A stretch of DNA of 64,000 nt from assembly GCA_021737145.1 (NCBI GenBank), contig JAIPEN010000002.1:1-64000 (forward strand), read 5' to 3'. The first letter of the stretch is position 1. The number at the start of each line of letters is the position of its first letter. The notes below the pieces were generated by a model that was given only the letters and a program-made list of their open reading frames with translations, ran no database searches and was not told the origin of the DNA. The stretch is from Desulfarculaceae bacterium. Lineage in GTDB: Bacteria; Desulfobacterota; Desulfarculia; Desulfarculales; Desulfarculaceae. The position numbers and the translations under genes are program-made. This document shows positions 1-64,000 of the stretch, one piece after another.

Positions 1-2
1 TG

Positions 3-632
3 CCTCCGGTCGAGTACATGCAGCAGCTCCGGGAGATCTGCGACGACAAGGGCATCGTGCTCATCGCCGACGAGGTGCAGACCGGCATCGGGCGCACCGG
101 CAAGATGTTCGCCCTGGACCACTTCGGCATCAAGGCGGACATCGTGACCATGGCCAAGAGCCTGGGCGGTGGCATGCCGCTGAGCGCCATCGCGGGCAAG
201 GCCGAGCTGATGGACAGCGTGCATCCCGGCGGCCTGGGCGGCACCTACGGCGGCAACCCGGTGGCCTGCGCGGCGGCCTTGGCGGTGCTGGAGGTGATCG
301 AGTCCGAGGACCTCCTGTCCCGGGCCGAGGAGCTGGGGATCAAGTCCCGGCAGGCGCTTCTATCGCTGCAGGACCGCTTTCCGGTGATCGGCCAGGTGCG
401 TGGCCTGGGCCCCATGCTGGCCATGGAGCTGGTGAGCGACCCGGTGTCCAAGACCCCGGCTCCCGAGCTGGCCAAGCAGCTCACCGCCTATTGCCACGCC
501 CACGGCCTGTTGGTGCTGGACTGTGGCACCCTGGGCAACAACGTGCGCACCCTCATGCCCCTGGTGATCACCGACGAGCAGCTCAACCAGGGCATGCAAA
601 TACTGGAGCAGGGCCTGGAGAGGCTGAGCTGA
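3..632 (+). CDS. gabT: 4-aminobutyrate aminotransferase, C-terminal part (cut by window start)
   Basis: PLP-dependent class III aminotransferase that moves the amino group of 4-aminobutyrate (or a similar omega-amino acid) to 2-oxoglutarate, giving succinate semialdehyde and glutamate. The visible 210 residues hold the PLP-contact motif DEVQTGIGRTG, the Schiff-base lysine in MAKSLGGG, and the GGLGGTYGGNPVA segment typical of GabT. The reading frame is open to the first base, so the N-terminal half lies outside the window. A glutamate dehydrogenase follows 100 bp downstream on the same strand and could recycle the glutamate made here. Family is certain; the exact amine substrate is inferred from similarity to GabT. 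Confidence 0.9.
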   Translation, partial: PPVEYMQQLREICDDKGIVLIADEVQTGIGRTGKMFALDHFGIKADIVTMAKSLGGGMPLSAIAGKAELMDSVHPGGLGGTYGGNPVACAAALAVLEVIESEDLLSRAEELGIKSRQALLSLQDRFPVIGQVRGLGPMLAMELVSDPVSKTPAPELAKQLTAYCHAHGLLVLDCGTLGNNVRTLMPLVITDEQLNQGMQILEQGLERLS

Positions 633-642
633 ACCAACCAGC

Positions 643-670
643 GGGCCGCGTCCCGGGCGGGGCGCGGCCC
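643..670 (+). terminator. GC-rich hairpin between gabT and glutamate dehydrogenase
   Basis: An 8-bp perfect stem (GGGCCGCG with CGCGGCCC) around a 12-nt loop lies 10 bp after the gabT stop codon. No T-run follows, so it may be an attenuator or RNA-stabilising hairpin rather than a full intrinsic terminator. Confidence 0.3.
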
Positions 671-733
671 AGACACTCCGTAAGTCAAGGCCAGGGAAGC
701 TGGCCGCGCCTTATGGCGGGAAAGGGATGCGGC

Positions 734-1999
734 ATGCTGGACAAAGGCCGATATGACGAGAGCAAACCCCTGGACATGCACAACCTCCAATTCGACTTGG
801 CGGCGGCCAAGCTGGATTTGGAGCCCTGGATCGCGGACAAGATAAAGCATCCCCGCCGGGAACTGACCGTAACCTTTCCTTTGCGCCGGGACGACGGGAG
901 CATCCAAAGGCTCACCGGCTACCGGGTGCAACACAACACCCTGCGCGGGCCGGGCAAGGGCGGCATCCGCTTTCACCCCCAGGTAGACCTGGACGAGGTG
1001 CGGGCCCTGGCCGGCTGGATGACCTGGAAGTGCGCGGTGGTGGACATACCCTTTGGCGGAGCCAAGGGCGGGGTGACCTGCGACCCCGGCGAAATGACCC
1101 TGGCCGAAAAGGAGCGCCTGACCCGGCGCTATATCTGGGAGATATCCCCCATAATAGGCCCGGAACAGGATATTCCAGCCCCGGACGTGAATACCGATCC
1201 CCAGGTCATGGCCTGGATCGTGGACACCTACAGCGTGTTCAAGGGTCACACCTGCAACAGCGTGGTCACCGGCAAGCCACTTTCCATCGGGGGCTCCCTG
1301 GGGCGGCTCAAGGCCACCTCCACGGGCTGCGTGTATGTTTTGCAGGAAGCGGCCAAGCATCTGGGCCTGAGCCTCGAGGGCGGCAGCGCCGTGGTGCAGG
1401 GCCTGGGCAACGTGGGCTATCACGCGGCCGAGTTGCTGCACGACGCGGGGGTCAGAATCGTGGGCCTGTCCAACGTGCAGGGGGGCGTGTACAACCCCAA
1501 GGGCATGGACCCCCGGGCGGTGAAAGAGCATTTCGACAAGACCGGTTATCTGCCGGATTATCCCGAAGCCGACGAGATCGGCAACGCCGAGTTGCTGGAG
1601 CTGCCTTGCGACGCCCTGATTCCGGCCGCCTTGGAGGGCCAGATCAATCTGGCCAACGCGAAGCGCATCCAGGCCCGCATCATCGTGGAGGGGGCCAACG
1701 GTCCCACCAGCCCTCTGGCCGACGACCTCCTGAAGGAGCGGGGCGTGTTCGTGGTGCCCGACATCCTGGCCAACGCGGGCGGGGTCACGGTGTCTTACTT
1801 CGAGTGGGTGCAGAACCTGCAAAAACTTTTTTGGACCGAGGATGACGTGAACCACCGCCTCAGGGATATAATGGTGCGCGCCTTCGGCGAGGTGCTGGCC
1901 ATCGCCCAACGCGAGGACGAGACCATGCGCACCGCCGCATACATGCTGGCCATCGGCCGGGTGGCCGAGGCCAAACGGGTGCGGGGCATCTTCCCCTAG
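734..1999 (+). CDS. gdhA: Glu/Leu/Phe/Val dehydrogenase, probably glutamate dehydrogenase
   Basis: Catalyses reversible oxidative deamination of glutamate to 2-oxoglutarate and ammonia with NAD(P). The 421-residue length fits hexameric GDH. Visible signatures are the substrate-binding stretch GPGKGGIRFHP, the catalytic lysine in PFGGAKGG, the dinucleotide-binding GLGNVG and the late ILANAGGVTVSYFEW motif. The ATG at 734 is chosen because AAAGGGA lies about seven bases upstream; an in-frame ATG at 713 would add seven residues. The gene sits between gabT and a dehydrogenase of the isocitrate family, consistent with amino-acid breakdown feeding central metabolism. Cofactor preference (NAD or NADP) cannot be read with confidence. 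Confidence 0.9.
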   Translation: MLDKGRYDESKPLDMHNLQFDLAAAKLDLEPWIADKIKHPRRELTVTFPLRRDDGSIQRLTGYRVQHNTLRGPGKGGIRFHPQVDLDEVRALAGWMTWKCAVVDIPFGGAKGGVTCDPGEMTLAEKERLTRRYIWEISPIIGPEQDIPAPDVNTDPQVMAWIVDTYSVFKGHTCNSVVTGKPLSIGGSLGRLKATSTGCVYVLQEAAKHLGLSLEGGSAVVQGLGNVGYHAAELLHDAGVRIVGLSNVQGGVYNPKGMDPRAVKEHFDKTGYLPDYPEADEIGNAELLELPCDALIPAALEGQINLANAKRIQARIIVEGANGPTSPLADDLLKERGVFVVPDILANAGGVTVSYFEWVQNLQKLFWTEDDVNHRLRDIMVRAFGEVLAIAQREDETMRTAAYMLAIGRVAEAKRVRGIFP

Positions 2000-2050
2000 T
2001 CCGGCGCAAAGGCGAGAGGCAACACCATTAGCGAGCAGACGAGGACAACC

Positions 2051-3121
2051 ATGCGCGAGTACAACATTGCCCTGATCCCGGGCGACGGAGTGGGCGGCGA
2101 GATAACCCTGGAGGCGGCCAAGGTGCTGGAGGCGGCGGCCGGCAAGCACGGCTTCGCGGCAAGCACCCAAAGCTTTGATTGGAGCTGCGACCGCTATTTG
2201 GCCCAGGGCGAGATGTGCCCGGACAACTGCCTGGAGGTGCTGAGCGACTTTGACGGCATCTTCCTGGGCTGCGTGGGCGACGCGGCCAAGGTGCCGGACC
2301 ATGTCTCCCTGACCATGCTGCTCACCATCCGCAAGGGCTTTGACCAGTACGTGAACCTGCGGCCCATCAAGCTCTACCCCGGGGTGGCCACCCCCATCCG
2401 CACCGCCACCCCGGAGACGGTGGACTTCGTGGTGGTGCGCGAAAACACCGAGGGCGAGTACAGCAACCAGGGCGGCATCTTCAAGCCGGGCAGCCCGGAC
2501 GGCCTGGCGCTACAGACCGCGGTGTTCACCCACAAGGGCTGCGAGCGGGTTATCCGCCATGCCTTTGAGCTGGCCGCCAAGCGGGGCAAGCAGGGCATGG
2601 TCACCAACTGCACCAAGTCCAACGCCCTGAACTACTCCATGGTCTTCTGGGACTCGGTCTACGCCGAGGTGGCCCAAGACTTCCCCCAGATCAAGACCGA
2701 CATGGCCCTGGTGGACGCCATGACCATGTGGTTCGTGAAAAACCCGGAGTACTTCGACGTGGTGGTGGCCTCCAACCTCTTCGGCGACATCATCACCGAC
2801 CTGGGGGCCATGCTGCAGGGGGGCATGGGCTTTGCCGCCGGCGGCAACATCAACCCGGAAAAGGACTATCCCTCCATGTTCGAGCCCATCCACGGCTCGG
2901 CCCCCAAGTACGCGGGCCAGGGCGTGGTCAACCCCATCGCCTCCATCGAGGCGGTGCGCCTGATGCTGGAGCACTTGGGCGAGGCCGAGGCCGCGGCGGA
3001 TATGCAACAGGCGGTGATGAGCGTGTTGGGACGGGGCCAGATAAAGACCCGGGACATGGGCGGCACCGCCACCACCGCCCAGATGGGCGACGCGGTCAAG
3101 CAAGCTCTGCTGGCGGATTAG
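2051..3121 (+). CDS. Isocitrate/isopropylmalate-family dehydrogenase, tartrate dehydrogenase-like
   Basis: A 356-residue beta-decarboxylating dehydrogenase acting on a 2-hydroxy acid bearing a 3-carboxylate. It starts with the family motif IALIPGDGVGGE, carries VVRENTEGEYSNQGG for substrate binding, the metal-binding aspartates in NLFGDIITDLGAMLQGG, and the cofactor loop EPIHGSAPKYAG. The overall pattern resembles tartrate/D-malate dehydrogenases (TtuC/DmlA) more than isocitrate or isopropylmalate dehydrogenase, but substrate is an inference. Start is supported by GAGGAC eight bases upstream. It is the last gene of the left rightward run and is convergent with the BKACE gene. Confidence 0.8.
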   Translation: MREYNIALIPGDGVGGEITLEAAKVLEAAAGKHGFAASTQSFDWSCDRYLAQGEMCPDNCLEVLSDFDGIFLGCVGDAAKVPDHVSLTMLLTIRKGFDQYVNLRPIKLYPGVATPIRTATPETVDFVVVRENTEGEYSNQGGIFKPGSPDGLALQTAVFTHKGCERVIRHAFELAAKRGKQGMVTNCTKSNALNYSMVFWDSVYAEVAQDFPQIKTDMALVDAMTMWFVKNPEYFDVVVASNLFGDIITDLGAMLQGGMGFAAGGNINPEKDYPSMFEPIHGSAPKYAGQGVVNPIASIEAVRLMLEHLGEAEAAADMQQAVMSVLGRGQIKTRDMGGTATTAQMGDAVKQALLAD

Positions 3122-3133
3122 AACAAAGATAAG

Positions 3134-3166
3134 GGACCGGCCGCCGGGGCTTGCCGGGGCCGGTCC
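3134..3166. terminator. Bidirectional hairpin between convergent genes
   Basis: A 9-bp perfect stem (GGACCGGCC with GGCCGGTCC) sits between the stop codons at 3121 and 3176, the place for a shared terminator. Neither side has a clean T-run, so function may depend on both strands or on Rho. Confidence 0.5.
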
Positions 3167-3175
3167 GCAAAAAGA

Positions 3176-4111
3176 CTAGTAGTTGACCTTGTCCAGGCCC
3201 TTGAGGCCCAGGATCTCGCGGGCCTCGTCCGGGGTGGCCGGCTCGATGCCGAACTCCTTGGCGATGCGGATCAGCTTGGCCACCTGCTCGCCGCTGTTCT
3301 TGGCCAGCACCCCTCGTTCCAGATAAAGATTGTCTTCCAGGCCCACCCGGGCGTTGCCGCCCATGAGCAGGGCGTGGGTGGTCATGGGGAACTGGAAGCG
3401 TCCGGCCGCGCACACCGACCACTGGAAATCGTCGATCTGGCGGTGGGCCGTGTCCAGCAGGTGCACCAGGTGCTCGATGGTGGCCGGGATGCCCCCCAGG
3501 ATGCCCAGCACGAACTGGAGATACACCGGGGTCTCAACGTGGCCGTCCCGGATGAGCTGGGCCAGGTTGTTGATCATGCCCACGTCGTAGATCTCGAACT
3601 CGGGCTTGGTGCCATGCTGGCCCATGATCTGAACGAACTTGCGCATGGTGTAAAAGGTGTTGGGGAAGATGAAGTCCTCGGTGTCGCGCAGGTATTTCTC
3701 CTCCCAGTCGTGCTTCCAGTCGCGGCCCTGGCCCGCGATGTGGAACAGGGCGAAGTTCAGCGAGCCCGCGTTTAGCGAGGCCAGTTCGGGCTCCAGGGAG
3801 GTGACCACCTTCACCCGGTTTTCCACCGGCTCGCCCAGGCGGCCGCCGGTGGTGGTGCACAGCACGATGTCGCAGCGCTTCTTAACCTCGCTGGCCACCT
3901 TGCGGTAGACCTCCTGGTCCGCGTTGGGCAGGCCGGTTTGTTCGTCGCGCACGTGCAGATGGGCCACCGCGCCCCCGGCCTGGTGCACCGACATGATGTC
4001 GTCGATCAGCTCCTCGGCGGTCACCGGCAGGTGGGGCGACATGGAGGGGGTGTGGATGGAGCCGGTCACCGCGGCGGTGATTACGGCCTTGTTCTTATAT
4101 TTACCAGGCAT
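3176..4111 (-). CDS. Beta-keto acid cleavage enzyme (BKACE, DUF849)
   Basis: Zinc-dependent condensing/cleaving enzyme of the Kce family: a beta-keto acid plus acetyl-CoA gives acetoacetate plus a new acyl-CoA. The zinc histidines are in HLHVRD (about residues 51-53) and the third ligand is the glutamate of the late VGLEDN segment. Length 311 is normal. ATG at 4111 is preferred over the GTG at 4120 because GAGGTGAG lies just upstream of the ATG and contains that GTG. It is the last gene of a long leftward operon with an SDR, a Liv importer and a 3-hydroxyacyl-CoA-dehydrogenase-like enzyme. The latter could supply the beta-keto acid. The BKACE family is functionally broad, so the substrate is unknown. 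Confidence 0.85.
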   Translation of the reverse strand: MPGKYKNKAVITAAVTGSIHTPSMSPHLPVTAEELIDDIMSVHQAGGAVAHLHVRDEQTGLPNADQEVYRKVASEVKKRCDIVLCTTTGGRLGEPVENRVKVVTSLEPELASLNAGSLNFALFHIAGQGRDWKHDWEEKYLRDTEDFIFPNTFYTMRKFVQIMGQHGTKPEFEIYDVGMINNLAQLIRDGHVETPVYLQFVLGILGGIPATIEHLVHLLDTAHRQIDDFQWSVCAAGRFQFPMTTHALLMGGNARVGLEDNLYLERGVLAKNSGEQVAKLIRIAKEFGIEPATPDEAREILGLKGLDKVNY

Positions 4112-4126
4112 GGTTCTCACCTCGGT

Positions 4127-5089
4127 TTATTCGTTGTCAGGATTGGCGGCCCGGAAATCGTCTCTGAACTGGCGCACCATGCTCTCCAGGTCGTAGCCGG
4201 CTTGCCAGCCCCACTCCTCCCGGGCCCGGGAGTCGTCCAGCTCCAGCCGGGCCACCTGGCTCATCATGCGGCTTATGTCCGGGTCGGGCGCGAAGCTCAG
4301 CTCGGCCTCGGGCACCATGGCCTTGACCTGGTCCACCAGTTCCTGGGCCGAAAAGGTCGAGCGGGTGCCGGCCACGTTGTAGACCCGGGTCTTGATGTCC
4401 TCCTCCGGCGCCTGGGACAGCTCCCACAGGGCGCGGGCCGCGTCGCGGTAATAGATCACCGGGCAGCGGGTCTGGGGCTCCACCAGAAGCGCATAGGGCT
4501 TGCACTGCAAGGGCCGCTCGATGGCCCAGCAGTTGTAGATGGACATGTGGGGCACCTTGGAGCCGGGGCCCACCACCGAGGGCAGGCGCAGGGCCCGGAA
4601 GTCCAGGCCGAAGCGGCGCTGATAAAGCCGGCCCATCAGCTCGCAGGAGACCTTGCCTACCCCGTACATGCTGCCGGGGTGCTCCACGGCGGTTTCGTCA
4701 ACCGGGCCCTGGGGCAGGTCCTGGCCGTAGACCGCGATGCTGCTGGCCATGACCAGGCGCTTCACCCCGCTCAGGCGGGCCGCCTCCAGCAGGCGGAAGG
4801 TGCCGTTGATGTTCACCTCGATGGCGGCCCAGGGGTCCTCTTCCGAAGGCACCGAGAGCATGCCCCCCAGATGGACGATGGTGTCCACCTGGCGGCCGCG
4901 CAAAATCTCCAACAGGGACGACAGGCTGTTCAGGGAGCTGGGCTGGTATTCAATCGCGGGCAGCAGGCCGGCCATGTCCGGCCCCGGAGGCGCCGGGTCC
5001 AGCAAGAGAGGGCGCAGACCGCCGTCCACCGCGAACCGGGCCAGTTGCGATCCGATGAAGCCTGTTCCGCCGGTTATAACCATGGCCAT
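4127..5089 (-). CDS. NAD-dependent epimerase/dehydratase (extended SDR)
   Basis: A 320-residue extended short-chain dehydrogenase with N-terminal NAD-binding GGTGFIG (residues 7-13), the serine in MASSIAVYG and the catalytic YGVGK pair (Tyr142/Lys146). Family members are nucleotide-sugar epimerases or dehydratases, or SDR-type threonine dehydrogenases. The setting, between an amino-acid-type importer and BKACE, favours oxidation or epimerisation of a small imported acid over sugar metabolism; this is inference. An ATG six bases downstream of the chosen start is also possible. It ends 15 bp before the BKACE start, so co-transcription is likely. Confidence 0.75.
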   Translation of the reverse strand: MAMVITGGTGFIGSQLARFAVDGGLRPLLLDPAPPGPDMAGLLPAIEYQPSSLNSLSSLLEILRGRQVDTIVHLGGMLSVPSEEDPWAAIEVNINGTFRLLEAARLSGVKRLVMASSIAVYGQDLPQGPVDETAVEHPGSMYGVGKVSCELMGRLYQRRFGLDFRALRLPSVVGPGSKVPHMSIYNCWAIERPLQCKPYALLVEPQTRCPVIYYRDAARALWELSQAPEEDIKTRVYNVAGTRSTFSAQELVDQVKAMVPEAELSFAPDPDISRMMSQVARLELDDSRAREEWGWQAGYDLESMVRQFRDDFRAANPDNE

Positions 5090-5124
5090 GGAAGCCCCCG
5101 CTTTCCTTTGGTCTTGGCGTCCAG

Positions 5125-5158
5125 GGCCGGCCCCGCCCCCAGAAGGGCGGAGCCGGCC
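5125..5158 (-). terminator. Strong intergenic hairpin after the Liv binding-protein gene
   Basis: A 14-bp GC-rich stem with one mismatch and a 6-nt loop lies in the 105-bp gap between the binding-protein stop (5195) and the SDR start (5089). No T-run follows on the minus strand, so it may protect the 3' end of the liv mRNA or attenuate the two distal genes. Confidence 0.45.
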
Positions 5159-5194
5159 TTTGGGTTGGTGTAATAAAAGCTCAGCTTTGCTAAA

Positions 5195-6403
5195 CTACTT
5201 GGCCAAGCCTTTGCAGCCGGTTTGGGCGCAGGGCACGTCGACCTTGCTGGCCGGCACCATGCCAGCCTCGCCCACATAGGCATGCTTGAAGTAAGGGCTC
5301 TTGGCAACCACCGGCGCGATCCAGATAGGCTGTTGCGTCTGGTGGTCGCAGGCTCGCATGACCCATTTCCCGGCCGGCCCGTCGTAGGTAAGGCCTTCCC
5401 AGGCCTTGATCACGTCACTGACCTTGGCGGAGCCGGCCTTTTTTACGGCCTCGGCCCAGAACATGGTGGCCAGGTAGGCTTTGCCCCGCAACCAGGTGGG
5501 GTAGTAGCCCTTGGCCTTCTTGAAGCCTTCCACGAACTTTTTGTTGGCCTCGCCGGGGATGGTGATCATGTACACCTCGGCGGCCACGCTGCCCACCACC
5601 GCCTCGTCGTTGGCGACCGCGGTGATGGCGTTTTCGTCGTTAAGGTAGTAGCAGGCGAACTTGGCCTTGAGGCCCAGGGGCTTGGCCTGCTTGAGCAGCA
5701 GGGTCAGGTCGCTGCCCCAGTTGGAGGTGAACACCACCTCGGCCCCGGAGTTGATGATCTGGCTCACGTAGGGGGCGAAGTCCTTGGTGCCGATGGGATG
5801 CAGCACCTTGCCCACGATCTCGGCCTTGGGGTTGAGCTCCTTGAGCTTTTTGATGAAGGCCTCGGTGGCCTGCTGGCCAAAGGAGTAGTCCTGAGCCACA
5901 GTGAAGACCTTGGTGAAGCCTTGGCTGGCCACCCAGTTGGCCAGGGCATAGGACTGGGTGTCGGTGTTGGCGCAGGCCCGGAAGAAGGTCTTGGAGCACT
6001 TGGCGCCGGTCATGCTGGCTGCGGCCATGCCGTAGGTGTAGAACAGGCCGCCCTTTTTGCCGGTCAGGGCCACCATGGCCCCGCCCACCGAGCTGCCGGT
6101 GCCGCCGCAGAAGTACTTGACCCCTTCCTTGATCATCAGCTTGGTGGCCTTGCGGGTGGCGATGGCCGGCTTCAGCTCACTGTCCACCGGGATCACTTCC
6201 ACCTGCATGCCGTTGATGCCGCCCTGCTCGTTGAGCACCTGGGCGGCGTATTGCACGCCTTCGAGATACCGGTCGCCGATATCCTTGAAAGTGCCGGAAA
6301 GCGGCTCCATCACCGCCAGTTTGATGGTCCCTCCCGCCAGGGACGCCGTGGCGGTGAACACCGCCAACAGCAGGACCATCCCCACCATGATTAGTTTGCG
6401 CAT
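5195..6403 (-). CDS. livK: ABC transporter substrate-binding protein, LivK/branched-chain amino-acid type
   Basis: Periplasmic type I binding protein that captures the substrate for the adjacent LivHMGF importer. Residues 1 to about 25 form a Sec signal peptide (charged start, hydrophobic core, small residues before GGTIKLAV). The mature start IKLAVMEPLSGTFKDIG and the LNEQGGINGMQVEV segment are typical of the Peripla_BP_6 family. ATG at 6403 is chosen because GGGAGG is correctly spaced before it; an ATG six bases upstream is too close to that site. Two cysteines close to the C-terminus (VPCAQTGCKG) are unusual and could form a disulfide. Ligand may be an amino acid or another small carboxylate. 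Confidence 0.88.
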   Translation of the reverse strand: MRKLIMVGMVLLLAVFTATASLAGGTIKLAVMEPLSGTFKDIGDRYLEGVQYAAQVLNEQGGINGMQVEVIPVDSELKPAIATRKATKLMIKEGVKYFCGGTGSSVGGAMVALTGKKGGLFYTYGMAAASMTGAKCSKTFFRACANTDTQSYALANWVASQGFTKVFTVAQDYSFGQQATEAFIKKLKELNPKAEIVGKVLHPIGTKDFAPYVSQIINSGAEVVFTSNWGSDLTLLLKQAKPLGLKAKFACYYLNDENAITAVANDEAVVGSVAAEVYMITIPGEANKKFVEGFKKAKGYYPTWLRGKAYLATMFWAEAVKKAGSAKVSDVIKAWEGLTYDGPAGKWVMRACDHQTQQPIWIAPVVAKSPYFKHAYVGEAGMVPASKVDVPCAQTGCKGLAK

Positions 6404-6449
6404 CTGCATTCCTCCCTTTACAGGTAACGTGGCTTGCTAATCTCCTGGC

Positions 6450-7160
6450 TCAGACCTCCAGGTAGGTCTGGCGCACTTCTTGGGCGGCGACCAGCTCCTG
6501 GCCGTCGCCCTGGAAAACGATGCGCCCCTTGGACATGATGAAAAAGCTGCCCGCCAACTTCAGGGCCGCCTTGTAGTTTTGCTCCACCATCAGGATGGTC
6601 ACCCCGCTCTGGCTGATGGCGGCCAGCATCTCCAGCACCGCCTCGGCCACCAGGGGGGCCAGCCCCTCGGTGGGCTCGTCCACCAGGATCAGCCCGGGGT
6701 TGCCCATGAGGGTGCGGGCCACGGTGAGCATCTGCTGTTCCCCGCCGGACAGATGCCCCCCCTTGTTGTCGCGGCGCTCGGCCAGGCGGGTGAAGGAGTC
6801 GAAAACCCGCTCCTCGGTCCAGGGCTCGTAGCTGGTGGCACGGCGGGGGGGCTTTATGCCGATGCGCAGGTTCTCCAGCACGGTGAGCGACTTGAAGATG
6901 CGCCGCTCCTCGGGCACGTAGCCCAGGCCCAGCTGGGCGATCTGAAAGGGCAGCCGCCCCACCAGCTCCTGGCCGTCGAAGAGCACGCTGCCCTTTTGGG
7001 GCTTGACCATGCCCATGATGGACATGAGGGTGGTGGACTTGCCCACCCCGTTGCGCCCCAGCAAACAGACCAGGTCGCCCCGGGTCAGCTCCAGGTTCAC
7101 CCCCTGCAACACGTGGCTCTTGCCGTAATAGCTGTGCAGGTCCTTGACCTGGAGAATCAT
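6450..7160 (-). CDS. livF: ABC transporter ATP-binding protein, LivF type
   Basis: One of the two ATPases of the Liv-type importer, on the cytoplasmic face. The 236-residue protein has Walker A GRNGVGKST, the signature LSGGEQQM, Walker B LILVDEPTEGL and a late switch histidine region. The QIAQLGLGYVPEERRIF segment is diagnostic of LivF. Its start overlaps the livG stop by four bases, showing translational coupling. LivK follows about 46 bp downstream. Confidence 0.92.
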   Translation of the reverse strand: MILQVKDLHSYYGKSHVLQGVNLELTRGDLVCLLGRNGVGKSTTLMSIMGMVKPQKGSVLFDGQELVGRLPFQIAQLGLGYVPEERRIFKSLTVLENLRIGIKPPRRATSYEPWTEERVFDSFTRLAERRDNKGGHLSGGEQQMLTVARTLMGNPGLILVDEPTEGLAPLVAEAVLEMLAAISQSGVTILMVEQNYKAALKLAGSFFIMSKGRIVFQGDGQELVAAQEVRQTYLEV

Positions 7161-7912
7161 GACTCGTCCTCCCCCAGGTAGGCGTCTTTCACCTTCTGGT
7201 CGCAGCGGATTTCGTCCGGGGCGCCGCAGGCCAAGATGACCCCGTAGTGCAAAACCGAGATGCGGTCGGCCAGGGTGAAGACCACGTTCATGTCGTGCTC
7301 AATGATCACGCAGGCGATGTCCCGGGTGACCCGGCTGATCATCTGGATGGCGTCCTCGGTCTCCTTGCGGCTCATGCCCGCGGTGGGCTCGTCCAGCAGG
7401 ATCAGCTCCGGGTCGCAGGACAGGGTCACCCCCAGCTCCAGGGCCCGCTGCTGGCCGTAGGCCAGCTCTTGGGCCGGCACGTCGCGATAGTCTTGCAGGC
7501 CGATGCGCTCCAGGATCGCCTCGCTCAGCTCGATGAGGCGCTGGTCGTGGTGGGGCCGGCGCAGCAGGTTGTAGCGCAGGCCCTGGTGGGAGCGCACCCC
7601 GGCCAGCACGTTGTCCAAGGCCGAGAGCTGCTGGAAGATGTTGGTGATCTGGAAGGAGCGGGCCATGCCCATGCGGGCCCGGCGATAGGCGCTCTGGGAC
7701 GATATGTCGCGGCCCTTGAAGAGCACCGCGCCCGAGGTGGCCGGGAACTTGCCGCTGATCACGTTGAACAGGGTGGTCTTGCCCGCGCCGTTGGGGCCGA
7801 TCACCGCGAAGCGTTCATTGGCCCCCACCGTGAAGTTCACGCTGGTGAGCACCTCCAGGCCCGAGAAGTCCTTGCGGATATCCATGATCTGTAGGATGGC
7901 TTGCTCAGTCAT
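7157..7912 (-). CDS. livG: ABC transporter ATP-binding protein, LivG type
   Basis: Second ATPase of the importer, 251 residues, with Walker A GPNGAGKT, Walker B LILLDEPTAGM and the LivG-specific MARSFQITNIFQQL stretch. The ABC signature position reads LAYGQQRALELG, the usual LivG form that departs from LSGGQ. The end of the gene (IIEHDMNVVFTLADRISVL) carries the switch-histidine region. It overlaps livM by eight bases and livF by four, so the four transport genes form one translational unit. Confidence 0.92.
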   Translation of the reverse strand: MTEQAILQIMDIRKDFSGLEVLTSVNFTVGANERFAVIGPNGAGKTTLFNVISGKFPATSGAVLFKGRDISSQSAYRRARMGMARSFQITNIFQQLSALDNVLAGVRSHQGLRYNLLRRPHHDQRLIELSEAILERIGLQDYRDVPAQELAYGQQRALELGVTLSCDPELILLDEPTAGMSRKETEDAIQMISRVTRDIACVIIEHDMNVVFTLADRISVLHYGVILACGAPDEIRCDQKVKDAYLGEDES

Positions 7913-8894
7913 CTCGGTCCGATCCCTTGTCCTTGGCCCCGGGCAGACGGGCGGCCAGGCTTTTGACCAGGCCCGAGAGCCCGCCGGGGGCGAAGAGCAC
8001 CATCAGGATGAACAGCGTGCCCATGATCAGGGGCCAGTTGTCGGTCAGGTCGCTGAGGAAGTCCTGCACGTAGGTGTAGAAAAAGGCTCCCACGATGGGC
8101 CCGGCAAAACTGGCCGTGCCGCCGATAAAGGTCATCAAGAGCACCTTGGTGGTCATCTCGATGCTTATGGCGTCCAGGGACACGAAGGAGTTGAAAATGG
8201 CGTAAAAGGATCCGGCCAGGCCGGCCAGGGCGCCGGTGATGATGAACAGCATCAAGCGGGCCACGTTGGTGTTGTAGCCCAAAAAGCGCATGCGCTCTTC
8301 GTTTTCCCGGATCAGGAGCACCGACTGGCCCATGGCCGTGCGGGTGAAGTAACAGCAGAAGGCCACGGCCAGGCCGATTACCAGCACGGTAAGGTAGTAC
8401 ATGTCCGGCCCCTTGCCGGGGTCCAGGGAGAGCAGGCCGAAGTTCACCACCGAGGGAAACACGGTGAGCCCGTCGTCGCCGCCGGTGACGGTGTGCCACT
8501 TGACCGCGATAGCGTAGAACAGGGCGTTGAAGGCCAGGGTGAGCAGGGCGAAGGGCGTGCCCTTCACCCGGAGCAGCAGCAGCCCCACCACCAGTCCGGC
8601 CAGGGTGGTGAGGGCGGTGGCCATGGCCAGGGCCAAAAACAGGGGGACGCCCTCCATGCTGTTGATGACCACAGCGGCGGCAAAGGCGCCCACCCCGAAG
8701 AACATGGCGTGGCCGAACGAGAGCAGCCCGGCGTAGCCCAACAGCAGGTTGTAGCTCACCGCGTAGAGCGAGAAGATGGTGGCCTCGGTGACCAGCCTGA
8801 GCTGGTAGGGCGGCAGAATCCAGGGCAGGGCGGCCAGCAGGGCCAGGCCCAGGGGCCAGGCCCAGAGGTATGCGGGCTTGGTCTTGGGCATCAT
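7905..8894 (-). CDS. livM: Branched-chain amino-acid ABC transporter permease, LivM type
   Basis: Inner-membrane permease of 329 residues with about nine hydrophobic segments. The N-terminal LVTEATIFSLYAVSYNLLLG and GHAMFFGVGAFAA motifs are characteristic of LivM. It pairs with LivH to form the substrate channel. Start overlaps the livH stop by four bases; two adjacent ATG codons (8894 and 8891) are available and cannot be told apart. The charged C-terminal tail is cytoplasmic by family topology. Confidence 0.9.
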   Translation of the reverse strand: MMPKTKPAYLWAWPLGLALLAALPWILPPYQLRLVTEATIFSLYAVSYNLLLGYAGLLSFGHAMFFGVGAFAAAVVINSMEGVPLFLALAMATALTTLAGLVVGLLLLRVKGTPFALLTLAFNALFYAIAVKWHTVTGGDDGLTVFPSVVNFGLLSLDPGKGPDMYYLTVLVIGLAVAFCCYFTRTAMGQSVLLIRENEERMRFLGYNTNVARLMLFIITGALAGLAGSFYAIFNSFVSLDAISIEMTTKVLLMTFIGGTASFAGPIVGAFFYTYVQDFLSDLTDNWPLIMGTLFILMVLFAPGGLSGLVKSLAARLPGAKDKGSDRDD

Positions 8895-9751
8895 TGCTTC
8901 TCCCCGAACAAGCCCTCCGGCTTGACCACCAGCACCAGGGCCATGAGCATGTAGATCAGGGCCAGGGAGAACTCGGGAAAGAGGATCACCCCGAAGGACT
9001 GCAATTGGCCGATGATGAACGAGGCCAGCACCGCGCCGCCCAGGCTGCCCATGCCGCCCACCACGATGACCACGAAGGCGTCGATGAGGATGGACTCGGC
9101 CATGCCGGGAAACACGCTGAGCAGGGGCCCGGCGGTCACCCCGGCCAGGCCGGACAAAGCTGCCCCCACCGCGAACACCCCCATGAACAGGCGGGGCACG
9201 TTGATGCCCAGGGCGCCCACCATGGCGCTGTCGTCCACCGCCGCCCGCACGGTGATGCCGATGCGGGTCTTGAACAGCACCAGGGCCATGAGCAGGCCCA
9301 GGATCACCGACACCGCGAAGATGAACAGGCGGTACACCGGGTAGGTGATGCCCATCAGGCTCACGGTGTCAGCCAGGATGCCGGTGACCGCCATGGCCTG
9401 GGGGCTGGTGCCCCAGATCCACTTCACCCCTTCATGGAGGATGTAGGCGATGCCGAAGGTTAAGAGCAGCTCGTGCACGTGGCCCAGCACGTGGACCTTG
9501 CGCAGCAAAAAGCGCTCGATCACCATTCCCAGGGCCATGAGCAGCAGGGGGCTGATGATCAGGGCCAGCCAGAAGTTGCCGGTGATGTGCAGCAGGGACA
9601 GCGCGAAGTAGGCGCCCAGCATGTAGAAGGAGGCGTGCGCGAAGTTGAGCACGTTCATCATGCCGAAGACCAGGGTGAGGCCGGAGGACACCAGGAAGAG
9701 CAGTCCGGCATAGGCCAGGCCATGGAGGAAAAAGACCGCTATTTCGCTCAT
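8891..9751 (-). CDS. livH: Branched-chain amino-acid ABC transporter permease, LivH type
   Basis: Inner-membrane permease of 286 residues, mostly hydrophobic helices, with the LivH signatures GLTLVFGMMNVLNFAH near the N-terminus and VVIVVGGMGSLGGAV near the C-terminus. It is the first transporter gene of the operon, 49 bp after the upstream dehydrogenase. Together with LivM, LivG, LivF and LivK it makes a complete high-affinity importer. Substrate cannot be read from the permease. Confidence 0.9.
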   Translation of the reverse strand: MSEIAVFFLHGLAYAGLLFLVSSGLTLVFGMMNVLNFAHASFYMLGAYFALSLLHITGNFWLALIISPLLLMALGMVIERFLLRKVHVLGHVHELLLTFGIAYILHEGVKWIWGTSPQAMAVTGILADTVSLMGITYPVYRLFIFAVSVILGLLMALVLFKTRIGITVRAAVDDSAMVGALGINVPRLFMGVFAVGAALSGLAGVTAGPLLSVFPGMAESILIDAFVVIVVGGMGSLGGAVLASFIIGQLQSFGVILFPEFSLALIYMLMALVLVVKPEGLFGEKQ

Positions 9752-9800
9752 GGCGTCACCCGCGTCAAGTTTTCAACCCTCCCCTTGATCGGCAAATCGC

Positions 9801-10760
9801 TTACTCCCCCTCTGGGGGCAGGACCACCCCCAGAATTCGGAGCAGCACCTCATCGCGCCGAGCCAAAAGCTGGCTGAGTTTCTCCGGGGTCCAGGCGTGG
9901 AAGCCCTGGCCGCTCTTGGCCCCCAGTTGACCGGCGTTGTATTTCTCGGCCAGCAGGGGAGAGGGCTCGGGCGAGCAGTCCAGCTCGGCCAAAAAGTCCT
10001 TGTGAATTTCGTAGGTCAGGTCCAGGCCGGCCAGGTCGGCGGTGGCCAGGGGGCCCAAAAAGGCCATGCGCAGGCCGAAGCAGTAGCGCACCACATCGTC
10101 CACGTCCTCGGCGCTGGCGATGCCCCGCTCCACCAGCTGGATGGCCTCGCGCCACAGGGCGTGTTGCATGCGGTTGCCGATGAAGCCCGGCACGTCCTTG
10201 AGCACCTTGATGGGCTTTTTGCCCACGCTGGCCAGCAGCTCGCACATGGCCGCGAAGGCCCGGTCCGAGGTGGCCGGCGACTTGATCACCTCCACCCCGG
10301 GCACCACCTGGGGCGGGTTCCAGAAATGGGTGCCCAGCACCCGCTCCGGGGTCTTTAGGTCCTGGGCGATCTTCTGGATGCTGATGGTGGAGGTGTTGCT
10401 GGCCAGGATGCAATCGGCCGGGGCCAGCTCTTCCAGCACCGCGAAGACCGCCTGTTTGACCTCCAGGTTCTCGCTCACCGCCTCGATGATGAACTCGCGC
10501 CCCGCGCAGAGCTGGGCCATGTCGTCGCAAAGGGTGATGTTGGCCAGGGTTTGGTCCACCTGTTCCGGGGCGACCATGCCCAGCTTCAGGAAAACCTCGA
10601 AGTTCCGCCGGATGCGCTCCGGGGCCGAGGCCAGCATTTGCGGATCCTGGTCAAAGAGGGTGACCGGGCATCCCCCCAGGGCCAGGAGTTGGGCGATGCC
10701 GTGGCCCATGAGCCCCGCGCCCAAAACCCCGACCTTGTGCTTGCTTGCCGCCTGTGTCAT
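9801..10760 (-). CDS. 3-hydroxyacyl-CoA dehydrogenase family protein, possibly a beta-hydroxy acid dehydrogenase
   Basis: NAD-dependent oxidation of a 3-hydroxy group to a 3-keto group. The 319-residue protein has the Rossmann motif GVLGAGLMGHG near residue 12, the SNTSTISI strand, the catalytic histidine in GTHFWNPP and the paired glutamate in GVEVIKS. The C-terminal domain contains PGFIGNRMQHAL. The segment after the catalytic histidine (FWNPPQVVPG) differs from the FFNP form of classical CoA-ester enzymes. Relatives with this size include carnitine and gulonate dehydrogenases that act on free acids. With a BKACE gene in the same operon, a free beta-hydroxy acid substrate is plausible but unproven. 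Confidence 0.75.
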   Translation of the reverse strand: MTQAASKHKVGVLGAGLMGHGIAQLLALGGCPVTLFDQDPQMLASAPERIRRNFEVFLKLGMVAPEQVDQTLANITLCDDMAQLCAGREFIIEAVSENLEVKQAVFAVLEELAPADCILASNTSTISIQKIAQDLKTPERVLGTHFWNPPQVVPGVEVIKSPATSDRAFAAMCELLASVGKKPIKVLKDVPGFIGNRMQHALWREAIQLVERGIASAEDVDDVVRYCFGLRMAFLGPLATADLAGLDLTYEIHKDFLAELDCSPEPSPLLAEKYNAGQLGAKSGQGFHAWTPEKLSQLLARRDEVLLRILGVVLPPEGE

Positions 10761-10778
10761 GGCCTTACCGTCACGCCT

Positions 10779-11336
10779 TTAAGGGACAAAAATCACCATC
10801 AGGCACTTAACGTCCTGTTCGCTCACCGCCACGCCGAAGTGCTCCACCCCGGAGTCGAAATAGATGCAGTCACCCTCTTCCACCAGGTACTCGTCGGTGC
10901 CGTGGGTGAAGTGCATGGTGCCCTGCAAGACCATCATCATCTCCTCGCCCCGGTGCTTGAACACCGCGCTCTTGGTGTTCGAGGACGGGATGGTGAGCAG
11001 GTAGGGCTCCATGCGCTTGTGGGGGTAGTTGTGGGCTAGGGTTTCGTAGGAATAACCGAAAAAGGTGCCGTTGCGGGCCATGGGCTTGCGGTCGCCCACC
11101 TTGACCAGGGAGGCGGAGCGCTGTTCCTGGTTTTCGCCCAGTATCTCGGAAAGGGTGGCCCCCAGGGCCTCGGCGATGACGATCAGGGTGGACAGGGGGG
11201 GCGACTTGGGCGAGTTCTCCAGCTTGGACAGATAGCCCTTGCTCATGCCGATTTCCTTGGCCAGGACCTCCAGGGAATAGCCGGCCGCCTTGCGCAGCCG
11301 TCTTATGTTTTTGCCTATCTCTTTTTCTTCCAGCAC
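10779..11336 (-). CDS. XRE-family transcriptional regulator with C-terminal cupin domain
   Basis: A 185-residue two-domain regulator. Residues about 7-62 form an HTH_3 DNA-binding domain (IGKNIRRLRKAAGYSLEVLA, then SKGYLSKLEN). Residues about 110-183 form a cupin beta-barrel (KHRGEEMMMVLQGTMHF, then EEGDCIYFDSGVEHFG) that likely senses a small metabolite. It is the first gene of the leftward operon with the dehydrogenase and Liv importer, 18 bp before the dehydrogenase, so it probably controls that operon and itself. Two palindromes of form TTTCC-N5-GGAAA flank its promoter and are the best operator candidates. Confidence 0.85.
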   Translation of the reverse strand: MLEEKEIGKNIRRLRKAAGYSLEVLAKEIGMSKGYLSKLENSPKSPPLSTLIVIAEALGATLSEILGENQEQRSASLVKVGDRKPMARNGTFFGYSYETLAHNYPHKRMEPYLLTIPSSNTKSAVFKHRGEEMMMVLQGTMHFTHGTDEYLVEEGDCIYFDSGVEHFGVAVSEQDVKCLMVIFVP

Positions 11337-11381
11337 TGAGCGCTTCCAATCCGGGCCAGGGGCCTCCCGTGCGGGGCATGT

Positions 11382-11399
11382 GTTTTCCCAAAAGGAAAC
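11382..11399. promoter_or_regulatory. Candidate operator site 1 for the XRE-cupin regulator
   Basis: TTTCC-CAAAA-GGAAA palindrome, extended by flanking G/T and C, in the leader between the predicted promoter and the regulator start codon at 11336. It matches site 2 in arm sequence and spacer length. Confidence 0.55.
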
Positions 11400-11437
11400 T
11401 ATGCCAGGACAAGTAACTAGTGCGTTGTAATTTAAGT

Positions 11438-11467
11438 GTTATATAAGCACTATACAAACCGTGCCAA
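11438..11467 (-). promoter_or_regulatory. Sigma70-like promoter of the XRE-liv operon
   Basis: On the minus strand TTGGCA (11467-11462) is followed after 18 bases by TATAAC (11443-11438), or after 17 by ATATAA. The surroundings are distinctly AT-rich compared with the genes. The position, about 100 bp upstream of the regulator start, and the two flanking palindromes support the call. Confidence 0.5.
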
Positions 11468-11468
11468 T

Positions 11469-11485
11469 GTTTCCTGATAGGAAAC
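11469..11485. promoter_or_regulatory. Candidate operator site 2 for the XRE-cupin regulator
   Basis: Perfect palindrome GTTTCC-TGATA-GGAAAC directly upstream of the predicted -35 box of the leftward promoter. Its centre is 86 bp from that of site 1. The rest of the 360-bp gap 11337-11696 shows only GC-rich sequence, with a possible TATAGT -10 box for the rightward gene near 11613. Confidence 0.6.
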
Positions 11486-11696
11486 GATAAGGCAACAGCG
11501 AGAAGAATGTCAAGTGGTTTTTAGGCCGGCCCAGGGGTGGGGATGGCGGGAGCCTGGTTCCGCGTCCGCCCTCCGGCCCGGGCCTTGGCCCTGGCCTTGG
11601 GGCGGGAAATGGTATAGTGACCAGGCTCCGCGCGGTGTGGCGCGCGGAGGGACCGCCGGTCTTCGCAACCAAGCAAGCAACGAGAGAAAGAAGCCA

Positions 11697-12524
11697 ATGC
11701 CTGAACTGAACCTGGATCTGCTGGGCAAGAGCAAGGGGCCGGTGACCACCGAGTACACCTGGCAAGACGCCGCCCTCTACGCCCTGGCCGTGGGGGCCGG
11801 GCCGGAGGAGCTTTCCCTGATCTACGAGGGCCATCCCGGCGGCATGAAGGTGCTGCCCGGCTTCGTGGTGGTGCCGGCCTTTGCCGCCTGGCCCGATCTG
11901 GGCGAGGTGGTTTGGCCCCTGATGGTGCATGGCGAGCAGGTCATCACCGTGCACCAGCCCCTGCCGCCGGGCGGCAAGGTGGTGCAGGCCGGGCGGGTGG
12001 CCAATATCTTCGACAAGGGCAAGGGCGCGCTCATCGAGGTGCGGGTCAGCGGCAGCCTGGAGGACGGCAGCCCCCTGTTCGACGCCCAGTGGAACGTGTT
12101 TTACATCGGGGCCGGCGGCTTTGGCGGGGACCCGGGGCCCAAGACGGTGGTAACTCCGCCGCCGGAGCGCGCCCCGGACTTTGAAACCACCTACCGGGTG
12201 CCGCCCAGTCAGGCGGCTCTGTACCGCCTCTTGGGGGACCTGAACCCCCTGCACATCGACCCCCAGGCCGCGTCCCTGGCCGGGTTCGAGCGCCCCATCC
12301 TGCACGGCCTGTGCACCTACGGCTATGCCACCAGGGCCCTGGTCAACGGGCCTTTGGAAGGCGACCCGGACCGGCTGAAGGAGTTTTCCACCCGCTTCGC
12401 GGGGCCGGTGTATCCCGGCGACGAGCTGACCATCAAGGGCTGGCGCGAGGGCGAGGGCTATCTGGTGGAGGCCTCCACCCAGGGAGGGGTGGTGCTCACC
12501 AACGGCCGGGCCCTGGTGGACTGA
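11697..12524 (+). CDS. MaoC-family (R)-specific enoyl-CoA hydratase, double hot-dog
   Basis: Hydrates trans-2-enoyl-CoA to 3-hydroxyacyl-CoA. The 275-residue protein has two hot-dog halves as in hydratase 2 enzymes. The C-terminal half carries the catalytic hydratase motif: an aspartate and histidine in GDLNPLHIDPQAA, followed by the FERPILHGLCTYG helix. The ATG at 11697 follows an AGAGAAAG purine run; upstream codons in the same frame have no ribosome-binding site and cross the GC-rich promoter zone. It is a single gene, divergent from the XRE-cupin operon and convergent with the RND operon, six bases from the RND stop codon. Confidence 0.85.
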   Translation: MPELNLDLLGKSKGPVTTEYTWQDAALYALAVGAGPEELSLIYEGHPGGMKVLPGFVVVPAFAAWPDLGEVVWPLMVHGEQVITVHQPLPPGGKVVQAGRVANIFDKGKGALIEVRVSGSLEDGSPLFDAQWNVFYIGAGGFGGDPGPKTVVTPPPERAPDFETTYRVPPSQAALYRLLGDLNPLHIDPQAASLAGFERPILHGLCTYGYATRALVNGPLEGDPDRLKEFSTRFAGPVYPGDELTIKGWREGEGYLVEASTQGGVVLTNGRALVD

Positions 12525-12530
12525 GCCGGC

Positions 12531-15500
12531 CTAGGCTTCCGCCCCGGACCCGCCGAAACGTCGGTTGTACAGGGCGTAGTAGGCCACCGGCACCACCAGC
12601 AGGCTGAAGGCGGTGGAGGCGGCCAGGCCGAAGATGAGGGCCCAGGCCAGGCCCGAGAAGATGGGGTCCAGGGTGATGGGCCAGGCGCCCAGGGCGGTGG
12701 TGGCCGCGGTGAGCACGATGGGCCTAAAGCGCACCGCCCCGCTGGCCAGCACCGCTTCCTTGAACGAGCTTCCCTCGTCCATCTCGTTGTGCACGAACTC
12801 GATCAACACCACCGAGTTGCGGATCACGATGCCCCCCAGGGCGATCATGCCGATCATGCTGGTGGCGGTGAAGAACACCGGGTTGGGCCAGCCGGCCACC
12901 GCGTCCCCGGCCACCAGGTTCAGCAGCCAGAAGCCGGGCATGATGCCCAGCAGGGTCAGGGGGATGGCCAGCATGAGCAGGATGGGCACCAGGAAAGACC
13001 CGGTCTGCACCACCAGCAGGATGAAGATGCCCACCAGGGCCGCGCCAAAGGCCAGGCCCAAATCGCGGAACACCCTGAGGGTGATGTGCCACTCGCCCTC
13101 GCCGTCCCAGGCCACCGCCACGCCGGGGGGCAGCTTCACCTTGTCCAGGCGGGCCTCCATGTCCAGAATGGCCGTGGCCGGGGAGCGGCCGGCCAGCTCG
13201 GCATAGACCATCACCACCGGCCTCAGATCCTTGTGCATCACCGGCTGCCGGGCGGGGGCCCGCACGAAGCGGCCCAGCTCGCCCAGGGGCACCTGGCCGC
13301 CCTGGGCGGTGGCCATGGGTAGCTGGCTCAGCTCCTCCAGGCTGGCGCGGCTGATGCGGGGCAGGATCAGCTCCACCGGCAGGGGCTGGCGCTCGTGGGC
13401 CAGGTGCACCGTGGCCGGCTGGTCCCCGCTGAGGGCCAGGCGCAGGGTGGCGGTTATCTGGGCCGCGCTGATGCCGTGCAGGGAGGCCTTTTCCTTGTCC
13501 ACCACGAAGTTCCAGCGGGGGCGCTGGGCCTCGGTGGAGTCGTCGATGTCCACCACCTTGTCCTCGGCGTGCATGACCTGGCGCACCTGGGACGCGGCCT
13601 TGATCAGCTCCGCGTAGGGGGTGCCCGGCTCGCCGTGGATCTCGGCCACCACCGTGGCCAGTACCGGCGGACCGGGCGGCAGCTCCACCAGCTTGAGGTT
13701 CACCCCGTGGCGGGCCGCTATGGCCTGCAAGTCCTTGCGCAGGCGCAGAAGAATCTCATGGCTCTGCTGCTCCCGCCGGTCCTTGGGAGCCAGGTTCACC
13801 CGGATGTCGGCCACGTGGCCGCCGCGCCGCAGGTAGTAGTGGCGCACCATGCCGTTGAAGTCCATGGGCGAGGAGCCGCCCACGTAGGAGGTGAAGTTGA
13901 CCACCTCGGGCACCCCGGCCAGATAGCGCTCCAGGGAGCGCACCGCGCGGTCGGTGGTCTCCAGGGTGGTGCCTTCGGGCAGGTCCAGCACCAGTTGGAA
14001 CTCGTTCTTGTTGTCAAAGGGCAGCATCTTCACCGGCACCTGGCGAAGGGCCACCAGGGCCACCGAGGCCGCCAGGGCCAGCAGGATGGCCCCGGCCAGG
14101 GCCCAGCGCATGGAGCGGCGCGCCAAAAATGGCTCCAAGGTGGCCTGGTAGGCCCGGCGCAGGGCGGGCGGGGTGGTCTGGCCGGTTTCCTTTTCCCCGC
14201 CGCGGCCTGCCGCCTCCTTCGGAGCCCTCCCCTTGAGCAGGCGGTAGCAGAGCCAGGGCACCACGGTGAGGGCCCACAGGGTGCTGAAGGTCACGGTCAG
14301 GGGCACGTTGATCGCCATGGGGGCCATGTAGGGGCCCATCATGCCGGTGATGAAAAACATGGGCGCGAAGCTGACGATGATGGCCAGGGTGGACATGATC
14401 ACCGGCGGCATCACCTCGTTGACCGCCACCAGGGTGGCGGACAGGGGGTTGCGGAGGCCCCGGACGATGTGGCGCTGGATGTTGTCCACGTTGGTGATGG
14501 GGTCGTCCACCACCAGGCCCAAGGAGAGGATCAGGGCGAACATGGTCACCCGGTTGATGGTGTAGCCGAAAAGGTAGTTGACGAACAGGGCCATGGCAAA
14601 GGACAGGGGCACCGCGATGGCCACCACCAAGGCCTCGCGCCAGCCCAGGGTGAAGGCCAAAAGGGCCACCACGGTGAGCACCGCGAAGAACAACGAGTTC
14701 ATCAGCTCGTCGCTTTTGACCTGGGCGGTCTGGCCGTAGTTGCGGGTGACGGTCAGCTCCACCCCGGCCGGCAGGATTTTCTCCTTGAGCTTTTCGGCGC
14801 GGGCCAGGATGTCGTTGGCCACGCTGACCGCGTTGGTGCCCCGCTTCTTGGCCAGGGAAATGGTCACCGCGTTCTGCCCCTGGGGCGTGTCCGGCTTGCC
14901 CTGGCGGGCCAGCCATCCCCGCCCGAAGCCCATGCGGGTGTAGGTCTTGGCCTCGGCCGGGCCGTCCAGGATGCGGGCCACGTTGCGCAGGTATACCGGA
15001 CGGCCGCCCCGCACCCCCACCACCAGGGAGCCCACCTGGGCCGGGGTGCGCATGTAGGCGTCGCTGGTCACCCGGTAGACCTGGTCGGCCTGGTCCACCT
15101 TTCCGGCCAGGGAGGCGGCGTCGGCCCCGGCCAGGGCCCGCCGCGCGGCCAAGGGGGTAATGCCGTGGGCGGCCAGGCGCTGGGGATCCAGCTCCACCCG
15201 CACCTGGCGGGGGCGCCCCCCGTTGATGTCGGTGCGCGAGATGTCGGGCACCCGCGAGAGGTGGAAGAGCATCTCCTCGGCCATGCGCCGGAGCTGGTAG
15301 TCGGAGTAGCGCGAGGAGTGCAGGGTGAGGCTGACGATGGGAACGTCGTCGATCTCCACCGGCTTGACCACCCAGCCCTTGACCACCGAGGGCACCATGT
15401 CCGTGTTCATGGCGATCTTGTTGTAGAGCTTGATCAGGGAGCGCTCGCGGTGCTGGCCCACGAAGAAGCGCACCGTGACCACCGCCCGGCCCCGAAGGGC

Positions 15501-15794
15501 CTGGGAGTAGACGTGCTCCACCCCGTCGATCTGCCACAGCAGGCGCTCCAGGGGGGTGGTGACCAGGCGCTCCACTTCGGCGGCGCTGGCTCCGGGCGCG
15601 CTGACCATCACGTCGGCCAGGGGCACCACGATCTGGGGCTCTTCCTCGCGGGGGGTGAGCATAATCGCCGCCGCGCCCAGGCACACCGCCAGGATCATCA
15701 GCAGCAGGCTCAGCTGCGAGGTGACGAAAGGCCGCACCAGGCGGGCCATGAGGCCCAGGCGGGGCTCGCCGTTCTGGCCGGGATCAGCGGGCAT
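12531..15794 (-). CDS. RND efflux transporter permease (AcrB/MdtB-like)
   Basis: Inner-membrane proton-driven pump subunit of a tripartite efflux system, 1087 residues. It has an N-terminal TM, a large periplasmic loop, a TM bundle with the proton-relay aspartate pair in LGLVVDDPITNVDN, a second periplasmic loop and the C-terminal bundle (GIVIRNSVVLIEF). The N-terminal signature TPREEEPQIVVPLADVMV marks a subgroup seen in environmental proteobacteria, distinct from classic AcrB. It overlaps the adaptor gene by 11 bp and is last in the operon outer-membrane protein, adaptor, pump. Substrate cannot be deduced. Confidence 0.92.
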   Translation of the reverse strand: MPADPGQNGEPRLGLMARLVRPFVTSQLSLLLMILAVCLGAAAIMLTPREEEPQIVVPLADVMVSAPGASAAEVERLVTTPLERLLWQIDGVEHVYSQALRGRAVVTVRFFVGQHRERSLIKLYNKIAMNTDMVPSVVKGWVVKPVEIDDVPIVSLTLHSSRYSDYQLRRMAEEMLFHLSRVPDISRTDINGGRPRQVRVELDPQRLAAHGITPLAARRALAGADAASLAGKVDQADQVYRVTSDAYMRTPAQVGSLVVGVRGGRPVYLRNVARILDGPAEAKTYTRMGFGRGWLARQGKPDTPQGQNAVTISLAKKRGTNAVSVANDILARAEKLKEKILPAGVELTVTRNYGQTAQVKSDELMNSLFFAVLTVVALLAFTLGWREALVVAIAVPLSFAMALFVNYLFGYTINRVTMFALILSLGLVVDDPITNVDNIQRHIVRGLRNPLSATLVAVNEVMPPVIMSTLAIIVSFAPMFFITGMMGPYMAPMAINVPLTVTFSTLWALTVVPWLCYRLLKGRAPKEAAGRGGEKETGQTTPPALRRAYQATLEPFLARRSMRWALAGAILLALAASVALVALRQVPVKMLPFDNKNEFQLVLDLPEGTTLETTDRAVRSLERYLAGVPEVVNFTSYVGGSSPMDFNGMVRHYYLRRGGHVADIRVNLAPKDRREQQSHEILLRLRKDLQAIAARHGVNLKLVELPPGPPVLATVVAEIHGEPGTPYAELIKAASQVRQVMHAEDKVVDIDDSTEAQRPRWNFVVDKEKASLHGISAAQITATLRLALSGDQPATVHLAHERQPLPVELILPRISRASLEELSQLPMATAQGGQVPLGELGRFVRAPARQPVMHKDLRPVVMVYAELAGRSPATAILDMEARLDKVKLPPGVAVAWDGEGEWHITLRVFRDLGLAFGAALVGIFILLVVQTGSFLVPILLMLAIPLTLLGIMPGFWLLNLVAGDAVAGWPNPVFFTATSMIGMIALGGIVIRNSVVLIEFVHNEMDEGSSFKEAVLASGAVRFRPIVLTAATTALGAWPITLDPIFSGLAWALIFGLAASTAFSLLVVPVAYYALYNRRFGGSGAEA

Positions 15795-16860
15795 GGGCCC
15801 CGGCCGGGATGAGCACCGTCTCGCCGCCCTTGAGGCCCGAGAGGGCCTCGAGCATGTCGCCCTGGCGGCGTCCGGTGGTCACCATCACCTTTTGCCAGCG
15901 GCCGTCCTGCTTGGCCAGCACCATCTCCAGCTGGCCCACCCGGCTCACCGCCCGGGCAGGCACCAGCACCGCCTTGCGCTTGTCCATCGGCACCAACAGG
16001 CGGCCGAACACACCGGGGTAGAGGCCCTGCTCGGCGGGCAGGCTCACCTTGACCAGGAAGGTGCGAGTGGCCGGGTCGGCGGCGGGGACTATCTCTTGCA
16101 CCTTGCCGCTCAGGGCGCGCTCCAGGGAAGGCAGCTCCACCTGGAGCTTCTGGCCCGGCCGCACCCGGGAGAACAGGGCCTCGGGCAGCACCGCCTCCAG
16201 GCGCAGCCCGCCCTGGGCCTGCAAGAGCAGCAGGGGCCGTCCGGGCAGGGCGGTGTCGCCGGGCTCGGCCAGCCGCTTCATCACCCGGCCCGAGGCCGGG
16301 GCGCTCACCGTGGTGTAGCCCAGGGCCACCCGGGCCTCTTGCTCCAGATCCCCCGCGCGGGCGGCCATGGCCTGGGCCCGTTTGAGACCCTCGGTGGCCT
16401 GCTCCATCTGGCGGGGGGTGGCCGCCTGGCCCTTGAGTAGCTGGGCCACCCGGGCGTGCTCGGCCTTGGCCCGGGCCAGGACCGCCCGGGCCTCGGCCAT
16501 GCCCTGGCGGGCCTGGGCCAAACGGGCCCGGTACTGCCGGTCGTCCAGCTTTACCAGCTCCTGGCCGCGCTCCACCATCTGCCCGGAGCGGGTCTTCACC
16601 GCCAGGATGCGCCCCGGCACCTGGGCCTCCACCCTGATCTCGCTCATGGGCTGCACCGTGCCCACGGCCTGGTAGTTCACCGGCAGCTCCACCGCCTTGG
16701 TTCGGGCCTCCTGCCCGGCCGGGGCGGCCGGTTCACGGGCCTCGATGCGGCCCGGCCCGATCTTGCCGAAGTCCAGAAAGCCGCCGGTGTAGGCGATGAG
16801 CAGCAGCAGGGCCAGGGACCCGGCCACCAGGCCGACAAGGCGGATCGTCTTAGGGCGCAT
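15784..16860 (-). CDS. RND efflux periplasmic adaptor (membrane fusion protein)
   Basis: Bridges the RND pump and the outer-membrane channel. The 358-residue protein begins with one hydrophobic anchor (about residues 7-26). It then shows the lipoyl half-motifs of HlyD proteins (VEAQVPGRILAVKTRSGQMV and VSAPASGRVMK), an alpha-hairpin rich in Ala/Arg/Glu between them, and a beta-barrel. ATG at 16860 is used because AGGAG is well placed upstream; a GTG/ATG seven codons earlier lacks that spacing. It overlaps the upstream channel gene by 11 bp and the pump gene by 11 bp, so the three are coupled. Confidence 0.9.
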   Translation of the reverse strand: MRPKTIRLVGLVAGSLALLLLIAYTGGFLDFGKIGPGRIEAREPAAPAGQEARTKAVELPVNYQAVGTVQPMSEIRVEAQVPGRILAVKTRSGQMVERGQELVKLDDRQYRARLAQARQGMAEARAVLARAKAEHARVAQLLKGQAATPRQMEQATEGLKRAQAMAARAGDLEQEARVALGYTTVSAPASGRVMKRLAEPGDTALPGRPLLLLQAQGGLRLEAVLPEALFSRVRPGQKLQVELPSLERALSGKVQEIVPAADPATRTFLVKVSLPAEQGLYPGVFGRLLVPMDKRKAVLVPARAVSRVGQLEMVLAKQDGRWQKVMVTTGRRQGDMLEALSGLKGGETVLIPAGAHAR

Positions 16861-18340
16861 CTTTGCTCTCCTGCCGGGCATAGCGGGCCCACAGGCCCAG
16901 GGAGCGGGCCAGGTCGGCCTCGGACTTGGCCTGGTCGTAGCGGGCGGCGGCCGAGCGCTGGCGGGCCCGGCTCAGGTCCAGCTCGGCCTCCAGATAGCGG
17001 GTCACCGTGGCCGCGCCTCCATCGTATTGCCGCTGCACCAGGGTGAGCGACTCCCGGGCGCTACGCACGCTGGCGGTGCTCACCCGGCCCCGGGCCTTGG
17101 CCTCTTCCAGGTTCAGATAGGCCGAGCGCACCTCCAGCTGCACCTGGCGGGTGGCCTTGCTGTCCGCGGCCAAAATGCGCTCCAGGCGGGCGCTGGCCGC
17201 GCGCACCTCGGCCGGGGTGGAGAACCCGGTGAACAGGTCCCAGTTCAGGGCGAGCCCGGCCACCCAGTTGGCCTTGTTGGCATCGAACTCGTCCGGCGTC
17301 TGGGCGTCCATGTACAAACGGCCTTGGGCGTCCAGGGTGGGCAGATACCCGGCCTTGGCCTGGTCCAGGCCCATGCGGGCTCGCTCCACCTGGCGGCGGG
17401 CCTTTTTGAGCTCCGGCCGCAGCTCCAGGGCCACGCCCAGGCCGTCGCGGTAGGCGGGGGGGATCTTGACCCCCGGGGTTCTGCACTCCACCGGGGTGAA
17501 CTCGGCGTCCGGGTCGGCCCCCATGAGGTTGGCCAGGGCGGCCAGGGACAGGCGGTAGTTATTGTTGGCCCTGACCAGGGACTCGTGGGCCGAGGCCAGG
17601 CGCACATCCAGAGATAGCACATCGGACTTGAGCGCGCCGCCGGCCTCGTGGCGCACCCGCATGGCCCTGAGCTGGGCGCCCACCGTCTTTTGGCTGTCCC
17701 GGGCGATGGCCGCGAAGTCACGCGCGGCCAGGGCGTTGTAGTAGGCCTGGATCACCGAGGCCACCAGGGCGTTCTCCACGCTTTGGCGGTCCAGGCGGCT
17801 GATCTCCAGGCCGGTCTCGGCCATGCGCCGCTGCAAGAGGTCGCGGCCGCCCCGGTAGAGGTTCCAGCCCGCGCCCAGGCCCGCCTCGAAGTTCTGGAAG
17901 GTGCCCGGCTGGTTGAAGTTCACGTTGTTGCCCAGGCTGCGCTGGTCGATGGTGGAGAACAGGTAGGCGCTGGGCGCATCGCCTCTCTGGTAGGAGCCGG
18001 TCAGGCGCAGGCGGGGCCAAAAAGCGGCCTGGGCCCGGTCCACCAGGGCCTCGGACTGGCGGATGCGGGCCAGGGCCATCTGCTGGTCCGGGCTGTGGGC
18101 CAGGGCCAGGCCGATGGCCGCGCGCAAATCCAGGCGGGCGGGAAGCTTGACCTCGGGCGGGGCCGCGGGGGTCTTGCCTTTGGCCGCCGAAGGGGCCGGC
18201 TCGGCGGCCCGGCGCTCCTGCTTGACCGACTGATAGGAGTACTTAGAAGCCGGGGCGCAGCCCAGGAGCAGGGCTAGGCCGATGAGGGCGATGGAAAGCA
18301 AGGCGGTTCGCCTTGGGTGTGAGCTGTTGCATTGGGTCAT
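16850..18340 (-). CDS. Outer-membrane efflux lipoprotein, TolC/NodT-like
   Basis: Outer-membrane channel of the RND system, 496 residues. The N-terminus is a lipoprotein signal with lipobox LLLGC (Cys28), so the protein is probably lipid-anchored. Two OEP repeats follow, starting near LDLRAAIGLALAHSPD and ending in RYLEAELDLSRARQRSAAARYDQAKSEADLARSLG, with long coiled-coil-like Ala/Arg/Glu helices. First gene of the efflux operon. About 150 bp separate it from the truncated remnant upstream, in an AT-richer stretch (18370-18420) that probably holds the operon promoter. Confidence 0.9.
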   Translation of the reverse strand: MTQCNSSHPRRTALLSIALIGLALLLGCAPASKYSYQSVKQERRAAEPAPSAAKGKTPAAPPEVKLPARLDLRAAIGLALAHSPDQQMALARIRQSEALVDRAQAAFWPRLRLTGSYQRGDAPSAYLFSTIDQRSLGNNVNFNQPGTFQNFEAGLGAGWNLYRGGRDLLQRRMAETGLEISRLDRQSVENALVASVIQAYYNALAARDFAAIARDSQKTVGAQLRAMRVRHEAGGALKSDVLSLDVRLASAHESLVRANNNYRLSLAALANLMGADPDAEFTPVECRTPGVKIPPAYRDGLGVALELRPELKKARRQVERARMGLDQAKAGYLPTLDAQGRLYMDAQTPDEFDANKANWVAGLALNWDLFTGFSTPAEVRAASARLERILAADSKATRQVQLEVRSAYLNLEEAKARGRVSTASVRSARESLTLVQRQYDGGAATVTRYLEAELDLSRARQRSAAARYDQAKSEADLARSLGLWARYARQESKDAP

Positions 18341-18488
18341 AGGCTGCGTTCTGGGGCCGATCAGATCCTTGAATTAACACCGGTTGCTGACATGCCTTAA
18401 AATATAACATGTTTTCAAAGCGCCGTTTTGGCGGGCCAAGGAGGGCTGGATCAAACCCCGGCCCTGGCCAGGACCATGCCCCGGCGAT

Positions 18489-18683
18489 TCACTTGATGTC
18501 CACCAGCCAGCCCCAGGGCCGGCCCTGGTCGTCCACCGCGTTGAAGGGCGGGTAGTCCTCGCCGATGGCCACGGTGATCGATTGGGGGGACTGGGAGGCG
18601 AATGCCGGCCCGGCCGCTGTCATGCAAAACAGCAGCAATAACAAAAGAGGCCAGATGAGGCAGCGGGGCAATCGGCCAGCCAT
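18489..18683 (-). pseudogene. Truncated periplasmic binding-protein (SBP_bac_3-like) remnant
   Basis: A 64-residue reading frame with a good signal peptide (long Leu core, AFAS cleavage site) followed by ITVAIGEDYPPFNAVDD and GRPWGWLVDI. That is the first strand and loop of a type II solute-binding domain (usual length 220-270 residues). The frame then stops. No continuation of the fold was recognised in the other frames for the 150 bp that follow, so the gene looks like a decayed remnant of an amino-acid binding protein or of a sensor kinase carrying this domain. A genuine small secreted peptide is less likely. Confidence 0.55.
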
Positions 18684-18923
18684 GAGGTCTCCAGTTAGGA
18701 ATCTGCGGTGTGTTTAATATCATAGTCCATCAGGCAGGTGGTAGGGAAGAATCCAATGGCCGGGGGGAGATTCCCGCCCTGGCCGCGCTTTACTTGGGGA
18801 GCATTGTCCCGCCGGCCCTCAATGTCTTGTCCGGTCCTCAATGCCTTATAATGTTGCTAGACTTTAAGCGTGTGATTATCCGCCTGCCGTTCCACCGGCT
18901 AAAAAAAACCCATGGGAGGCGTC

Positions 18924-19976
18924 ATGAGAATAAGCTTACTGGCCGTTTTATTGTCCTTTGCCCTGTTGCTTGCGGCCCAGGCCCCGGCCCGGGCCCTGGA
19001 CACCGTGGAGGAGTACATCCGCGAGTATCCCAACCAAGAGCAGGTGAAGATGATGCGGGCCTGGCTCCAGAAGCACAAAAAAGGCACCTTCAGCTTCACC
19101 GGGTTGGTGGACCCCAAGGACACCACGGTGGTTACCCCCCAGGCCACGGTGGATTATGGGTATAACTGGTTCAGTCTTTCCGAGGGGCCGGCCGTGCTGC
19201 GGGTGCCCGCCTATGACAAGTTCTTTTCGGTTTCCATCTTTGACATGAAGCACAACGTGCCGGCGGTCATCGCCAACCCCAAGAAGCCCCTTCTCATCAA
19301 GCGGCCGGGCCAGAAGGCGCCGCCGGGCGATTTTACGGTGGTGGAGTTGGAAACCGACCAGGGTCTGGTGCTCACCCGCATGGTGGTGGTGGACAACCTG
19401 GAGCAGGTTAAACGCCTGCGCAAGAAGCTGGCCATGCAGGGCGGCAAGGGCGACATGGACCGCGACGTGCAGCGCTTCTCGCCCCAGACCGAGAAGGCCG
19501 CCCAAGCGGTAATCGAAGCCATGGTCCCTTTCCTGAATCCGGACACCGCCTTTGGGGCCAAATCCGGCCAGGTGGGCGAGCTTTCCCTGGCCGCCGGGGT
19601 GCGCATCGGCCAATTGGGCACCCCGCCGGGCACGGTGCGCTACCGCACCATCATGACCGACAGCCAGGGCCGGCCCTTCAGCGGCAAGGACACCTATGTC
19701 CTCACCGTTCCGGCCAACATCGTGAAAAAGAGCGGCTACTACTCCATCACCATCTATGGCAAGGACAACAAGCTGCTCATTCCCAACTCCCAGAAGCGCT
19801 ACGACCGCACCACCTACTCGTCCAAACCCAACCCGGACGGCACCTACACCATCACCCTGAGCCCCCAGGGCGATGGCCTCAACGGCATCCCCACCGGCAA
19901 GCCCTTTTACGCCATTCTCCGGGCCTATGTGCCGGTGGAGGGAGCCGACCTTACGGTGAAGGTGAACAAAAAGTAA
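18924..19976 (+). CDS. Secreted DUF1254/DUF1214 protein
   Basis: A 350-residue exported protein with a signal peptide ending about ARA (residue 24). The DUF1254-like region (YNWFSLSEGPAVLRVPAYDKFF, then a FDMKHN segment) is followed by a C-terminal DUF1214 domain (DSQGRPFSGKDTYVLTVPAN to FYAILRAYVPVEG). Function of this family is not established; beta-rich folds are predicted for relatives. ATG at 18924 is supported by GGGAGG just upstream; the ATG 12 bases before is within that site. A paralogue follows after 30 bp, so the two likely form an operon. Confidence 0.8.
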   Translation: MRISLLAVLLSFALLLAAQAPARALDTVEEYIREYPNQEQVKMMRAWLQKHKKGTFSFTGLVDPKDTTVVTPQATVDYGYNWFSLSEGPAVLRVPAYDKFFSVSIFDMKHNVPAVIANPKKPLLIKRPGQKAPPGDFTVVELETDQGLVLTRMVVVDNLEQVKRLRKKLAMQGGKGDMDRDVQRFSPQTEKAAQAVIEAMVPFLNPDTAFGAKSGQVGELSLAAGVRIGQLGTPPGTVRYRTIMTDSQGRPFSGKDTYVLTVPANIVKKSGYYSITIYGKDNKLLIPNSQKRYDRTTYSSKPNPDGTYTITLSPQGDGLNGIPTGKPFYAILRAYVPVEGADLTVKVNKK

Positions 19977-20006
19977 GGCCCCGCGCCGCATTCAGGAAGG
20001 AATCGC

Positions 20007-21485
20007 ATGACCCGCAAAAGCATTTTGCTCATATTGACCTCTTTCGTCTTGGCCGCCGGTCTGCTCGCGGCCGGCGGGGCTGCTCCAGCCCGGGGCGGGG
20101 AGAAGACCCTGGACACCTACGTGGGCCAGCTGGTTTTTCAAGACCAGACCATAACCCAGGCCACCGCCAAGAAGCTGCACCGCCGCATGGACCTGCAACG
20201 GGCCTCACAGCTGGTGCTGTGGTCTCTGCCCGCGGTGAGCCTGTATCAACTGCACCAGATGTTCCTGCATGAGTTGAAGGCCGATCCCCGCCAGCCGGTG
20301 ATCGGTCTGTTCGAGGGCTACGACGCGGTCTACCCTTTTCTCACCGCCAACGCCACCACCCCCTACACCGTGTCGGTGCTGGACCTGAAGCAAACCGGTC
20401 CGGTGGTGGTGGAGATACCGGCGGGCGAGGTTTACGGAGTGGCCAACGACGCCTGGCAACAGCCCATCAAGGAGATCGGCTCGGGCCGGGCGGAGCGCCT
20501 GCTGTTCCTGGGGCCCGGCCAAAAGGCCCCCCAGGATTTCAAAGGCGAGGTGATCCCGTCGCCCACTTATATGATGATGTATTTCTATCGGGTGCTGGGC
20601 ACCGGGCCCGAGGCCAAGGCCCTAAAGACCGCGGTCAAAGCCTATCGTCTGGATCAAGCGGCCCGGCCGCCCCAGACCAAGTACGTGAAGTACCAGCCCC
20701 GGGCCGGGGCCGAGGTGGTGTTGAACACCCCGCCCGCGGGCATGGCCTATTGGAAGCTGGTCAATGATTACGTGCAGCAGGAGCCCCTGGCCGGCCGCGA
20801 CCGCTTTTTCTACGCCTGGCTGACCACCCTGGGCATCGCCAAAGGCCAGCCTTTCCAGCCCAGCGCCTACCAAAAAGAGGTGCTGCAGGAAGGGCTCACC
20901 GTGGGCATGGCCATGGCCCAGGCCACGGCCTTTAACAAGCGTTTTCCCAGCGCCCGCTACATGGGAGACTCCGGTTGGGAAGACGTGATGGCCGGCATGG
21001 ACCCCCGGATCGACCTGCCGGACCGCTCCATGTTCGACGAGCGGGCCTCCTATACCTTTGAGGCGGTGACCACCTCCCAGGGCATGACCAAGCGGGAGGA
21101 GGGCAAGGGCTCGGCCTATCTGGGCACCTACTACGACAGCCAGGGCAACGCTCTGATGGGCGGCCACACCTATAGGCTGCATCTGGAGCCCGATCCGCCG
21201 GCGGCCAACTTCTGGTCGGTGACGGTGTACGACATCGCCAACCGCCTGTTGATCCGGAATAAGATCCGGCGCTCGGATCTGTCCTCGCGCATGCGGGGGC
21301 TCAAGAAAAACGCCGACGGTTCGGTGGACCTCTACTTCGGGCCCCAGGCCCCCCCGGGCGAGGAGTCCAACTGGGTGCAGACCAATCCCGGCGAATCCTT
21401 TTTCATCTATCTGCGGCTCTACGGGCCGCTTAAGCCTTTCATTGAGCAGAAGTGGCCCATGAACCGGGTGGAGCGCATCAAATAG
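20007..21485 (+). CDS. Secreted DUF1254/DUF1214 protein, longer paralogue
   Basis: A 492-residue exported protein with signal peptide (ends about residue 30). It contains a full DUF1254 domain (LFEGYDAVYPFLTANATTPY to GPVVVEIPAGEVYGVANDAW) and a C-terminal DUF1214 domain (YDSQGNALMGGHTYRLHLEP to FFIYLRLYGP). Tyr and Trp are frequent. GAAGGA lies eight bases before the ATG. Domain order matches the preceding gene, which has a shorter DUF1254 half, so the pair probably arose by duplication. A hairpin terminator follows at 21514. Confidence 0.82.
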   Translation: MTRKSILLILTSFVLAAGLLAAGGAAPARGGEKTLDTYVGQLVFQDQTITQATAKKLHRRMDLQRASQLVLWSLPAVSLYQLHQMFLHELKADPRQPVIGLFEGYDAVYPFLTANATTPYTVSVLDLKQTGPVVVEIPAGEVYGVANDAWQQPIKEIGSGRAERLLFLGPGQKAPQDFKGEVIPSPTYMMMYFYRVLGTGPEAKALKTAVKAYRLDQAARPPQTKYVKYQPRAGAEVVLNTPPAGMAYWKLVNDYVQQEPLAGRDRFFYAWLTTLGIAKGQPFQPSAYQKEVLQEGLTVGMAMAQATAFNKRFPSARYMGDSGWEDVMAGMDPRIDLPDRSMFDERASYTFEAVTTSQGMTKREEGKGSAYLGTYYDSQGNALMGGHTYRLHLEPDPPAANFWSVTVYDIANRLLIRNKIRRSDLSSRMRGLKKNADGSVDLYFGPQAPPGEESNWVQTNPGESFFIYLRLYGPLKPFIEQKWPMNRVERIK

Positions 21486-21513
21486 CCGCTTGACTCCCGG
21501 ACGGCAAGCCCAT

Positions 21514-21555
21514 GGCCCGCCGGCGGCGCGCAAGCGTCTCCGGCGGGCCGCTTTT
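21514..21555 (+). terminator. Intrinsic terminator after the DUF1254 pair
   Basis: Nine-base perfect stem GGCCCGCCG/CGGCGGGCC with an 18-nt loop, followed by GCTTTT, 28 bp after the stop codon and just upstream of the csoR promoter. Confidence 0.65.
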
Positions 21556-21558
21556 GGC

Positions 21559-21587
21559 TTGACCGGGCCGTGGCTTCCGGTTATACA
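21559..21587 (+). promoter_or_regulatory. Sigma70 promoter of the csoR-ATPase operon
   Basis: TTGACC (21559-21564) and TATACA (21582-21587) are separated by exactly 17 bases and lie 33 bp before the csoR ATG. The -10 box is inside the left arm of the operator palindrome. Confidence 0.7.
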
Positions 21588-21606
21588 CATACCATGTATA
21601 TGTATA
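21582..21606. promoter_or_regulatory. Candidate CsoR-family operator overlapping the -10 box
   Basis: Inverted repeat TATACACATA-CCATG-TATATGTATA, arms matching at 9 of 10 positions. It covers the -10 box and start-site region, the expected place for repression, and is immediately followed by the AAAAGGAGG ribosome-binding site of csoR. Its AT-rich arms differ from the G-tract operators of typical copper CsoR proteins. Confidence 0.6.
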
Positions 21607-21619
21607 AAAGGAGGCGGGC

Positions 21620-21895
21620 ATGGCCCTGTGCGGCGACGACCATCCCAAGCTGGTAGCCAGGATCAACCGGATCGAGGGTCAGGTGCGCGGTCTGCGCAAG
21701 ATGGTGGAGGAGGACCGCGACTGCATGCAGGTGCTCAAGCAGGTGGCCGCCGCCCAGGGCGCCTTGCGCTCCCTGGGGGCCGTCATTCTGGAGGACCACC
21801 TCAAGGGCTGCGTGGCCACGGCCATGGCACAGCATGACCACGAGTCCGAAACCATTGCGGAAGTGGTGGAAATCTTCAACAAGTTCATCAAGTAG
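21620..21895 (+). CDS. csoR: CsoR/RcnR-family metal-sensing repressor (DUF156)
   Basis: All-helical tetrameric repressor that leaves DNA on binding metal or an electrophile. The 91-residue protein has the family core RINRIEGQVRGLRKMVEEDR. The ligand positions read Cys35, His60 and Cys64, the C-H-C pattern known for Cu(I)-sensing CsoR, whereas RcnR and FrmR have other residues at the third site. It is the first gene of an operon with a P1B metal pump 10 bp downstream and has a palindromic operator over its promoter, so it most likely represses the pump until metal is present. Metal identity is an inference. Confidence 0.85.
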   Translation: MALCGDDHPKLVARINRIEGQVRGLRKMVEEDRDCMQVLKQVAAAQGALRSLGAVILEDHLKGCVATAMAQHDHESETIAEVVEIFNKFIK

Positions 21896-21905
21896 AGGCA
21901 TCACC

Positions 21906-23795
21906 ATGATCGGCCGCTTTGCCCACCTTGGCTCCTATCAGGAGCTTCTGAAGCTAAAGGACTTCTATATCGCCGGAGCCGGAGCCCTCTTGGCCCTGGC
22001 CAGCTATCTGGTGGACTACAGCCAGGCCGCCCCCAGCCTGCTGGGCTCTGGGCTGGCCCTGGCGGCGGTGGCGGTCAACGGCCTGCCCATCGTTTGGGGC
22101 GCGCTCAAGGGCCTGGTGCGGCGCGAGGTCAACGTGGACGAGCTGGTCAGCCTGGCCATCGTGGCCAGCCTGGTCCAGGGCGAGTTCCTCACCGCCGCGG
22201 TGGTCAGCTTCGTGATGACCCTGGGCGGGCTCATCGAGCAGGCCACCAGCGAGTCGGCCCGCAACGCCATCCGGGCCCTGATGAACATCTCGCCCGACAC
22301 GGCCACGGTGATGGTGGACGGGGCCGAAAAAGAGGTGCCCGTGGACCGGGTGGCCGTGGGCGACGTGATTCTGGTAAAGCCGGGCGAGCGGGTGCCGGTG
22401 GACGCCGAGGTGCTGGTGGGGGTGAGCCTGCTGGACGAGTCCAGCATGACCGGCGAGCCCCTGCCGGTTGAAAAGAAAGAGGGCGACCCCATCCTGGCCG
22501 GCACCCTTAACCTCAACGGGGTCTTGCAGGCTTCCACCAGCAAGGTGGGCTCGGACACCACCCTGGGCAAGGTGATAAGCCTGGTGGGCCAGGCCGAGCA
22601 GCACCGGCCCCAGGCGGTGCGCCTGGTGGACCGCTACGCTACCTGGTTCACCCCGGCCATCCTGGGCTGCGCCGGGCTCACCTGGCTGATCACCGGCAAC
22701 CTGGACCGGGCGGTGGCGGTGCTTATCGTGGGCTGCCCCTGCGCCCTTATCCTGGCCGCGCCCACGGCCACGGTGGCCGCCCTGGGCCGCGCGGCCAAGG
22801 CGGGCATCCTGATCAAGGGCGGCCAGTACTTGGAGCGCATGGCCGCAGTCAAGGCGGTGCTTTTCGACAAGACCGGCACCCTTACCCTGGGCCAGCCCCG
22901 GGTGGAGGACATCTCCTGCGTGGAGGGGGTGGAGCACGATGAACTGCTGACCTACGCGGCCAGCGCGGAGCAGCACTGCTCCCATCCCCTGGCCCGGGCG
23001 GTGCTCAAGTCGGCCCAATACGCCCGCATCGCCCTGCGCGGGGCTGAAAGCGCCTTTCACGAGATCGGCCTGGGAGTCAAGGCGGTGATCGACGGCTCGC
23101 TCATCGAGGTGGGCGGGGCCGACCTGGGGGCCGGGGCCGCCGCCCTGCCCGGGCCCCTGCGCGAGGGGGTGAACCGCTCCCTGGAGCGCGGGGTCACTCC
23201 CCTGGTGGTGTACCGCGACAACCAGCCGGTGGGCCTGCTGGAGGTGAGCGACACCACGCGGCCGGGAGTGGGCGAGACCCTGGAGCGCTTCCGGGATTTG
23301 GGGGTGGCCGAGAGCGCCATACTCTCCGGCGACCACGCCAAGGCGGTGGCCCGGGTGGCCCGGGCGGCGGGCATCAACTCGGTGCACGCCGGGCTCAAGC
23401 CGGCGGACAAGGTGACGGTGATCCAGGAGTATCAGGCCCGGGACCTGCCGGTGATGTACGTGGGCGACGGCATCAACGACGCCCCGGCCCTGGCCGTGAG
23501 CTCGGTGGGCGTGGCCATGGGCGCGGCGGGCACCGACGTGGCCCTGGAGACCGCCGACGTGGCCCTGACCCACGACGACCTGGCCCGCCTGCCCTGGGTC
23601 ATCGGCCTGTCGCGGCGCATGCTGGCCATCATCAAGATCAACATCGCCTTCGGGGTGGGCTTCAACGCCCTGGCCGTGGTGGCTTCTGGCCTGGGCTGGC
23701 TGAGCCCCATTGCCGCCGCCGTCACCCACAACGTGGGCAGCGTGCTGGTGGTGCTGGCCTCGGCCAGCCTGGCGGTGTATCCGGAAAAGGGCTGA
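21906..23795 (+). CDS. P1B-type heavy-metal-transporting ATPase
   Basis: Membrane pump that exports a transition metal using ATP, 629 residues and lacking an N-terminal metal-binding domain. Visible parts are the actuator TGEP loop (residues 182-185), the transmembrane CPC metal motif (277-279), the phosphorylation motif DKTGT (Asp321), an HP pair (CSHPLARAV), and the hinge GDGINDAPALA. The last helices read GFNALAVV and THNVGSVLVV. They lack the CopA MxxSS signature and the ZntA Lys/Asp pair, so they do not fit Cu or Zn classes cleanly. The operon repressor has a Cu-like ligand set, so the metal is uncertain (Cu, Zn, Mn and others remain possible). Confidence 0.88.
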   Translation: MIGRFAHLGSYQELLKLKDFYIAGAGALLALASYLVDYSQAAPSLLGSGLALAAVAVNGLPIVWGALKGLVRREVNVDELVSLAIVASLVQGEFLTAAVVSFVMTLGGLIEQATSESARNAIRALMNISPDTATVMVDGAEKEVPVDRVAVGDVILVKPGERVPVDAEVLVGVSLLDESSMTGEPLPVEKKEGDPILAGTLNLNGVLQASTSKVGSDTTLGKVISLVGQAEQHRPQAVRLVDRYATWFTPAILGCAGLTWLITGNLDRAVAVLIVGCPCALILAAPTATVAALGRAAKAGILIKGGQYLERMAAVKAVLFDKTGTLTLGQPRVEDISCVEGVEHDELLTYAASAEQHCSHPLARAVLKSAQYARIALRGAESAFHEIGLGVKAVIDGSLIEVGGADLGAGAAALPGPLREGVNRSLERGVTPLVVYRDNQPVGLLEVSDTTRPGVGETLERFRDLGVAESAILSGDHAKAVARVARAAGINSVHAGLKPADKVTVIQEYQARDLPVMYVGDGINDAPALAVSSVGVAMGAAGTDVALETADVALTHDDLARLPWVIGLSRRMLAIIKINIAFGVGFNALAVVASGLGWLSPIAAAVTHNVGSVLVVLASASLAVYPEKG

Positions 23796-23810
23796 GCACG
23801 CCGCACATGG

Positions 23811-23850
23811 GCGCGGGACGGTCCGGCGGGGCTGCCCGCGCTCGTTTTTT
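23811..23850 (+). terminator. Intrinsic terminator of the csoR-ATPase operon
   Basis: GCGCGGG and CCCGCGC form a 7-bp stem with a 17-nt loop, followed by CGT and six T (T-run 23845-23850), 15 bp after the ATPase stop codon. Confidence 0.7.
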
Positions 23851-23955
23851 GCCCTCCCCCCGGCAAAAAATCACCACGGGAAGGATTATTTTTATTAAAT
23901 TGGAGGGCGAACGGCTCTTTCCGGGGCCCGGCGGCAACCCAAGCGGACGGCGAAC

Positions 23956-24990
23956 ATGAAGACCTGGATCGTGAACCTGACCCTGGCCGCGCTGGTTCTG
24001 GCGGCGGGAGCCGCCTGGGGCGGCCAGGCGGTGACCACCCTGGAAGAGGTGTACCTGGCCATCAACCAGGACAAGGAGATAAACCTCTGCGGCTATTACA
24101 ACGAAGGCGGCAAGGTGCTGCAGATCAAGCAGTCGGGCAGCTCCATCAAGGGCTACATCTCCCAGGGGGGCACCGGCTGCATCTCCGCGCCGGAGCTGTA
24201 TTTTCACGGCACCCTCAGCGGGCTGAAGTTCACCGGCAAGATGATCGTGTGCAATCCGGACATCTGCGTGGAGGCGGGAAAGATGCCGCCCACCCGCGAG
24301 ACCGACTTCAACTTCGTGGCCTTTGAGGACGGCAAGCGCCTGGTGGGGACCTGGATCTACGACAGCATCGAGTACAAGGAAGAGGGCGGCCAGGTGGTGA
24401 GCTGCTGGGACGCGGGGCAGGAGGAGCGCCCGGACTTTTTGGCCACCCGCACCGGGGACGACTGCGCCTCGCTGCAGCGGGCCCTGGAAAACCAGAAGAA
24501 GATGCTTTCCTACTACACCGGCTACCTGGTCACCCGGACCGGGGCGGTGGTGGGCCCGGACGGCCGGGAGGTGGCCGGCGACTTCAACCATTTTCAGTCC
24601 TGGCTGGAAAACCAGGCCAGCCAGCCCCAGGCGGGCAACAGCGGGGTGGACGGGTCCATCAGCTTCTGGGAGTTCAACGACGTGATGTCCGGCAACACCC
24701 GGGGCCACGCCAGCCTCTGCTGGTGCGACAGCTCATGCACCAAGAACACGGCCGTCGACTGCCAGGAAACCTGGGCCGAGGACGAGTGCCGAACCCACGA
24801 GGCGGCCCACTGCCAGACCATCATGGATTTTTGCGAACAAAACCTGGTGGGCAAGAGCTACGACCAGGCCTGGGCCGCCTGGCAGGCCTACCTGGGCGAC
24901 ACCGCCGCGCACATGGCCGACGAGATCAACGCCTACCAGACCAGCATCGCCTATCTGGAGGAACAGCTGAAGCAGGGGGGCTGCAACTGA
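23956..24990 (+). CDS. Secreted Cys-rich protein with HEAAH metalloprotease-like motif
   Basis: A 344-residue exported protein of unrecognised family. The signal peptide ends around AAWGG (residue 23). Residues about 25-150 are beta-rich with several cysteines (NLCGYYNEGG, VCNPDICVEAG). The C-terminal third is helical and contains CRTHEAAHC (His281, Glu282, His285). It is followed about 36 residues later by MADEINAYQTSIAYLEEQ. The HExxH plus a downstream glutamate preceding an AY helix is the arrangement of gluzincin-type metallopeptidases, but no family could be assigned. At least 15 cysteines suggest disulfides. An AT-rich stretch at 23880-23905 probably holds the promoter. Confidence 0.7.
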   Translation: MKTWIVNLTLAALVLAAGAAWGGQAVTTLEEVYLAINQDKEINLCGYYNEGGKVLQIKQSGSSIKGYISQGGTGCISAPELYFHGTLSGLKFTGKMIVCNPDICVEAGKMPPTRETDFNFVAFEDGKRLVGTWIYDSIEYKEEGGQVVSCWDAGQEERPDFLATRTGDDCASLQRALENQKKMLSYYTGYLVTRTGAVVGPDGREVAGDFNHFQSWLENQASQPQAGNSGVDGSISFWEFNDVMSGNTRGHASLCWCDSSCTKNTAVDCQETWAEDECRTHEAAHCQTIMDFCEQNLVGKSYDQAWAAWQAYLGDTAAHMADEINAYQTSIAYLEEQLKQGGCN

Positions 24991-25000
24991 GCTGGGGGGG

Positions 25001-25174
25001 TTAGTCCACCCGCTCGAAGTATTGCGTTTCCGAGCCGCACTTGGGGCAGACCCAGTCGGCGGGCAGATCGCCGAAAGCGGTGCCAGGCATCACCCCTGTC
25101 TCATAGTCGCCTTCGGCCGGGTCGTAGACATATCCGCAGGGGCATTCGTATTGAGCCATATCTTGCTCGGTCAT
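25001..25174 (-). CDS. Rubredoxin with a shortened first Cys knuckle
   Basis: Small cytoplasmic one-iron electron carrier, 57 residues, with the conserved [26 protein letters not shown] pattern of rubredoxin. The C-terminal knuckle is normal CxxCG. The N-terminal one reads ECPCGY, so only one residue separates the two cysteines instead of two. AGGAAG precedes the ATG at 25174; the internal ATG at 25159 is an alternative. A zinc-ribbon gene lies 38 bp upstream on the same strand. Rubredoxins pass electrons to superoxide reductase, rubrerythrin or oxygen reductases; the nearby peroxiredoxin suggests an oxidative-defence context, which is inference. Confidence 0.85.
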
Positions 25175-25212
25175 GACGCGCTTCTTCCTGGGGCTCCCGG
25201 CCGGGAGCCTCC

Positions 25213-25410
25213 TCAGTTCAGTTGATCCAGGCGGCCCCGCCAGGAGCAGTGGTTGCAGTAGATTTGGCTGTCTCCGGTGAGCGCGGGGGCGTCGTCCTGA
25301 ACCTCCTCGAAGACCGGAACCCCGCCGTGAATGGCGAACTCGGTGGTCTCGTAGGGGTCGTCGTCGTCCTTTACGTAAAAACGCTCGCTTTGGCAGGCTG
25401 GGCAGGGCAT
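25213..25410 (-). CDS. Small zinc-ribbon protein of unknown function
   Basis: A 65-residue acidic protein with CPAC near the N-terminus and CNHC near the C-terminus, about 45 residues apart, forming a four-cysteine metal site of zinc-ribbon or rubredoxin-like type. The central part is rich in Asp and Glu (KDDDDPYE). No specific family was recognised. GGAGTCCGCC precedes the ATG. It is directly upstream of the rubredoxin and probably co-transcribed. Confidence 0.6.
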
Positions 25411-25590
25411 GGCGGACTCCTTTGCAATATGTCCTCTTATTAATATTAATTACTCGCCGCCCGGGCGCAAGCAATCTGGCGCCGTGCCCCTGATTAGATA
25501 TTGCGCTCCGGCGGCCGTATAATGCACAAACAGAACACACAACGGACTCCGTCAGCCCCCGCGGCGCCGGACCATTGGGAGGGAGAGCAG

Positions 25591-26661
25591 ATGCACCGAG
25601 TCATGATACAGCCGGCAAGTTATGAAAACTGCCAGGAGGCCGTGAACATGGCCTTCGATCTTTTCAAGCCCCAGGTGGCGGGCAAAAAGGTGTTGGTAAA
25701 GCCCAACGTGCTGCGCGGGGCCAAACCCGAGGAGGGCATCGCCACCCACCCGGCGGTGCTGCGCGCGGTGGTGGAGCGCCTGGAAAAGATGGACCCGGCC
25801 GAGATAATCGTGGGCGACAACCCGGGGGTGTTCACCTACGGGGCCAACGAGCAGGCCTTCCGCGACACCGGGCTCATGGAGGCGGCCAAGGACTACTACC
25901 GCAACATCGGGGCGGAGTCCAAGGAGGTGCCCTTCAACCCGGAGTACCTGCCCACGGTGGGGGTGTCCAAGGCCATCATGGAGGCCGACCTGGTCATCTC
26001 GCTGCCCAAGTTCAAGACCCACGGACTCACCGTGCTCTCCGGAGCCATCAAGAATAGCTTCGGCATTTTGCCCGGAGCCCAGAAGGCCAACCTGCACAAG
26101 CTGGCCGGCGAGCCGGGGCGCTTCAATGAGGTGCTGGTGGACGTGTACCGCCTCAGGGAACCGGACCTGTTCATCATGGACGGAGTGCTGGGCATGGAGG
26201 GCAACGGCCCGGCCTCGCCCGACCTGCGCGAGGTGGGCCTGGTGTTGGCCGCGGACAACGCCGTGGCCCTGGACGCCACGGTGGGCCGGCTCATGGGCCT
26301 GGCCGACCCCATGGTGATGCGCTTTTTGGCCAAGGCCCACGCCGAGGGCCTGGGGGAATACGCCGAGGAGGCCATCGAGATAATCGGCGAGCTCAACCCG
26401 GTGCCGGATTTCAAGCTGCCGCCCCTGGGCGGGGAGGGCATCAGCCGCGCCCCGGGCATCCAGGAGTTCATCGAGAGCCGCACCGAGCTGCGCCCGGCGG
26501 TGGACGAGGAGTTGTGCACCAGCTGCGGCACCTGCATCGAGCAGTGTCCCGCCTCGGCCCTGGCCTTTGACGAGGAATATCCCAAGGTGGACCCGGAGAA
26601 GTGCATCGTGTGCTTCTGTTGCCAGGAGATGTGCCCGGAAAAGGCGATCCAGCTCAGCTAG
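25591..26661 (+). CDS. DUF362 domain protein with C-terminal 2x[4Fe-4S] ferredoxin
   Basis: A 356-residue protein with an N-terminal DUF362 domain ([40 protein letters not shown]) and a C-terminal bacterial ferredoxin domain with motifs [12 protein letters not shown] and [12 protein letters not shown]. Such fusions are common in anaerobes and are thought to be iron-sulfur electron carriers or reductases; no reaction is established. The ATG at 25591 is selected because GGAGGGAGA lies seven bases upstream; the frame is open further upstream without such a site. A 24-bp hairpin follows the stop, then the selenoprotein peroxiredoxin. Confidence 0.85.
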
Positions 26662-26669
26662 AGCCCCCC

Positions 26670-26693
26670 GCGCCCCCGCTACGGCGGGGGCGC
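26670..26693 (+). terminator. Perfect GC hairpin after the DUF362 gene
   Basis: A 10-bp perfect stem GCGCCCCCGC/GCGGGGGCGC with TACG loop lies nine bp after the stop codon. There is no T-run, so it could be leaky, allowing read-through into the peroxiredoxin gene. Confidence 0.45.
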
Positions 26694-26742
26694 ACTTGGG
26701 TTGGAATCATAGGAAACGCCGAACCAAAAGCGGAGGATCCAT

Positions 26743-27210
26743 ATGTTGAGCCAAGGAGACAAGCTGCCCAAGTTCAAGCTGCCCGACCAGAGCGGCGCGG
26801 ACCAGACCCTCAAGGACCTGGCGGGCAAAAAGGGCCTGGTCCTGTTCGTCTACTCCCGGGACAACACCTCCGGCTGAACCGCCGAGGCCTCGGAGTTTCA
26901 GGAGAAACTCGCGACATACAAGCGCAGGGGCTGGGGAGTGGCCGGGGTGAGCCGGGACAAGGTGGCCAGCCACGCCAAGTTCGCCGGCAAGCTGGGGCTC
27001 AAGTACTCCATCCTGGCCGACCCGGACACGGAGTTTTTGCAGGCATTGGGGGCCTGGGGCCAAAAGAAGCTCTACGGCAAGGTGAGCCAGGGGCCCATCC
27101 GCAGCACCTTCGTGGCCGCGCCCGGCGGCAAGCTCTTGAAGGTCTATCCCAAGGTCAAGGCCAAGGGCCACGCCGAGCAGGTGCTGGCCGACCTGGCCGA
27201 GCTAAAATGA
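26743..27210 (+). CDS. Selenocysteine-containing peroxiredoxin (BCP/AhpC-TSA family), UGA read as Sec45
   Basis: Thiol/selenol peroxidase of about 155 residues. The N-terminal 44 residues (LPKFKLPDQSG, VLFVYSRDNTSG) and the part after the in-frame TGA (TAEASEFQEKL, GVSRDKVASHAKFAGKLGLK, ILADPDTEFLQALGAWG, IRSTFVAAPGGKLL) together make one complete BCP-type peroxiredoxin. The TGA at 26875-26877 falls exactly where other members have the peroxidatic cysteine. A 7-bp stem hairpin begins 15 bases after it. The resolving-Cys position (+5) is serine, so it would act as a one-Sec enzyme using an external reductant. CGGAGGA precedes the ATG. Standard gene finders would report a 44-residue stub. Confidence 0.85.
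26890..26914 (+). other. Candidate bacterial SECIS hairpin of the peroxiredoxin
   Basis: GAGTTTC (26893-26899) pairs with GAAACTC (26904-26910) around an AGGA loop, extended by TCG/CGA with one bulged G at 26911. The loop starts 22 bases after the UGA and has G as second base, in line with known bacterial SECIS rules. Confidence 0.65.
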
Positions 27211-27243
27211 CCGTTCGCGCCTAGAAAAACTTTGCCCCAAACG

Positions 27244-27282
27244 CCGGAAGGCCAGCCGCCGTGGCTGGCCTTCCGGTTTTTT
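27244..27282 (+). terminator. Strong intrinsic terminator after the Sec-peroxiredoxin
   Basis: A 14-bp perfect stem (CCGGAAGGCCAGCC with GGCTGGCCTTCCGG), 5-nt loop and six T. It lies between convergent genes. Confidence 0.92.
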
Positions 27283-27309
27283 GGCGCGGGCAGGATGAAG
27301 CGGACGGAA

Positions 27310-28863
27310 CTAGTGTTTGAACTCCTCGGGCACCTCCAGGGCGCTCTTGGTGCCTCTGGTCTTGCGCCACAATGACCAGACCAGGGCGCCCACGGCCAGG
27401 ATCAGCAGGCCCAGGGCGATGGGGCTTTGCACGAAGATCATGGGGCTGTCGCCCGAAAGCAGCAGGGCGGTGCGGGTGTTGCGCTCCAGGATGGGCCCCA
27501 GGATGAAGGCCAGGATAAAGGGCGGGATGGACATGCCCATCTTGCGCATGATGTAGCCCACGAAGCCCAGCATCAAAAAGATGCGCAAATTGAAGACGTT
27601 GAATTCCTCGGCGTACACCCCCACCACGCAGCAGACCACCACTCCCGGGAAGAACAGGGAGTAGTTCAGGTTCTTGAAGATCTTCTGCACCACCGAGATG
27701 AAGGGCAGGGCCACCACGAAGGCCCCCAAAAAGTCGGTGACGATGAGCAGCACGAACAGGCCGTAGATGATCTCCGGGTGCTCCATCATCAGCATGGGGC
27801 CGGGGATCATGCCCTGGATCATGAAGGCGCCGTACATAACCGCCGCGGCCACCGAGCCGGGGATGCCCAGGGTGACCAGGGGGATCAGGGATGAGGCGGC
27901 CACCGCGTTGTTGCCCGCCTCCGGGGCCGCGATGCCCCGGGGGTCGCCGTGGCCGAAGCGGGCGTTCTTCTTGGCCGAGCGCCTCGCCTCGCCATAGCAC
28001 ACGAAGGCCGCGGTGGTGGCCCCGATGCCGGGCAGGGCGCCCAGCAGCGAGCCCACGAAGGAGCTGCGCAGCAGGTCCTTGAGGCAGAGCTTGAAGTCGG
28101 CCCAGCGCTGTTGCCAGGTGTAGGGGATGATCTTTTTCACCGCGCCGGCCGCGTCGCCCAGGGTGAAGGAGCCCACCCGCTCGGCCTGGATGAACACCTC
28201 GGAAAGGGCCAGCAGGGCGATGATGGTCAGGACGAAGGGCACCCCGTTGTCCAGGTCCTCGATGCCGAAGACGTAGCGCCGCGAGGCGCTCATGTTGTCC
28301 AGGCCCACCGTGGCCAGCATCAGGCCCATGGTGATGGAGATGAAGCCCTTCCAGATGTCCATGCGGCTGTCGCCCAGGAGGGTGATCACCGCGGTGAGCG
28401 AAAACAGGATCAGGGCCGCGATCTCCGGCGGGCCCAGGCGCAAGGCCACCTCGGCCAGGGGCGGGGCGGTGAAGACCAACAGCAGGTTGCTCACCGTGCC
28501 GCCGAACAGGGAGGCCCACAGGGCGATCTCCAGGGAGCGCTTCTGCATGCCTTCCTTGAACATGGGGTAGGAGTCCAGGGCCGTGGCCGCCGCCTCGGGG
28601 GTGCCGGGGATGTTGAACAGGGTGGCGGTGATGGACCCGGCGTAGGCCCCGCCCTTGTACACGCCCATGAGCAGGGCGATGGCGAACAGGGGCTCCAGGG
28701 TGAAGGTGTAGGGCAGGATGAGCACCATGGCCGTGACCGCCATGACCCCGGGGATGGCCCCGGCGATGATGCCGATAATGTAGCCGATGATGATGGCCAG
28801 GATGTTCCAGGCCGACAGGGCGTATACCGCCCCTTCCCAAAGATGTCCGAAGATGTCGCCCAT
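27310..28863 (-). CDS. tctA: Tripartite tricarboxylate transporter, large permease (TctA)
   Basis: Large inner-membrane subunit of a secondary importer for carboxylates that works with TctB and a periplasmic TctC. The 517-residue protein has about twelve hydrophobic segments and family motifs GAIPGVMAVTAMVLILPYTF near the N-terminus, GALPGIGATTAAFVCYGEAR in the middle and GNNAVAASSLIPLVTLGIPG. TctB ends 14 bp upstream, showing an operon. The substrate of TTT systems ranges over citrate, other di- and tricarboxylates and aromatics; nothing in the permease settles it. Confidence 0.92.
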   Translation of the reverse strand: MGDIFGHLWEGAVYALSAWNILAIIIGYIIGIIAGAIPGVMAVTAMVLILPYTFTLEPLFAIALLMGVYKGGAYAGSITATLFNIPGTPEAAATALDSYPMFKEGMQKRSLEIALWASLFGGTVSNLLLVFTAPPLAEVALRLGPPEIAALILFSLTAVITLLGDSRMDIWKGFISITMGLMLATVGLDNMSASRRYVFGIEDLDNGVPFVLTIIALLALSEVFIQAERVGSFTLGDAAGAVKKIIPYTWQQRWADFKLCLKDLLRSSFVGSLLGALPGIGATTAAFVCYGEARRSAKKNARFGHGDPRGIAAPEAGNNAVAASSLIPLVTLGIPGSVAAAVMYGAFMIQGMIPGPMLMMEHPEIIYGLFVLLIVTDFLGAFVVALPFISVVQKIFKNLNYSLFFPGVVVCCVVGVYAEEFNVFNLRIFLMLGFVGYIMRKMGMSIPPFILAFILGPILERNTRTALLLSGDSPMIFVQSPIALGLLILAVGALVWSLWRKTRGTKSALEVPEEFKH

Positions 28864-28877
28864 GTGCTAGCTCCGCC

Positions 28878-29363
28878 TCAACCCAGAATCCAGTTGATCA
28901 GCTCTTCGGCCGGGCCCTCGGGCAGCAGGGCGTTGAGCCCCCGGAAGATGAAGGAGATGATCAGGGGCATGGCCACGCTCAGGCCCAGGGTCTTGGTCCA
29001 GCTCTTGGACCCGAATATGCGCGAGGCGATGATCAAGAAACCGAAGGTGGAGATGATGAAGCCCAGATGCTCCATGCTCAGAACCCAGGCCCCGGTGACC
29101 ACCAGCATGGCCAGGGGCCGGAACATGTCCTTGTGGGCGCCGGCCGGCCGGGCTTCGTTGTGCTCCCGGCGCTCCTTGCGCCAGGCGCGGATGCCCTCGC
29201 CCAGATAGGCCAGGGAAAAGCACAAGAGCATGGTGTTGATCAGGGCGGGGTAAACCGGCGAGGAGCCCTCGGCCACCACCTGGGTTGGTATCAGGTAGAA
29301 GTAGTTGAGCAGGCTGAAGGCGATGAGCACACCGGCTATGGACAGCTCCGAGCGCGCGTTCAT
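28878..29363 (-). CDS. tctB: Tripartite tricarboxylate transporter, small permease (TctB)
   Basis: A 161-residue membrane protein with four hydrophobic segments, the usual topology of TctB. There is a charged loop (RAWRKERREHNEARPAG) between the second and third segments and a GFLIIASRIFGSKSW motif in the third. Sequence conservation is low in this family, so the call rests on size, topology and position between tctC and tctA. Confidence 0.85.
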   Translation of the reverse strand: MNARSELSIAGVLIAFSLLNYFYLIPTQVVAEGSSPVYPALINTMLLCFSLAYLGEGIRAWRKERREHNEARPAGAHKDMFRPLAMLVVTGAWVLSMEHLGFIISTFGFLIIASRIFGSKSWTKTLGLSVAMPLIISFIFRGLNALLPEGPAEELINWILG

Positions 29364-29459
29364 GGGATTCCTCGCGGGGCGGACCGGCCCGCCGGGGGCC
29401 GGCCCGCCGTTGTGTCTGGTTGCTTTATGCCGGGGGGCGCTCAGGCGCCCAAGCGGCCT

Positions 29460-30425
29460 CTAGTACTTCTTCAGGCCGACCTCTTTGAGGATGCCGCCCC
29501 AGATGCCCCAGTACTGGTCGCACAGCTCCCGGTACTTCTTGCCGCCCAGGAAGTCGATGCTCACGTAGAGCTCTTCCTTGGCCTTTTTCTGCACGTCGGG
29601 CTGGCTCAGGGCGAACTTGATGGCGCCCTCGATCTTGGCCCGCATGGCCTCGGGGGTCCCCTTGGGGAACACCGCGCCCAGGCAGGAGAACTGGCTGAAG
29701 TTGTAGCCCAGCTCCTTGAGGGTCTTGGTGTCCGGGGTCAGGGGGATGCGGTTGGCGCTCATGATGGCCAGGGGGGTCAGCTTGCCGCCCTTGAACGAGG
29801 ACACCGAGGCGGTGGTGGAGGTGTTGCAGGCCACCACGTGGCCGCCCAGCACCGCGGCCACGGACTTGGGGTTGCCCTTGAAGGGGATGGGGGTCATCTT
29901 GACCTTCTCGTGATTGGCCAGCCAAGCCACGCCCAGGTGGTTGGTGGTGCCCAGGCCCGGGGTGCCGTAGGTCACCTTGCCCGGGTTCTTGCGGGCAAAG
30001 GCGATCAGCTCCTTGAGGCTTTTGTAGGGCGAGCCCTTTTTCACGTAGAGGATGTAGTCATAGTGCATGGGCGAGCCGATGTACACCAGGTCCTTGGGGT
30101 TGTAGGTCAGCTTGCGCATCTGGGGAATGGTCACCAGAGTGGGCAGGTTGGCCCAGGAAAAGGTGTAGCCGTCGGGCTTGGCCTTGGCCAGGGTGGAGAT
30201 GGCCACCGCGCCGCCGGAACCGGGCTTGTTCACCAGGATGAGCGGCTTGCCCAGGTATTTTTCCATGTAAGGCGCGATGGTGCGCACGAACACGTCGGTG
30301 GTCCCGCCGGCCGACAGGGGAATGTAGGCCGTGATCGGTTTGGTGGGATAGTCCTTGGCCAGCGCCGGCGCGGCCACCAGGGCCAGGGCCAGGCAGCAGG
30401 TAATCACCGCCAGTAATTTTTTCAT
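29460..30425 (-). CDS. tctC: Tripartite tricarboxylate transporter, substrate-binding protein (TctC/Bug)
   Basis: Periplasmic binding protein of 321 residues, with signal peptide ending at ALA (residue 23). The mature start KDYPTKPITAYIPLSAGGTTD and the later LVNKPGSGGAVAISTLAKAKPDGYT are diagnostic of the Bug/TctC family, which grips a carboxylate through two water-bridged loops. AGGAGG lies nine bases before the ATG at 30425; the frame is open farther upstream but there overlaps unrelated intergenic sequence. It is first of the three transport genes, 61 bp after the GltD-like gene. Confidence 0.92.
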   Translation of the reverse strand: MKKLLAVITCCLALALVAAPALAKDYPTKPITAYIPLSAGGTTDVFVRTIAPYMEKYLGKPLILVNKPGSGGAVAISTLAKAKPDGYTFSWANLPTLVTIPQMRKLTYNPKDLVYIGSPMHYDYILYVKKGSPYKSLKELIAFARKNPGKVTYGTPGLGTTNHLGVAWLANHEKVKMTPIPFKGNPKSVAAVLGGHVVACNTSTTASVSSFKGGKLTPLAIMSANRIPLTPDTKTLKELGYNFSQFSCLGAVFPKGTPEAMRAKIEGAIKFALSQPDVQKKAKEELYVSIDFLGGKKYRELCDQYWGIWGGILKEVGLKKY

Positions 30426-30486
30426 GGTCTTACCTCCTAGTGCTTGAGACGCGAATGGCTTATCCAAAAAGGGGTTGTTATATCCC

Positions 30487-32067
30487 TCAACGAAGCAAAT
30501 AGGGGATGTCCACCCACAGGGCCTCCTGGGGGCATTCCACCTCGCAGGGCAGGCAGAACCAGCAGGTGCGGTACTTGCCGAAGGGCGCGCCGCAGCTATA
30601 GCAGCGGCCGGCCTCGGCCCGGGCCTGCTCCGGGGACAGGGGCTGTTCCAGCTCGGCGAAGTCGCCCGGCCCGTTGAGACGGTGCACCGGCGGCTCGGCC
30701 CGGGGGGCGTCGGAGCCCCGGCTGGGGTCGATCTCGAACTCGGTTTCCACCGGCCCGGGGTAGGCGCGGCCAAAGGTGAGGTGCTGGCCGGTGACCAGGC
30801 GGTGGGCGCTTTCGGCCGCCTGGCGGCCCGAGGCCATGGCCTGCACGATGGTGCCGGGGCCGCCGAGCGCGTCGCCGGCCAGGAAAAGGTTGGGCAAGTC
30901 GCCTTGCAGGGTGGCCGGATCGGCCGGTTTGCAGGGCAGGCCGGGTTCGCGCTCCTGGCCGATGGCCACGATCACCGCGTCGGCCTGCACCGTCTTTAGC
31001 TGGCAGTCGTCGAAGCTGGGGGCGAAATTGCCCTGGCTGTCGAGCACGGCCAGGCAGCGCATCAGCTCCAGGCCGCTGACCTTGCCGTCTTCCACCATTA
31101 TGCGCGACGGGCCCCAGGAGGGGTCCAGCACCACGCCCTCGGCCTGGGCCAGGCCCAGGGCCTCGGGGCTGGCCAGCATGCCCATGCGGTCTTCCAGGCT
31201 GACCATCGTGACCTGCGCGGCGCCCAGGCGCAGGGCGCTCTGGGATGCGTCCAGGGCCACCTCGCCGCCGCCGACCACCACCACCTTGCCGCTGAGCGTG
31301 GGGGCCTCGCCGGAGCGCACCTGCCTCAGCAGCTCCAGGGCGTGGTGCACGCCGCCGGCGTCCTCGCCCTCCAGGTTCAGGCGTTTGGGCCGGGGGCAGC
31401 CCACGGCCACGATCACCGCGTCGTGCTCCGCGCTCAGCTTCTCCAGGCTCAGCTCGCGGCCCAGGGCCTGGTCGCCCTTAAACACCGCGCCCAGGTCCAG
31501 GAGCTGGCCCCACTCGTCGGCCAGCACCTGCTCGGGCAGGCGGAAGACGGGCACCGCCCAGCGCAGCATGCCGCCGGGCTCGGGCGCGGCGTCGAACACC
31601 GTGACCGCGTGGCCCTTGAGGAGCAGGTTCCAGGCGGCCATCATGCCCGCCGGGCCGGAGCCCACCACCGCCACGCTCTTGCCGCTGGCCGGGGCCTTGT
31701 CCGGCAGGGCGGCCCGGCCTCCGGCCTCGGCCACGTAGCGCTTCAGGGCGCGGATGGCCACCGCCGAGCCGGTCTCGGCCCGGCGCTCGCACGCGTCCTC
31801 GCACTGGGCCGAGCAGAGGCGGCCCAGGATGCCCGGGAAGGGCAGCTCCCGCCGGGCCATCTCCAGGGCGGCCTGGTCCTCGCCGCGCAGCACCAGTTGG
31901 ACGTAGCCCTGACAGTTGACCCCCAGGGGGCAAGCCCTCCGGCAGGGGGCCAACTTCAGGCGCAGATTGTCCAGGATGCAGGTGTCCACGCACACGCCGC
32001 AGGCGGTGCACTTGTCCTTGTTGATCTTGATATTGTCCGAAAGGGCTTCCAGCAGATTTATGCGCAT
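30487..32067 (-). CDS. GltD-like FAD/NAD(P) oxidoreductase with Fe-S clusters at both ends
   Basis: A 526-residue cytoplasmic electron-transfer protein. The N-terminus has a ferredoxin-like motif (CTACGVCVDTC) and the Fe-S helical domain of GltD (CRRACPLGVNCQGYV, CSAQCEDACER). FAD-binding VAVVGSGPAGMMAAW and a second Rossmann GKVVVVGGGEVALDAS follow. The C-terminus adds another cysteine set (CYSCGAPFGKYRTCWFCLPC). It starts four bases after the flavoprotein gene, so the two are probably subunits of one enzyme, this one passing electrons between NAD(P)H and the flavoprotein. The partner and direction are inferred. Confidence 0.85.
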   Translation of the reverse strand: MRINLLEALSDNIKINKDKCTACGVCVDTCILDNLRLKLAPCRRACPLGVNCQGYVQLVLRGEDQAALEMARRELPFPGILGRLCSAQCEDACERRAETGSAVAIRALKRYVAEAGGRAALPDKAPASGKSVAVVGSGPAGMMAAWNLLLKGHAVTVFDAAPEPGGMLRWAVPVFRLPEQVLADEWGQLLDLGAVFKGDQALGRELSLEKLSAEHDAVIVAVGCPRPKRLNLEGEDAGGVHHALELLRQVRSGEAPTLSGKVVVVGGGEVALDASQSALRLGAAQVTMVSLEDRMGMLASPEALGLAQAEGVVLDPSWGPSRIMVEDGKVSGLELMRCLAVLDSQGNFAPSFDDCQLKTVQADAVIVAIGQEREPGLPCKPADPATLQGDLPNLFLAGDALGGPGTIVQAMASGRQAAESAHRLVTGQHLTFGRAYPGPVETEFEIDPSRGSDAPRAEPPVHRLNGPGDFAELEQPLSPEQARAEAGRCYSCGAPFGKYRTCWFCLPCEVECPQEALWVDIPYLLR

Positions 32068-32071
32068 GACC

Positions 32072-33739
32072 CTATCCCTGGTCCCCCATCTTGATGATGT
32101 CCTTGTGGCTGATCTTGACCTCGCCGGGGCCTTCGCCCTGGCTGAGCACGATGTGCTTGAGCCAGTCGGCGTCGTTTTTTTCCGGGAAGTCGGTGCGGTA
32201 GTGCCAGGGGAGCCAACGGCTCTCGGCCCGCTCCAGGGAGGCGGTGGCGCTCAGGGTGGCGCACTGGATGATGTTGGCCACCTCGTAGGTCTTGAACAGG
32301 TCGTGCATGTCACGCACGAACACCATCTCGTCCAGCTCGCGCCGGAAGCGCTCCATCCACCACAGCACCCGTTTGAGCTTGTACTCGTTCTTGGGCGGGG
32401 TGAGGTAGTCGGTGATGATGCGCCGCACCTTGAACTCGAACTCCTCCACCGCGATGGGATTGGCGCCCTGGGCCATGCGTTTTTCGCGCCGGGCCAGGAA
32501 GGCCTCCACCTTTTCGGGGTTGAAGGGAGCCAGGCCCTTTTGGCGCGCGAACTCGCTGCCGCTCTCGGCGCAGATCTCGCCGTAGACGAACGCCCCGGAT
32601 AGGTGCCCCCGGGCGCAGAGGCTGGTGTCGCCGGCCGCGTAGAGCCCGGGCAGGCTGCTCTCGCCCTTGTGGTTGATGCGCACCCCGGTCATGCCGTGGC
32701 CGCCGCAGAGGTAGACCTCGGTGGGCCACAGCTCGATCTCGCCGGAGCGGAAGTCGTTGTCCCGCCCGGCGTGGAAGCGTTCGCAGGCCGGCCGCTCGGT
32801 GGTGAACAGGATCTCCTCGATCTCCTTGATCTTGTCCTCGGGCAGGTGGTCCATGCGGATGCGCAAGGGGCCGGAGCGGTCGAAGAAGTCCTCCATGCAC
32901 ATGCTTTTGATGGAGGGATGCTCCTTGTCGCGGCGCTGGTCGAAGGCGTTGAGCAGGTGGGCCCCCCGGGTCAGGGTGATGTAGAGCAGGGGGGCGTTGA
33001 TGTCCTTGGTTATGTAGTAGTACAGGGTGTATTCCAGGCCGCTCAGCTCGGCCCCGGCCCGGTAGGCCAGGCAGTAGCCGTCGCCGGTGTTGCCCGGGAA
33101 GTCGTAGACCCCGTAGAGGTTGCCGTTGGCCGGCAGGCCAAAGCGGGCGGTGCCCCCGGCGCTGAGGATCACGCTGGGGGCGCGGATGACCATCACCTCG
33201 CCGGTGCGCACGTTCATGGCGATGACCCCGGCCACCCGGCCGTCTTCCACCAAGATCTCGGCGGCCATGGTGCGGTTGAAGACCTTGGCCCCGCCCTCCA
33301 CCAGACGCTGGTGCAGGATGGCCTTGAGCTCGGGCTCCTTCATGGTCACGCAGAAGCGGCCCTTGGGATGCACCTGCAAGATCTCGTAATCGCCGCTGTC
33401 GTCGGTGGGGAAGCAGACGCCCCAGTCGATGAGCTTTTTCATCAGGGGCCAGGAACGCTCGGCCATGCGGAAGTTCACCGGCTCGTCCATGATGCCCTCG
33501 CAGGCCAACCGGTTTGACTCCACGTATAGCTCCGGCGAGGACACCCCGGGCACGGCCACGATGTTGAGCGCGTCCATGCCCCGGGCGATGCACCCGGAGT
33601 ATTTGGCGTCGCCCTTTTCCAGGACGATCACTTCCTGGTCCGGGGCCACCTCCTTGGCCCGGATGCCGGCCATCACCCCCGCGCTGCCGCCCCCCACCAC
33701 GACCACGTCGGCGTTGATTATCGGATAGTCGTAAGCCAT
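32072..33739 (-). CDS. FAD-dependent fumarate reductase/AprA-like flavoprotein
   Basis: A 555-residue soluble flavoprotein of the succinate dehydrogenase/fumarate reductase superfamily. It begins with the FAD-binding VVVVGGGSAGVMAGIRAKE and has RGMDALN, the central GGHGMTGVRINHKGESSLPGL capping motif and GLYAAGDTSLCARGHLSGA. The size and C-terminal helical domain resemble adenylylsulfate reductase alpha, but the adjacent AprB gene is missing and a GltD-like gene takes its place. No export signal is present. ATG at 33739 is chosen, with GGGAG five bases upstream. Likely role is oxidation or reduction of the carboxylate brought in by TctABC; substrate unknown. Confidence 0.8.
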   Translation of the reverse strand: MAYDYPIINADVVVVGGGSAGVMAGIRAKEVAPDQEVIVLEKGDAKYSGCIARGMDALNIVAVPGVSSPELYVESNRLACEGIMDEPVNFRMAERSWPLMKKLIDWGVCFPTDDSGDYEILQVHPKGRFCVTMKEPELKAILHQRLVEGGAKVFNRTMAAEILVEDGRVAGVIAMNVRTGEVMVIRAPSVILSAGGTARFGLPANGNLYGVYDFPGNTGDGYCLAYRAGAELSGLEYTLYYYITKDINAPLLYITLTRGAHLLNAFDQRRDKEHPSIKSMCMEDFFDRSGPLRIRMDHLPEDKIKEIEEILFTTERPACERFHAGRDNDFRSGEIELWPTEVYLCGGHGMTGVRINHKGESSLPGLYAAGDTSLCARGHLSGAFVYGEICAESGSEFARQKGLAPFNPEKVEAFLARREKRMAQGANPIAVEEFEFKVRRIITDYLTPPKNEYKLKRVLWWMERFRRELDEMVFVRDMHDLFKTYEVANIIQCATLSATASLERAESRWLPWHYRTDFPEKNDADWLKHIVLSQGEGPGEVKISHKDIIKMGDQG

Positions 33740-33760
33740 TTCTTCTCCCAAGCCACGCCG

Positions 33761-34519
33761 CTACATCTCCCGGAACATCTGGCGGTCGCCGGTGACGCAG
33801 TAGCTGATGCGGTATTCGTAAGGCTTTTCCTTGTAGGTGAACGAGAGCATCTCGATCTTGAGGATCGGCGAGCCCGGCTCGGCGCCCAGCAGCCGGGCCG
33901 CCTCGGCAGGGGCGGGCACCGCGCTGAACATCTCCTGGTTGAAGATGGTGGGCAGGCCGTATTTTTTTTCGATGGCCTCGTACAAGGTGATTTTTTCCAA
34001 AAGGGGCATGGCGAACTTGTCCAGATCGCGGAACAGGGTCTGGGGCAGATAGGACAAGTAGTAGATCATGGGGCCTTGGCGGTTTTCGAACAGCCGCCCC
34101 ATCTTCCACAGCTTGGTGGTCTTGCGCAGCTTGAGCAAGCGGTTGGCCGGCTCGAAGCCGGGCACCAGCTCCAGGCCCAGCATCTTGATCTTGAAGCGGG
34201 GATCGCTGTCGCCGAACTCGCGGCGCAGGCGGGTGTAGCGCACGCTCTCCAGGGGGATGGTGGTGCCGGCCACATAGGTGCCCTTGCCCTGGATGCGCTT
34301 GAGGTAGCCGTCGTGCACCAGGTTGGCCAGGGCCCGGTTCACCGTGCCCAGGCTGACCTCGAACTGCTCGGCGATGCGCCGCTCCGGCGGGATGGCCTCG
34401 CCCGGGGCCCACTGGCCGTTTTCGATGCCAGCCAACAGCTCCATCTGGAGTTTGTAATAAGCGGGCAGGGGCGCTTCGCCCCGCCGGGGCGCGGATTTCA
34501 CTCTAGCCACTGGATTCAT
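33761..34519 (-). CDS. GntR-family regulator with UTRA ligand domain (HutC subgroup)
   Basis: A 252-residue regulator. Residues about 20-85 are a winged helix (IPPERRIAEQFEVSLGTVNRALANLVHDGYLKR). The rest is a UTRA effector domain (ending in SFTYKEKPYEYRISYCVTGDR). It is first in the leftward operon, 21 bp before the flavoprotein gene, so it probably senses the imported substrate or a product. The 286-bp gap upstream (34520-34805) is AT-rich near 34590-34700, matching a promoter zone, and contains an inverted repeat. Confidence 0.88.
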   Translation of the reverse strand: MNPVARVKSAPRRGEAPLPAYYKLQMELLAGIENGQWAPGEAIPPERRIAEQFEVSLGTVNRALANLVHDGYLKRIQGKGTYVAGTTIPLESVRYTRLRREFGDSDPRFKIKMLGLELVPGFEPANRLLKLRKTTKLWKMGRLFENRQGPMIYYLSYLPQTLFRDLDKFAMPLLEKITLYEAIEKKYGLPTIFNQEMFSAVPAPAEAARLLGAEPGSPILKIEMLSFTYKEKPYEYRISYCVTGDRQMFREM

Positions 34520-34612
34520 CTGTCCCTTGGCGGTCCGCCCGGGCCGGCCACCTGGTGTCTTTTGCCCCCAAAATCCTTCGATTTGTGCAACATATCGTTA
34601 CGGCCAATCCAT

Positions 34613-34633
34613 TACAACACTTATTTAGTTGTA
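34613..34633. promoter_or_regulatory. Candidate GntR operator
   Basis: TACAAC-N9-GTTGTA inverted repeat within the AT-rich region about 95 bp upstream of the GntR gene. Position suits autoregulation; the arm sequence does not match a known HutC-type consensus, so binding is only suggested. Confidence 0.35.
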
Positions 34634-34805
34634 TAGGGCAATTTTACATTATTGCAGTTGAATCCCTTGGTTAAGGTTTCCGTGAAATACATTTTTGTAA
34701 ATTTGGCGGGGAGCGGCCGGTTTGGGCCCGGCGGCGGCCAAAGGCACGGGTCAGGCGCCGGCGGGCGGTTTTTCAGGGGGAAGCGCGGGGGAGGCGAAAA
34801 GGGCG

Positions 34806-35948
34806 CTAGGACTGGCCCAGCATCTCGGACAGGGCGGCCAGGAGGGCCTCCACGTCCGGGGCGGTGTTGAAAGGCCCCAGGCTGACCCGCACCGAGCCGG
34901 CGGCGCCGTGGCCCAGGTCCTGGTGCAGCAGGGGGGCGCAGTGCAGACCGGTGCGCACCGCGATCTCGTAGTCGCCGTCCAGCACCATGCCCACGTCGTG
35001 GGGAGGCCAGCCCTCCAGGTTGAAGCTGACCACCGGGATGCGCCCCGCTCCGGAGCCGGGGCAGTGCACCGTGACCCCCTCCAAGGCAGCGAGGCCCTCG
35101 ACCAGGCGGGCGTGCAACATAGCCTCGCGCCCGGCGGCCTCGGCCGCCTCGGGGGTGGCCAGGCGCTCCAGGCAGCGGCCCAGGGTCATGATGCCCAGCA
35201 GGTTGATGGTGCCCGCCTCCAGGCGCTCGGGATACTCGCGGCTGTGCAAGACGCTCTCGGAGTCCACCCCGGTGCCGCCCCAGCGGGAGGGGCGCACCTC
35301 CAAAGCCGGGTCCAGGACCAGGCCGCCGATGCCCGGCGGGCCCATGAGCGACTTGTGCCCGGTGAAGGCCAGGGCGCTGACCTTCCAGGCCAGCAGGTCG
35401 ATGGGCGCGGCCCCGGCGCTCTGGGAGGCGTCCAGCAAAAGGGGCACGCCCCGCTCGGCGCAGATGGCCCCGATCTCGGCCGCGGGCTGCAAGGTGCCCA
35501 GCACGTTGGAGGCGTGGTTGAGCATCACCAGGCGGGTGTTGGGTTGGAACAGGGCCTCCAGGGCCCGGGGCTCCACCACGCCATAAGCGTTGAAGGGAGC
35601 CAGGTCGAAGCTGATGATCCCGGCCTCGCGCAGATGGTGCAAGGGCCGGAGCACCGAGTTGTGCTCCAGACGGGTGCTGATCACGTGGTCGCCGGGCCGC
35701 ACCAGGCCCTGCAACAGGGTGTTGAGCGCATCGGTGGCGTTGGCCGCGAAGCAGGTGACATAATCCGGCGCGCCCACATAGGCGGCCATGGCCCGGCGCA
35801 CCGCGATGACCTGGTGCTCGGCCGCCACGGCCGCGTCGTAGCCGCCCCGCCCGGGCGAGGCCCCGGCGGCCAGATAGGCGTCCAGGGCCTCACGAAAACA
35901 GGAGGCAGGCTTGGGGAAGCTGGTGGCCGCGTTGTCCAGGTAGATCAT
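34806..35948 (-). CDS. Cysteine desulfurase family protein (class V aminotransferase)
   Basis: PLP enzyme of 380 residues that takes sulfur from cysteine as a persulfide. It starts MIYLDNAATSFPKP, has the PLP lysine in FTGHKSLMGPPG and a catalytic-cysteine loop RTGLHCAPLLH. This pattern matches the subgroup found beside selenium- or molybdenum-hydroxylase genes in other bacteria, more than housekeeping IscS/SufS. It follows a TusE/DsrC-like gene by 28 bp on the same strand, with a Mop-type molybdenum hydroxylase and formate dehydrogenase upstream. A role in supplying sulfur to the molybdenum cofactor is plausible, though not shown. Confidence 0.82.
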   Translation of the reverse strand: MIYLDNAATSFPKPASCFREALDAYLAAGASPGRGGYDAAVAAEHQVIAVRRAMAAYVGAPDYVTCFAANATDALNTLLQGLVRPGDHVISTRLEHNSVLRPLHHLREAGIISFDLAPFNAYGVVEPRALEALFQPNTRLVMLNHASNVLGTLQPAAEIGAICAERGVPLLLDASQSAGAAPIDLLAWKVSALAFTGHKSLMGPPGIGGLVLDPALEVRPSRWGGTGVDSESVLHSREYPERLEAGTINLLGIMTLGRCLERLATPEAAEAAGREAMLHARLVEGLAALEGVTVHCPGSGAGRIPVVSFNLEGWPPHDVGMVLDGDYEIAVRTGLHCAPLLHQDLGHGAAGSVRVSLGPFNTAPDVEALLAALSEMLGQS

Positions 35949-35976
35949 GCCGAGCCTTACCGGCGTTTGGGGGTGC

Positions 35977-36339
35977 TCAGTTGCAGGACTTGGGGTTGGG
36001 CAGGCCGGCCAGGCGCCGGGCGCCCTCCTTGAGCCCTCCGGGGAACATGCCCTGCAACTCCAGCAGGGTGAAGCCGGTGCCCTTTTTGATGTCCCGGTTC
36101 AGGGGCGCCCGGCGGTGATACGCGAAATATTCCCGATAAAAGCGGATCACCTTCCAGTGATCCTCGCCCAGCTGCTCCAGGCCGCTTTCCACGGCCAGCT
36201 CGCGGGCCGCCTCTTCGCTCCACTGATCGAAGTCCCAGAAGAAGCCCTCGCCGTCAAAGGCGATTTCCTGGCCGGCGATGGTCCGAAGATGCCGGCCGGA
36301 GCCGGCGGCGTCGCCGCCGGCTCCCGAGGCATCGCTCAT
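35977..36339 (-). CDS. TusE/DsrC-family sulfur carrier lacking the second conserved cysteine
   Basis: A 120-residue sulfur-relay protein with the family core GFFWDFDQWSEEAARELA, HWKVIRFYREYFA and the C-terminal arm LPNPKSCN. The penultimate cysteine (Cys119), which carries persulfide in DsrC and TusE, is kept. The other redox cysteine of true DsrC is arginine (Arg108). It therefore cannot form the intramolecular disulfide/trisulfide of dissimilatory sulfite reduction and is better read as a TusE-type carrier. The neighbouring desulfurase is the likely sulfur donor. The start codon lies only six bases from a repeat element, and its ribosome-binding purines (GGGGG) are inside that element's end. 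Confidence 0.85.
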   Translation of the reverse strand: MSDASGAGGDAAGSGRHLRTIAGQEIAFDGEGFFWDFDQWSEEAARELAVESGLEQLGEDHWKVIRFYREYFAYHRRAPLNRDIKKGTGFTLLELQGMFPGGLKEGARRLAGLPNPKSCN

Positions 36340-36344
36340 GATTT

Positions 36345-36603
36345 AGCCCCCATATTTCATGAAGGCCAGGCGTCCGGCTGCGCCAGCCACCGGCATACGG
36401 TGTTGCTGACTGCGCTCGGGCCTCGGCGTAGCTTGGGCTACGCCCGCGGCCCTCGCTTGCCAGACGCCTTGTCTGCCGGCGCCTGGCTGTGCCGGGTCTG
36501 GGTGCAAGCCGTGTATTGTTAGCGCTGGCGCTCGTTTCATAACGGCCCCATGAATACTGGATCTTTCCTTAGTGCCACCCAACCCTCATGAAAAATGCGG
36601 GCT
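36345..36603. repeat. Hairpin-containing repeat with terminal inverted repeats, copy A
   Basis: A 259-bp non-coding element. Left end (36345-36366) and right end (36582-36603) are 22-bp inverted repeats matching the ends of copy C. Inside are outer arms at 36382-36395 and 36474-36487, and a central stem CGTAGC/GCTACG (36427-36442). It fills the gap between the TusE-like gene and the aldehyde oxidoreductase; the oxidoreductase stop codon starts inside the right end. No open frame of coding character is present, and no transposase is nearby. Confidence 0.8.
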
Positions 36604-39277
36604 AGCTCCCCGACTTGCCCAGGGCGGCCAGCACCTTGTCCGGGGTGGCCGGCAGGTCGGTGATAAAGGCCCCGATGGCGTGCTTGATGCCGTTGATCAC
36701 CGCCGGGGCGGTGGGCACCAGGCACATCTCGCCCACGCCGGTGCAGCCCAGGGTGCCGTTGGGGCGCGGGGTCTCTCGGATGATCACCTCTTGGGGGAAG
36801 GAGGTGGCCATGGTGGGGAACTTGAAGCTCCGCCAGTCCTTGGTCTCGCCGGCCACGTATTTTTCCCGCAGGGCCAGGCCCACCCCCATGTCCGCGCCGC
36901 CCTCGAGCTGGCCGGTGAGGTTGTTGGGGTTGAGCACCGGACCGGCGTCCACCGCGGTGGTCATCTTGACGATCTTGACCTCGCCGCTCTCGGTGTCCAC
37001 CTCCAGCTCCACCAGCTGCACCGCGTGCACCTGGGATTCCATTGAGGGGCCCTGTCCGGTCTCCGGGTCCAGGGCGCCGGCCAGCTTCATCTTCTTGGTG
37101 CCCAGATAGCGGGCCGGCTTGCCGGCCGCCTCCAGCTCGGGGCCGGTCTTGGCCCCGGTCTCGTCCATGGCCGCCTTGAGCTGCTTGAGGGCGTCCTCGG
37201 CCGCGCCGCCGATCATGTAGGTGATGCGGCTGCCGGCCGCCGGGCCCGAGGCCGCGGTCAGGTCGGTGGAGCGGGTGTAGAGGCGCACCTTGCTCAGCGG
37301 GATGCCGGTTATCTCGGCCGCGATCTGGGTGAGCATGGAGTCGTTGCCCTCGCCGGGATCGGCCGCGGCGGCATAGACGCTCACCCCGCCGTCGGTGTCC
37401 AGCTCGCAGGCCGCGAAGCCCTGGTCGCCCGGGCCGCCGATGCCGAAGGAGCCGGTGGCCAGGCCCACGCCGCGCTTGATCTTATCGCTCTGGGCGGCGG
37501 CGGCGTCCTTTTTGGCCCGTTCGTAATGGGGCCGGATGGACTCCATCAGCTCGGGGATGGGCCACTCGGTCACCTCATGGCCGGTGGACTTGCTCTGGCC
37601 CGGCTCGAGGAAGTTGTTCAGGCGGAACTCCAGGGAGTCCTGGCCCATCTTGTCGGCCAGCATCTCCATGGCCACTTCCAGGGCGAAGTTGGCCTGGGGC
37701 GGCCCCGCGCCCCGGGCCGCGGCCCCCCAGGGATTGTTGGTGTAGACCAGGCGGCTGTCCGCCTTGACGTTGGGGATGTTGTAGGAGCCCGAGAGCATCA
37801 TCAGGGCCCGGAGCACCACCACGTGGCCCATGGAGTGATAGGCCCCGTTGTCCACCAGGATGTCGTTGAAGTAGGCGGTGAGCTTGCCCTGGGAATCGGC
37901 GGCCAGCTTCACCTCCATGCGGAAGGGATGGCGCTTGGGGGTGAGCAGCATGGACTCGTGCAGGGAGGGGATGTAGCGCACCGGCTTTTTGAAGTACACC
38001 GCCGCCGCCGCGCAGATGCCCTCGGAGCCCACGTCGATCTTCAGGCCGAACTGGCCGCCGACAAAGGCCTCCTCGTAGCTCATGTTTTCCCAGCCCACCG
38101 CCTCCTGCAGCATGTGCAGGTGATGGTGGATGTTGATGGAGCGGCCCACCACCACCAGATGAGGGTCTTCCGGGTCCTCGTAGTCCCAATAGGCCACCGT
38201 GGACTCGGGCTCCAGGGGCGCCTGGTGAATGCACTGGGTGTTGAACACCGTTTCGATGACCGTTTCGGAATCGGCCAGGGCGGCCTCGGCGTCGCCCTTG
38301 ATCTGGGGCTGGTGGAAGCACAGGTTGGGCCGCTCGTTGTCGGCGTGGAGCTGGAAGGCGTCCTCGGCCATGGCCTGCTCCGGGGTCTCCAGCACCGGCT
38401 GGGGGTCCAGCTCGATCTTCACCGCCGCGGCCGCGGCCTCGGCCTCGGCCTTGGTGCGGGCGGCCACGGCCACCATGGCATCGCCGATGTAGCGCACCCG
38501 GTCGGTGCACAGCACGGGCCGGTCCACCACCATGTACTTGAGGATGTTGGTGCCGGTCTGAAGGATGTCCTGTCCGGTGAGCACCCCCTCCACCCCGGGC
38601 ATGGCCTCGGCCGCGCTGGTGTCGATGGACTTGATCAGGGCATGGGGCACCTCGGAGCGCACCACCGCGATCTCCAGGGCGCCGGGGATGTTGTAGTCGG
38701 CCGTGAAGCGGGCCACGCCGCAGGCCTTTATGTAGGCCGAGGGGCGGGGATGGGACACGCCCAGAACCGGCGCGTCCGGAGCCGGGGCCACCTCTTCCGG
38801 GGTGGTCTCGCCGCGCAAAAAGCGTGCGGCCAGCTTGACCGCCTCGATGATCTTCACGTAGCCGGTGCAGCGGCACAGGTTGCGCCTGAGCGCCTTCTTG
38901 ATGGTCTCGTCATCGGGATCGGGGTCTTGGTCCAACAGGGCCTTGGTGGCCATGATCAGGCCCGGGGTGCAAAAACCGCACTGCACCGCGCCGGAGAGCA
39001 CATAGGCATGCTGAATCAGGTGGGGGTTGTCCGGGGTTCCCAGACCCTCCACGGTGATTACCTTGGCCCCGTCCAGCTTACTCAGCTTGGTCAGGCAGGA
39101 GAGCACCGCCTTGTTGTCCACGATCACGGTGCAGGCCCCGCACTGGCCCTTGCGGTCGCAGGACTGCTTGGTTCCGATCAGATCCAGATCCTTGCGCAGG
39201 AAGTCCAGCAGAACCTCGTCCTTGCCGGCCATGACCTCGTGCGGCAGACCGTTAACCTCGAAAGACACTTTTTGCAT
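36602..39277 (-). CDS. Aldehyde oxidoreductase, Mop-type molybdenum hydroxylase
   Basis: Single-chain xanthine oxidase family enzyme (891 residues) oxidising aldehydes to acids with a molybdopterin-cytosine dinucleotide cofactor. Domains in order: plant-type [2Fe-2S] (Cys40, 46, 49, 61, with an extra residue between the first two cysteines compared with Desulfovibrio Mop), helical [2Fe-2S] (QCGFCTPG, NLCRCTGY), then the two molybdenum-binding domains with GGQFGLKI, WGAAARGAG and the catalytic glutamate in GVGEMCLVP near the C-terminus. ATG at 39277 has GGAG upstream. It lies downstream of a formate dehydrogenase and upstream of a sulfur-relay pair. Physiological aldehyde unknown; cofactor could be Mo with a sulfido ligand. 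Confidence 0.9.
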   Translation of the reverse strand: MQKVSFEVNGLPHEVMAGKDEVLLDFLRKDLDLIGTKQSCDRKGQCGACTVIVDNKAVLSCLTKLSKLDGAKVITVEGLGTPDNPHLIQHAYVLSGAVQCGFCTPGLIMATKALLDQDPDPDDETIKKALRRNLCRCTGYVKIIEAVKLAARFLRGETTPEEVAPAPDAPVLGVSHPRPSAYIKACGVARFTADYNIPGALEIAVVRSEVPHALIKSIDTSAAEAMPGVEGVLTGQDILQTGTNILKYMVVDRPVLCTDRVRYIGDAMVAVAARTKAEAEAAAAAVKIELDPQPVLETPEQAMAEDAFQLHADNERPNLCFHQPQIKGDAEAALADSETVIETVFNTQCIHQAPLEPESTVAYWDYEDPEDPHLVVVGRSINIHHHLHMLQEAVGWENMSYEEAFVGGQFGLKIDVGSEGICAAAAVYFKKPVRYIPSLHESMLLTPKRHPFRMEVKLAADSQGKLTAYFNDILVDNGAYHSMGHVVVLRALMMLSGSYNIPNVKADSRLVYTNNPWGAAARGAGPPQANFALEVAMEMLADKMGQDSLEFRLNNFLEPGQSKSTGHEVTEWPIPELMESIRPHYERAKKDAAAAQSDKIKRGVGLATGSFGIGGPGDQGFAACELDTDGGVSVYAAAADPGEGNDSMLTQIAAEITGIPLSKVRLYTRSTDLTAASGPAAGSRITYMIGGAAEDALKQLKAAMDETGAKTGPELEAAGKPARYLGTKKMKLAGALDPETGQGPSMESQVHAVQLVELEVDTESGEVKIVKMTTAVDAGPVLNPNNLTGQLEGGADMGVGLALREKYVAGETKDWRSFKFPTMATSFPQEVIIRETPRPNGTLGCTGVGEMCLVPTAPAVINGIKHAIGAFITDLPATPDKVLAALGKSGS

Positions 39278-39479
39278 GTCCGACTCCAAGTTTTCCTGCC
39301 AGCGGCGGCGAACCGCTGGCGCCCGGCGTGATTTTGCTCCGGGTCAAAAATGGGCAATTTCGGCATATTTAATCATAGAGGTAGCAGACGCGCAACCAGG
39401 CGTCCGAAAAGCGGCCCCTGCCTAACGCATTGCGCCAACTGTCGATTCGTCCTCCACCGGCCGCATGGGGCAAAGCAAG

Positions 39480-39505
39480 GGCCCGGAGCCTCGCGGCCCC
39501 GGGCC
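39480..39505 (-). terminator. Hairpin after formate dehydrogenase
   Basis: GGCCCGG/CCGGGCC stem with an AGCC/GGCC inner extension about 37 bp beyond the fdhA stop on the minus strand; followed by CTTGCTTTG. It may separate fdhA from the aldehyde oxidoreductase gene. The remainder of the 265-bp gap 39278-39542 shows no coding pattern and probably holds the oxidoreductase promoter (AT-rich around 39330-39385). Confidence 0.5.
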
Positions 39506-39542
39506 TTTGGGGGGATTTCGCTTTTTTCGCCGCGCCTCGGGG

Positions 39543-42233
39543 CTAGGCCTTTTCCAGCTTGACCGCGCAGGCCTTGTATTCGGCGGTCTGGGAGACCGGG
39601 TCGTAGACCGGGTTGGTGAGCCAGTTGGCGCAGGCCTCGCGGAAGTGGAAGGCCATCCACACCATGCCCTCCTGCACCTCCGGGGTCACCCTGGCGGTGA
39701 GCTCCACCGAGCCCCGCCGGGTGCTGAGCTTGACCCGCTCGCCGTTGGCGATCTCCAGCTTGGCCGCGTCGGCCAGGGAGATGTCGGCGGTTTCCTCGCC
39801 CATGAGGTCGTTGAGCCCGCCGCTGCGCCCGGTCTGGGTGCGGGTGTGGTAGTGGTACAGCCGGCGGCCGGTGCTGAGCACTAGGGGGTACTCCTCGTCG
39901 GGCACCTCGGCCGGGGGGGTCCATTCCACGGCCTTGAAGTTGCCCAGGCCGCAGGTGAAGCAGCCGTCCTTGTGCAGGAAGGGGGTGCCCAGGTGCTCCA
40001 GGTCGGGCACCGGCCACTGCAGGCCGTCGTTCTCGATGCGTTCGAACTTGATGCCGGTCATCTGGGGAGCCAGCATGGAGACCTCGTTGTCCCAGATCTC
40101 CTGGCCGCTGTCCGCTTCCCAGTCCTGGCCCATGCGCTTGGCGATCTCCTTGAAGACCCACCAGTTGGGCTTGGCCTCTCCCGGCGCCTCCACGGCCTTG
40201 CGCACCCGGTTCACCCGGCGCTCGCTGTTGGTGTAGGTGCCGTCGTCCTCGCTCCAGGCCGCGGCCGGGAAGACCACGTCGGCGAAGCGGGTGGTCTCGG
40301 TGGGGAAGATGTCGTTGCACACCACGAACTCGGCCTCTTCCAGGCAGTGCTCCACGTGGGCGATGTCCGGCTCGGTGTTGGCCACATTCTCCCCGAAGAT
40401 GTAGAAGCCCTTTACCGAGCCGTCGGCCAGGCCCTCGAACATGGCCGGGATCATCAGGCCGTTGGCGGGCGAAAGCTCCGCCCCCCAGGCCTTTTCGAAC
40501 TTCTCGCGGGCCGCGTCGTCCACAACCTTTTGATAGCCGGGGTACACGTTGGGCAGGGCGCCCATGTCACAGGCCCCTTGCACGTTGTTCTGGCCGCGCA
40601 GGGGGTTCACCCCGCCGCACTCGAAGCCCACGTTGCCCAGAAGCATCTGGAAGTTGGCGCAGGAGAGCACGTTGTTCACGCCGCAGGTGTGCTCGGTGAT
40701 GCCCAGGGTGTACATGAGCATGGCCGGCTTGTTGGCCGCCATCAGGCGGGCCACTTCCACGATCTGCTCGGCGGGCACTCCGCTGATCTCGGCCGCCCGC
40801 TCGGGCGGATACTCCATCACCTTGGCCTTGAGCTCCTCGAAGCCCACGGTGCAGCTCTCCACGTACTTCTTGTCGTAGAGCTCCTCGGTGATCAGCACGT
40901 GCATCAGGCCGTTCAAGAGGGCGATGTCCGTGCCCACCTTCAGCGGCAGGTGCGTGGTGGCGAAGTCGGCCAGGGCGGTGCGCCTCGGGTCCACCAAGAC
41001 CAGCTTGGCCCCGTTGAGCACCGCGTTTTTCACGAAAGTGGAGGCCACGGGATGGGCCTCGGTCATGTTGGAGCCGATGATGAAGAACATCTCGGCCTTG
41101 TCGAAGTCGGCGAAGCTGTTGGTCATGGCCCCGGAGCCGAAGGAGGTCGCCAGACCGGCGACCGTGGGGGCGTGTCAGGTTCGTGCGCAGTGATCGATGT
41201 TGTTCGTACCGATCACCGCGCGGAAAAGCTTTTGCATCTGGTAGGAGTCTTCGTTGGTGCTGCGGGCGCAGCTCACCCCGGCAATGGCGTCGGGGCCGTG
41301 TTTCTCCTTTATCTCCAGGAACTTGTTGGCCACCAAGTCCAGGGCCTCGTCCCAGGAGGCCTCGCGGAACTCGCCATCCTCTTTAATAAGGGGCTTGGTC
41401 AGGCGCTCGGGGCTGTTCACGAAGTCGTAGCCGAAGCGGCCCTTGACGCAAAGGCGGCCCCGGTTGGGCTGGGCCTCCTCCACCGCGGTCACCTTGACGA
41501 TGCGGTTGTCCTTGACGTGCAGCCATAGCTGGCAGCCCACCCCGCAGTAGGGGCAGGTGGTGCGGACCTTCTGGGTCTCCCAGGAGCGGCCCAGGCCCTT
41601 GGCCTTTTTCTCGGTCAGGGCCCCGGTGGGGCAGACCTGCACGCACTGGCCGCAGAACACGCAGTCGCTCTGGTCGTAGGGACGGTCGCCGGTGGTGACG
41701 ATCTTGGCCTCGGCCCCCCGGTAACCGAAGCCGATGGCCCGGTTAACCTGCACCTCGTTGCAGGCCTGCACACAGCGGCCGCAGAGGATGCACTTGGAAA
41801 AATCGCGGGTGATCAGCGGGTTGTCGTCCTCGATGGGGTATATCTCGGTGGGGGAGGGGAAGCGGGTGGCGTCCACTCCGTACTCGTAGGCCAGGGCCTG
41901 CAGCTTACACTCGCCGTTGGCCTCGCAGACCAGACAGTTGTGAACGCCCGAGGACAGCAGCAGCTCCACGGCCAGGCGGCGGGCGACCCGCACCTTGTCG
42001 GTGTCGGTTTGCACCTCCATGCCCTCGCCGGCGGGCATGGCGCAGGAAGCCACCAGGGTGCGGGCACCCTTGACCTCCACCACGCACATGCGGCAGGCCC
42101 CGGTGGGGGTGCAGTCCTTGAGGTAGCACAGGGTGGGTATGTCGACCCCGTTGCGCTCGGCGACCTGCAATATGGTCTCGCCGGGCGAGAATTCCACCTC
42201 TACGCCGTTGAGCTTGAGCTTGGATTCAGCCAT
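39543..42233 (-). CDS. fdhA: Selenocysteine formate dehydrogenase catalytic subunit (UGA read as Sec353)
   Basis: Oxidises formate or reduces CO2 at a Mo/W-bis-MGD centre. The 896-residue protein has a NuoG-like N-terminus: [2Fe-2S] (Cys36, 47, 50, 64), His98/Cys100/Cys103/Cys109 cluster, two ferredoxin [4Fe-4S] sets (148-158, 191-201). The Mo domain with CPYCGVGC (227-234) follows. The frame is interrupted by TGA at 41177-41175, in the context HCART-U-HAPTVAGLA, which is the active-site Sec position of formate dehydrogenases. A SECIS-type hairpin follows. ATG at 42233 has GGGAG six bases upstream. The Fe-S layout is that of soluble NAD(P)- or ferredoxin-linked enzymes. No partner subunit genes are adjacent. 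Confidence 0.93.
41145..41163 (-). other. SECIS hairpin of fdhA
   Basis: Reading on the minus strand, GGTCGCC pairs perfectly with GGCGACC around a GGTCT loop, starting 11 bases after the UGA. Loop sequence and spacing equal those of the E. coli fdhF SECIS. Confidence 0.92.
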
Positions 42234-42468
42234 GGTCATCTCCCGCTGGATAGGCCCTTGTCGAGGGCGAGGCTGGGGCGGCACGCGGCACCCGCGTGTC
42301 CAAAGCGACATATAGCATCAATCACACGGTTTGTATAGGGTGTTGATCGGCCCGGCCTATGGACAGCCGGTCAGCGGCGCGCCGCCCCTCGAGGGGCCCG
42401 CCCGGAGCGATCCGGGGCCGGGATATGCTATGATCGCGCCTAATGCACTGCCCAACCGGAGAGAAAAT

Positions 42469-43044
42469 ATGCGCCTGATTGCCATTGTCCTGGCCTGCGG
42501 ACTGTTGATCCCCTGCCTGGCCGCTCCGGCCGGGGCCGACCAGACCACCGACCTGCTGCGCGGGGCCATGGAGCTCTATGAGCAGGGAAAGACCAGACAG
42601 GCCCTGGACCAGGCCGACGAGGCCTCCCAGGACATCTGGCGCAAGACGCCCATGTACATCCGCAAGGCCCTGTTCACCAAGGTGAAGGCCACCGCCTACG
42701 GCATGTATGAGCCGCGCGAGGACAACGTGTACCAGGTCAAGGACGCCAAGATTCTGGCCTATCTGGAGCCGGTGGGCTACGAGATCGCCACGGAGTCCGG
42801 CGGCTTGTACGAGTTCGGCTTCCGGGCCGACCTGACCTTTCTAAAACCAGATGGCCAGGTGGTGGGGGGCAAGAAGGACTTCATGAAGGTCAACTTCAAA
42901 AGCCACACCTTCAACCGCGAGGTATTCCTCAATGTGACGGTGACCGTTTCCGGCCTGGAGCCTGGCGAGTACATCCTGGCCCTGCGGATTCACGACATAG
43001 CCGATCAGCAGGCCGTGGTGAGCATGCCGGTGGTGTTCAAGTAG
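42469..43044 (+). CDS. Secreted protein of unknown function
   Basis: A 191-residue exported protein. The signal peptide (MRLIAIVLACGLLIPCLAAP) is followed by a helical stretch (DLLRGAMELYEQGKTRQALD) resembling one TPR-like hairpin. A beta-rich C-terminal half (FRADLTFLKPDGQVVGGKKDF, NVTVTVSGLEPGEYILAL) looks like an immunoglobulin-like sandwich. GGAGAGAA precedes the ATG at 42469. The gene is divergent from fdhA, with a 235-bp gap that should hold both promoters. It is convergent with the MscS gene, 16 bp apart. No family was recognised. Confidence 0.65.
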   Translation: MRLIAIVLACGLLIPCLAAPAGADQTTDLLRGAMELYEQGKTRQALDQADEASQDIWRKTPMYIRKALFTKVKATAYGMYEPREDNVYQVKDAKILAYLEPVGYEIATESGGLYEFGFRADLTFLKPDGQVVGGKKDFMKVNFKSHTFNREVFLNVTVTVSGLEPGEYILALRIHDIADQQAVVSMPVVFK

Positions 43045-43060
43045 GAAGGCCGGCTGGGGC

Positions 43061-44365
43061 CTATTTCCCGTCGAGCAGGTCCTTTTCGCCGCTCTGGGCC
43101 CGGTCCTGGTCGATCTGCTCCTCCAGGTAGGGCTCCCGGGCCACGTCGGCGTCGCCCGCGTCGCGCATCAACTCCTGGCGGCTGCCGGCCTTGGGCTTGG
43201 GCGGGAAGGGGGCCTCGGCCGCGTTGATGACCTTGTTGATGGGCACCGGCACATCCACCCCCTCGCGGTCCAGGGCCTCCTTGAGCATGCGCACCGCCTC
43301 GGAGCGCACCTTGGTGAAGTCGGCCGAGCTCTGGTCCACCCAGCCGTGGAAGCGCACCATCATGGCGCTGTCGGCGAACTCCAGGTTGCGCATGCCCGGC
43401 GGCGGGTCGTCCACCACCCCCTTCATGGCCCCGATCACCGCCCGGCCGATCTCCCGCACCCGGCTCAGGTCCTCCTCCACTCCCACGCCCAGCTCGATGT
43501 CGAAGCGCCTCAGGGGGTTGCGGGTGTAGTTGTAGACCACGCTCTTGAAGACCTGGGAGTTGGGGATGCGCACGTGGTTGCCCTGCAAGGTCATGATCAC
43601 CAGCTCGCGGGCGGTGACCCGCACCACCGAGCCCTCGTGCCCGCCCACCGCGATCCAATCCTGATAGGCGAAGGGGCTGCGCACCCCCAGCAAAAAGCCG
43701 GCCACGTAGTTCTCGGCGATGTCCTTGAAGGCGAAGCCCAGGGCCAGGCCCACGATGCCCGCCGCGCCCATGAAGGCCCCGATGAGGGCGGTGAGCCCCA
43801 GGATCTCCAGGGCCAGAAGCAGGCCGGTGAACACGAAGGCGTAGCGCACCAGTTGGCGCACCAGGTTTTGCAACAGCACCTTGCCGGCCAGGCGGCGGTA
43901 GGGCAGCTCCCAGGCGGTGACCATCCGGCCGGCCAGGTAGAAACCCAGCACCACCAGGGCGGCGATGCCCACCAGGGGCGCGAAGCTCAGGGCCTGCTCC
44001 AACACCTGCCGGAGCTTGGCCCAGGCCGGGCTCAGGTAGGAGTCCACCTCGGCCTCCACCGTGATGTGGTCCACCACGTAGACCACCCCGGCGATCTTGG
44101 ACGCCACCTCCACCGCCTTTTTATTGGACGAAAAGGAGACGGTGCGCCCGCTCAGGGTCACCACCCCGTTGCGGGCCTGGGCCTTGATTTGGCTGAGCTC
44201 CGGCACCTGGGCGAAGACCGCGCCCAGGGTCTGCTGGATGCGGCTGTCCGGGGCCTTGCCCGGCTCTATGGCCGGCGAGCCCAACTTGTCGGCCCCCAGG
44301 GCCGGCCCGGCCAGGAGCAGGGTGGCCATCAACGGCAGGAGCCATTTGAGCGATTTGAGGCGCAA
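43061..44365 (-). CDS. MscS-family mechanosensitive channel with N-terminal BON domain
   Basis: A 434-residue inner-membrane channel. The signal-like N-terminus (LKWLLPLMATLLLAGPALG) is followed by a periplasmic BON domain (DSRIQQTLGAVFAQV to VVYVVDHITVEAEV). Three TM segments and the MscS pore and beta domain follow (GAAGIVGLALGFAFKDIAENYVAG, GHEGSVVRVTARELVIMTLQGN, PNSQVF). The TTG at 44365 is chosen because GGGAGAAG lies three bases upstream and the signal sequence begins there; the frame continues upstream with no support. It is divergent from the RCK-USP/antiporter pair, suggesting a shared role in ion or osmotic stress. Confidence 0.82.
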   Translation of the reverse strand: MRLKSLKWLLPLMATLLLAGPALGADKLGSPAIEPGKAPDSRIQQTLGAVFAQVPELSQIKAQARNGVVTLSGRTVSFSSNKKAVEVASKIAGVVYVVDHITVEAEVDSYLSPAWAKLRQVLEQALSFAPLVGIAALVVLGFYLAGRMVTAWELPYRRLAGKVLLQNLVRQLVRYAFVFTGLLLALEILGLTALIGAFMGAAGIVGLALGFAFKDIAENYVAGFLLGVRSPFAYQDWIAVGGHEGSVVRVTARELVIMTLQGNHVRIPNSQVFKSVVYNYTRNPLRRFDIELGVGVEEDLSRVREIGRAVIGAMKGVVDDPPPGMRNLEFADSAMMVRFHGWVDQSSADFTKVRSEAVRMLKEALDREGVDVPVPINKVINAAEAPFPPKPKAGSRQELMRDAGDADVAREPYLEEQIDQDRAQSGEKDLLDGK

Positions 44366-44513
44366 GGTCTTCTCCCCGGCAAGGGCCGCCGCGTGGCGGC
44401 CGGTTGCTTTTACTATAGACCATTTTGAGAAGCCGCCCGGCGCCAGACAAGGGAAAAGCCTCACTTTGAGGCCGCCGCGCCGGGGCTGTACATTGCCCGC
44501 GGGACGGGAGACA

Positions 44514-45962
44514 ATGGGTTCCATGAACGAGCAAGCCCAACCCAAGCTGATGATCTGCGGCGACGGGCCGGTGGCCCGGGAGCTGCTCAAGCGCCTGGGA
44601 GAGCGCTGGCTGGTCACCCTGGTGGGGCCCGGCGGCGCGGCCACGGAGCGGGCGGTTTCCACCTTCGCGGGCACGGCCCGGGGAGTGGCCGGCGACCCCT
44701 CCAGCCCGGTGGTGCTGGAAGAGGCCGGGCTGGCCTCCCAGGACTACGTGCTGGCCCTGGGGCCCGACGACCAGGTGAACCTGGCCGTGGTCCAGGCCGC
44801 CTCCGAGGCCAAGGTGGGCCATATCCTGGCCATCTACTACGAGGCGGTGAACCGGGAGCTGTTCAGCCAGTGCGGGGCCGAGGCCCTGCTGGCCAGCGCG
44901 GCCCTGGCCCGCGAGCTGCACCACTTTTTGCAGAACCCCGGGGTGCGGGTCTCCCCCCTGGCCCTGGGCCAGGGCGCGGTGCTGGAGATGGACACCGGCG
45001 AGGCGCCCCATCTGGTGGGGCGGCTGGCCGGCTCGTTGCGCGGCCGCGACTGGCGGCTGTCCGGGCTGGTGCGCGGCGAGCGGCTGGTTTTGCCATCGGC
45101 GAACGAACGCATCCAGGCCGGAGACCGCCTGGTCATGCTGGGCCAGGCGGACATGTTCAGCCAGATCTGCGCGGACTTGAGCTGCGGCCTGCCCGGCTTC
45201 CCCCTGTCCTGGGGCCACACCCTGCTGGTGGTGCTGACCCCCAAGGACCCGGACCAGCACGAGGGCCTGCTCACCGAGGGGCTCTTCTGGGCCCTGAACA
45301 GCCGGGTGGAGCAGACCATTATCCTCTGCCGCGGCGAGCAGAGCGGCTTCCAGGACCTGCTGGACGAGTGGCCGGCCGCGGCCTCGGTGCGGGTGGAGAG
45401 CGTGCCGGAAGGCCTGCTGGACCACGCCCGCCGTTTGTGCGAGGAGGAAAAGGTGGGTCTGGTGGTGCTGGGCAAGTACGAGCCCACCTGGCTGAGCTCC
45501 CTGGGCCGGGGCGCCTTGATGGACCTGGCCGAGTCCCTGTGCGCGCCGGTGGTCTTTTCCGGGGGCACCGCGCCCTACCGGAAAATCCTGGTGCCCTTTG
45601 ACGGCGGCCCCAAGGCCGAGGCCGCCCTGGAGGTGGCCGCCGAGGTGGCCCAGCAGACCGGGGGCGAGCTGAGCACGGCCCTGGTGGAGGAGCCCGAGTT
45701 CATCCGCGGCGGCGACGGCGATGCCTGGCTGGAAAAGGCCCGGGCCCGGGCCAAGGAGATGGCTCACGGCCAGAAGCTCAAGCTCGCCGAGGTGAGCCTG
45801 CAAGGCAACCCGGTGCACCAGATCAGCGCCATCAGCGGCGACTACGACCTCATGGTGGTGGGCGGCTCCAGCCGGGGGCGGGGACTGTTTTCGCCCAACG
45901 TGGGCGAGCACCTGGCCCAAAAGGCCGCCTGCTCGGTGCTGGTGGTGGCCGAGAAGGGCTGA
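44514..45962 (+). CDS. RCK (TrkA-N/C) plus universal-stress-protein fusion, antiporter regulator
   Basis: A 482-residue cytoplasmic protein. Residues about 8-125 are a TrkA-N Rossmann-type domain (LMICGDGPVARELLKRL, then QDYVLALGPDDQVNLAV). Residues 140-225 are TrkA-C (SANERIQAGDRLVMLG). The second half has two USP-like domains, the last being complete (KILVPFDGGPKAEAALEVA to SGDYDLMVVGGSSRGRGLFSPNVGEHLAQKAACSVLVV). GGGAG precedes the ATG at 44514. The antiporter gene starts 8 bp after its stop, so this is probably the ligand-sensing gate or regulator for that transporter. Confidence 0.85.
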   Translation: MGSMNEQAQPKLMICGDGPVARELLKRLGERWLVTLVGPGGAATERAVSTFAGTARGVAGDPSSPVVLEEAGLASQDYVLALGPDDQVNLAVVQAASEAKVGHILAIYYEAVNRELFSQCGAEALLASAALARELHHFLQNPGVRVSPLALGQGAVLEMDTGEAPHLVGRLAGSLRGRDWRLSGLVRGERLVLPSANERIQAGDRLVMLGQADMFSQICADLSCGLPGFPLSWGHTLLVVLTPKDPDQHEGLLTEGLFWALNSRVEQTIILCRGEQSGFQDLLDEWPAAASVRVESVPEGLLDHARRLCEEEKVGLVVLGKYEPTWLSSLGRGALMDLAESLCAPVVFSGGTAPYRKILVPFDGGPKAEAALEVAAEVAQQTGGELSTALVEEPEFIRGGDGDAWLEKARARAKEMAHGQKLKLAEVSLQGNPVHQISAISGDYDLMVVGGSSRGRGLFSPNVGEHLAQKAACSVLVVAEKG

Positions 45963-45970
45963 GCCGGAGA

Positions 45971-47161
45971 GTGGAGCAAGCCTATTCCCTGCTGCTGATC
46001 ACCCTGGCCGCGGCGTTGCTGCCCGGGGTGGCCGGCCTTTTGCGCCTGCCGGCCCCGGTGCTGGAGATCATCTTCGGCATCATCCTGGGCAAGAGCTTTT
46101 TCGACTTGCAGCTCCACGGCCAGTGGATGTCTTTTTTGGCCCAACTGGGCTTTCTCATGCTCATGCTGCACGCGGGCATGGAGATCGACTTCAAGGCCCT
46201 GGGCCGGCAGCGCCCCGGCCAGCTTGCCTTCCAGCTATTGGTCTTCGTGGTGAGCGCGGGCCTGGCCCTGGCCGCCGCCTTCCTGCTGGGGCGGGGCCTG
46301 TTCATGGCCCTGGTGCTCTCCACCACCTCCCTGGGCCTGGTCTTGCCCAGCCTCAAGGAGACCGGCCTGATCAAGTCTCCCCTGGCCCAGACCATTCTCA
46401 TAGCCGCCACCCTGGCCGATTTCCTCACCCTGCTGGCCCTGACCTTTTACGACTCCTGGGTGAGCCACGGCTTCACCTGGAACCTGGTGCTGCCCTTGCC
46501 CATGTTCGTGGGCTTCGGCCTGCTGTTGTGGCTGGGGCGACTCTGGGCCTGGTGGCGGCCCGAGCTGGCCGAACGCCTGCTCTTGTCGGACGATCCCCAG
46601 GAGCAGGGGGTGCGCCTGTCGTTGGCCGTGCTGTTTTTGTTCGTGGCCCTCAGCGAGCTCATCGGCCTGGAGCCGGTGCTGGGCGCCTTCATGGGCGGCT
46701 GCGTTATCAGCTTTGTCATGCGCGAAAGGGCCCAGCTCCAGAGCAAGCTGTCGGGCCTGAGCTTCGGCTTTTTGATACCCATCTTTTTCATCCACGTGGG
46801 CATGCAGTTCGACCTGGCCCGCCTGTCCGGCCCGGGCAGCCTCACCTTCGCCCTGCTGCTGCTGGCCCTGGCCCTGGGGGTCAAGGTGCTGCCCGGCATG
46901 ATGTTCCTGTTGCAGGGCCTGGGTTGGCGGGGCTCGCTGCAAACCGGGCTTTTGCTCTCGGCCCGGCTCAGCCTCATCGTGGCCGCGGCCTCCATCGGCC
47001 TCCGGCAGGGGGTGCTCACCCCGGCGGACAAGGACGCGGTGGTGCTGCTGGCCCTGCTCACCTGCTTCATCGGGCCCACCCTGTTCCGCCTGCTGGCCCG
47101 GGGAGCCGGGGCCCCGCCTTCGGACCAGCCGGTTCCCCACCCCCCGCGCACCCGTCTTTAG
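45971..47161 (+). CDS. Cation:proton antiporter, CPA2/Kef family
   Basis: A 396-residue membrane protein with about twelve hydrophobic segments. The family motifs are RLPAPVLEIIFGIILGKSFF in TM2, LGFLMLMLHAGMEIDFK in TM3 and FFIHVGMQFDLA later. It exchanges Na+ or K+ for protons. The GTG start at 45971 follows GCCGGAGA. It lacks the C-terminal RCK domain found in KefB/KefC; the gene directly upstream provides RCK and USP domains as a separate chain. Ion specificity cannot be read. Confidence 0.85.
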   Translation: MEQAYSLLLITLAAALLPGVAGLLRLPAPVLEIIFGIILGKSFFDLQLHGQWMSFLAQLGFLMLMLHAGMEIDFKALGRQRPGQLAFQLLVFVVSAGLALAAAFLLGRGLFMALVLSTTSLGLVLPSLKETGLIKSPLAQTILIAATLADFLTLLALTFYDSWVSHGFTWNLVLPLPMFVGFGLLLWLGRLWAWWRPELAERLLLSDDPQEQGVRLSLAVLFLFVALSELIGLEPVLGAFMGGCVISFVMRERAQLQSKLSGLSFGFLIPIFFIHVGMQFDLARLSGPGSLTFALLLLALALGVKVLPGMMFLLQGLGWRGSLQTGLLLSARLSLIVAAASIGLRQGVLTPADKDAVVLLALLTCFIGPTLFRLLARGAGAPPSDQPVPHPPRTRL

Positions 47162-47283
47162 CGGCCGGTTCCCCGGCCAACCTGGACTACCCCGGCTTGA
47201 TGGGTTATTCTGCCTGCCAACCGGCCGGACGCTCCCGCCCAAGGACGGCCGCGCCTGAACCGGAGACAAGAGAGGTGTCCGCC

Positions 47284-48255
47284 ATGCGAAAAATACTCAA
47301 GGTATTGCTGCCCCTGCTGCTGATCACCCTGGCCGCCGCGCCTGCCCTGGCGGCCAAACGCTTCGTGACCATCGGCACCGGCGGAGTGACCGGGGTCTAC
47401 TATCCCGTGGGCAAGGCCATCGCCAAGATGGTCAACGCCCAGGGCAAGCAGTACGGCCTGCGGGTCACCGTGGAGTCCACCGGCGGCTCGGTGTTCAACA
47501 TCAACGCGGTGTTGGGCGGCGATCTGGACTTCGGGGTGGCCCAGTCCGACCGCCAGTACGAGGCGGTGCACGGCCTGGCCGAATGGAAGACCAAGGGCAA
47601 GCAAGGCAAGCTGCGCTCGGTGTTCAGCCTGCACCCGGAAACCTTTTTCATGGTGGCCAGCCAGAATAGCGGCATCAAGGGCTATGCCGATCTCCAGGGC
47701 AAGGCCGTGGCCGTGGGCAACCCGGGCTCGGGCACCCGCCAGAACTCCAAGGACATCCTGGCCGCCTATGGCCTGAGCCTGGAGAGCCTGGGGCGCGCCG
47801 AGGGCCTCAAGGCCTCGGAGTCGGCCAAGGTGTTGCAGGACGGCCGGGTGGACGCCTTTGCCTACACCGTGGGCAATCCCGCCGGGCTGATCAAGGAGGC
47901 CACCAGCGGCCGGGTCAAGGTGCGCTTCCTGCCCACCACGGACGACGCCCTGGCCAAGCTTTTAAAAAACCGCCCCTACTATGTGAAGGCCTCCATCCCG
48001 GTGCATTTCTACGAACAGGCCCTGGACAAGAAGGATGTGCCCACCTTCGCGGTGAAGGCCACCTTTGTCACCCGGGCGGGCATGCCCGACGAGGTGGTCT
48101 ACGCCATCACCAAGATGGTGTTCACCAACCTGGCCGCGCTAAAAAAGCTGCACCCCGCCCTGGAGGTGCTCAAGCCCCGGGATATGCTCCAGGGCCTCAG
48201 CGCCCCCCTGCACCCCGGCGCGCTCAAGTATTTTAAGGAGGCGGGGCTCAAATAG
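47284..48255 (+). CDS. TAXI-family TRAP transporter substrate-binding protein
   Basis: Periplasmic binding protein of 323 residues with signal peptide ending at ALA (residue 23). The mature protein begins KRFVTIGTGGVTGVYYPVGKAIAKMVN, the TAXI hallmark, and contains FGVAQSDRQYEAV, GKAVAVGNPGSGTRQ and DAFAYTVGNP. It serves the fused TRAP permease gene 250 bp downstream, which a repeat element separates from it. AGAGAGGTG lies upstream of the ATG at 47284. TAXI ligands include glutamate and other dicarboxylates; here unknown. Confidence 0.9.
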   Translation: MRKILKVLLPLLLITLAAAPALAAKRFVTIGTGGVTGVYYPVGKAIAKMVNAQGKQYGLRVTVESTGGSVFNINAVLGGDLDFGVAQSDRQYEAVHGLAEWKTKGKQGKLRSVFSLHPETFFMVASQNSGIKGYADLQGKAVAVGNPGSGTRQNSKDILAAYGLSLESLGRAEGLKASESAKVLQDGRVDAFAYTVGNPAGLIKEATSGRVKVRFLPTTDDALAKLLKNRPYYVKASIPVHFYEQALDKKDVPTFAVKATFVTRAGMPDEVVYAITKMVFTNLAALKKLHPALEVLKPRDMLQGLSAPLHPGALKYFKEAGLK

Positions 48256-48536
48256 CCTGCCGGCTTCGCCAGCCACCGGCATACGGTGTTGCTGGCCGCG
48301 CTCGGGCCTCGACGTAGCTAACGGCTACGCCTCCGGCCCTCGCTTGCCAGGCGCCTTGTCTGCCGGCGGCTGGCTGTGCCGGAAGCAGGTCCAAGCCTGG
48401 GGCCGCCTTGTTTGCCGGCGGCCGGCTGTGCCGGAAACAGACGCGAACCGTCCCGCGCCGGCGCCGCTTTCCCCGTGATCGCCTGAACCCTTATATTGGT
48501 TTTGATGCCGCCCAACCCGGATGAAATACGCGGGCT
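48256..48536. repeat. Hairpin-containing repeat, copy B (left end lost, right arm duplicated)
   Basis: Begins directly after the TAXI stop codon and ends at the right terminal repeat 48515-48536. The outer arms are at 48268-48281 and 48361-48374, the inner stem CGTAGC/GCTACG at 48313-48329. A second, diverged right arm is at 48413-48426, giving a tandem duplication of about 50 bp. No left terminal repeat is recognisable. The start codon and first residues of the downstream TRAP permease lie in the right end. Confidence 0.75.
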
Positions 48537-50613
48537 GAAAGCGCCGAAGGATGGCGCTCCCGCTTCTGACGGCCCGGACGAGGGCCTGGCCTCGGCCCAG
48601 GCCGCGGCCGCGGCCGACCTGGGCCTGCGCGATCCCCAGGGCTGGCAGCGGGGCCTCATCCCCGTGGTGGCCGCCGCCTGGTCGGTGTTCCAGCTTTTGT
48701 TGCCCTGGGCCATCCTTTTGGAGACGGTCTACGTGCGGGCGGTGCACCTGGCCTTTGCCATGGTGTTGGTATACCTCTGCTTCCCGGCCATCAAGAAGCA
48801 CGACCTGAAGGGCCGTCTGGGCTACTTCTCCCGGCGGGAGCGCATAGGCCCCCTGGACCTGGTCCTGGCCGGCCTGGCCGGGCTGGCCGCGCTCTACATC
48901 GCCCTGGACCACCAGGGCCTGGCCCTTCGCCAGGGCGACCCGCTCACCCGCGACCTGGTGGCCGGCGGGGTGCTGGTGGTGCTGTTGCTGGAGGCGGTGC
49001 GCCGCTCCCTGGGTCCGGCCCTGGTCCTGGTGGCCATCGCCTTCATGATCTACGCCTTTGGCGGCCCCCACATGCCCGACGCCATCGCCTTCAAGGGGGT
49101 GAGCCTGAGCCGCTTCATGGGCCAGGAGACCATGTCCACCGAGGGCATCTACGGCATCCCCCTGGACGTGTCGGCCAGCATCGTGTTTCTCTTCGTGCTG
49201 TTCGGGGCCATGATGGACCGGGCGGGCGGGGGGCGCTATTTCGTGCGCCTGGCCTTCAGCCTGCTGGGCTCGTTCAAGGGCGGCCCGGCCAAGGCGGCGG
49301 TATTGGCCTCAGGGCTCACCGGCCTGGTGTCCGGCTCCTCCATCGCCAACGTGGTCACCACCGGCACCTTCACCATCCCCCTGATGAAATCGGCCGGCTA
49401 CCCGGCCAAGAAGGCGGCGGCCATCGAGGTGGCCGCCTCCACCGACGGCCAGCTCATGCCGCCCATCATGGGCGCGGCCGCCTTTATCATCGCCGAGTAC
49501 TGCAACCTGGAGTACATGGCCGTGGTCAAGGCGGCCATCCTGCCCGCCCTGCTCAGCTACCTCACCCTGTTTTTCATCACCCACCTGGAGGCGGGCAAGC
49601 TGGGCCTGACCAGCCTGCCCCGCAACCAGCTGCCCCCCTTCTGGGCCACCCTGCGCTCGGGCTTCCACTTCCTGGCCCCCTTGGCGGTGCTCATCTACGA
49701 GCTGATGGTGCTCAGGCACAGCCCGGCCCTGGCCGTGTTCCGGGCCATCGTGGTGCTGGCCGGGCTCATCGTGGCCCAGAGCCTGTGGCGGGCCCTGCGG
49801 GAGGGCGAGGGCTGGGGCGCTGGGCTCAGGGAGGCGGGCGCCATCCTGTGGCAGTCGCTGGTGGCCGGAGGGCGCAACATGATGGGCATCGGCGTGGCCG
49901 TGGCCGGGGCCGGGCTCATCGTGGGGGTGGTGAACATGGGCCTGGGCGGCCTGATCACCGAGATCGTGGAGCTCATGGCCGGGGACAGCCTTTACCTGCT
50001 GCTGGCCCTTACCGCCCTGGCCTGCCTGCTCATGGGCATGGGCCTGCCCACCACCGCCACCTACATCGTCATGGCCTCGCTCATGGCCGTGGTGATCGTG
50101 GAGCTGGGCCCCTCGGCCGGGCTGGTGGTGCCGCTCATCGCGGCCCATCTGTTCGTGTTCTACTTCGGCATCCTGGCCGACGACACCCCGCCGGTGGGCC
50201 TGGCCGCCTACGCGGCCAGCGCCATCGCCCGCTCCAACCCCATCCCCACCGGCCTGCAGAGCTTCACCTACGATCTGCGCACCGCCATCCTGCCCTTCAT
50301 GTTCATCTTCAACACCCGCCTGCTTCTCATCGGGGTGGATTCCTGGTGGATGGGGCTGTGGGTGGGCCTGAGCGGGGTGGCGGCCATGTTCGCCTTTGCC
50401 GCCGCCACCCAGGGCTATCTGCGCCAGCCCAACCGTTGGTGGGAGGGCCTGCTCCTGCTGGCCGCGGCGGCGGTGATTTTGCAGCCCGGGGCCTCGGCCC
50501 GTTTTCTGGGCCTGCCCGGGGCCGAGGCGTCCCAGGCGGTGGGCACCGCTTTGTTCGTGTTGGTGTGGCTGGGCCAGAAGTGGCGGCCCAGGGGGCGCCA
50601 GGCCGTGGCCTAG
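48505..50613 (+). CDS. TRAP transporter fused permease (DctQM type)
   Basis: Membrane importer driven by an ion gradient, 702 residues from the ATG at 48505 (a TTG nine bases upstream is possible). The N-terminal part has four TM helices corresponding to DctQ. The large part is DctM, with GLVSGSSIANVVTTGTFTIPLMKSAGYP, AASTDGQLMPPIMGAAAFIIAEY and MGMGLPTTATYIVMA. About 18 hydrophobic segments are seen. The first dozen residues (PPNPDEIRGLKA) are encoded by the end of repeat copy B and no clear ribosome-binding site precedes the start. The stop codon overlaps the stop of the convergent CDF gene. Confidence 0.88.
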   Translation: MPPNPDEIRGLKAPKDGAPASDGPDEGLASAQAAAAADLGLRDPQGWQRGLIPVVAAAWSVFQLLLPWAILLETVYVRAVHLAFAMVLVYLCFPAIKKHDLKGRLGYFSRRERIGPLDLVLAGLAGLAALYIALDHQGLALRQGDPLTRDLVAGGVLVVLLLEAVRRSLGPALVLVAIAFMIYAFGGPHMPDAIAFKGVSLSRFMGQETMSTEGIYGIPLDVSASIVFLFVLFGAMMDRAGGGRYFVRLAFSLLGSFKGGPAKAAVLASGLTGLVSGSSIANVVTTGTFTIPLMKSAGYPAKKAAAIEVAASTDGQLMPPIMGAAAFIIAEYCNLEYMAVVKAAILPALLSYLTLFFITHLEAGKLGLTSLPRNQLPPFWATLRSGFHFLAPLAVLIYELMVLRHSPALAVFRAIVVLAGLIVAQSLWRALREGEGWGAGLREAGAILWQSLVAGGRNMMGIGVAVAGAGLIVGVVNMGLGGLITEIVELMAGDSLYLLLALTALACLLMGMGLPTTATYIVMASLMAVVIVELGPSAGLVVPLIAAHLFVFYFGILADDTPPVGLAAYAASAIARSNPIPTGLQSFTYDLRTAILPFMFIFNTRLLLIGVDSWWMGLWVGLSGVAAMFAFAAATQGYLRQPNRWWEGLLLLAAAAVILQPGASARFLGLPGAEASQAVGTALFVLVWLGQKWRPRGRQAVA

Positions 50614-51530
50614 GCCGGCAGGGGCCGGGCCTGGCCCTTGATGTAGATCTTTTTCACCTCGGGATGGCGGGCGGTGATGCCCGCCTCCAGTTCGGCCAGG
50701 GCCTTTTCGATCTGGGCCCCGTTGGCCGCGTCGTCAAAATCCACGCTGATGTTGGCCAGGATGTCCTCGGGCCCCAGGTGCATGGTCAGCACCTCGTTGA
50801 CGTGGCTCACCACCGGGTGGGCGGCCAACACGGCGGTGATCCCGCTGATCACGTGGCGGGCGGCCCGTTCGCCGATGAGCAGTCCCTTGGTCTCGTAGGC
50901 CAGCCAGATGGCCGTGGCCCCCAGGAGCAGGCCGATGACGATGGAGGCCCCGCCATCGAAGTAGGGGTTGCCGGTGAGCTCGTAGAGCAGGTTGCCGGCC
51001 AGGGCCACCAGCAGGCCCAGCATTGCCGCCGAGTCCTCGAACACCACCACGAACAGGGTGGGGTCCTTGCCCTTGCGCACCGCCTGGAAATAGCCGTTGT
51101 CGCCCTTGGTCTGCTTGAGCTGGCGCATGGCGAAGAACCAGGCGAATCCCTCGAAGACCATGGCGCAAACAAGCACGATGTAGTTCACCAAGATGTTTTC
51201 GATGGGCGCCGGCTCCAGGATATGCAGCACCCCCTCGTAGAGCGAGACCCCGGCCCCCACCGCGAAGATGAGCACCGCCACCACGAAGCTCCAGAAGTAG
51301 ACCTCCTTGCCGTGGCCAAAGGGGAAGTCCGGCTCCGGCGGGCGCTCGGCCTGCTTGAGGCCCCAGAGCAGCAGCACCTGGTTGCCGGTGTCCACCAGGG
51401 AGTGGATGCCCTCGGAGATCATGGCCGAGGAGCGGGTGAAGTAGGCGGCCACGAACTTGGTGACCGCCACCAGGAGGTTGCCGGCCAGGGCGGCGTGGAT
51501 GATGAATTTGGATGATGAAGTCATGGCCAT
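50610..51530 (-). CDS. Cation diffusion facilitator (CDF) family exporter
   Basis: A 306-residue membrane protein that exchanges Zn, Fe, Mn or similar divalent cations for protons. There are six TM helices, with SEGIHSLVDTGNQ (TM2 metal-site region) and FGHGKE after it, and FEDSAAMLGLLVALAG in TM5. A short cytoplasmic metallochaperone-like domain closes the protein (HPVVSHVNEVLTMHLGPEDIL). Its TM2 and TM5 sites read His/Asp-type pairs (HSLVD, EDSAA), departing from the ZitB pattern HxxxD/HxxxD at TM5, so metal preference is unclear. It overlaps the TRAP stop by four bases in a convergent CTAG. Confidence 0.85.
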   Translation of the reverse strand: MAMTSSSKFIIHAALAGNLLVAVTKFVAAYFTRSSAMISEGIHSLVDTGNQVLLLWGLKQAERPPEPDFPFGHGKEVYFWSFVVAVLIFAVGAGVSLYEGVLHILEPAPIENILVNYIVLVCAMVFEGFAWFFAMRQLKQTKGDNGYFQAVRKGKDPTLFVVVFEDSAAMLGLLVALAGNLLYELTGNPYFDGGASIVIGLLLGATAIWLAYETKGLLIGERAARHVISGITAVLAAHPVVSHVNEVLTMHLGPEDILANISVDFDDAANGAQIEKALAELEAGITARHPEVKKIYIKGQARPLPA

Positions 51531-51570
51531 AGTTTATGCACCCCCGGGGAGGGGAATGCAAATCCTGGCC

Positions 51571-51750
51571 AGAGCGCATGTTTCATGAGGGGTGTGCGGC
51601 GGCAATCAGATGGCATGCGCGCACCTGGTGCTTATGAAAAAAGCGCCTGGGCCGCCAGGGCAAAATTGGCGATTTGATCCGGCCCAACCGGCAACACCGC
51701 ATGCCGGCGGCTGGCGCAGCCGGGCCCGCGGCCTTCATGAATTGCGCCGG
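51571..51750. repeat. Degenerate repeat region, copy E (partial inverted copy)
   Basis: In the 221-bp gap between the CDF start (51530) and kinase stop (51752). Bases 51571-51592 resemble the left terminal repeat (18 of 22). Bases 51690-51745 read on the minus strand match the left part of copies A-C (arm GCCAGCCGCCGGCA at 51715-51702, then GCGGTGTTGC). The central hairpin and right end are missing. It looks like a rearranged, decaying copy. Confidence 0.55.
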
Positions 51751-51751
51751 C

Positions 51752-54700
51752 TCAGTTACGGTCCAGAGTCCGGCGGATGATGCGGGCGATCTCGGCCGAG
51801 CGCAACGGCTTGTGGGCCAGGCTGCGGATGCCCAGGGAGCGCACCTGGGGGCTGGTGATGTGGTCGCTGCTGTAGCCGGTGCACAGGATGATGGGCAGGC
51901 CGGGCCGGAGTTGCAGCATCGACTCGGCCAGGGCGGTGCCGGTGAGGCCGGGCATGGTGTAGTCGGTGATCACCAGATCAAAGGCCTGGGGGTCGGTCCG
52001 GAACAGCTCCAAGGCATCGCGGCTGGAGGTGGCGGTGGTCACCTGGTAGCCCAGGCGCTCCAGGGCCTTGCGCCCCAGGTCCACCAGGGCGGGCTCGTCG
52101 TCCACCAGCAGGATGCGCTCCCGGCCGCCGGGCAGGGAGTTCTCTTGGCTTTCATGAGGCAGCTCGCCGTCCTCCAGCACCGGCAGATACACCTGGAACA
52201 GCGAGCCCTCGCCCGGCCGGCTCTCCACGGACACCGCGCCGTCGTGGGCCAGCACGATGCCGTGCACCACCGACAGGCCCATGCCGGTGCCCGCTCCGGG
52301 CTCCTTGGTGGTGAAGAAGGGGTCGAAAACCCGGCCCAGCGTGTTTTGGTCCATGCCCTGGCCGCTGTCCTTGACCCAGAGCATCTGGTAGGACCCTGAC
52401 TTCAGGTTGGGCGGCGCGTCCGGTTGGCCGGCCTTCACCTCGATTGTTTTGAGCCCCACCTCGACGAAGCCGTTTTCATTGATGGCCTGGGCCGCGTTGG
52501 TGCACAGGTTCAACAGCACCTGGTGCATCTGGCTCTGGTCGGCCATGATCAGCACGTCCTCGTCGCTGATGTCCTGGCGGATATCGATATAGGCGGGTAT
52601 GGAGGGCCTGAGCAGCTTGAGGGTCTCCTTGACCAGCACCGCAAGCCGCATGGGGCGCTGGTGCTCTTCGCCGGGCCGGCTGAAGTTGAGCACTTGGCGG
52701 GTGAGGTCGCGGGCCCGGCGGGTGGCACTGAGTATATGACCGACGTTGTCGCGGCTCGGATGCCCGGCGGGCAGGTCGTCCTGAGTCAGCTCGGCATAGC
52801 CCATGATGGCGGCCAGGATGTTGTTGAAGTCGTGGGCGATGCCCCCGGCCAGGGTGCCCACCGCCTCCAGCTTCTGGGACTGGCGCAGCTGGGCCTCCAG
52901 GGCCCTGGCGTGTTCCTCGGCATTTCTGGTCTCCGAGTAGTCCTCGTGGGTCACCACCAGGTTCTGCACCTGACCCTGGTTGTCCTTGAGGGGATAGAAA
53001 CGGGTCTTGAGCCAGCGCACCCGGCCCCGGCCCCGGCCCTCGGTGGGCCCTCTGCCGTCGAAGCGGTAGGGCGGGATGTCCACCACCTCGCCGGCATAGG
53101 CCCGCTCGGCGTAGGGCCGCAGGCCCAGACGGGCGAACTCCTGGCTCTTGAACAGGTTGAAATGGCCCACCGTGTGGCTGGCCGGGAAGTCCCACAGCTC
53201 CTCGTAGGCCCGGTTTACCTGGATCTGGTTGCCCTTGGCGTCGTAGATCTCGATCACCGAGGGCGACTGCTCCATGAGCTGGCGGAAGCGCTCCTGGGTC
53301 TGGGCCAGCATCTCCTCGGCCTGCTTGCGCTCAGTGATGTCCCGCAGCACGCTGAGGATGCCCATGGGTTGGTCACCGTCGGACTTGAGCAGCGAGACGG
53401 TGTGCTCGGTGGGGAATATCTCGCCGTTTTTGCGCTTGCACTCGAACTCGAAGTGGGCCGCCTCGCCCCGGTCGAAAGCCTCCTGGAGGCGCCGGCCGAA
53501 CTCCAGGTAATGCTCGTGATCCACGTGCACCACCTCAGTGGAATGCTCGATAAGCTCTTGGGTGGTGTAGCCGAATATGTCGCTGGCCGCAGGATTGACC
53601 CTAACGGTGCGCCGATCCGGGGTGACCACGAAGATGGCGTCCGCCTGGGCGCTGAAGGTGGCCTCCAGCCATAGCTGGGACTCCCTGAGCTCCTCCTCGG
53701 CCTGCTTGCGTTCGGTTATGTCCTGGAAGGTGCCGTAGACTCTGACCGCCTTGCCGTTCACCCGCTCGGCCCGGCCCAGGGCGCGGCACCACTTTATCTT
53801 GCCCTTGCCGGTTTTGGCCTCGGCCTCGAAGTCCAGGGGAACATCGTCCTCCACCAGGGCCCGCATGGCCTCCTTGATCATGTCCCGGTATTTGGGCAGG
53901 TACCAATCGACATGGTCATCGGGCCCGGGGATGGGCTGGCCAGGCTCGATCTCCACGATGTCATAGGTGCCCTTGGTCCACTTGGACTGGCGGGTGACCA
54001 GGTCCATTTCCCAGCCGCCGATCTTGGCGATGGCGCCCACCTCGTTGAGCAGGGCCTCGCGCTCCTTGAGTTCCTGCTCGTAGCGGCGCTGCTCGGTTAT
54101 GTCCAGGGCCACGGCGTAGGTGACGCCCTTTTCCGGGTCCGGATGGGAGTTCCAGTTGAGCCAGACGTACTCGCCGTCCTTGCGGCGGTAGCGGTTGGTG
54201 AAGTTGATTACCTTGTCGCCCCGGGTCAGCTGCTCGTCCACCACTTTCCGGGTGGGCTCCACGTCGTCGGGATGAAGGAATTGCATGAAGGAAACCCCGA
54301 CCAGATCTTCCTGGGCGTAGCCCAGCACCGTGGTGAAGGCGGGGTTGACCTTGAGGAAGGTGGTGGTCTTGATGTCCGCCACGCAGATCAGGTCCATGGA
54401 CATGTTGAATATCTCGTTCAGCTCGTCCTGGGCCTTCTTGCGTTCGGTTATGTCGGCCACTTGGGAGACCATGAACAGCGGCTGGCCCTGGCCGTCGCGC
54501 AGGAGGTTTCCGTTTATCCGCACCCAGATGGTCGCGCCGTCCTTGCGCAGATAGCGCTTCTCCTGCTCATAGGTTTCCACCTCCCCCTTTCCAAGCCGCT
54601 GGCTGGCCAGCTTGGCGGACTCCAAGTCCTCGGGGTGGGTGATGTCCACGAAGGTGAGCTCCTTGAGCTCCTCCGGGGAGTATCCCAGCATCTCGGTCAG

Positions 54701-57472
54701 CGCCTCGTTGACTGACAGGAAACGGCTGTCCACGCCCACCAGGGCCATGCCGATGCCCGCGTTGTCAAAGGCGGAACGGAACTTCTCCTCGCTCTGGCGG
54801 ATGGCCTCCTCGGCCTTCTTGCGCTCGGTTATGTCTTGGAAGATGACCGCGAACTGGCCCGGGGCCGGGGAGTAGGCCAAAACCTCGAAGTGACGGTCCA
54901 GGGGCTGGCTGTAGTTTTCGAAACGCTTCGGCTCGCCGCCCAGGGCCACCCGGCCGTAGGTTTCGATCCAGTGCTCCTCGGTGTCGGGCAGCACCTGGCG
55001 CACCGTGCGCCCCAGGATGTCGGCCGCCTTGAGCCCGGTGAGCTGTTCGAAGGCCGGGTTGACCTCCAGGAAGCGGTAATCCACCGGCTGGCCCTGGTCG
55101 TCGGTGATGATCTCGTGCAGGGCGAAGCCCGAGAGCATGGAGCTGAACAACTGGCGGTAGCGTTCCTCGCTGTCCTTCAGGCTTTGTTCGGCTTTCTTGC
55201 GCTCGGTTATGTCCAAGACGCTGCAAAAAACCGAGATGAGCTGGCCGTTGTCGTCCAGCAGGGCCGAGTTGTACCAGGCGCAGTCGATGACCGTGCCGTC
55301 CTTTTTGTAGTTGCGGTTGAAATTGGTGTTGCTCTTGGACTTGCCGGCCATCATGTTGGCGATGAGCTGGCTCACCTGGGGCTCGTCTTCCTGGTGGATG
55401 AAGCGGATATTGCTCAGGGTCTTGCCCATGACTTCATCGGCCTTCCAGCCGAAGATGCTCTCGGCCTGGGGCGACCAGTAGATGATCCGGTATTCGCGGT
55501 CGAACTCCACCACCCCCAGCGGCGAGTTGCCCAGGTGGGAGGTCAGACGGTTCAGGGCCTGGCGCAGCTCCTGCTCAATTTTTATGCGATCGGTGATGTC
55601 ATCGGCGATGCCGCAGATCATGCTCACCTGGTCCTGATCGTCGAGCACCGGGAAGGAGCGGACGGCTAACCAGCGGATCTCGCCGTCGCCGCGCACCACG
55701 CGGTAAATGGGGAACTCCGTGGGCTGGTTCGGGTCCGTGGTCCGCATGAAATTCTCTATCTCTTGCCGGTCCTCCGCGGGCAGGGGCTCCAGCCAGGATA
55801 GGCCATCCCGGTAGAGGCTTTCCCGGCTGCGCCCCCAGACCCGTTCGTAGACGGGGCTGACGTAGTGGACTTCTTTCCAATCCGGCGAGCCGACCCAGAA
55901 AACCGAGTTGATGTTCTCCACCAGTTGGCGGAAGCGGGTCTCGCTTTGCCGGATGGCCTCCTCGGCCAGCTTGCGCTTGGTAATATCCTGGATCACCCCC
56001 ACCAGGGTCCAGAAGGAGCCGTCCGGGTGGTGCAGCCGCTGGCCGGACAAGAAACCCCAGAAGGTGCCGCCGTCGGCCCGGCGGTATAGCCGCTCATGGG
56101 AAACCTGTCCCACCTCTCCCGCCATGAGCTGGTGCATCTTTTGGCCGGCCTCTTGGTCATGACCCTCGGCGATATAATCCAGGTAGGCGCTGCCCACCAG
56201 CTCCTCTTGGCCGACCCCCAGCATCTGGGCCATGCGGGGGTTGGCCATGGTGATCACCCCCTGGTCGTCCACCAGGATGATGCCCGCCTGCACCGTGTTG
56301 TAGATGCCCCGCAGGGTCTCCTCGCGGCGGGCCAGCTCCTCCTCGGCCAGCTTGCGCTCGGTCATGTCGTGGGAAACGATTTGGGCGGCATACACCCGTC
56401 CGGCCGCGTCGCGCAGCGGCTGCAGGATGGAGAGCAGCCAGCGGGGGCCATTGGGGAAGCTCACCAGATCTTCGTATTCGGAAGGCTGGCCGGAATCGAT
56501 TACCTTGGCGATGCGGCGCGAATATTCCTCGCCCACCGAGGGGTGGAGTTGGCTGAAGCTTTTACCCATAAACTGCTCGGGGGAGCCTCCGAACAACTGG
56601 GCCACGCGCTGGTTCATCAACAGGCAAATGCCCTGGCGATCATAGACCGAAATCAATGACTCGGAGCCATCGAAAAGCAGGCGGAAGCGCTCCTCGCTTT
56701 CTCTCAGGTTGCGCGCGGCCTGCTTGGCCTCCACCAGGGCCCCGATCAGGCGGGCCGTGGTGGCCAGGCGCTTCCTGACCTGCCCCACGACCTCCGGGGA
56801 GTGGGATGGGTGGGTCTTGGCCTCTTGCTCCAAATCCTTGAGCTTCAGGCCGTAGTTTTTGGCGATTTTCTTGAGCCCGGCCTTGTCCGAGGGCGGGTCG
56901 CCGTAGCCGATGACGATGGCCCCCACCAACTCCTGGCCGGCGGTGATGGGCATGCCGTAAAAGCGCAGGCCGCCGGCGCAAGCCGAGTCCACCGGCTCGC
57001 CGCTGTCCATGGCTTGCCGGGCGCAGTCGTTCCAGCAGGACTCGCGGCAGAGCCACTTGCCGCTCTCCAGGGCCTGCCGGTCGTCTTGGGTCCGGCACAG
57101 CCGGCGGGAGGCGCCGCTGAGCAGGCGGCACCAGCCGGGGGCAAAGGTGTTCAGGGCGTAGTCGCCGTTTTTTTCATAGACCGCGACAAAGGTGCCCAAC
57201 AGGTCCAGGTAGTCGTCGGCCACCTCGGCCAGGGTTTTGGGGCCCACGCTGTCCAGGATAAGGCGGGAGGTGTTGATCTCGGTGAGGTCTCCGTGGGGCT
57301 GGTCGACCAAGTCAGATTGCTCCCGGCGCCGCTGGCGGCCTTTGCAGAAACGCCCGCTGGGTTTGCGGCCGGGGGCTGTTGAAGGGGCGGCAAGCACTCC
57401 AGCCGAAACGCCGCTCCGCAGCCCGGATTCAGGGGCGCCCCTCAACAGGCGGCGCCACGGGGATATGGCCAC
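51752..57472 (-). CDS. Multi-PAS hybrid histidine kinase with N-terminal PocR-like domain
   Basis: A soluble sensor kinase of up to 1906 residues without TM segments. Order: PocR ligand-binding domain (about 65-235; cysteines in [32 protein letters not shown]). Ten PAS/PAC units follow (about 265-1520), each closing with a DITERK-like linker. The HisKA domain carries [15 protein letters not shown], then HATPase_c ([23 protein letters not shown]), and a C-terminal receiver has its phospho-acceptor in [10 protein letters not shown]. The GTG start at 57472 has AGGAGG only three bases away, so the true start may be a downstream TTG or other codon. No partner output gene is adjacent. Confidence 0.88.
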
Positions 57473-57554
57473 GGACCTCCTAGTAAATTCTACTAATTAG
57501 CGGCCCGAAACCGCAAGCCAAAGCGTATCGGGCGGCCGGGAAGGCCGGGACGGG

Positions 57555-57821
57555 TCAAAAAGGGCGCTTGTGGTCAAAGGCGGTGGTGAACTTGCGGCCC
57601 AGCAAATACAGGAGGCCGGCCCCGGCGATCTGGATGCACAGGGCCTCCAGGAAGGACATGAAAATCAGGGGCAGGACGAACACCGCCAGAACGAACAGGA
57701 TCAGCAGGGGAGCCACGATCTTCCAGTGGGCCTGCAGCCAGGCCTCGCGGGCCTCCTTGGCCTCCCGCTCGGGATCGATCCAGGCGGGTTCTTGTTCCGG
57801 GGGCCGGGAATCGGGGTCCAT
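57555..57821 (-). CDS. Small membrane protein of unknown function
   Basis: An 88-residue protein with a charged N-terminus (DPEREAKEAREAWLQAHWK) and two hydrophobic segments (IVAPLLILFVLAVFVLPLIF and ALCIQIAGAGLLYLLG). It ends in a basic tail. No family recognised. The ATG at 57821 lies four bases from the left end of repeat copy C, and an in-frame GTG at 57833 is inside that end, so its translation start borders on the repeat. It precedes the kinase gene on the same strand by 82 bp. Confidence 0.55.
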   Translation of the reverse strand: MDPDSRPPEQEPAWIDPEREAKEAREAWLQAHWKIVAPLLILFVLAVFVLPLIFMSFLEALCIQIAGAGLLYLLGRKFTTAFDHKRPF

Positions 57822-57824
57822 GCT

Positions 57825-58084
57825 AGCCCGCACTTTTCATAAGGGCCGTGCGTCCGGCTTTGCCAGCCACCGGCATGCGTTGTTGCTGTCCGCGTTCGGG
57901 CCTCCACGTAGCTTGAGCTACGCCTTCGGCCCTCGCTTGCCAGGCGCCTTGCCTGCCGGCGGCTGGCTGTGACGGGTTTGAGCGCAAACCTTGTCTCGAT
58001 GAAGCAGGTAATTTTTTCATAGTGGCTCCCATCGATATCGGCTCGTTTTTTAGTGCCACCCAGCCCTCATGAAATATGCGGGCT
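57825..58084. repeat. Hairpin-containing repeat with terminal inverted repeats, copy C (best preserved)
   Basis: A 260-bp element. Terminal repeats at 57825-57846 and 58063-58084 match in 19 of 22 positions when inverted. Outer arms 57862-57875 and 57954-57967 pair in 13 of 14 positions; the inner stem CGTAGC-TTGA-GCTACG is at 57907-57922. The right third (GTGCCACCCAGCCC) is also shared with copy A. The rest of the 453-bp gene-free gap, 58085-58274, shows no coding pattern and presumably holds the promoter of the lipoprotein gene. Confidence 0.85.
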
Positions 58085-58274
58085 CGCCTCCCGCCGCCAC
58101 CAGGCGGCTCGTGCCTTGATATACCACAAGCGGAGGCCCGGCTCCCGGCCTTTGGCCCCCTGTTGGACCGTTTCGTGATATTGTGTTAACAATCAGGCCC
58201 GTGGCGGGCAGGAACCCGCCAGCGGCGTGAGAGGCCCACAAGCAGGGATGGCCCAGGAGACGGACTGCCGCAAG

Positions 58275-58616
58275 ATGAGCAAATTGTCCATGGCGAGGAT
58301 GTTTCTGCTGGCCGCCGCCTTGGCCCTGGCCCTGCTGGCCGCCGGCGCTTGCGGCGGGGCCGGGCCGGACAGCCCGGACGCCAAGAGCCTGGAATACGAG
58401 GACGAGGGCTGGTGCTACCGCTGGGTGCCCCAGGGCGAGGCCGATCTGGACAAGGCCCGCGAGTATTGTAAAAAGCGGGTGCTGGAGCGCCGCAAATACC
58501 TGGGCCAGACCCTGGGCAAGCAGGCCGAGCTAGGCCCCACCTCCTGGAACCAGGAAGCCTGCCTGAAGATCCTGGGCTGGGAGCGCTGCCCCCAGTCCGA
58601 CTTCGAATCCGAATAG
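58275..58616 (+). CDS. Small putative lipoprotein
   Basis: A 113-residue protein with an Ala/Leu-rich signal ending in LLAAGAC, a near-lipobox with the cysteine at about residue 27. The mature part is hydrophilic, with Cys pairs (GWCYRWVP, REYCKKRVLE, EACLKILGWERC). No family recognised. Start choice is uncertain: ATG codons at 58248, 58275 and 58290 are in frame and none has an ideal ribosome-binding site. A CaCA exchanger gene begins 48 bp downstream on the same strand. Confidence 0.5.
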   Translation: MSKLSMARMFLLAAALALALLAAGACGGAGPDSPDAKSLEYEDEGWCYRWVPQGEADLDKAREYCKKRVLERRKYLGQTLGKQAELGPTSWNQEACLKILGWERCPQSDFESE

Positions 58617-58664
58617 GGCGGCTCCGGCCGTTTTTCCCCACCCCACTTCCCGGGAGCCGAGCGC

Positions 58665-59708
58665 GTGGCTGGCGAGCTTGTGAAATGGATCGGCAGTGAG
58701 GAGGCGCTCAACCACCTCGTGGCCGGTTTGCCCTCATGGGGGCTGCTGCTCTTGTTGGCGGTGTGCATCTTGGTGCTGTCCAAGGGCGCCGACTTCATGG
58801 TGGACGGCGCGGTGTCCCTGGCCCGGCGCACCGGCCTGCCCCGCATCGTCATCGGGGCCACCATCATCAGCCTGGGCACCACCACCCCGGAAATGTTCGT
58901 GAGCGTTCTGGCCGCCTGGACCGGCAACCCCGGCCTGGCCCTGGGCAACGGGGTGGGCTCCATCATCTGCGACACCGGCCTGATCTTCGGGCTCATGTGC
59001 CTTATCAGCCGGGTGCCGGTGCGGCGCTTCATCCTCAACCGCACCGGCTGGTGGCAGGTGGGTTCGGCCACCCTGCTGGTGGTGCTGTGCCTCATCGCCC
59101 TGTGGGCGGCCCCGGCCGCCCCCACCCTGGGCCGGGGAGTGGGCCTGCTCTTGCTGCTGCTGCTGGCGGCCTATCTGTACATGTCCTACCGCTGGGCCCG
59201 CCAAAGCGGCCTGCTGTCGGAGGATGTGGGCGACGAAAAGGAGTGGGGCCTGTGGGCCGCCCTGGGCCTGACCCTGTTGGGCCTGGTGGGGGTGATCGCC
59301 GGCTCGCGGGTGCTGGTGCCCACCGCGGCCGAGGGAGCCCTTCGGATGGGGGTGCCCCAGGACGTCATCGCCGCCACCCTGGTGGCCTTCGGCACCAGCC
59401 TGCCCGAGCTGATGACCGCCATCAGCGCGATAAGGAAGGGCCAGCCCCAGATCATGGTGGGCAACGTGGTGGGGGCCGACGTGCTCAACTGCCTGTTCGT
59501 CATCGGCGCGGCGGCCATGGCCCGCCCCCTGGCCGTGCCGGACAACTTCTTCACCTTCCACTTCCCGGCCATGCTGCTGATCCTCTACAGCTTCCGGGTG
59601 TTCATCTTCATGAACAGCGACGGCTGGTTCAAACGCTGGCAGGGGGCCTGGATACTGAGCATCTACGCCGCTTATCTGGTCCTGCAATACGGCCTGGAGC
59701 TGGGCTAG
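58665..59708 (+). CDS. Calcium/sodium:cation antiporter (CaCA, YrbG-like)
   Basis: A 347-residue membrane protein with about ten TM helices in two inverted halves. Each half carries an alpha-repeat: IVIGATIISLGTTTPEMFVS and VIAATLVAFGTSLPELMTAI. The two conserved glutamates coordinate the cation. It probably exports Ca2+ in exchange for H+ or Na+. The GTG start at 58665 gives the expected N-terminal helix; no strong ribosome-binding site is visible. The stop codon directly abuts repeat copy D. Confidence 0.88.
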   Translation: MAGELVKWIGSEEALNHLVAGLPSWGLLLLLAVCILVLSKGADFMVDGAVSLARRTGLPRIVIGATIISLGTTTPEMFVSVLAAWTGNPGLALGNGVGSIICDTGLIFGLMCLISRVPVRRFILNRTGWWQVGSATLLVVLCLIALWAAPAAPTLGRGVGLLLLLLLAAYLYMSYRWARQSGLLSEDVGDEKEWGLWAALGLTLLGLVGVIAGSRVLVPTAAEGALRMGVPQDVIAATLVAFGTSLPELMTAISAIRKGQPQIMVGNVVGADVLNCLFVIGAAAMARPLAVPDNFFTFHFPAMLLILYSFRVFIFMNSDGWFKRWQGAWILSIYAAYLVLQYGLELG

Positions 59709-59840
59709 ACGTCCGGCTTGGTCAGCCACCGCCATTCGGCGTCGGCTGCCGCGCTTGGGCCTTGAGGTGGCTTTTGCCACGCCCGCGGCCCTCGCTTGCC
59801 GCCGCCTTGACTGGCAACGGCTGACGGCGCCGGCAAACCA
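59709..59840. repeat. Hairpin-containing repeat, copy D (diverged, no terminal repeats)
   Basis: Starts at the CaCA stop codon. It keeps the hairpin organisation with different sequence: outer arms GTCAGCC (59721) and GGCTGAC (ending 59825), inner stem GTGGC-TTTT-GCCAC (59767-59780). The block GCCCGCGGCCCTCGCTTGCC is shared with copies A-C. Terminal repeats are missing. Confidence 0.7.
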
Positions 59841-59894
59841 ATCTGGATAATTAAAGAGCGATTTGGCGGCGCCCGGCCGGGATGGATCAGGGCC

Positions 59895-61556
59895 CTAGGT
59901 GTTTTCCGGCGCCCTCTCCGGTTCTTGGCCGATCAGGTTGCGCCGGACCGGTTCGGCCAGGCGGATGCCCTCCTGCTCGAAGCGCTCCAGGATGCTCAGG
60001 TTGAGCTGGTTGCCAAAGGCGTTGTAGGCCCAGAAGTCCGGGGGGATGTACCAGTAGATCATCAGCAGGTTGAGCGAGTCGGGGTTGAACTCGTTCAAGT
60101 AGACCCGGGGCGGCAGGCCGGGGTCCAGGCACTGGTGCCCCTGGAGCAGCTCCTCCACGATCTTCACCGCGCGGCGGGCCTTGGCCGCGCTGGTGCGCGA
60201 GGCCAGGCGCAGGTTGGCCACCCGCCGGATGTGGGGCCGCCGCCCGACGTTTTCGATGTTCACCCGGGCCACCAGCTCGTTGGGCACCACCGCCTGGTGG
60301 CCGTCCAACTGGCGCAGCTTGGTGGAGCGCAGGCCGATCTCCTCCACGAAACCGTCGTGGCCCTGGACCACGATGCGCTCGCCCACCCGGAAAGGCTTGT
60401 CCAGCAGGATGGCGATGGAACCCAGGAAGTTTTTCAGGGTGTCCTGGGCGGCCAGGGCCATCGCGATGCCGCCCACCCCCAGGCTGGCCAGGATGGTGGT
60501 CACCTTGAAGCCCAGGTTGTCCAGCCACAACACCCCCGCGGTCATGATGACCAGCACCTTGACGATGGTGCCCACCGGCTTGAGCAGCACCGTGGCCTGC
60601 TGGTTGCCCATACGCAGCATGTGGGCGGCCAGGCGCTCCACCGCGATGTCCACGGTGCGCACCACGCACCAGGTCACCGCGATCAACAGGAAGGCGCGCC
60701 CCCGCATGATGGCCAATACGGTCAGGGAGGGGCCCACCATGTCCACGTTCCAGGAGAACAGCAAGGCCGCCACCAGCAGGCGGAAGGGGCCGCGCAAAAA
60801 GCGGCCTCCCGCGTCGCTCAGGCCCCGGGGACGCCGTTTGAGCAACTGTTCGATTATGGCGGTGACGAGCCAGGCGGCCAGGTAGCACACAACGATGAGC
60901 AGGAATCCGGCCGCCCACTGCCAAAGCTGCATGCCTAGAAACCAGTAATGGGGCAAATACTCGGTGAGCTTTTCGCCCAGCAGGCCGAGGCCGAAGTGGC
61001 GGTAGAGCTGGTCTATCTGGGATACGCTGCGCGGGGTGAAGCGCCAGACGAACTCGCCCTCCGGGGAGCGTTGGCGGTGGAGGTAAAGGTCCACCGGGCC
61101 CTCGGGGGTGGATACGGTGGCGATCTTTTCCAGGTCGGGCGGCAGGCCGTCCTTGAGGTCCCCCCGGGGATTGTCGCTGATCAGCTCCTTGTCCAACAGC
61201 ATGGTGCGGGCGCCCGCGGCCACCAGACGATAGGCCAGGCGCGGCCCCAGCTCGTCCCGCTGGCCGGCCGGGATCCGGCTCAGGTCCAAATAGGCGGAGG
61301 CGGCCTTGTAGTCGCCGCGGCCCACCGCCTGGAGATATTCGTTGATGGCCCGGCGGGGGGAGGGCCGCGCCTGGGCCGGGGGCACCGGCTTGGCCGGGGC
61401 TGGCTTGGCCTTGGCTTGGGCCTTTTGGCCCTCGGCCTTTTGGCCTTGGGCCGGAGTGATGACCTGCTTGAGGGTGGGAACTTCCTTGGCCGGGCAGGGC
61501 GGCGCAAAGCTCCACACCAGGGCCAGGCACAGGAAAAGAGAACAGATCAGACGCAT
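59895..61556 (-). CDS. MscS-family mechanosensitive channel, large form
   Basis: A 553-residue inner-membrane protein. The signal peptide (FLCLALVWSFAPPCPA) precedes an Ala/Pro/Lys-rich linker and a periplasmic domain (about 75-200). Several TM helices follow, then the MscS pore and beta domain (ASLGVGGIAMALAAQDTLKN, GHDGFVEEIGLRSTKLRQLDG, PNELVA) and a cytoplasmic alpha/beta domain. ATG at 61556 has AAGGTG five bases upstream, better than the TTG 18 bases earlier. It differs from the first MscS in this window by the linker and by lacking a BON domain. Confidence 0.85.
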   Translation of the reverse strand: MRLICSLFLCLALVWSFAPPCPAKEVPTLKQVITPAQGQKAEGQKAQAKAKPAPAKPVPPAQARPSPRRAINEYLQAVGRGDYKAASAYLDLSRIPAGQRDELGPRLAYRLVAAGARTMLLDKELISDNPRGDLKDGLPPDLEKIATVSTPEGPVDLYLHRQRSPEGEFVWRFTPRSVSQIDQLYRHFGLGLLGEKLTEYLPHYWFLGMQLWQWAAGFLLIVVCYLAAWLVTAIIEQLLKRRPRGLSDAGGRFLRGPFRLLVAALLFSWNVDMVGPSLTVLAIMRGRAFLLIAVTWCVVRTVDIAVERLAAHMLRMGNQQATVLLKPVGTIVKVLVIMTAGVLWLDNLGFKVTTILASLGVGGIAMALAAQDTLKNFLGSIAILLDKPFRVGERIVVQGHDGFVEEIGLRSTKLRQLDGHQAVVPNELVARVNIENVGRRPHIRRVANLRLASRTSAAKARRAVKIVEELLQGHQCLDPGLPPRVYLNEFNPDSLNLLMIYWYIPPDFWAYNAFGNQLNLSILERFEQEGIRLAEPVRRNLIGQEPERAPENT

Positions 61557-61621
61557 GAAATCACCTTGAGTCAAATGATTCCATTAAGTATGCATAAGTC
61601 CGGGCAAAGAGAGCAAGCGGC

Positions 61622-62425
61622 CTAAAAGAGGCTCCAGAGCATCTTGGTGCCCACCAGGACGATGAAGGCGGCAAAGACCTTCTTGAGCAGGCCGGTGGGC
61701 AGCTTGTGGGCCAGGCGGGCCCCCAGGGGAGCGAAAAACACGCTCACCGCGGCCACCCCGATCAGCGCGGGCAGATACACGAAGCCCAGGGTGTGGGGCG
61801 GCAGCCCGGCCACGCCCCAGCCGTTGACCACGTAGCCCGCCGCCCCGGCCAGGGCGATGGGCAGGCCGATGGCCGCCGAGGTGCCGATGGCCCGGTGGAT
61901 GGGCACATTGCACCAGCTCATGAAGGGCACGCTCATGGATCCGCCGCCGATGCCCACCAGGGCGCTCAAGCCCCCGATGGTCAGGCCGGCCAGGCTGGTG
62001 CCGGGCCAGCCGGGAATGGTGCGGCTGGGCTTGGGCTTGATCTCCAAGAGCATCTGCAGGGCCACCAGATAGAGGAAGGCCACGAAAAAGATGGTGAGAA
62101 AGCGGGTGGAGAGTTGGGCCGCCAAATAGGACCCGGCATAGGTGCCCACCAGGATGCCCCCGGTTATCTTGGTCACGATGGGCCAGACCACCGCGCCCCG
62201 GCGGTGATGGGCCCGGAAACTGGAGATGGAGGTGAAGACGATGATGGCCAGGGAGGTGCCCAGGGCCAGGTGCAGCACGTGCTGGGGCGCGGTGCCCGCC
62301 GCCTCCAGGTAGAACACCACCGCCGGGACCATGACCAGGCCGCCGCCCACGCCCAACAGCCCGGCCAGCACGCCGGCCACGGCGCCCACGCCCGCGAAGA
62401 CCAACCAGGGGATTATGGCTTCCAT
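61622..62425 (-). CDS. TSUP-family transporter (TauE/SafE, sulfite/organosulfonate exporter-like)
   Basis: A 267-residue membrane protein with eight hydrophobic segments in two homologous halves, each with the family glycine/proline motif (AGLLGVGGGLVMVPAVV and SALVGIGGGSMSVPFMSW). TauE-type transporters move sulfite, sulfoacetate or other organic anions. No sulfonate genes are adjacent, so the substrate is open. It is separated from the upstream PII gene by a strong terminator, so it probably has its own promoter. Confidence 0.88.
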   Translation of the reverse strand: MEAIIPWLVFAGVGAVAGVLAGLLGVGGGLVMVPAVVFYLEAAGTAPQHVLHLALGTSLAIIVFTSISSFRAHHRRGAVVWPIVTKITGGILVGTYAGSYLAAQLSTRFLTIFFVAFLYLVALQMLLEIKPKPSRTIPGWPGTSLAGLTIGGLSALVGIGGGSMSVPFMSWCNVPIHRAIGTSAAIGLPIALAGAAGYVVNGWGVAGLPPHTLGFVYLPALIGVAAVSVFFAPLGARLAHKLPTGLLKKVFAAFIVLVGTKMLWSLF

Positions 62426-62471
62426 GCTTCTCCTCCCAGGCCCGGTAGTATACCCCGCCGGAGTCCGGACG

Positions 62472-62505
62472 CAAAAACAGGGGCGGAGCCCACAGGCTCC
62501 GCCCC
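62472..62505 (-). terminator. Strong intrinsic terminator after glnB
   Basis: On the minus strand an 11-bp perfect stem (GGGGCGGAGCC/GGCTCCGCCCC) with a 4-nt loop is followed by TGTTTTTG, 23 bp after the glnB stop codon. Confidence 0.92.
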
Positions 62506-62527
62506 ATGAAAGATGCGCCGGAAAAGG

Positions 62528-62923
62528 CTAGGAGGCCTTGGCCTTGCCCCGGCCCTTTTTCTCGTCGATGTCGCCGGGATACATCACCGCCTCGTGGCCC
62601 CGCTCGCCGGTGCGGATGCGCACCACCTCGTCCACCGGGTAGACGAAGATGAGCCCGTCGCCGGCCGCGCCGGTCTGGGCGGCCTGCAGGATGGTGGCGA
62701 TGGTCTCGTCCACGTTTTGTTCGCTGAGGACGATGTTGAGCTGCATCTTGGGCAGCATGTCCACCTGGTAGGTGCCCGAGCGCCCGGCCAGGGTGATGCC
62801 GCCCTGGCGTCCCTGCCCCCGGATCTCGAACACGTTCATGCCCCGGATGCCGACGTCGTTGAGCGCGTCCTTGACGTCGCCCACCTTGTCCTCGCGGATA
62901 ATGGCCTCGATTTTTTTCAGCAT
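62528..62923 (-). CDS. glnB: PII-family nitrogen regulatory protein
   Basis: Trimeric sensor of 2-oxoglutarate and ATP/ADP, 131 residues. It has the family start MLKKIEAIIRED, the T-loop, and TGAAGDGLIFVYPVDEVVRIRTGERG near the C-terminus. The uridylylatable tyrosine is kept (Tyr52, in GTYQVD, aligned with E. coli Tyr51). The T-loop before it (ITLAGRSG) differs from the usual HTELYRGAE form. A lysine-rich tail extends about 19 residues beyond the standard length. It follows the amt gene and probably gates that transporter, as GlnK does. Confidence 0.9.
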   Translation of the reverse strand: MLKKIEAIIREDKVGDVKDALNDVGIRGMNVFEIRGQGRQGGITLAGRSGTYQVDMLPKMQLNIVLSEQNVDETIATILQAAQTGAAGDGLIFVYPVDEVVRIRTGERGHEAVMYPGDIDEKKGRGKAKAS

Positions 62924-62944
62924 GGCTGACCGCTCCCTTTAGTC

Positions 62945-64000
62945 CTATGAATAAGCTCGTTCACCATGACCGCTGATGTCAAGCCCCACTTCTTCCTCCA
63001 CGGTGCTGGCCCGGAGCCCGATGCTCATGTTCAGGGCCTTGGCCACGATGTAGGTGACCCCGAAGGCGAAGACCATGGTGACCACCGAGGCCAGGATCTG
63101 CACGCCCAACTGGGAGGGGTTGCCGTAAAACAGGCCGTTGGCCCCGTTGGGGTTGACTGCGGTGGTGGCGAACAGGCCGGTGGCGATCATGCCCCAGGTG
63201 GAGGCCATGCCGTGGCAGGCGAACACGTCCAGGGACTCGTCCAGGCCCCGGTTTTCCCGGAAGCGGATGGTGTAGTAGCTGATGGGCGCGGCCACCGCTC
63301 CGATGAACATGGCGGCCAGGGGGCTCACGAATCCCGAGGCCGGGGTGACCGCGGCCAGGCCCACCACCATGCCGGTGACCAGGCCCAGGGTGGAGGGGCG
63401 GCCGTCCAGCCAGGATAGGATCATCCACACCACTCCGGCGGCCGCGCCCGAGGTGTTGGTGGCCACCAGGGCGCTCACCGCCACCCCGTCGGCGGCCAGG
63501 GCGCTGCCCGCGTTGAAGCCGAACCAGCCCACCCACAGCAGGCCGGTGCCCAAGACGGTGTAGGGGATGTTGTGCGGCTCCCAGGGGGTGTGGCCAAAAC
63601 CCCGCCGGGGGCCGATGACCATGGCGAAGGCCAGGGCGCTGAACCCGGCCGCGATGTGCACCACGGTGCCTCCGGCAAAGTCCAGGGTGCCCAGCACCCG
63701 GAGCCAGCCGCCCACGCCCCACACCCAGTGGCACAGGGGGTCATAGACCAGGGTGGCCCAGATGAGGCCGAATATCAGAAACGATTTGAAGCGGATGCGC
63801 TCCACGAACCCGCCGGTGATGAGCGCCGGGGTGATTACCGCGAACATCATCTGGAAGGCGGCGAAGAGCTGCTGGGGCACCGTGGCGCTGTATTCCGGGT
63901 TGGGCGCGGCGGTCACGTTGTGAAAGCCCAAAAAGTTGAGCCCGCCGATGATGCCCCCGATGTCCTTGCCAAAAGACAGGGAATAGCCGAAGAGCACCCA
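62945..64000 (-). CDS. amt: Ammonium transporter, N-terminal end cut by window
   Basis: Trimeric membrane channel for ammonia/ammonium. The visible 351 residues include the periplasmic aromatic gate region, FVERIRFKSFLIFGLIW, the two pore histidines (VVHIAAGFSALAFAM and FACHGMASTWGMIATGLF) and the cytoplasmic tail. The frame is open to the window edge, so about the first 70-80 residues are missing. The PII gene starts 21 bp downstream of the stop, the classic amt-glnK pairing for nitrogen-limited growth. Confidence 0.93.
   Translation of the reverse strand, partial: WVLFGYSLSFGKDIGGIIGGLNFLGFHNVTAAPNPEYSATVPQQLFAAFQMMFAVITPALITGGFVERIRFKSFLIFGLIWATLVYDPLCHWVWGVGGWLRVLGTLDFAGGTVVHIAAGFSALAFAMVIGPRRGFGHTPWEPHNIPYTVLGTGLLWVGWFGFNAGSALAADGVAVSALVATNTSGAAAGVVWMILSWLDGRPSTLGLVTGMVVGLAAVTPASGFVSPLAAMFIGAVAAPISYYTIRFRENRGLDESLDVFACHGMASTWGMIATGLFATTAVNPNGANGLFYGNPSQLGVQILASVVTMVFAFGVTYIVAKALNMSIGLRASTVEEEVGLDISGHGERAYS

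What the first reader, a model, noticed from the sequence alone, without database searches (positions are those of the whole stretch)
36345..59840. Family of about 260-bp hairpin repeats with 22-bp terminal inverted repeats and compensatory base changes
Copies at 36345-36603, 48256-48536, 57825-58084 and 59709-59840, plus a degenerate one at 51571-51750, share outer arms and an inner hairpin. The inner stem is GTAGC/GCTAC in A-C but GTGGC/GCCAC in D. The outer arm begins GCCAGCC/GGCTGGC in A-C but GTCAGCC/GGCTGAC in D. Paired substitutions in two separate stems mean that a folded RNA or DNA structure is being conserved. Terminal repeats suggest a non-autonomous mobile element. Such density (five in 23 kb) suggests a large family genome-wide.
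Basis: seen in the sequence. Interest (0 to 1): 0.78.

Follow-up and report, generated by a model that had tools for sequence, protein, structure and literature searches.

The report
Folded hairpin repeats at stop codons
About a hundred copies of a folded DNA hairpin are scattered through this bacterial genome, mostly sitting at the ends of genes, and matched double mutations show that its folded shape is being kept; diverged relatives occur in other genera of the phylum.

Summary
A and C are full ~260-bp elements (terminal repeats, hairpin core, tail). B lacks an intact left end, D is a core without terminal repeats, 51571-51750 is a degenerate member. A core model gives about 104 places in this genome, copies in all 7 congeners searched and diverged relatives in 35 of 395 phylum genomes. 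Empty sites in a syntenic congener show that full elements inserted; the clearest show a duplicated TA. Covariation is strong: 219 two-sided cells against 71 in shuffles for cores, 133 against 23 for the terminal-repeat helix. In that helix wobble pairs favour one strand (G.U 196, A.C 27), which speaks against palindrome correction alone. New here: 77-80 of 101 full elements abut a stop codon, which the element's own TAG forms, and 44 of 57 solo cores start within 10 nt of one. No transposase with matching ends was found. Best reading: a non-autonomous structured repeat that inserts at TA, works like ERIC/Correia repeats, and survives at gene ends because it remakes the stop. What the fold does is not shown.

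The parts
36344..36604 (+). Copy A, full element; lies between two minus-strand genes, its right TIR supplies the TAG stop (36602-36604) of the gene 36602-39289; present also at the orthologous place in congener G006
48256..48537 (+). Copy B, composite: core 48260-48382, duplicated 3' core piece, tail and right TIR, left TIR not intact; follows the stop codon of gene 47275-48255; empty in G006
51571..51752 (-). Degenerate copy with most of the core missing; empty in G006
57824..58085 (+). Copy C, full element between divergent genes; empty in G006 (11 nt between the flanking matches)
59708..59834 (+). Copy D, solo core without TIRs, directly after the stop codon of gene 58665-59708, before a convergent gene; no element by profile at the G006 place, which holds 323 nt of other sequence with a short remnant-like piece

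Best explanation
A family of non-autonomous structured mobile repeats. The full ~260-bp element (TIR TAGCCCGCATATTTCATGAGGG, hairpin core, tail, TIR) inserts at a TA that is most often the TA of a stop codon. The element continues with G, so TAG is remade and the gene is not broken; insertions therefore survive at gene ends and at tight operon junctions. Shown: TIRs, empty sites, position at stop codons. Inferred: that the TA duplication is general, and a TA-specific transposase acting in trans. The core also exists alone, mostly directly after stop codons in sense orientation, and in diverged form in other families of the phylum with other basal arms. One strand (the reverse of the coordinates used here) is kept folded by compensatory changes with G.U tolerance, so selection sees a single-stranded form, RNA or ssDNA (inferred). 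At tight operon junctions this strand is the mRNA strand; the likeliest effect, as for ERIC and Correia repeats, is on processing and stability of that mRNA (inferred, untested).
For: Empty sites: of 21 element places on contig C19, 14 have none by profile at the G006 place, 12 of them with at most 81 nt between flanks; reverse direction 4 of 12. TA duplication clear at three of 16 sites shown. Stop codons: 80 of 101 full elements abut one (77 with a tighter limit), against 219 of 1548 non-coding or stop TA sites and 136 of 454 YTAR sites. Covariation. Strand: G.U 196 against A.C 27 in the TIR helix, in the bare register of 24 positions 199 against 31; minus strand folds better in 79 of 85 full elements. 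Relatives.
Against: No transposase partner: DDE_3 in 0 of 8 genomes of the genus; PF13701 only fragments without nearby TIR. At several empty sites the duplicated pair reads TG or TC or is blurred. With the core structure predicted on the + strand, G.T on + exceeds A.C (solo 85:64, full cores 72:27), so the strand sign in the core depends on which structure is used; only the TIR register is free of that choice. Solo cores are + sense to the gene they follow, while their minus strand folds better (46 of 56), so selection on that gene's mRNA does not explain them simply.
Confidence: 0.6

Rival explanations
1. The core is primarily a functional RNA element of 3' ends (processing, stabilising or protein-binding hairpin) kept for the host, and the TIR form is a mobile derivative that carries it.
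For: 44 of 57 solo cores start within 10 nt of a same-direction stop codon, 32 of 57 between convergent genes; 7 of 21 profile places on C19 shared with G006; conserved unpaired motifs and strong covariation. In 70 distant copies a stop codon lies within 45 nt of the 5' end in 22 and of the 3' end in 8.
Against: Dozens of copies next to unrelated genes, absent next to orthologs in G006 at 12 of 21 places; the better folding strand is antisense to the gene the solo core follows; one search uses crude ORFs and 12 of 70 copies lie inside a long ORF.
Confidence: 0.2
2. The paired changes are not selection but DNA-level correction: template switching in a long imperfect palindrome copies one arm onto the other.
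For: Long near-perfect palindrome; many TIR pairs changed on both sides within single copies; the constraint does not depend on orientation to the gene.
Against: Correction is blind to strand, but in the TIR register G.U on the minus strand outnumbers A.C 199 to 31, and 116 to 30 without the three innermost positions. Shared ancestry and strand-biased mutation are not excluded.
Confidence: 0.13
3. A REP-like repeat moved as single-stranded DNA by an HUH (Y1, RAYT) transposase.
For: Strand-specific hairpin with conserved unpaired motifs, extragenic, high copy number.
Against: No Y1_Tnp match in this genome (other genomes not tested). Full elements have TIRs and a TA duplication at the clearest sites, which REPs are not known for (recalled).
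Confidence: 0.04

Closest known systems
ERIC / IRU repeats of enterobacteria (127 bp)
   Same: Short intergenic hairpin repeats, many copies, TA at the termini, near gene 3' ends, effect on mRNA reported (passages of PMC2229807 and PMC10969869)
   Different: Other bacteria; about 260 bp; separate TIR, core and tail; stop-codon position and strand-biased covariation measured here; sequence similarity to ERIC not tested
Correia / NEMIS elements of Neisseria
   Same: TIRs, target duplication and TA at termini, no transposase gene, transcripts form long stem-loops cut by RNase III (passages)
   Different: Different TIR sequence (recalled); Correia elements are described as mostly upstream of genes and carrying promoters, here ends abut stop codons
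RUP of pneumococcus (107 bp, IS630-Spn1)
   Same: Non-autonomous, insertion at TA (passage)
   Different: RUP has an IS630 partner; here DDE_3 is absent in 8 of 8 genomes of the genus
REP / BIME with RAYT
   Same: Extragenic hairpins in high copy number
   Different: Longer, full form with TIRs, no Y1_Tnp in the own genome

Membership tests
MITE (generic) | Short, with terminal inverted repeats | tested here: met
   full elements about 260 bp with about 22-bp TIRs; solo cores have none
MITE (generic) | Target-site duplication | tested here: inconclusive
   TA clear at three of 16 empty/filled pairs, blurred at others
MITE (generic) | Related autonomous element with the same ends | tested here: not met
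   DDE_3 0 of 8 genus genomes; PF13701 fragments without TIR; TIR pattern in 4 genomes, no framing pair seen
ERIC | Sequence match to the ERIC consensus | not tested
   no ERIC model was compared
Correia (NEMIS) | Correia TIR sequence | not tested
   no Correia sequence was compared; the TIR here is TAGCCCGCATATTTCATGA
REP / RAYT | Y1 (RAYT) transposase in the genome | tested here: not met
   0 of 1 genome (own) for PF01797; control genomes rang in 5
Any Rfam family | Match at the curated score | tested here: not met
   0 matches in the window; in 6 loci at relaxed threshold 6 weak matches, all far below their gathering scores and outside the cores

The most novel reading that the evidence does not exclude
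A stop-codon-inserting structured element whose folded strand does work at operon junctions: the paired TIRs bring the upstream stop codon next to the downstream start codon, so that translation stays coupled across a 260-nt insertion. This would explain why elements whose better-folding strand is the mRNA strand sit within 20 nt of the next start (27 of 47) and those facing the other way do not (1 of 24), and why the TIR helix is kept by G.U-tolerant covariation.
Probability: 0.12. Interest if true: 0.85.

Novelty: new variant of a known kind. Interest (0 to 1): 0.6.

Why it matters
The short mobile hairpins described in the review passages I saw are from enterics, Neisseria, streptococci and a few other groups. 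Here is a family whose apical core recurs in 26 of 245 genera sampled in a phylum, whose stems and terminal repeats covary, and whose insertion at stop codons is harmless because the element completes a stop itself. With about a hundred copies per genome and a syntenic relative that lacks many of them, it makes two open questions testable: what moves such orphan repeats, and whether selection on them acts on RNA, on single-stranded DNA or not at all.

Tried and rejected
Intrinsic terminator in the tail on the + strand as the reason for the orientation bias: 10 of 85 elements pass a simple hairpin-plus-T test against 4-6 in five shuffled sets, 2 of 85 on the minus strand; too weak to use.

IS1380 (PF13701) as source of the TIRs was a lead from memory: only fragments, and none of the TIR motifs framing them (one ATGCGGGC inside the L331 fragment, one AATGCGG in L332). 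IS630-type DDE_3: 0 of 8. TIR pattern in G005 and three genomes of family f31: 58 sites; reading the list I saw no inverted pair 0.8-3 kb apart framing a transposase; ORFs were listed for two loci.

A mini-ORF in the TIR (ATG AAA TAT GCG GGC TAG) as a selected feature: TIR conservation explains it equally; not tested further.

Wobble counts that go the other way: with the + strand core structure G.T on + exceeds A.C, so the core does not settle the strand. In one search the inner pairs with rare G.U give 54 G.U to 28 A.C over all classes, a weaker excess than in the TIR.

The first TIR count let the register float, which inflates paired changes; replaced by the fixed alignment. The first structure had two-sided changes in only 7 of 37 pairs, because the 31 copies were much alike.

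Plasmid and phage collections: no match to copy C. Paper searches: listings and starts of abstracts only; passages seen of PMC10969869 and PMC2229807. None of what I saw describes this family; that is no proof that it is unpublished.

Rows dropped: and the pair part of 80 leave out composite copy B and the L209 copy; 53, 79 and 80 (pairs) use 85 of 101 elements (250-275 bp). The 101 elements (34 from this genome, 67 from others) come from 296 sequences in hand, largely chosen by likeness to the core or to copy C. One search counts 90 distinct copies, not all 104 places.

Full report
The window is G000:C19:1-64000 of an unnamed 4.03-Mb genome in 29 contigs. A 22-base piece of the core occurs in 58 stretches of genome contigs, with titles such as Desulfocarbo indianensis SCBM, Desulfarculus sp. 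SURF_10, Desulfarculaceae MAGs, and unspecific Proteobacteria or Deltaproteobacteria MAGs. Records of the window's own genome may be left out there.

Anatomy. A full element is TIR, hairpin core (about 128 bp), tail, TIR, about 260 bp; A and C are of this kind. There are also solo cores such as D, forms in which most of the core is missing (C19:259470-259596, 384432-384645) and forms with an extra ~96-bp module X. X was found in 36 rows, 32 distinct, each beside element parts; its junctions lie after GCCAGCC or after CTCGCTTGCC and before CCGGCATAC or before CGCCTTGTC in most rows, in some (L124, L125, L103) X sits at both places, and in a few (L123, L126, L203, L255) it replaces what lies between.

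Copy number and range. Copy C has 44 matching rows in the genome. Core model R1 gives 118 rows at E<=0.01, about 104 places after 14 opposite-strand shadows (my count). Of 30 genomes in the relatives search 9 have matches: this genome, its 7 congeners (28-111 rows each, 115 candidates scored per genome) and one genome of another genus (43 rows); 21 have none. Model R2 (inner core, 45 sequences) matches at E<=1e-6 in 35 of 395 phylum genomes, 26 of 245 genera, with 10 candidates scored per genome, so counts are lower bounds; E-values are rough. Seven loci of family f31 (L306-L309, L311-L313) have TIR-like ends close to TAGCCCGCATTTCTC, much like the TIR here; other families have other arms.

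Insertion. On C19 (388 kb) the full-element profile gives 21 places; 7 have an element at the orthologous place in G006 and 14 have none by profile. Of the 14, 12 have at most 81 nt between the flanks in G006, 2 hold other sequence (323 and 1006 nt). In 400 kb of G006 there are 12 places: 7 shared, 4 empty in G000, 1 without ortholog. Copies B, C and the degenerate one are among the empty ones; A is shared. Remnants below the profile threshold would be missed. A TA duplication is clear at C19:203100 and at two G006 elements (323016 and 368514 in the 400-kb numbering); elsewhere divergence blurs it and some flanks read TG or TC.

Fold and covariation. Forty-six mostly solo and diverged cores, minus strand: 94.0% of cells paired, 27 of 37 pairs with two-sided change, 219 such cells against a shuffled mean of 71.3 (0 of 500 reach it) and 27-62 in slid registers. 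On the + strand with 89 distinct cores: 22 of 37 pairs, 216 cells against 52.5, slid 30-55. Distant copies, 67 distinct: 24 of 27 pairs, 361 cells against 112.1, on an alignment fitted to the model and so leaning to it. TIR helix in 85 full elements: 20 of 23 pairs, 133 cells against a mean of 23 and a maximum of 44 in 200 shuffles, slid 17-46. None of these corrects fully for relatedness.

Strand. The minus strand folds better in 79 of 85 full elements (mean -141.0 against -128.3 kcal/mol), 46 of 56 solo cores and 27 of 27 cores of full elements; in 12 sampled full elements mean z is -9.2 against -7.4. In the TIR helix G.U outnumbers A.C 196 to 27; in the bare register without regard to predicted structure 199 to 31, and 116 to 30 over the outer 21 positions. 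At the 19 pairs where G.U is rare the counts are 36:8, 21:8, 3:2 and 23:4 in elements with the right end, left end, both ends or no end at a stop codon. The excess does not depend on orientation to the gene. Against it: with the core structure predicted on + the excess turns to +, so the core does not decide the strand. The TIR excess speaks against palindrome correction alone, and suggests that a single-stranded form is constrained, without telling RNA from ssDNA; strand-biased mutation is not excluded.

Position. Genes were called with a simple codon-usage finder of my own, which is approximate. With element end and gene end within 4 nt or overlapping, 80 of 101 full elements abut a stop codon: right end 47, left end 24, both 9, neither 21; with overlap limited to 6 nt 77 of 101; in 46 the stop is exactly the TAG of the right TIR and in 21 that of the left. 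On C19, 219 of 1548 TA sites that are non-coding or in stop codons are stop-codon TA; for YTAR 136 of 454. An ORF entering the TIR by chance meets its TAG in one frame of three, and some empty sites show the stop at the same place. Right-end elements exceed left-end ones (47 to 24, p 0.009); a same-direction gene starts within 20 nt of the far end in 27 of 47 against 1 of 24 (p 7e-6), although in 3 further left-end cases the finder starts the gene inside the element. Of 57 solo cores, 49 have a same-direction gene upstream, 44 with its end within 10 nt, and 32 lie between convergent genes. In 70 distant copies, with crude ORFs, a stop codon lies within 45 nt of the 5' end in 22 and of the 3' end in 8, one counted in both; 12 lie inside a long ORF.

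How it works, step by step: insertion (shown by empty sites); TA target (shown at few sites); stop remade as TAG (shown by sequence); transposase in trans (inferred, not found); selection on a folded single strand (inferred); effect on the mRNA (inferred by analogy with ERIC and Correia repeats, passages). The bridging idea in the novel case is a hypothesis only.

Comparison. It works like ERIC, Correia and RUP repeats and is MITE-like, but no autonomous partner was found, so I do not file it under an IS family. By the one test made it is not a REP/RAYT system, and it matches no Rfam family at the curated score.

Noticed in passing
window 48496-48560: By my gene finder the DctM-type transporter gene 48505-50613 starts inside the tail of copy B (MPPNPDEIRGL... 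by reading the DNA), while the empty G006 site has a different N-terminal stretch; the insertion may have supplied a new start.
   Followed up: partly
L196, L178, L237, L124, L125, L103 and others: A ~96-bp module X is inserted in cores at two sites, sometimes at both, sometimes replacing the apical part; found in 32 distinct places, each beside element parts. C19:273525 has it, the G006 ortholog does not.
   Followed up: partly
L183 (G000:C21:16553-16901): Three diverged cores in tandem with the same linker; the second and third differ little.
   Followed up: no
TIRs of full elements: Read outwards each TIR spells ATG AAA TAT GCG GGC TAG, a five-codon mini-ORF that in operon copies ends a few nt before the next start codon.
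   Followed up: no
C19:227497-227619 and its G006 ortholog: A core is present at the orthologous place in both genomes but in opposite orientation: inversion or independent insertion.
   Followed up: no
L319, L320, L314-L316, L372: Distant copies of the core carry quite different outer arms (CAGGCTGCTGAAAAAG, GATGGCTAAGCACAAAAGT, GAACGCAATAAATG), as if one apical core had been combined with several terminal-repeat families.
   Followed up: partly
window 51752-57310: A 1852-aa hybrid sensor kinase with a PocR domain, ten PAS_4 stretches, HisKA, HATPase_c and a receiver domain.
   Followed up: no
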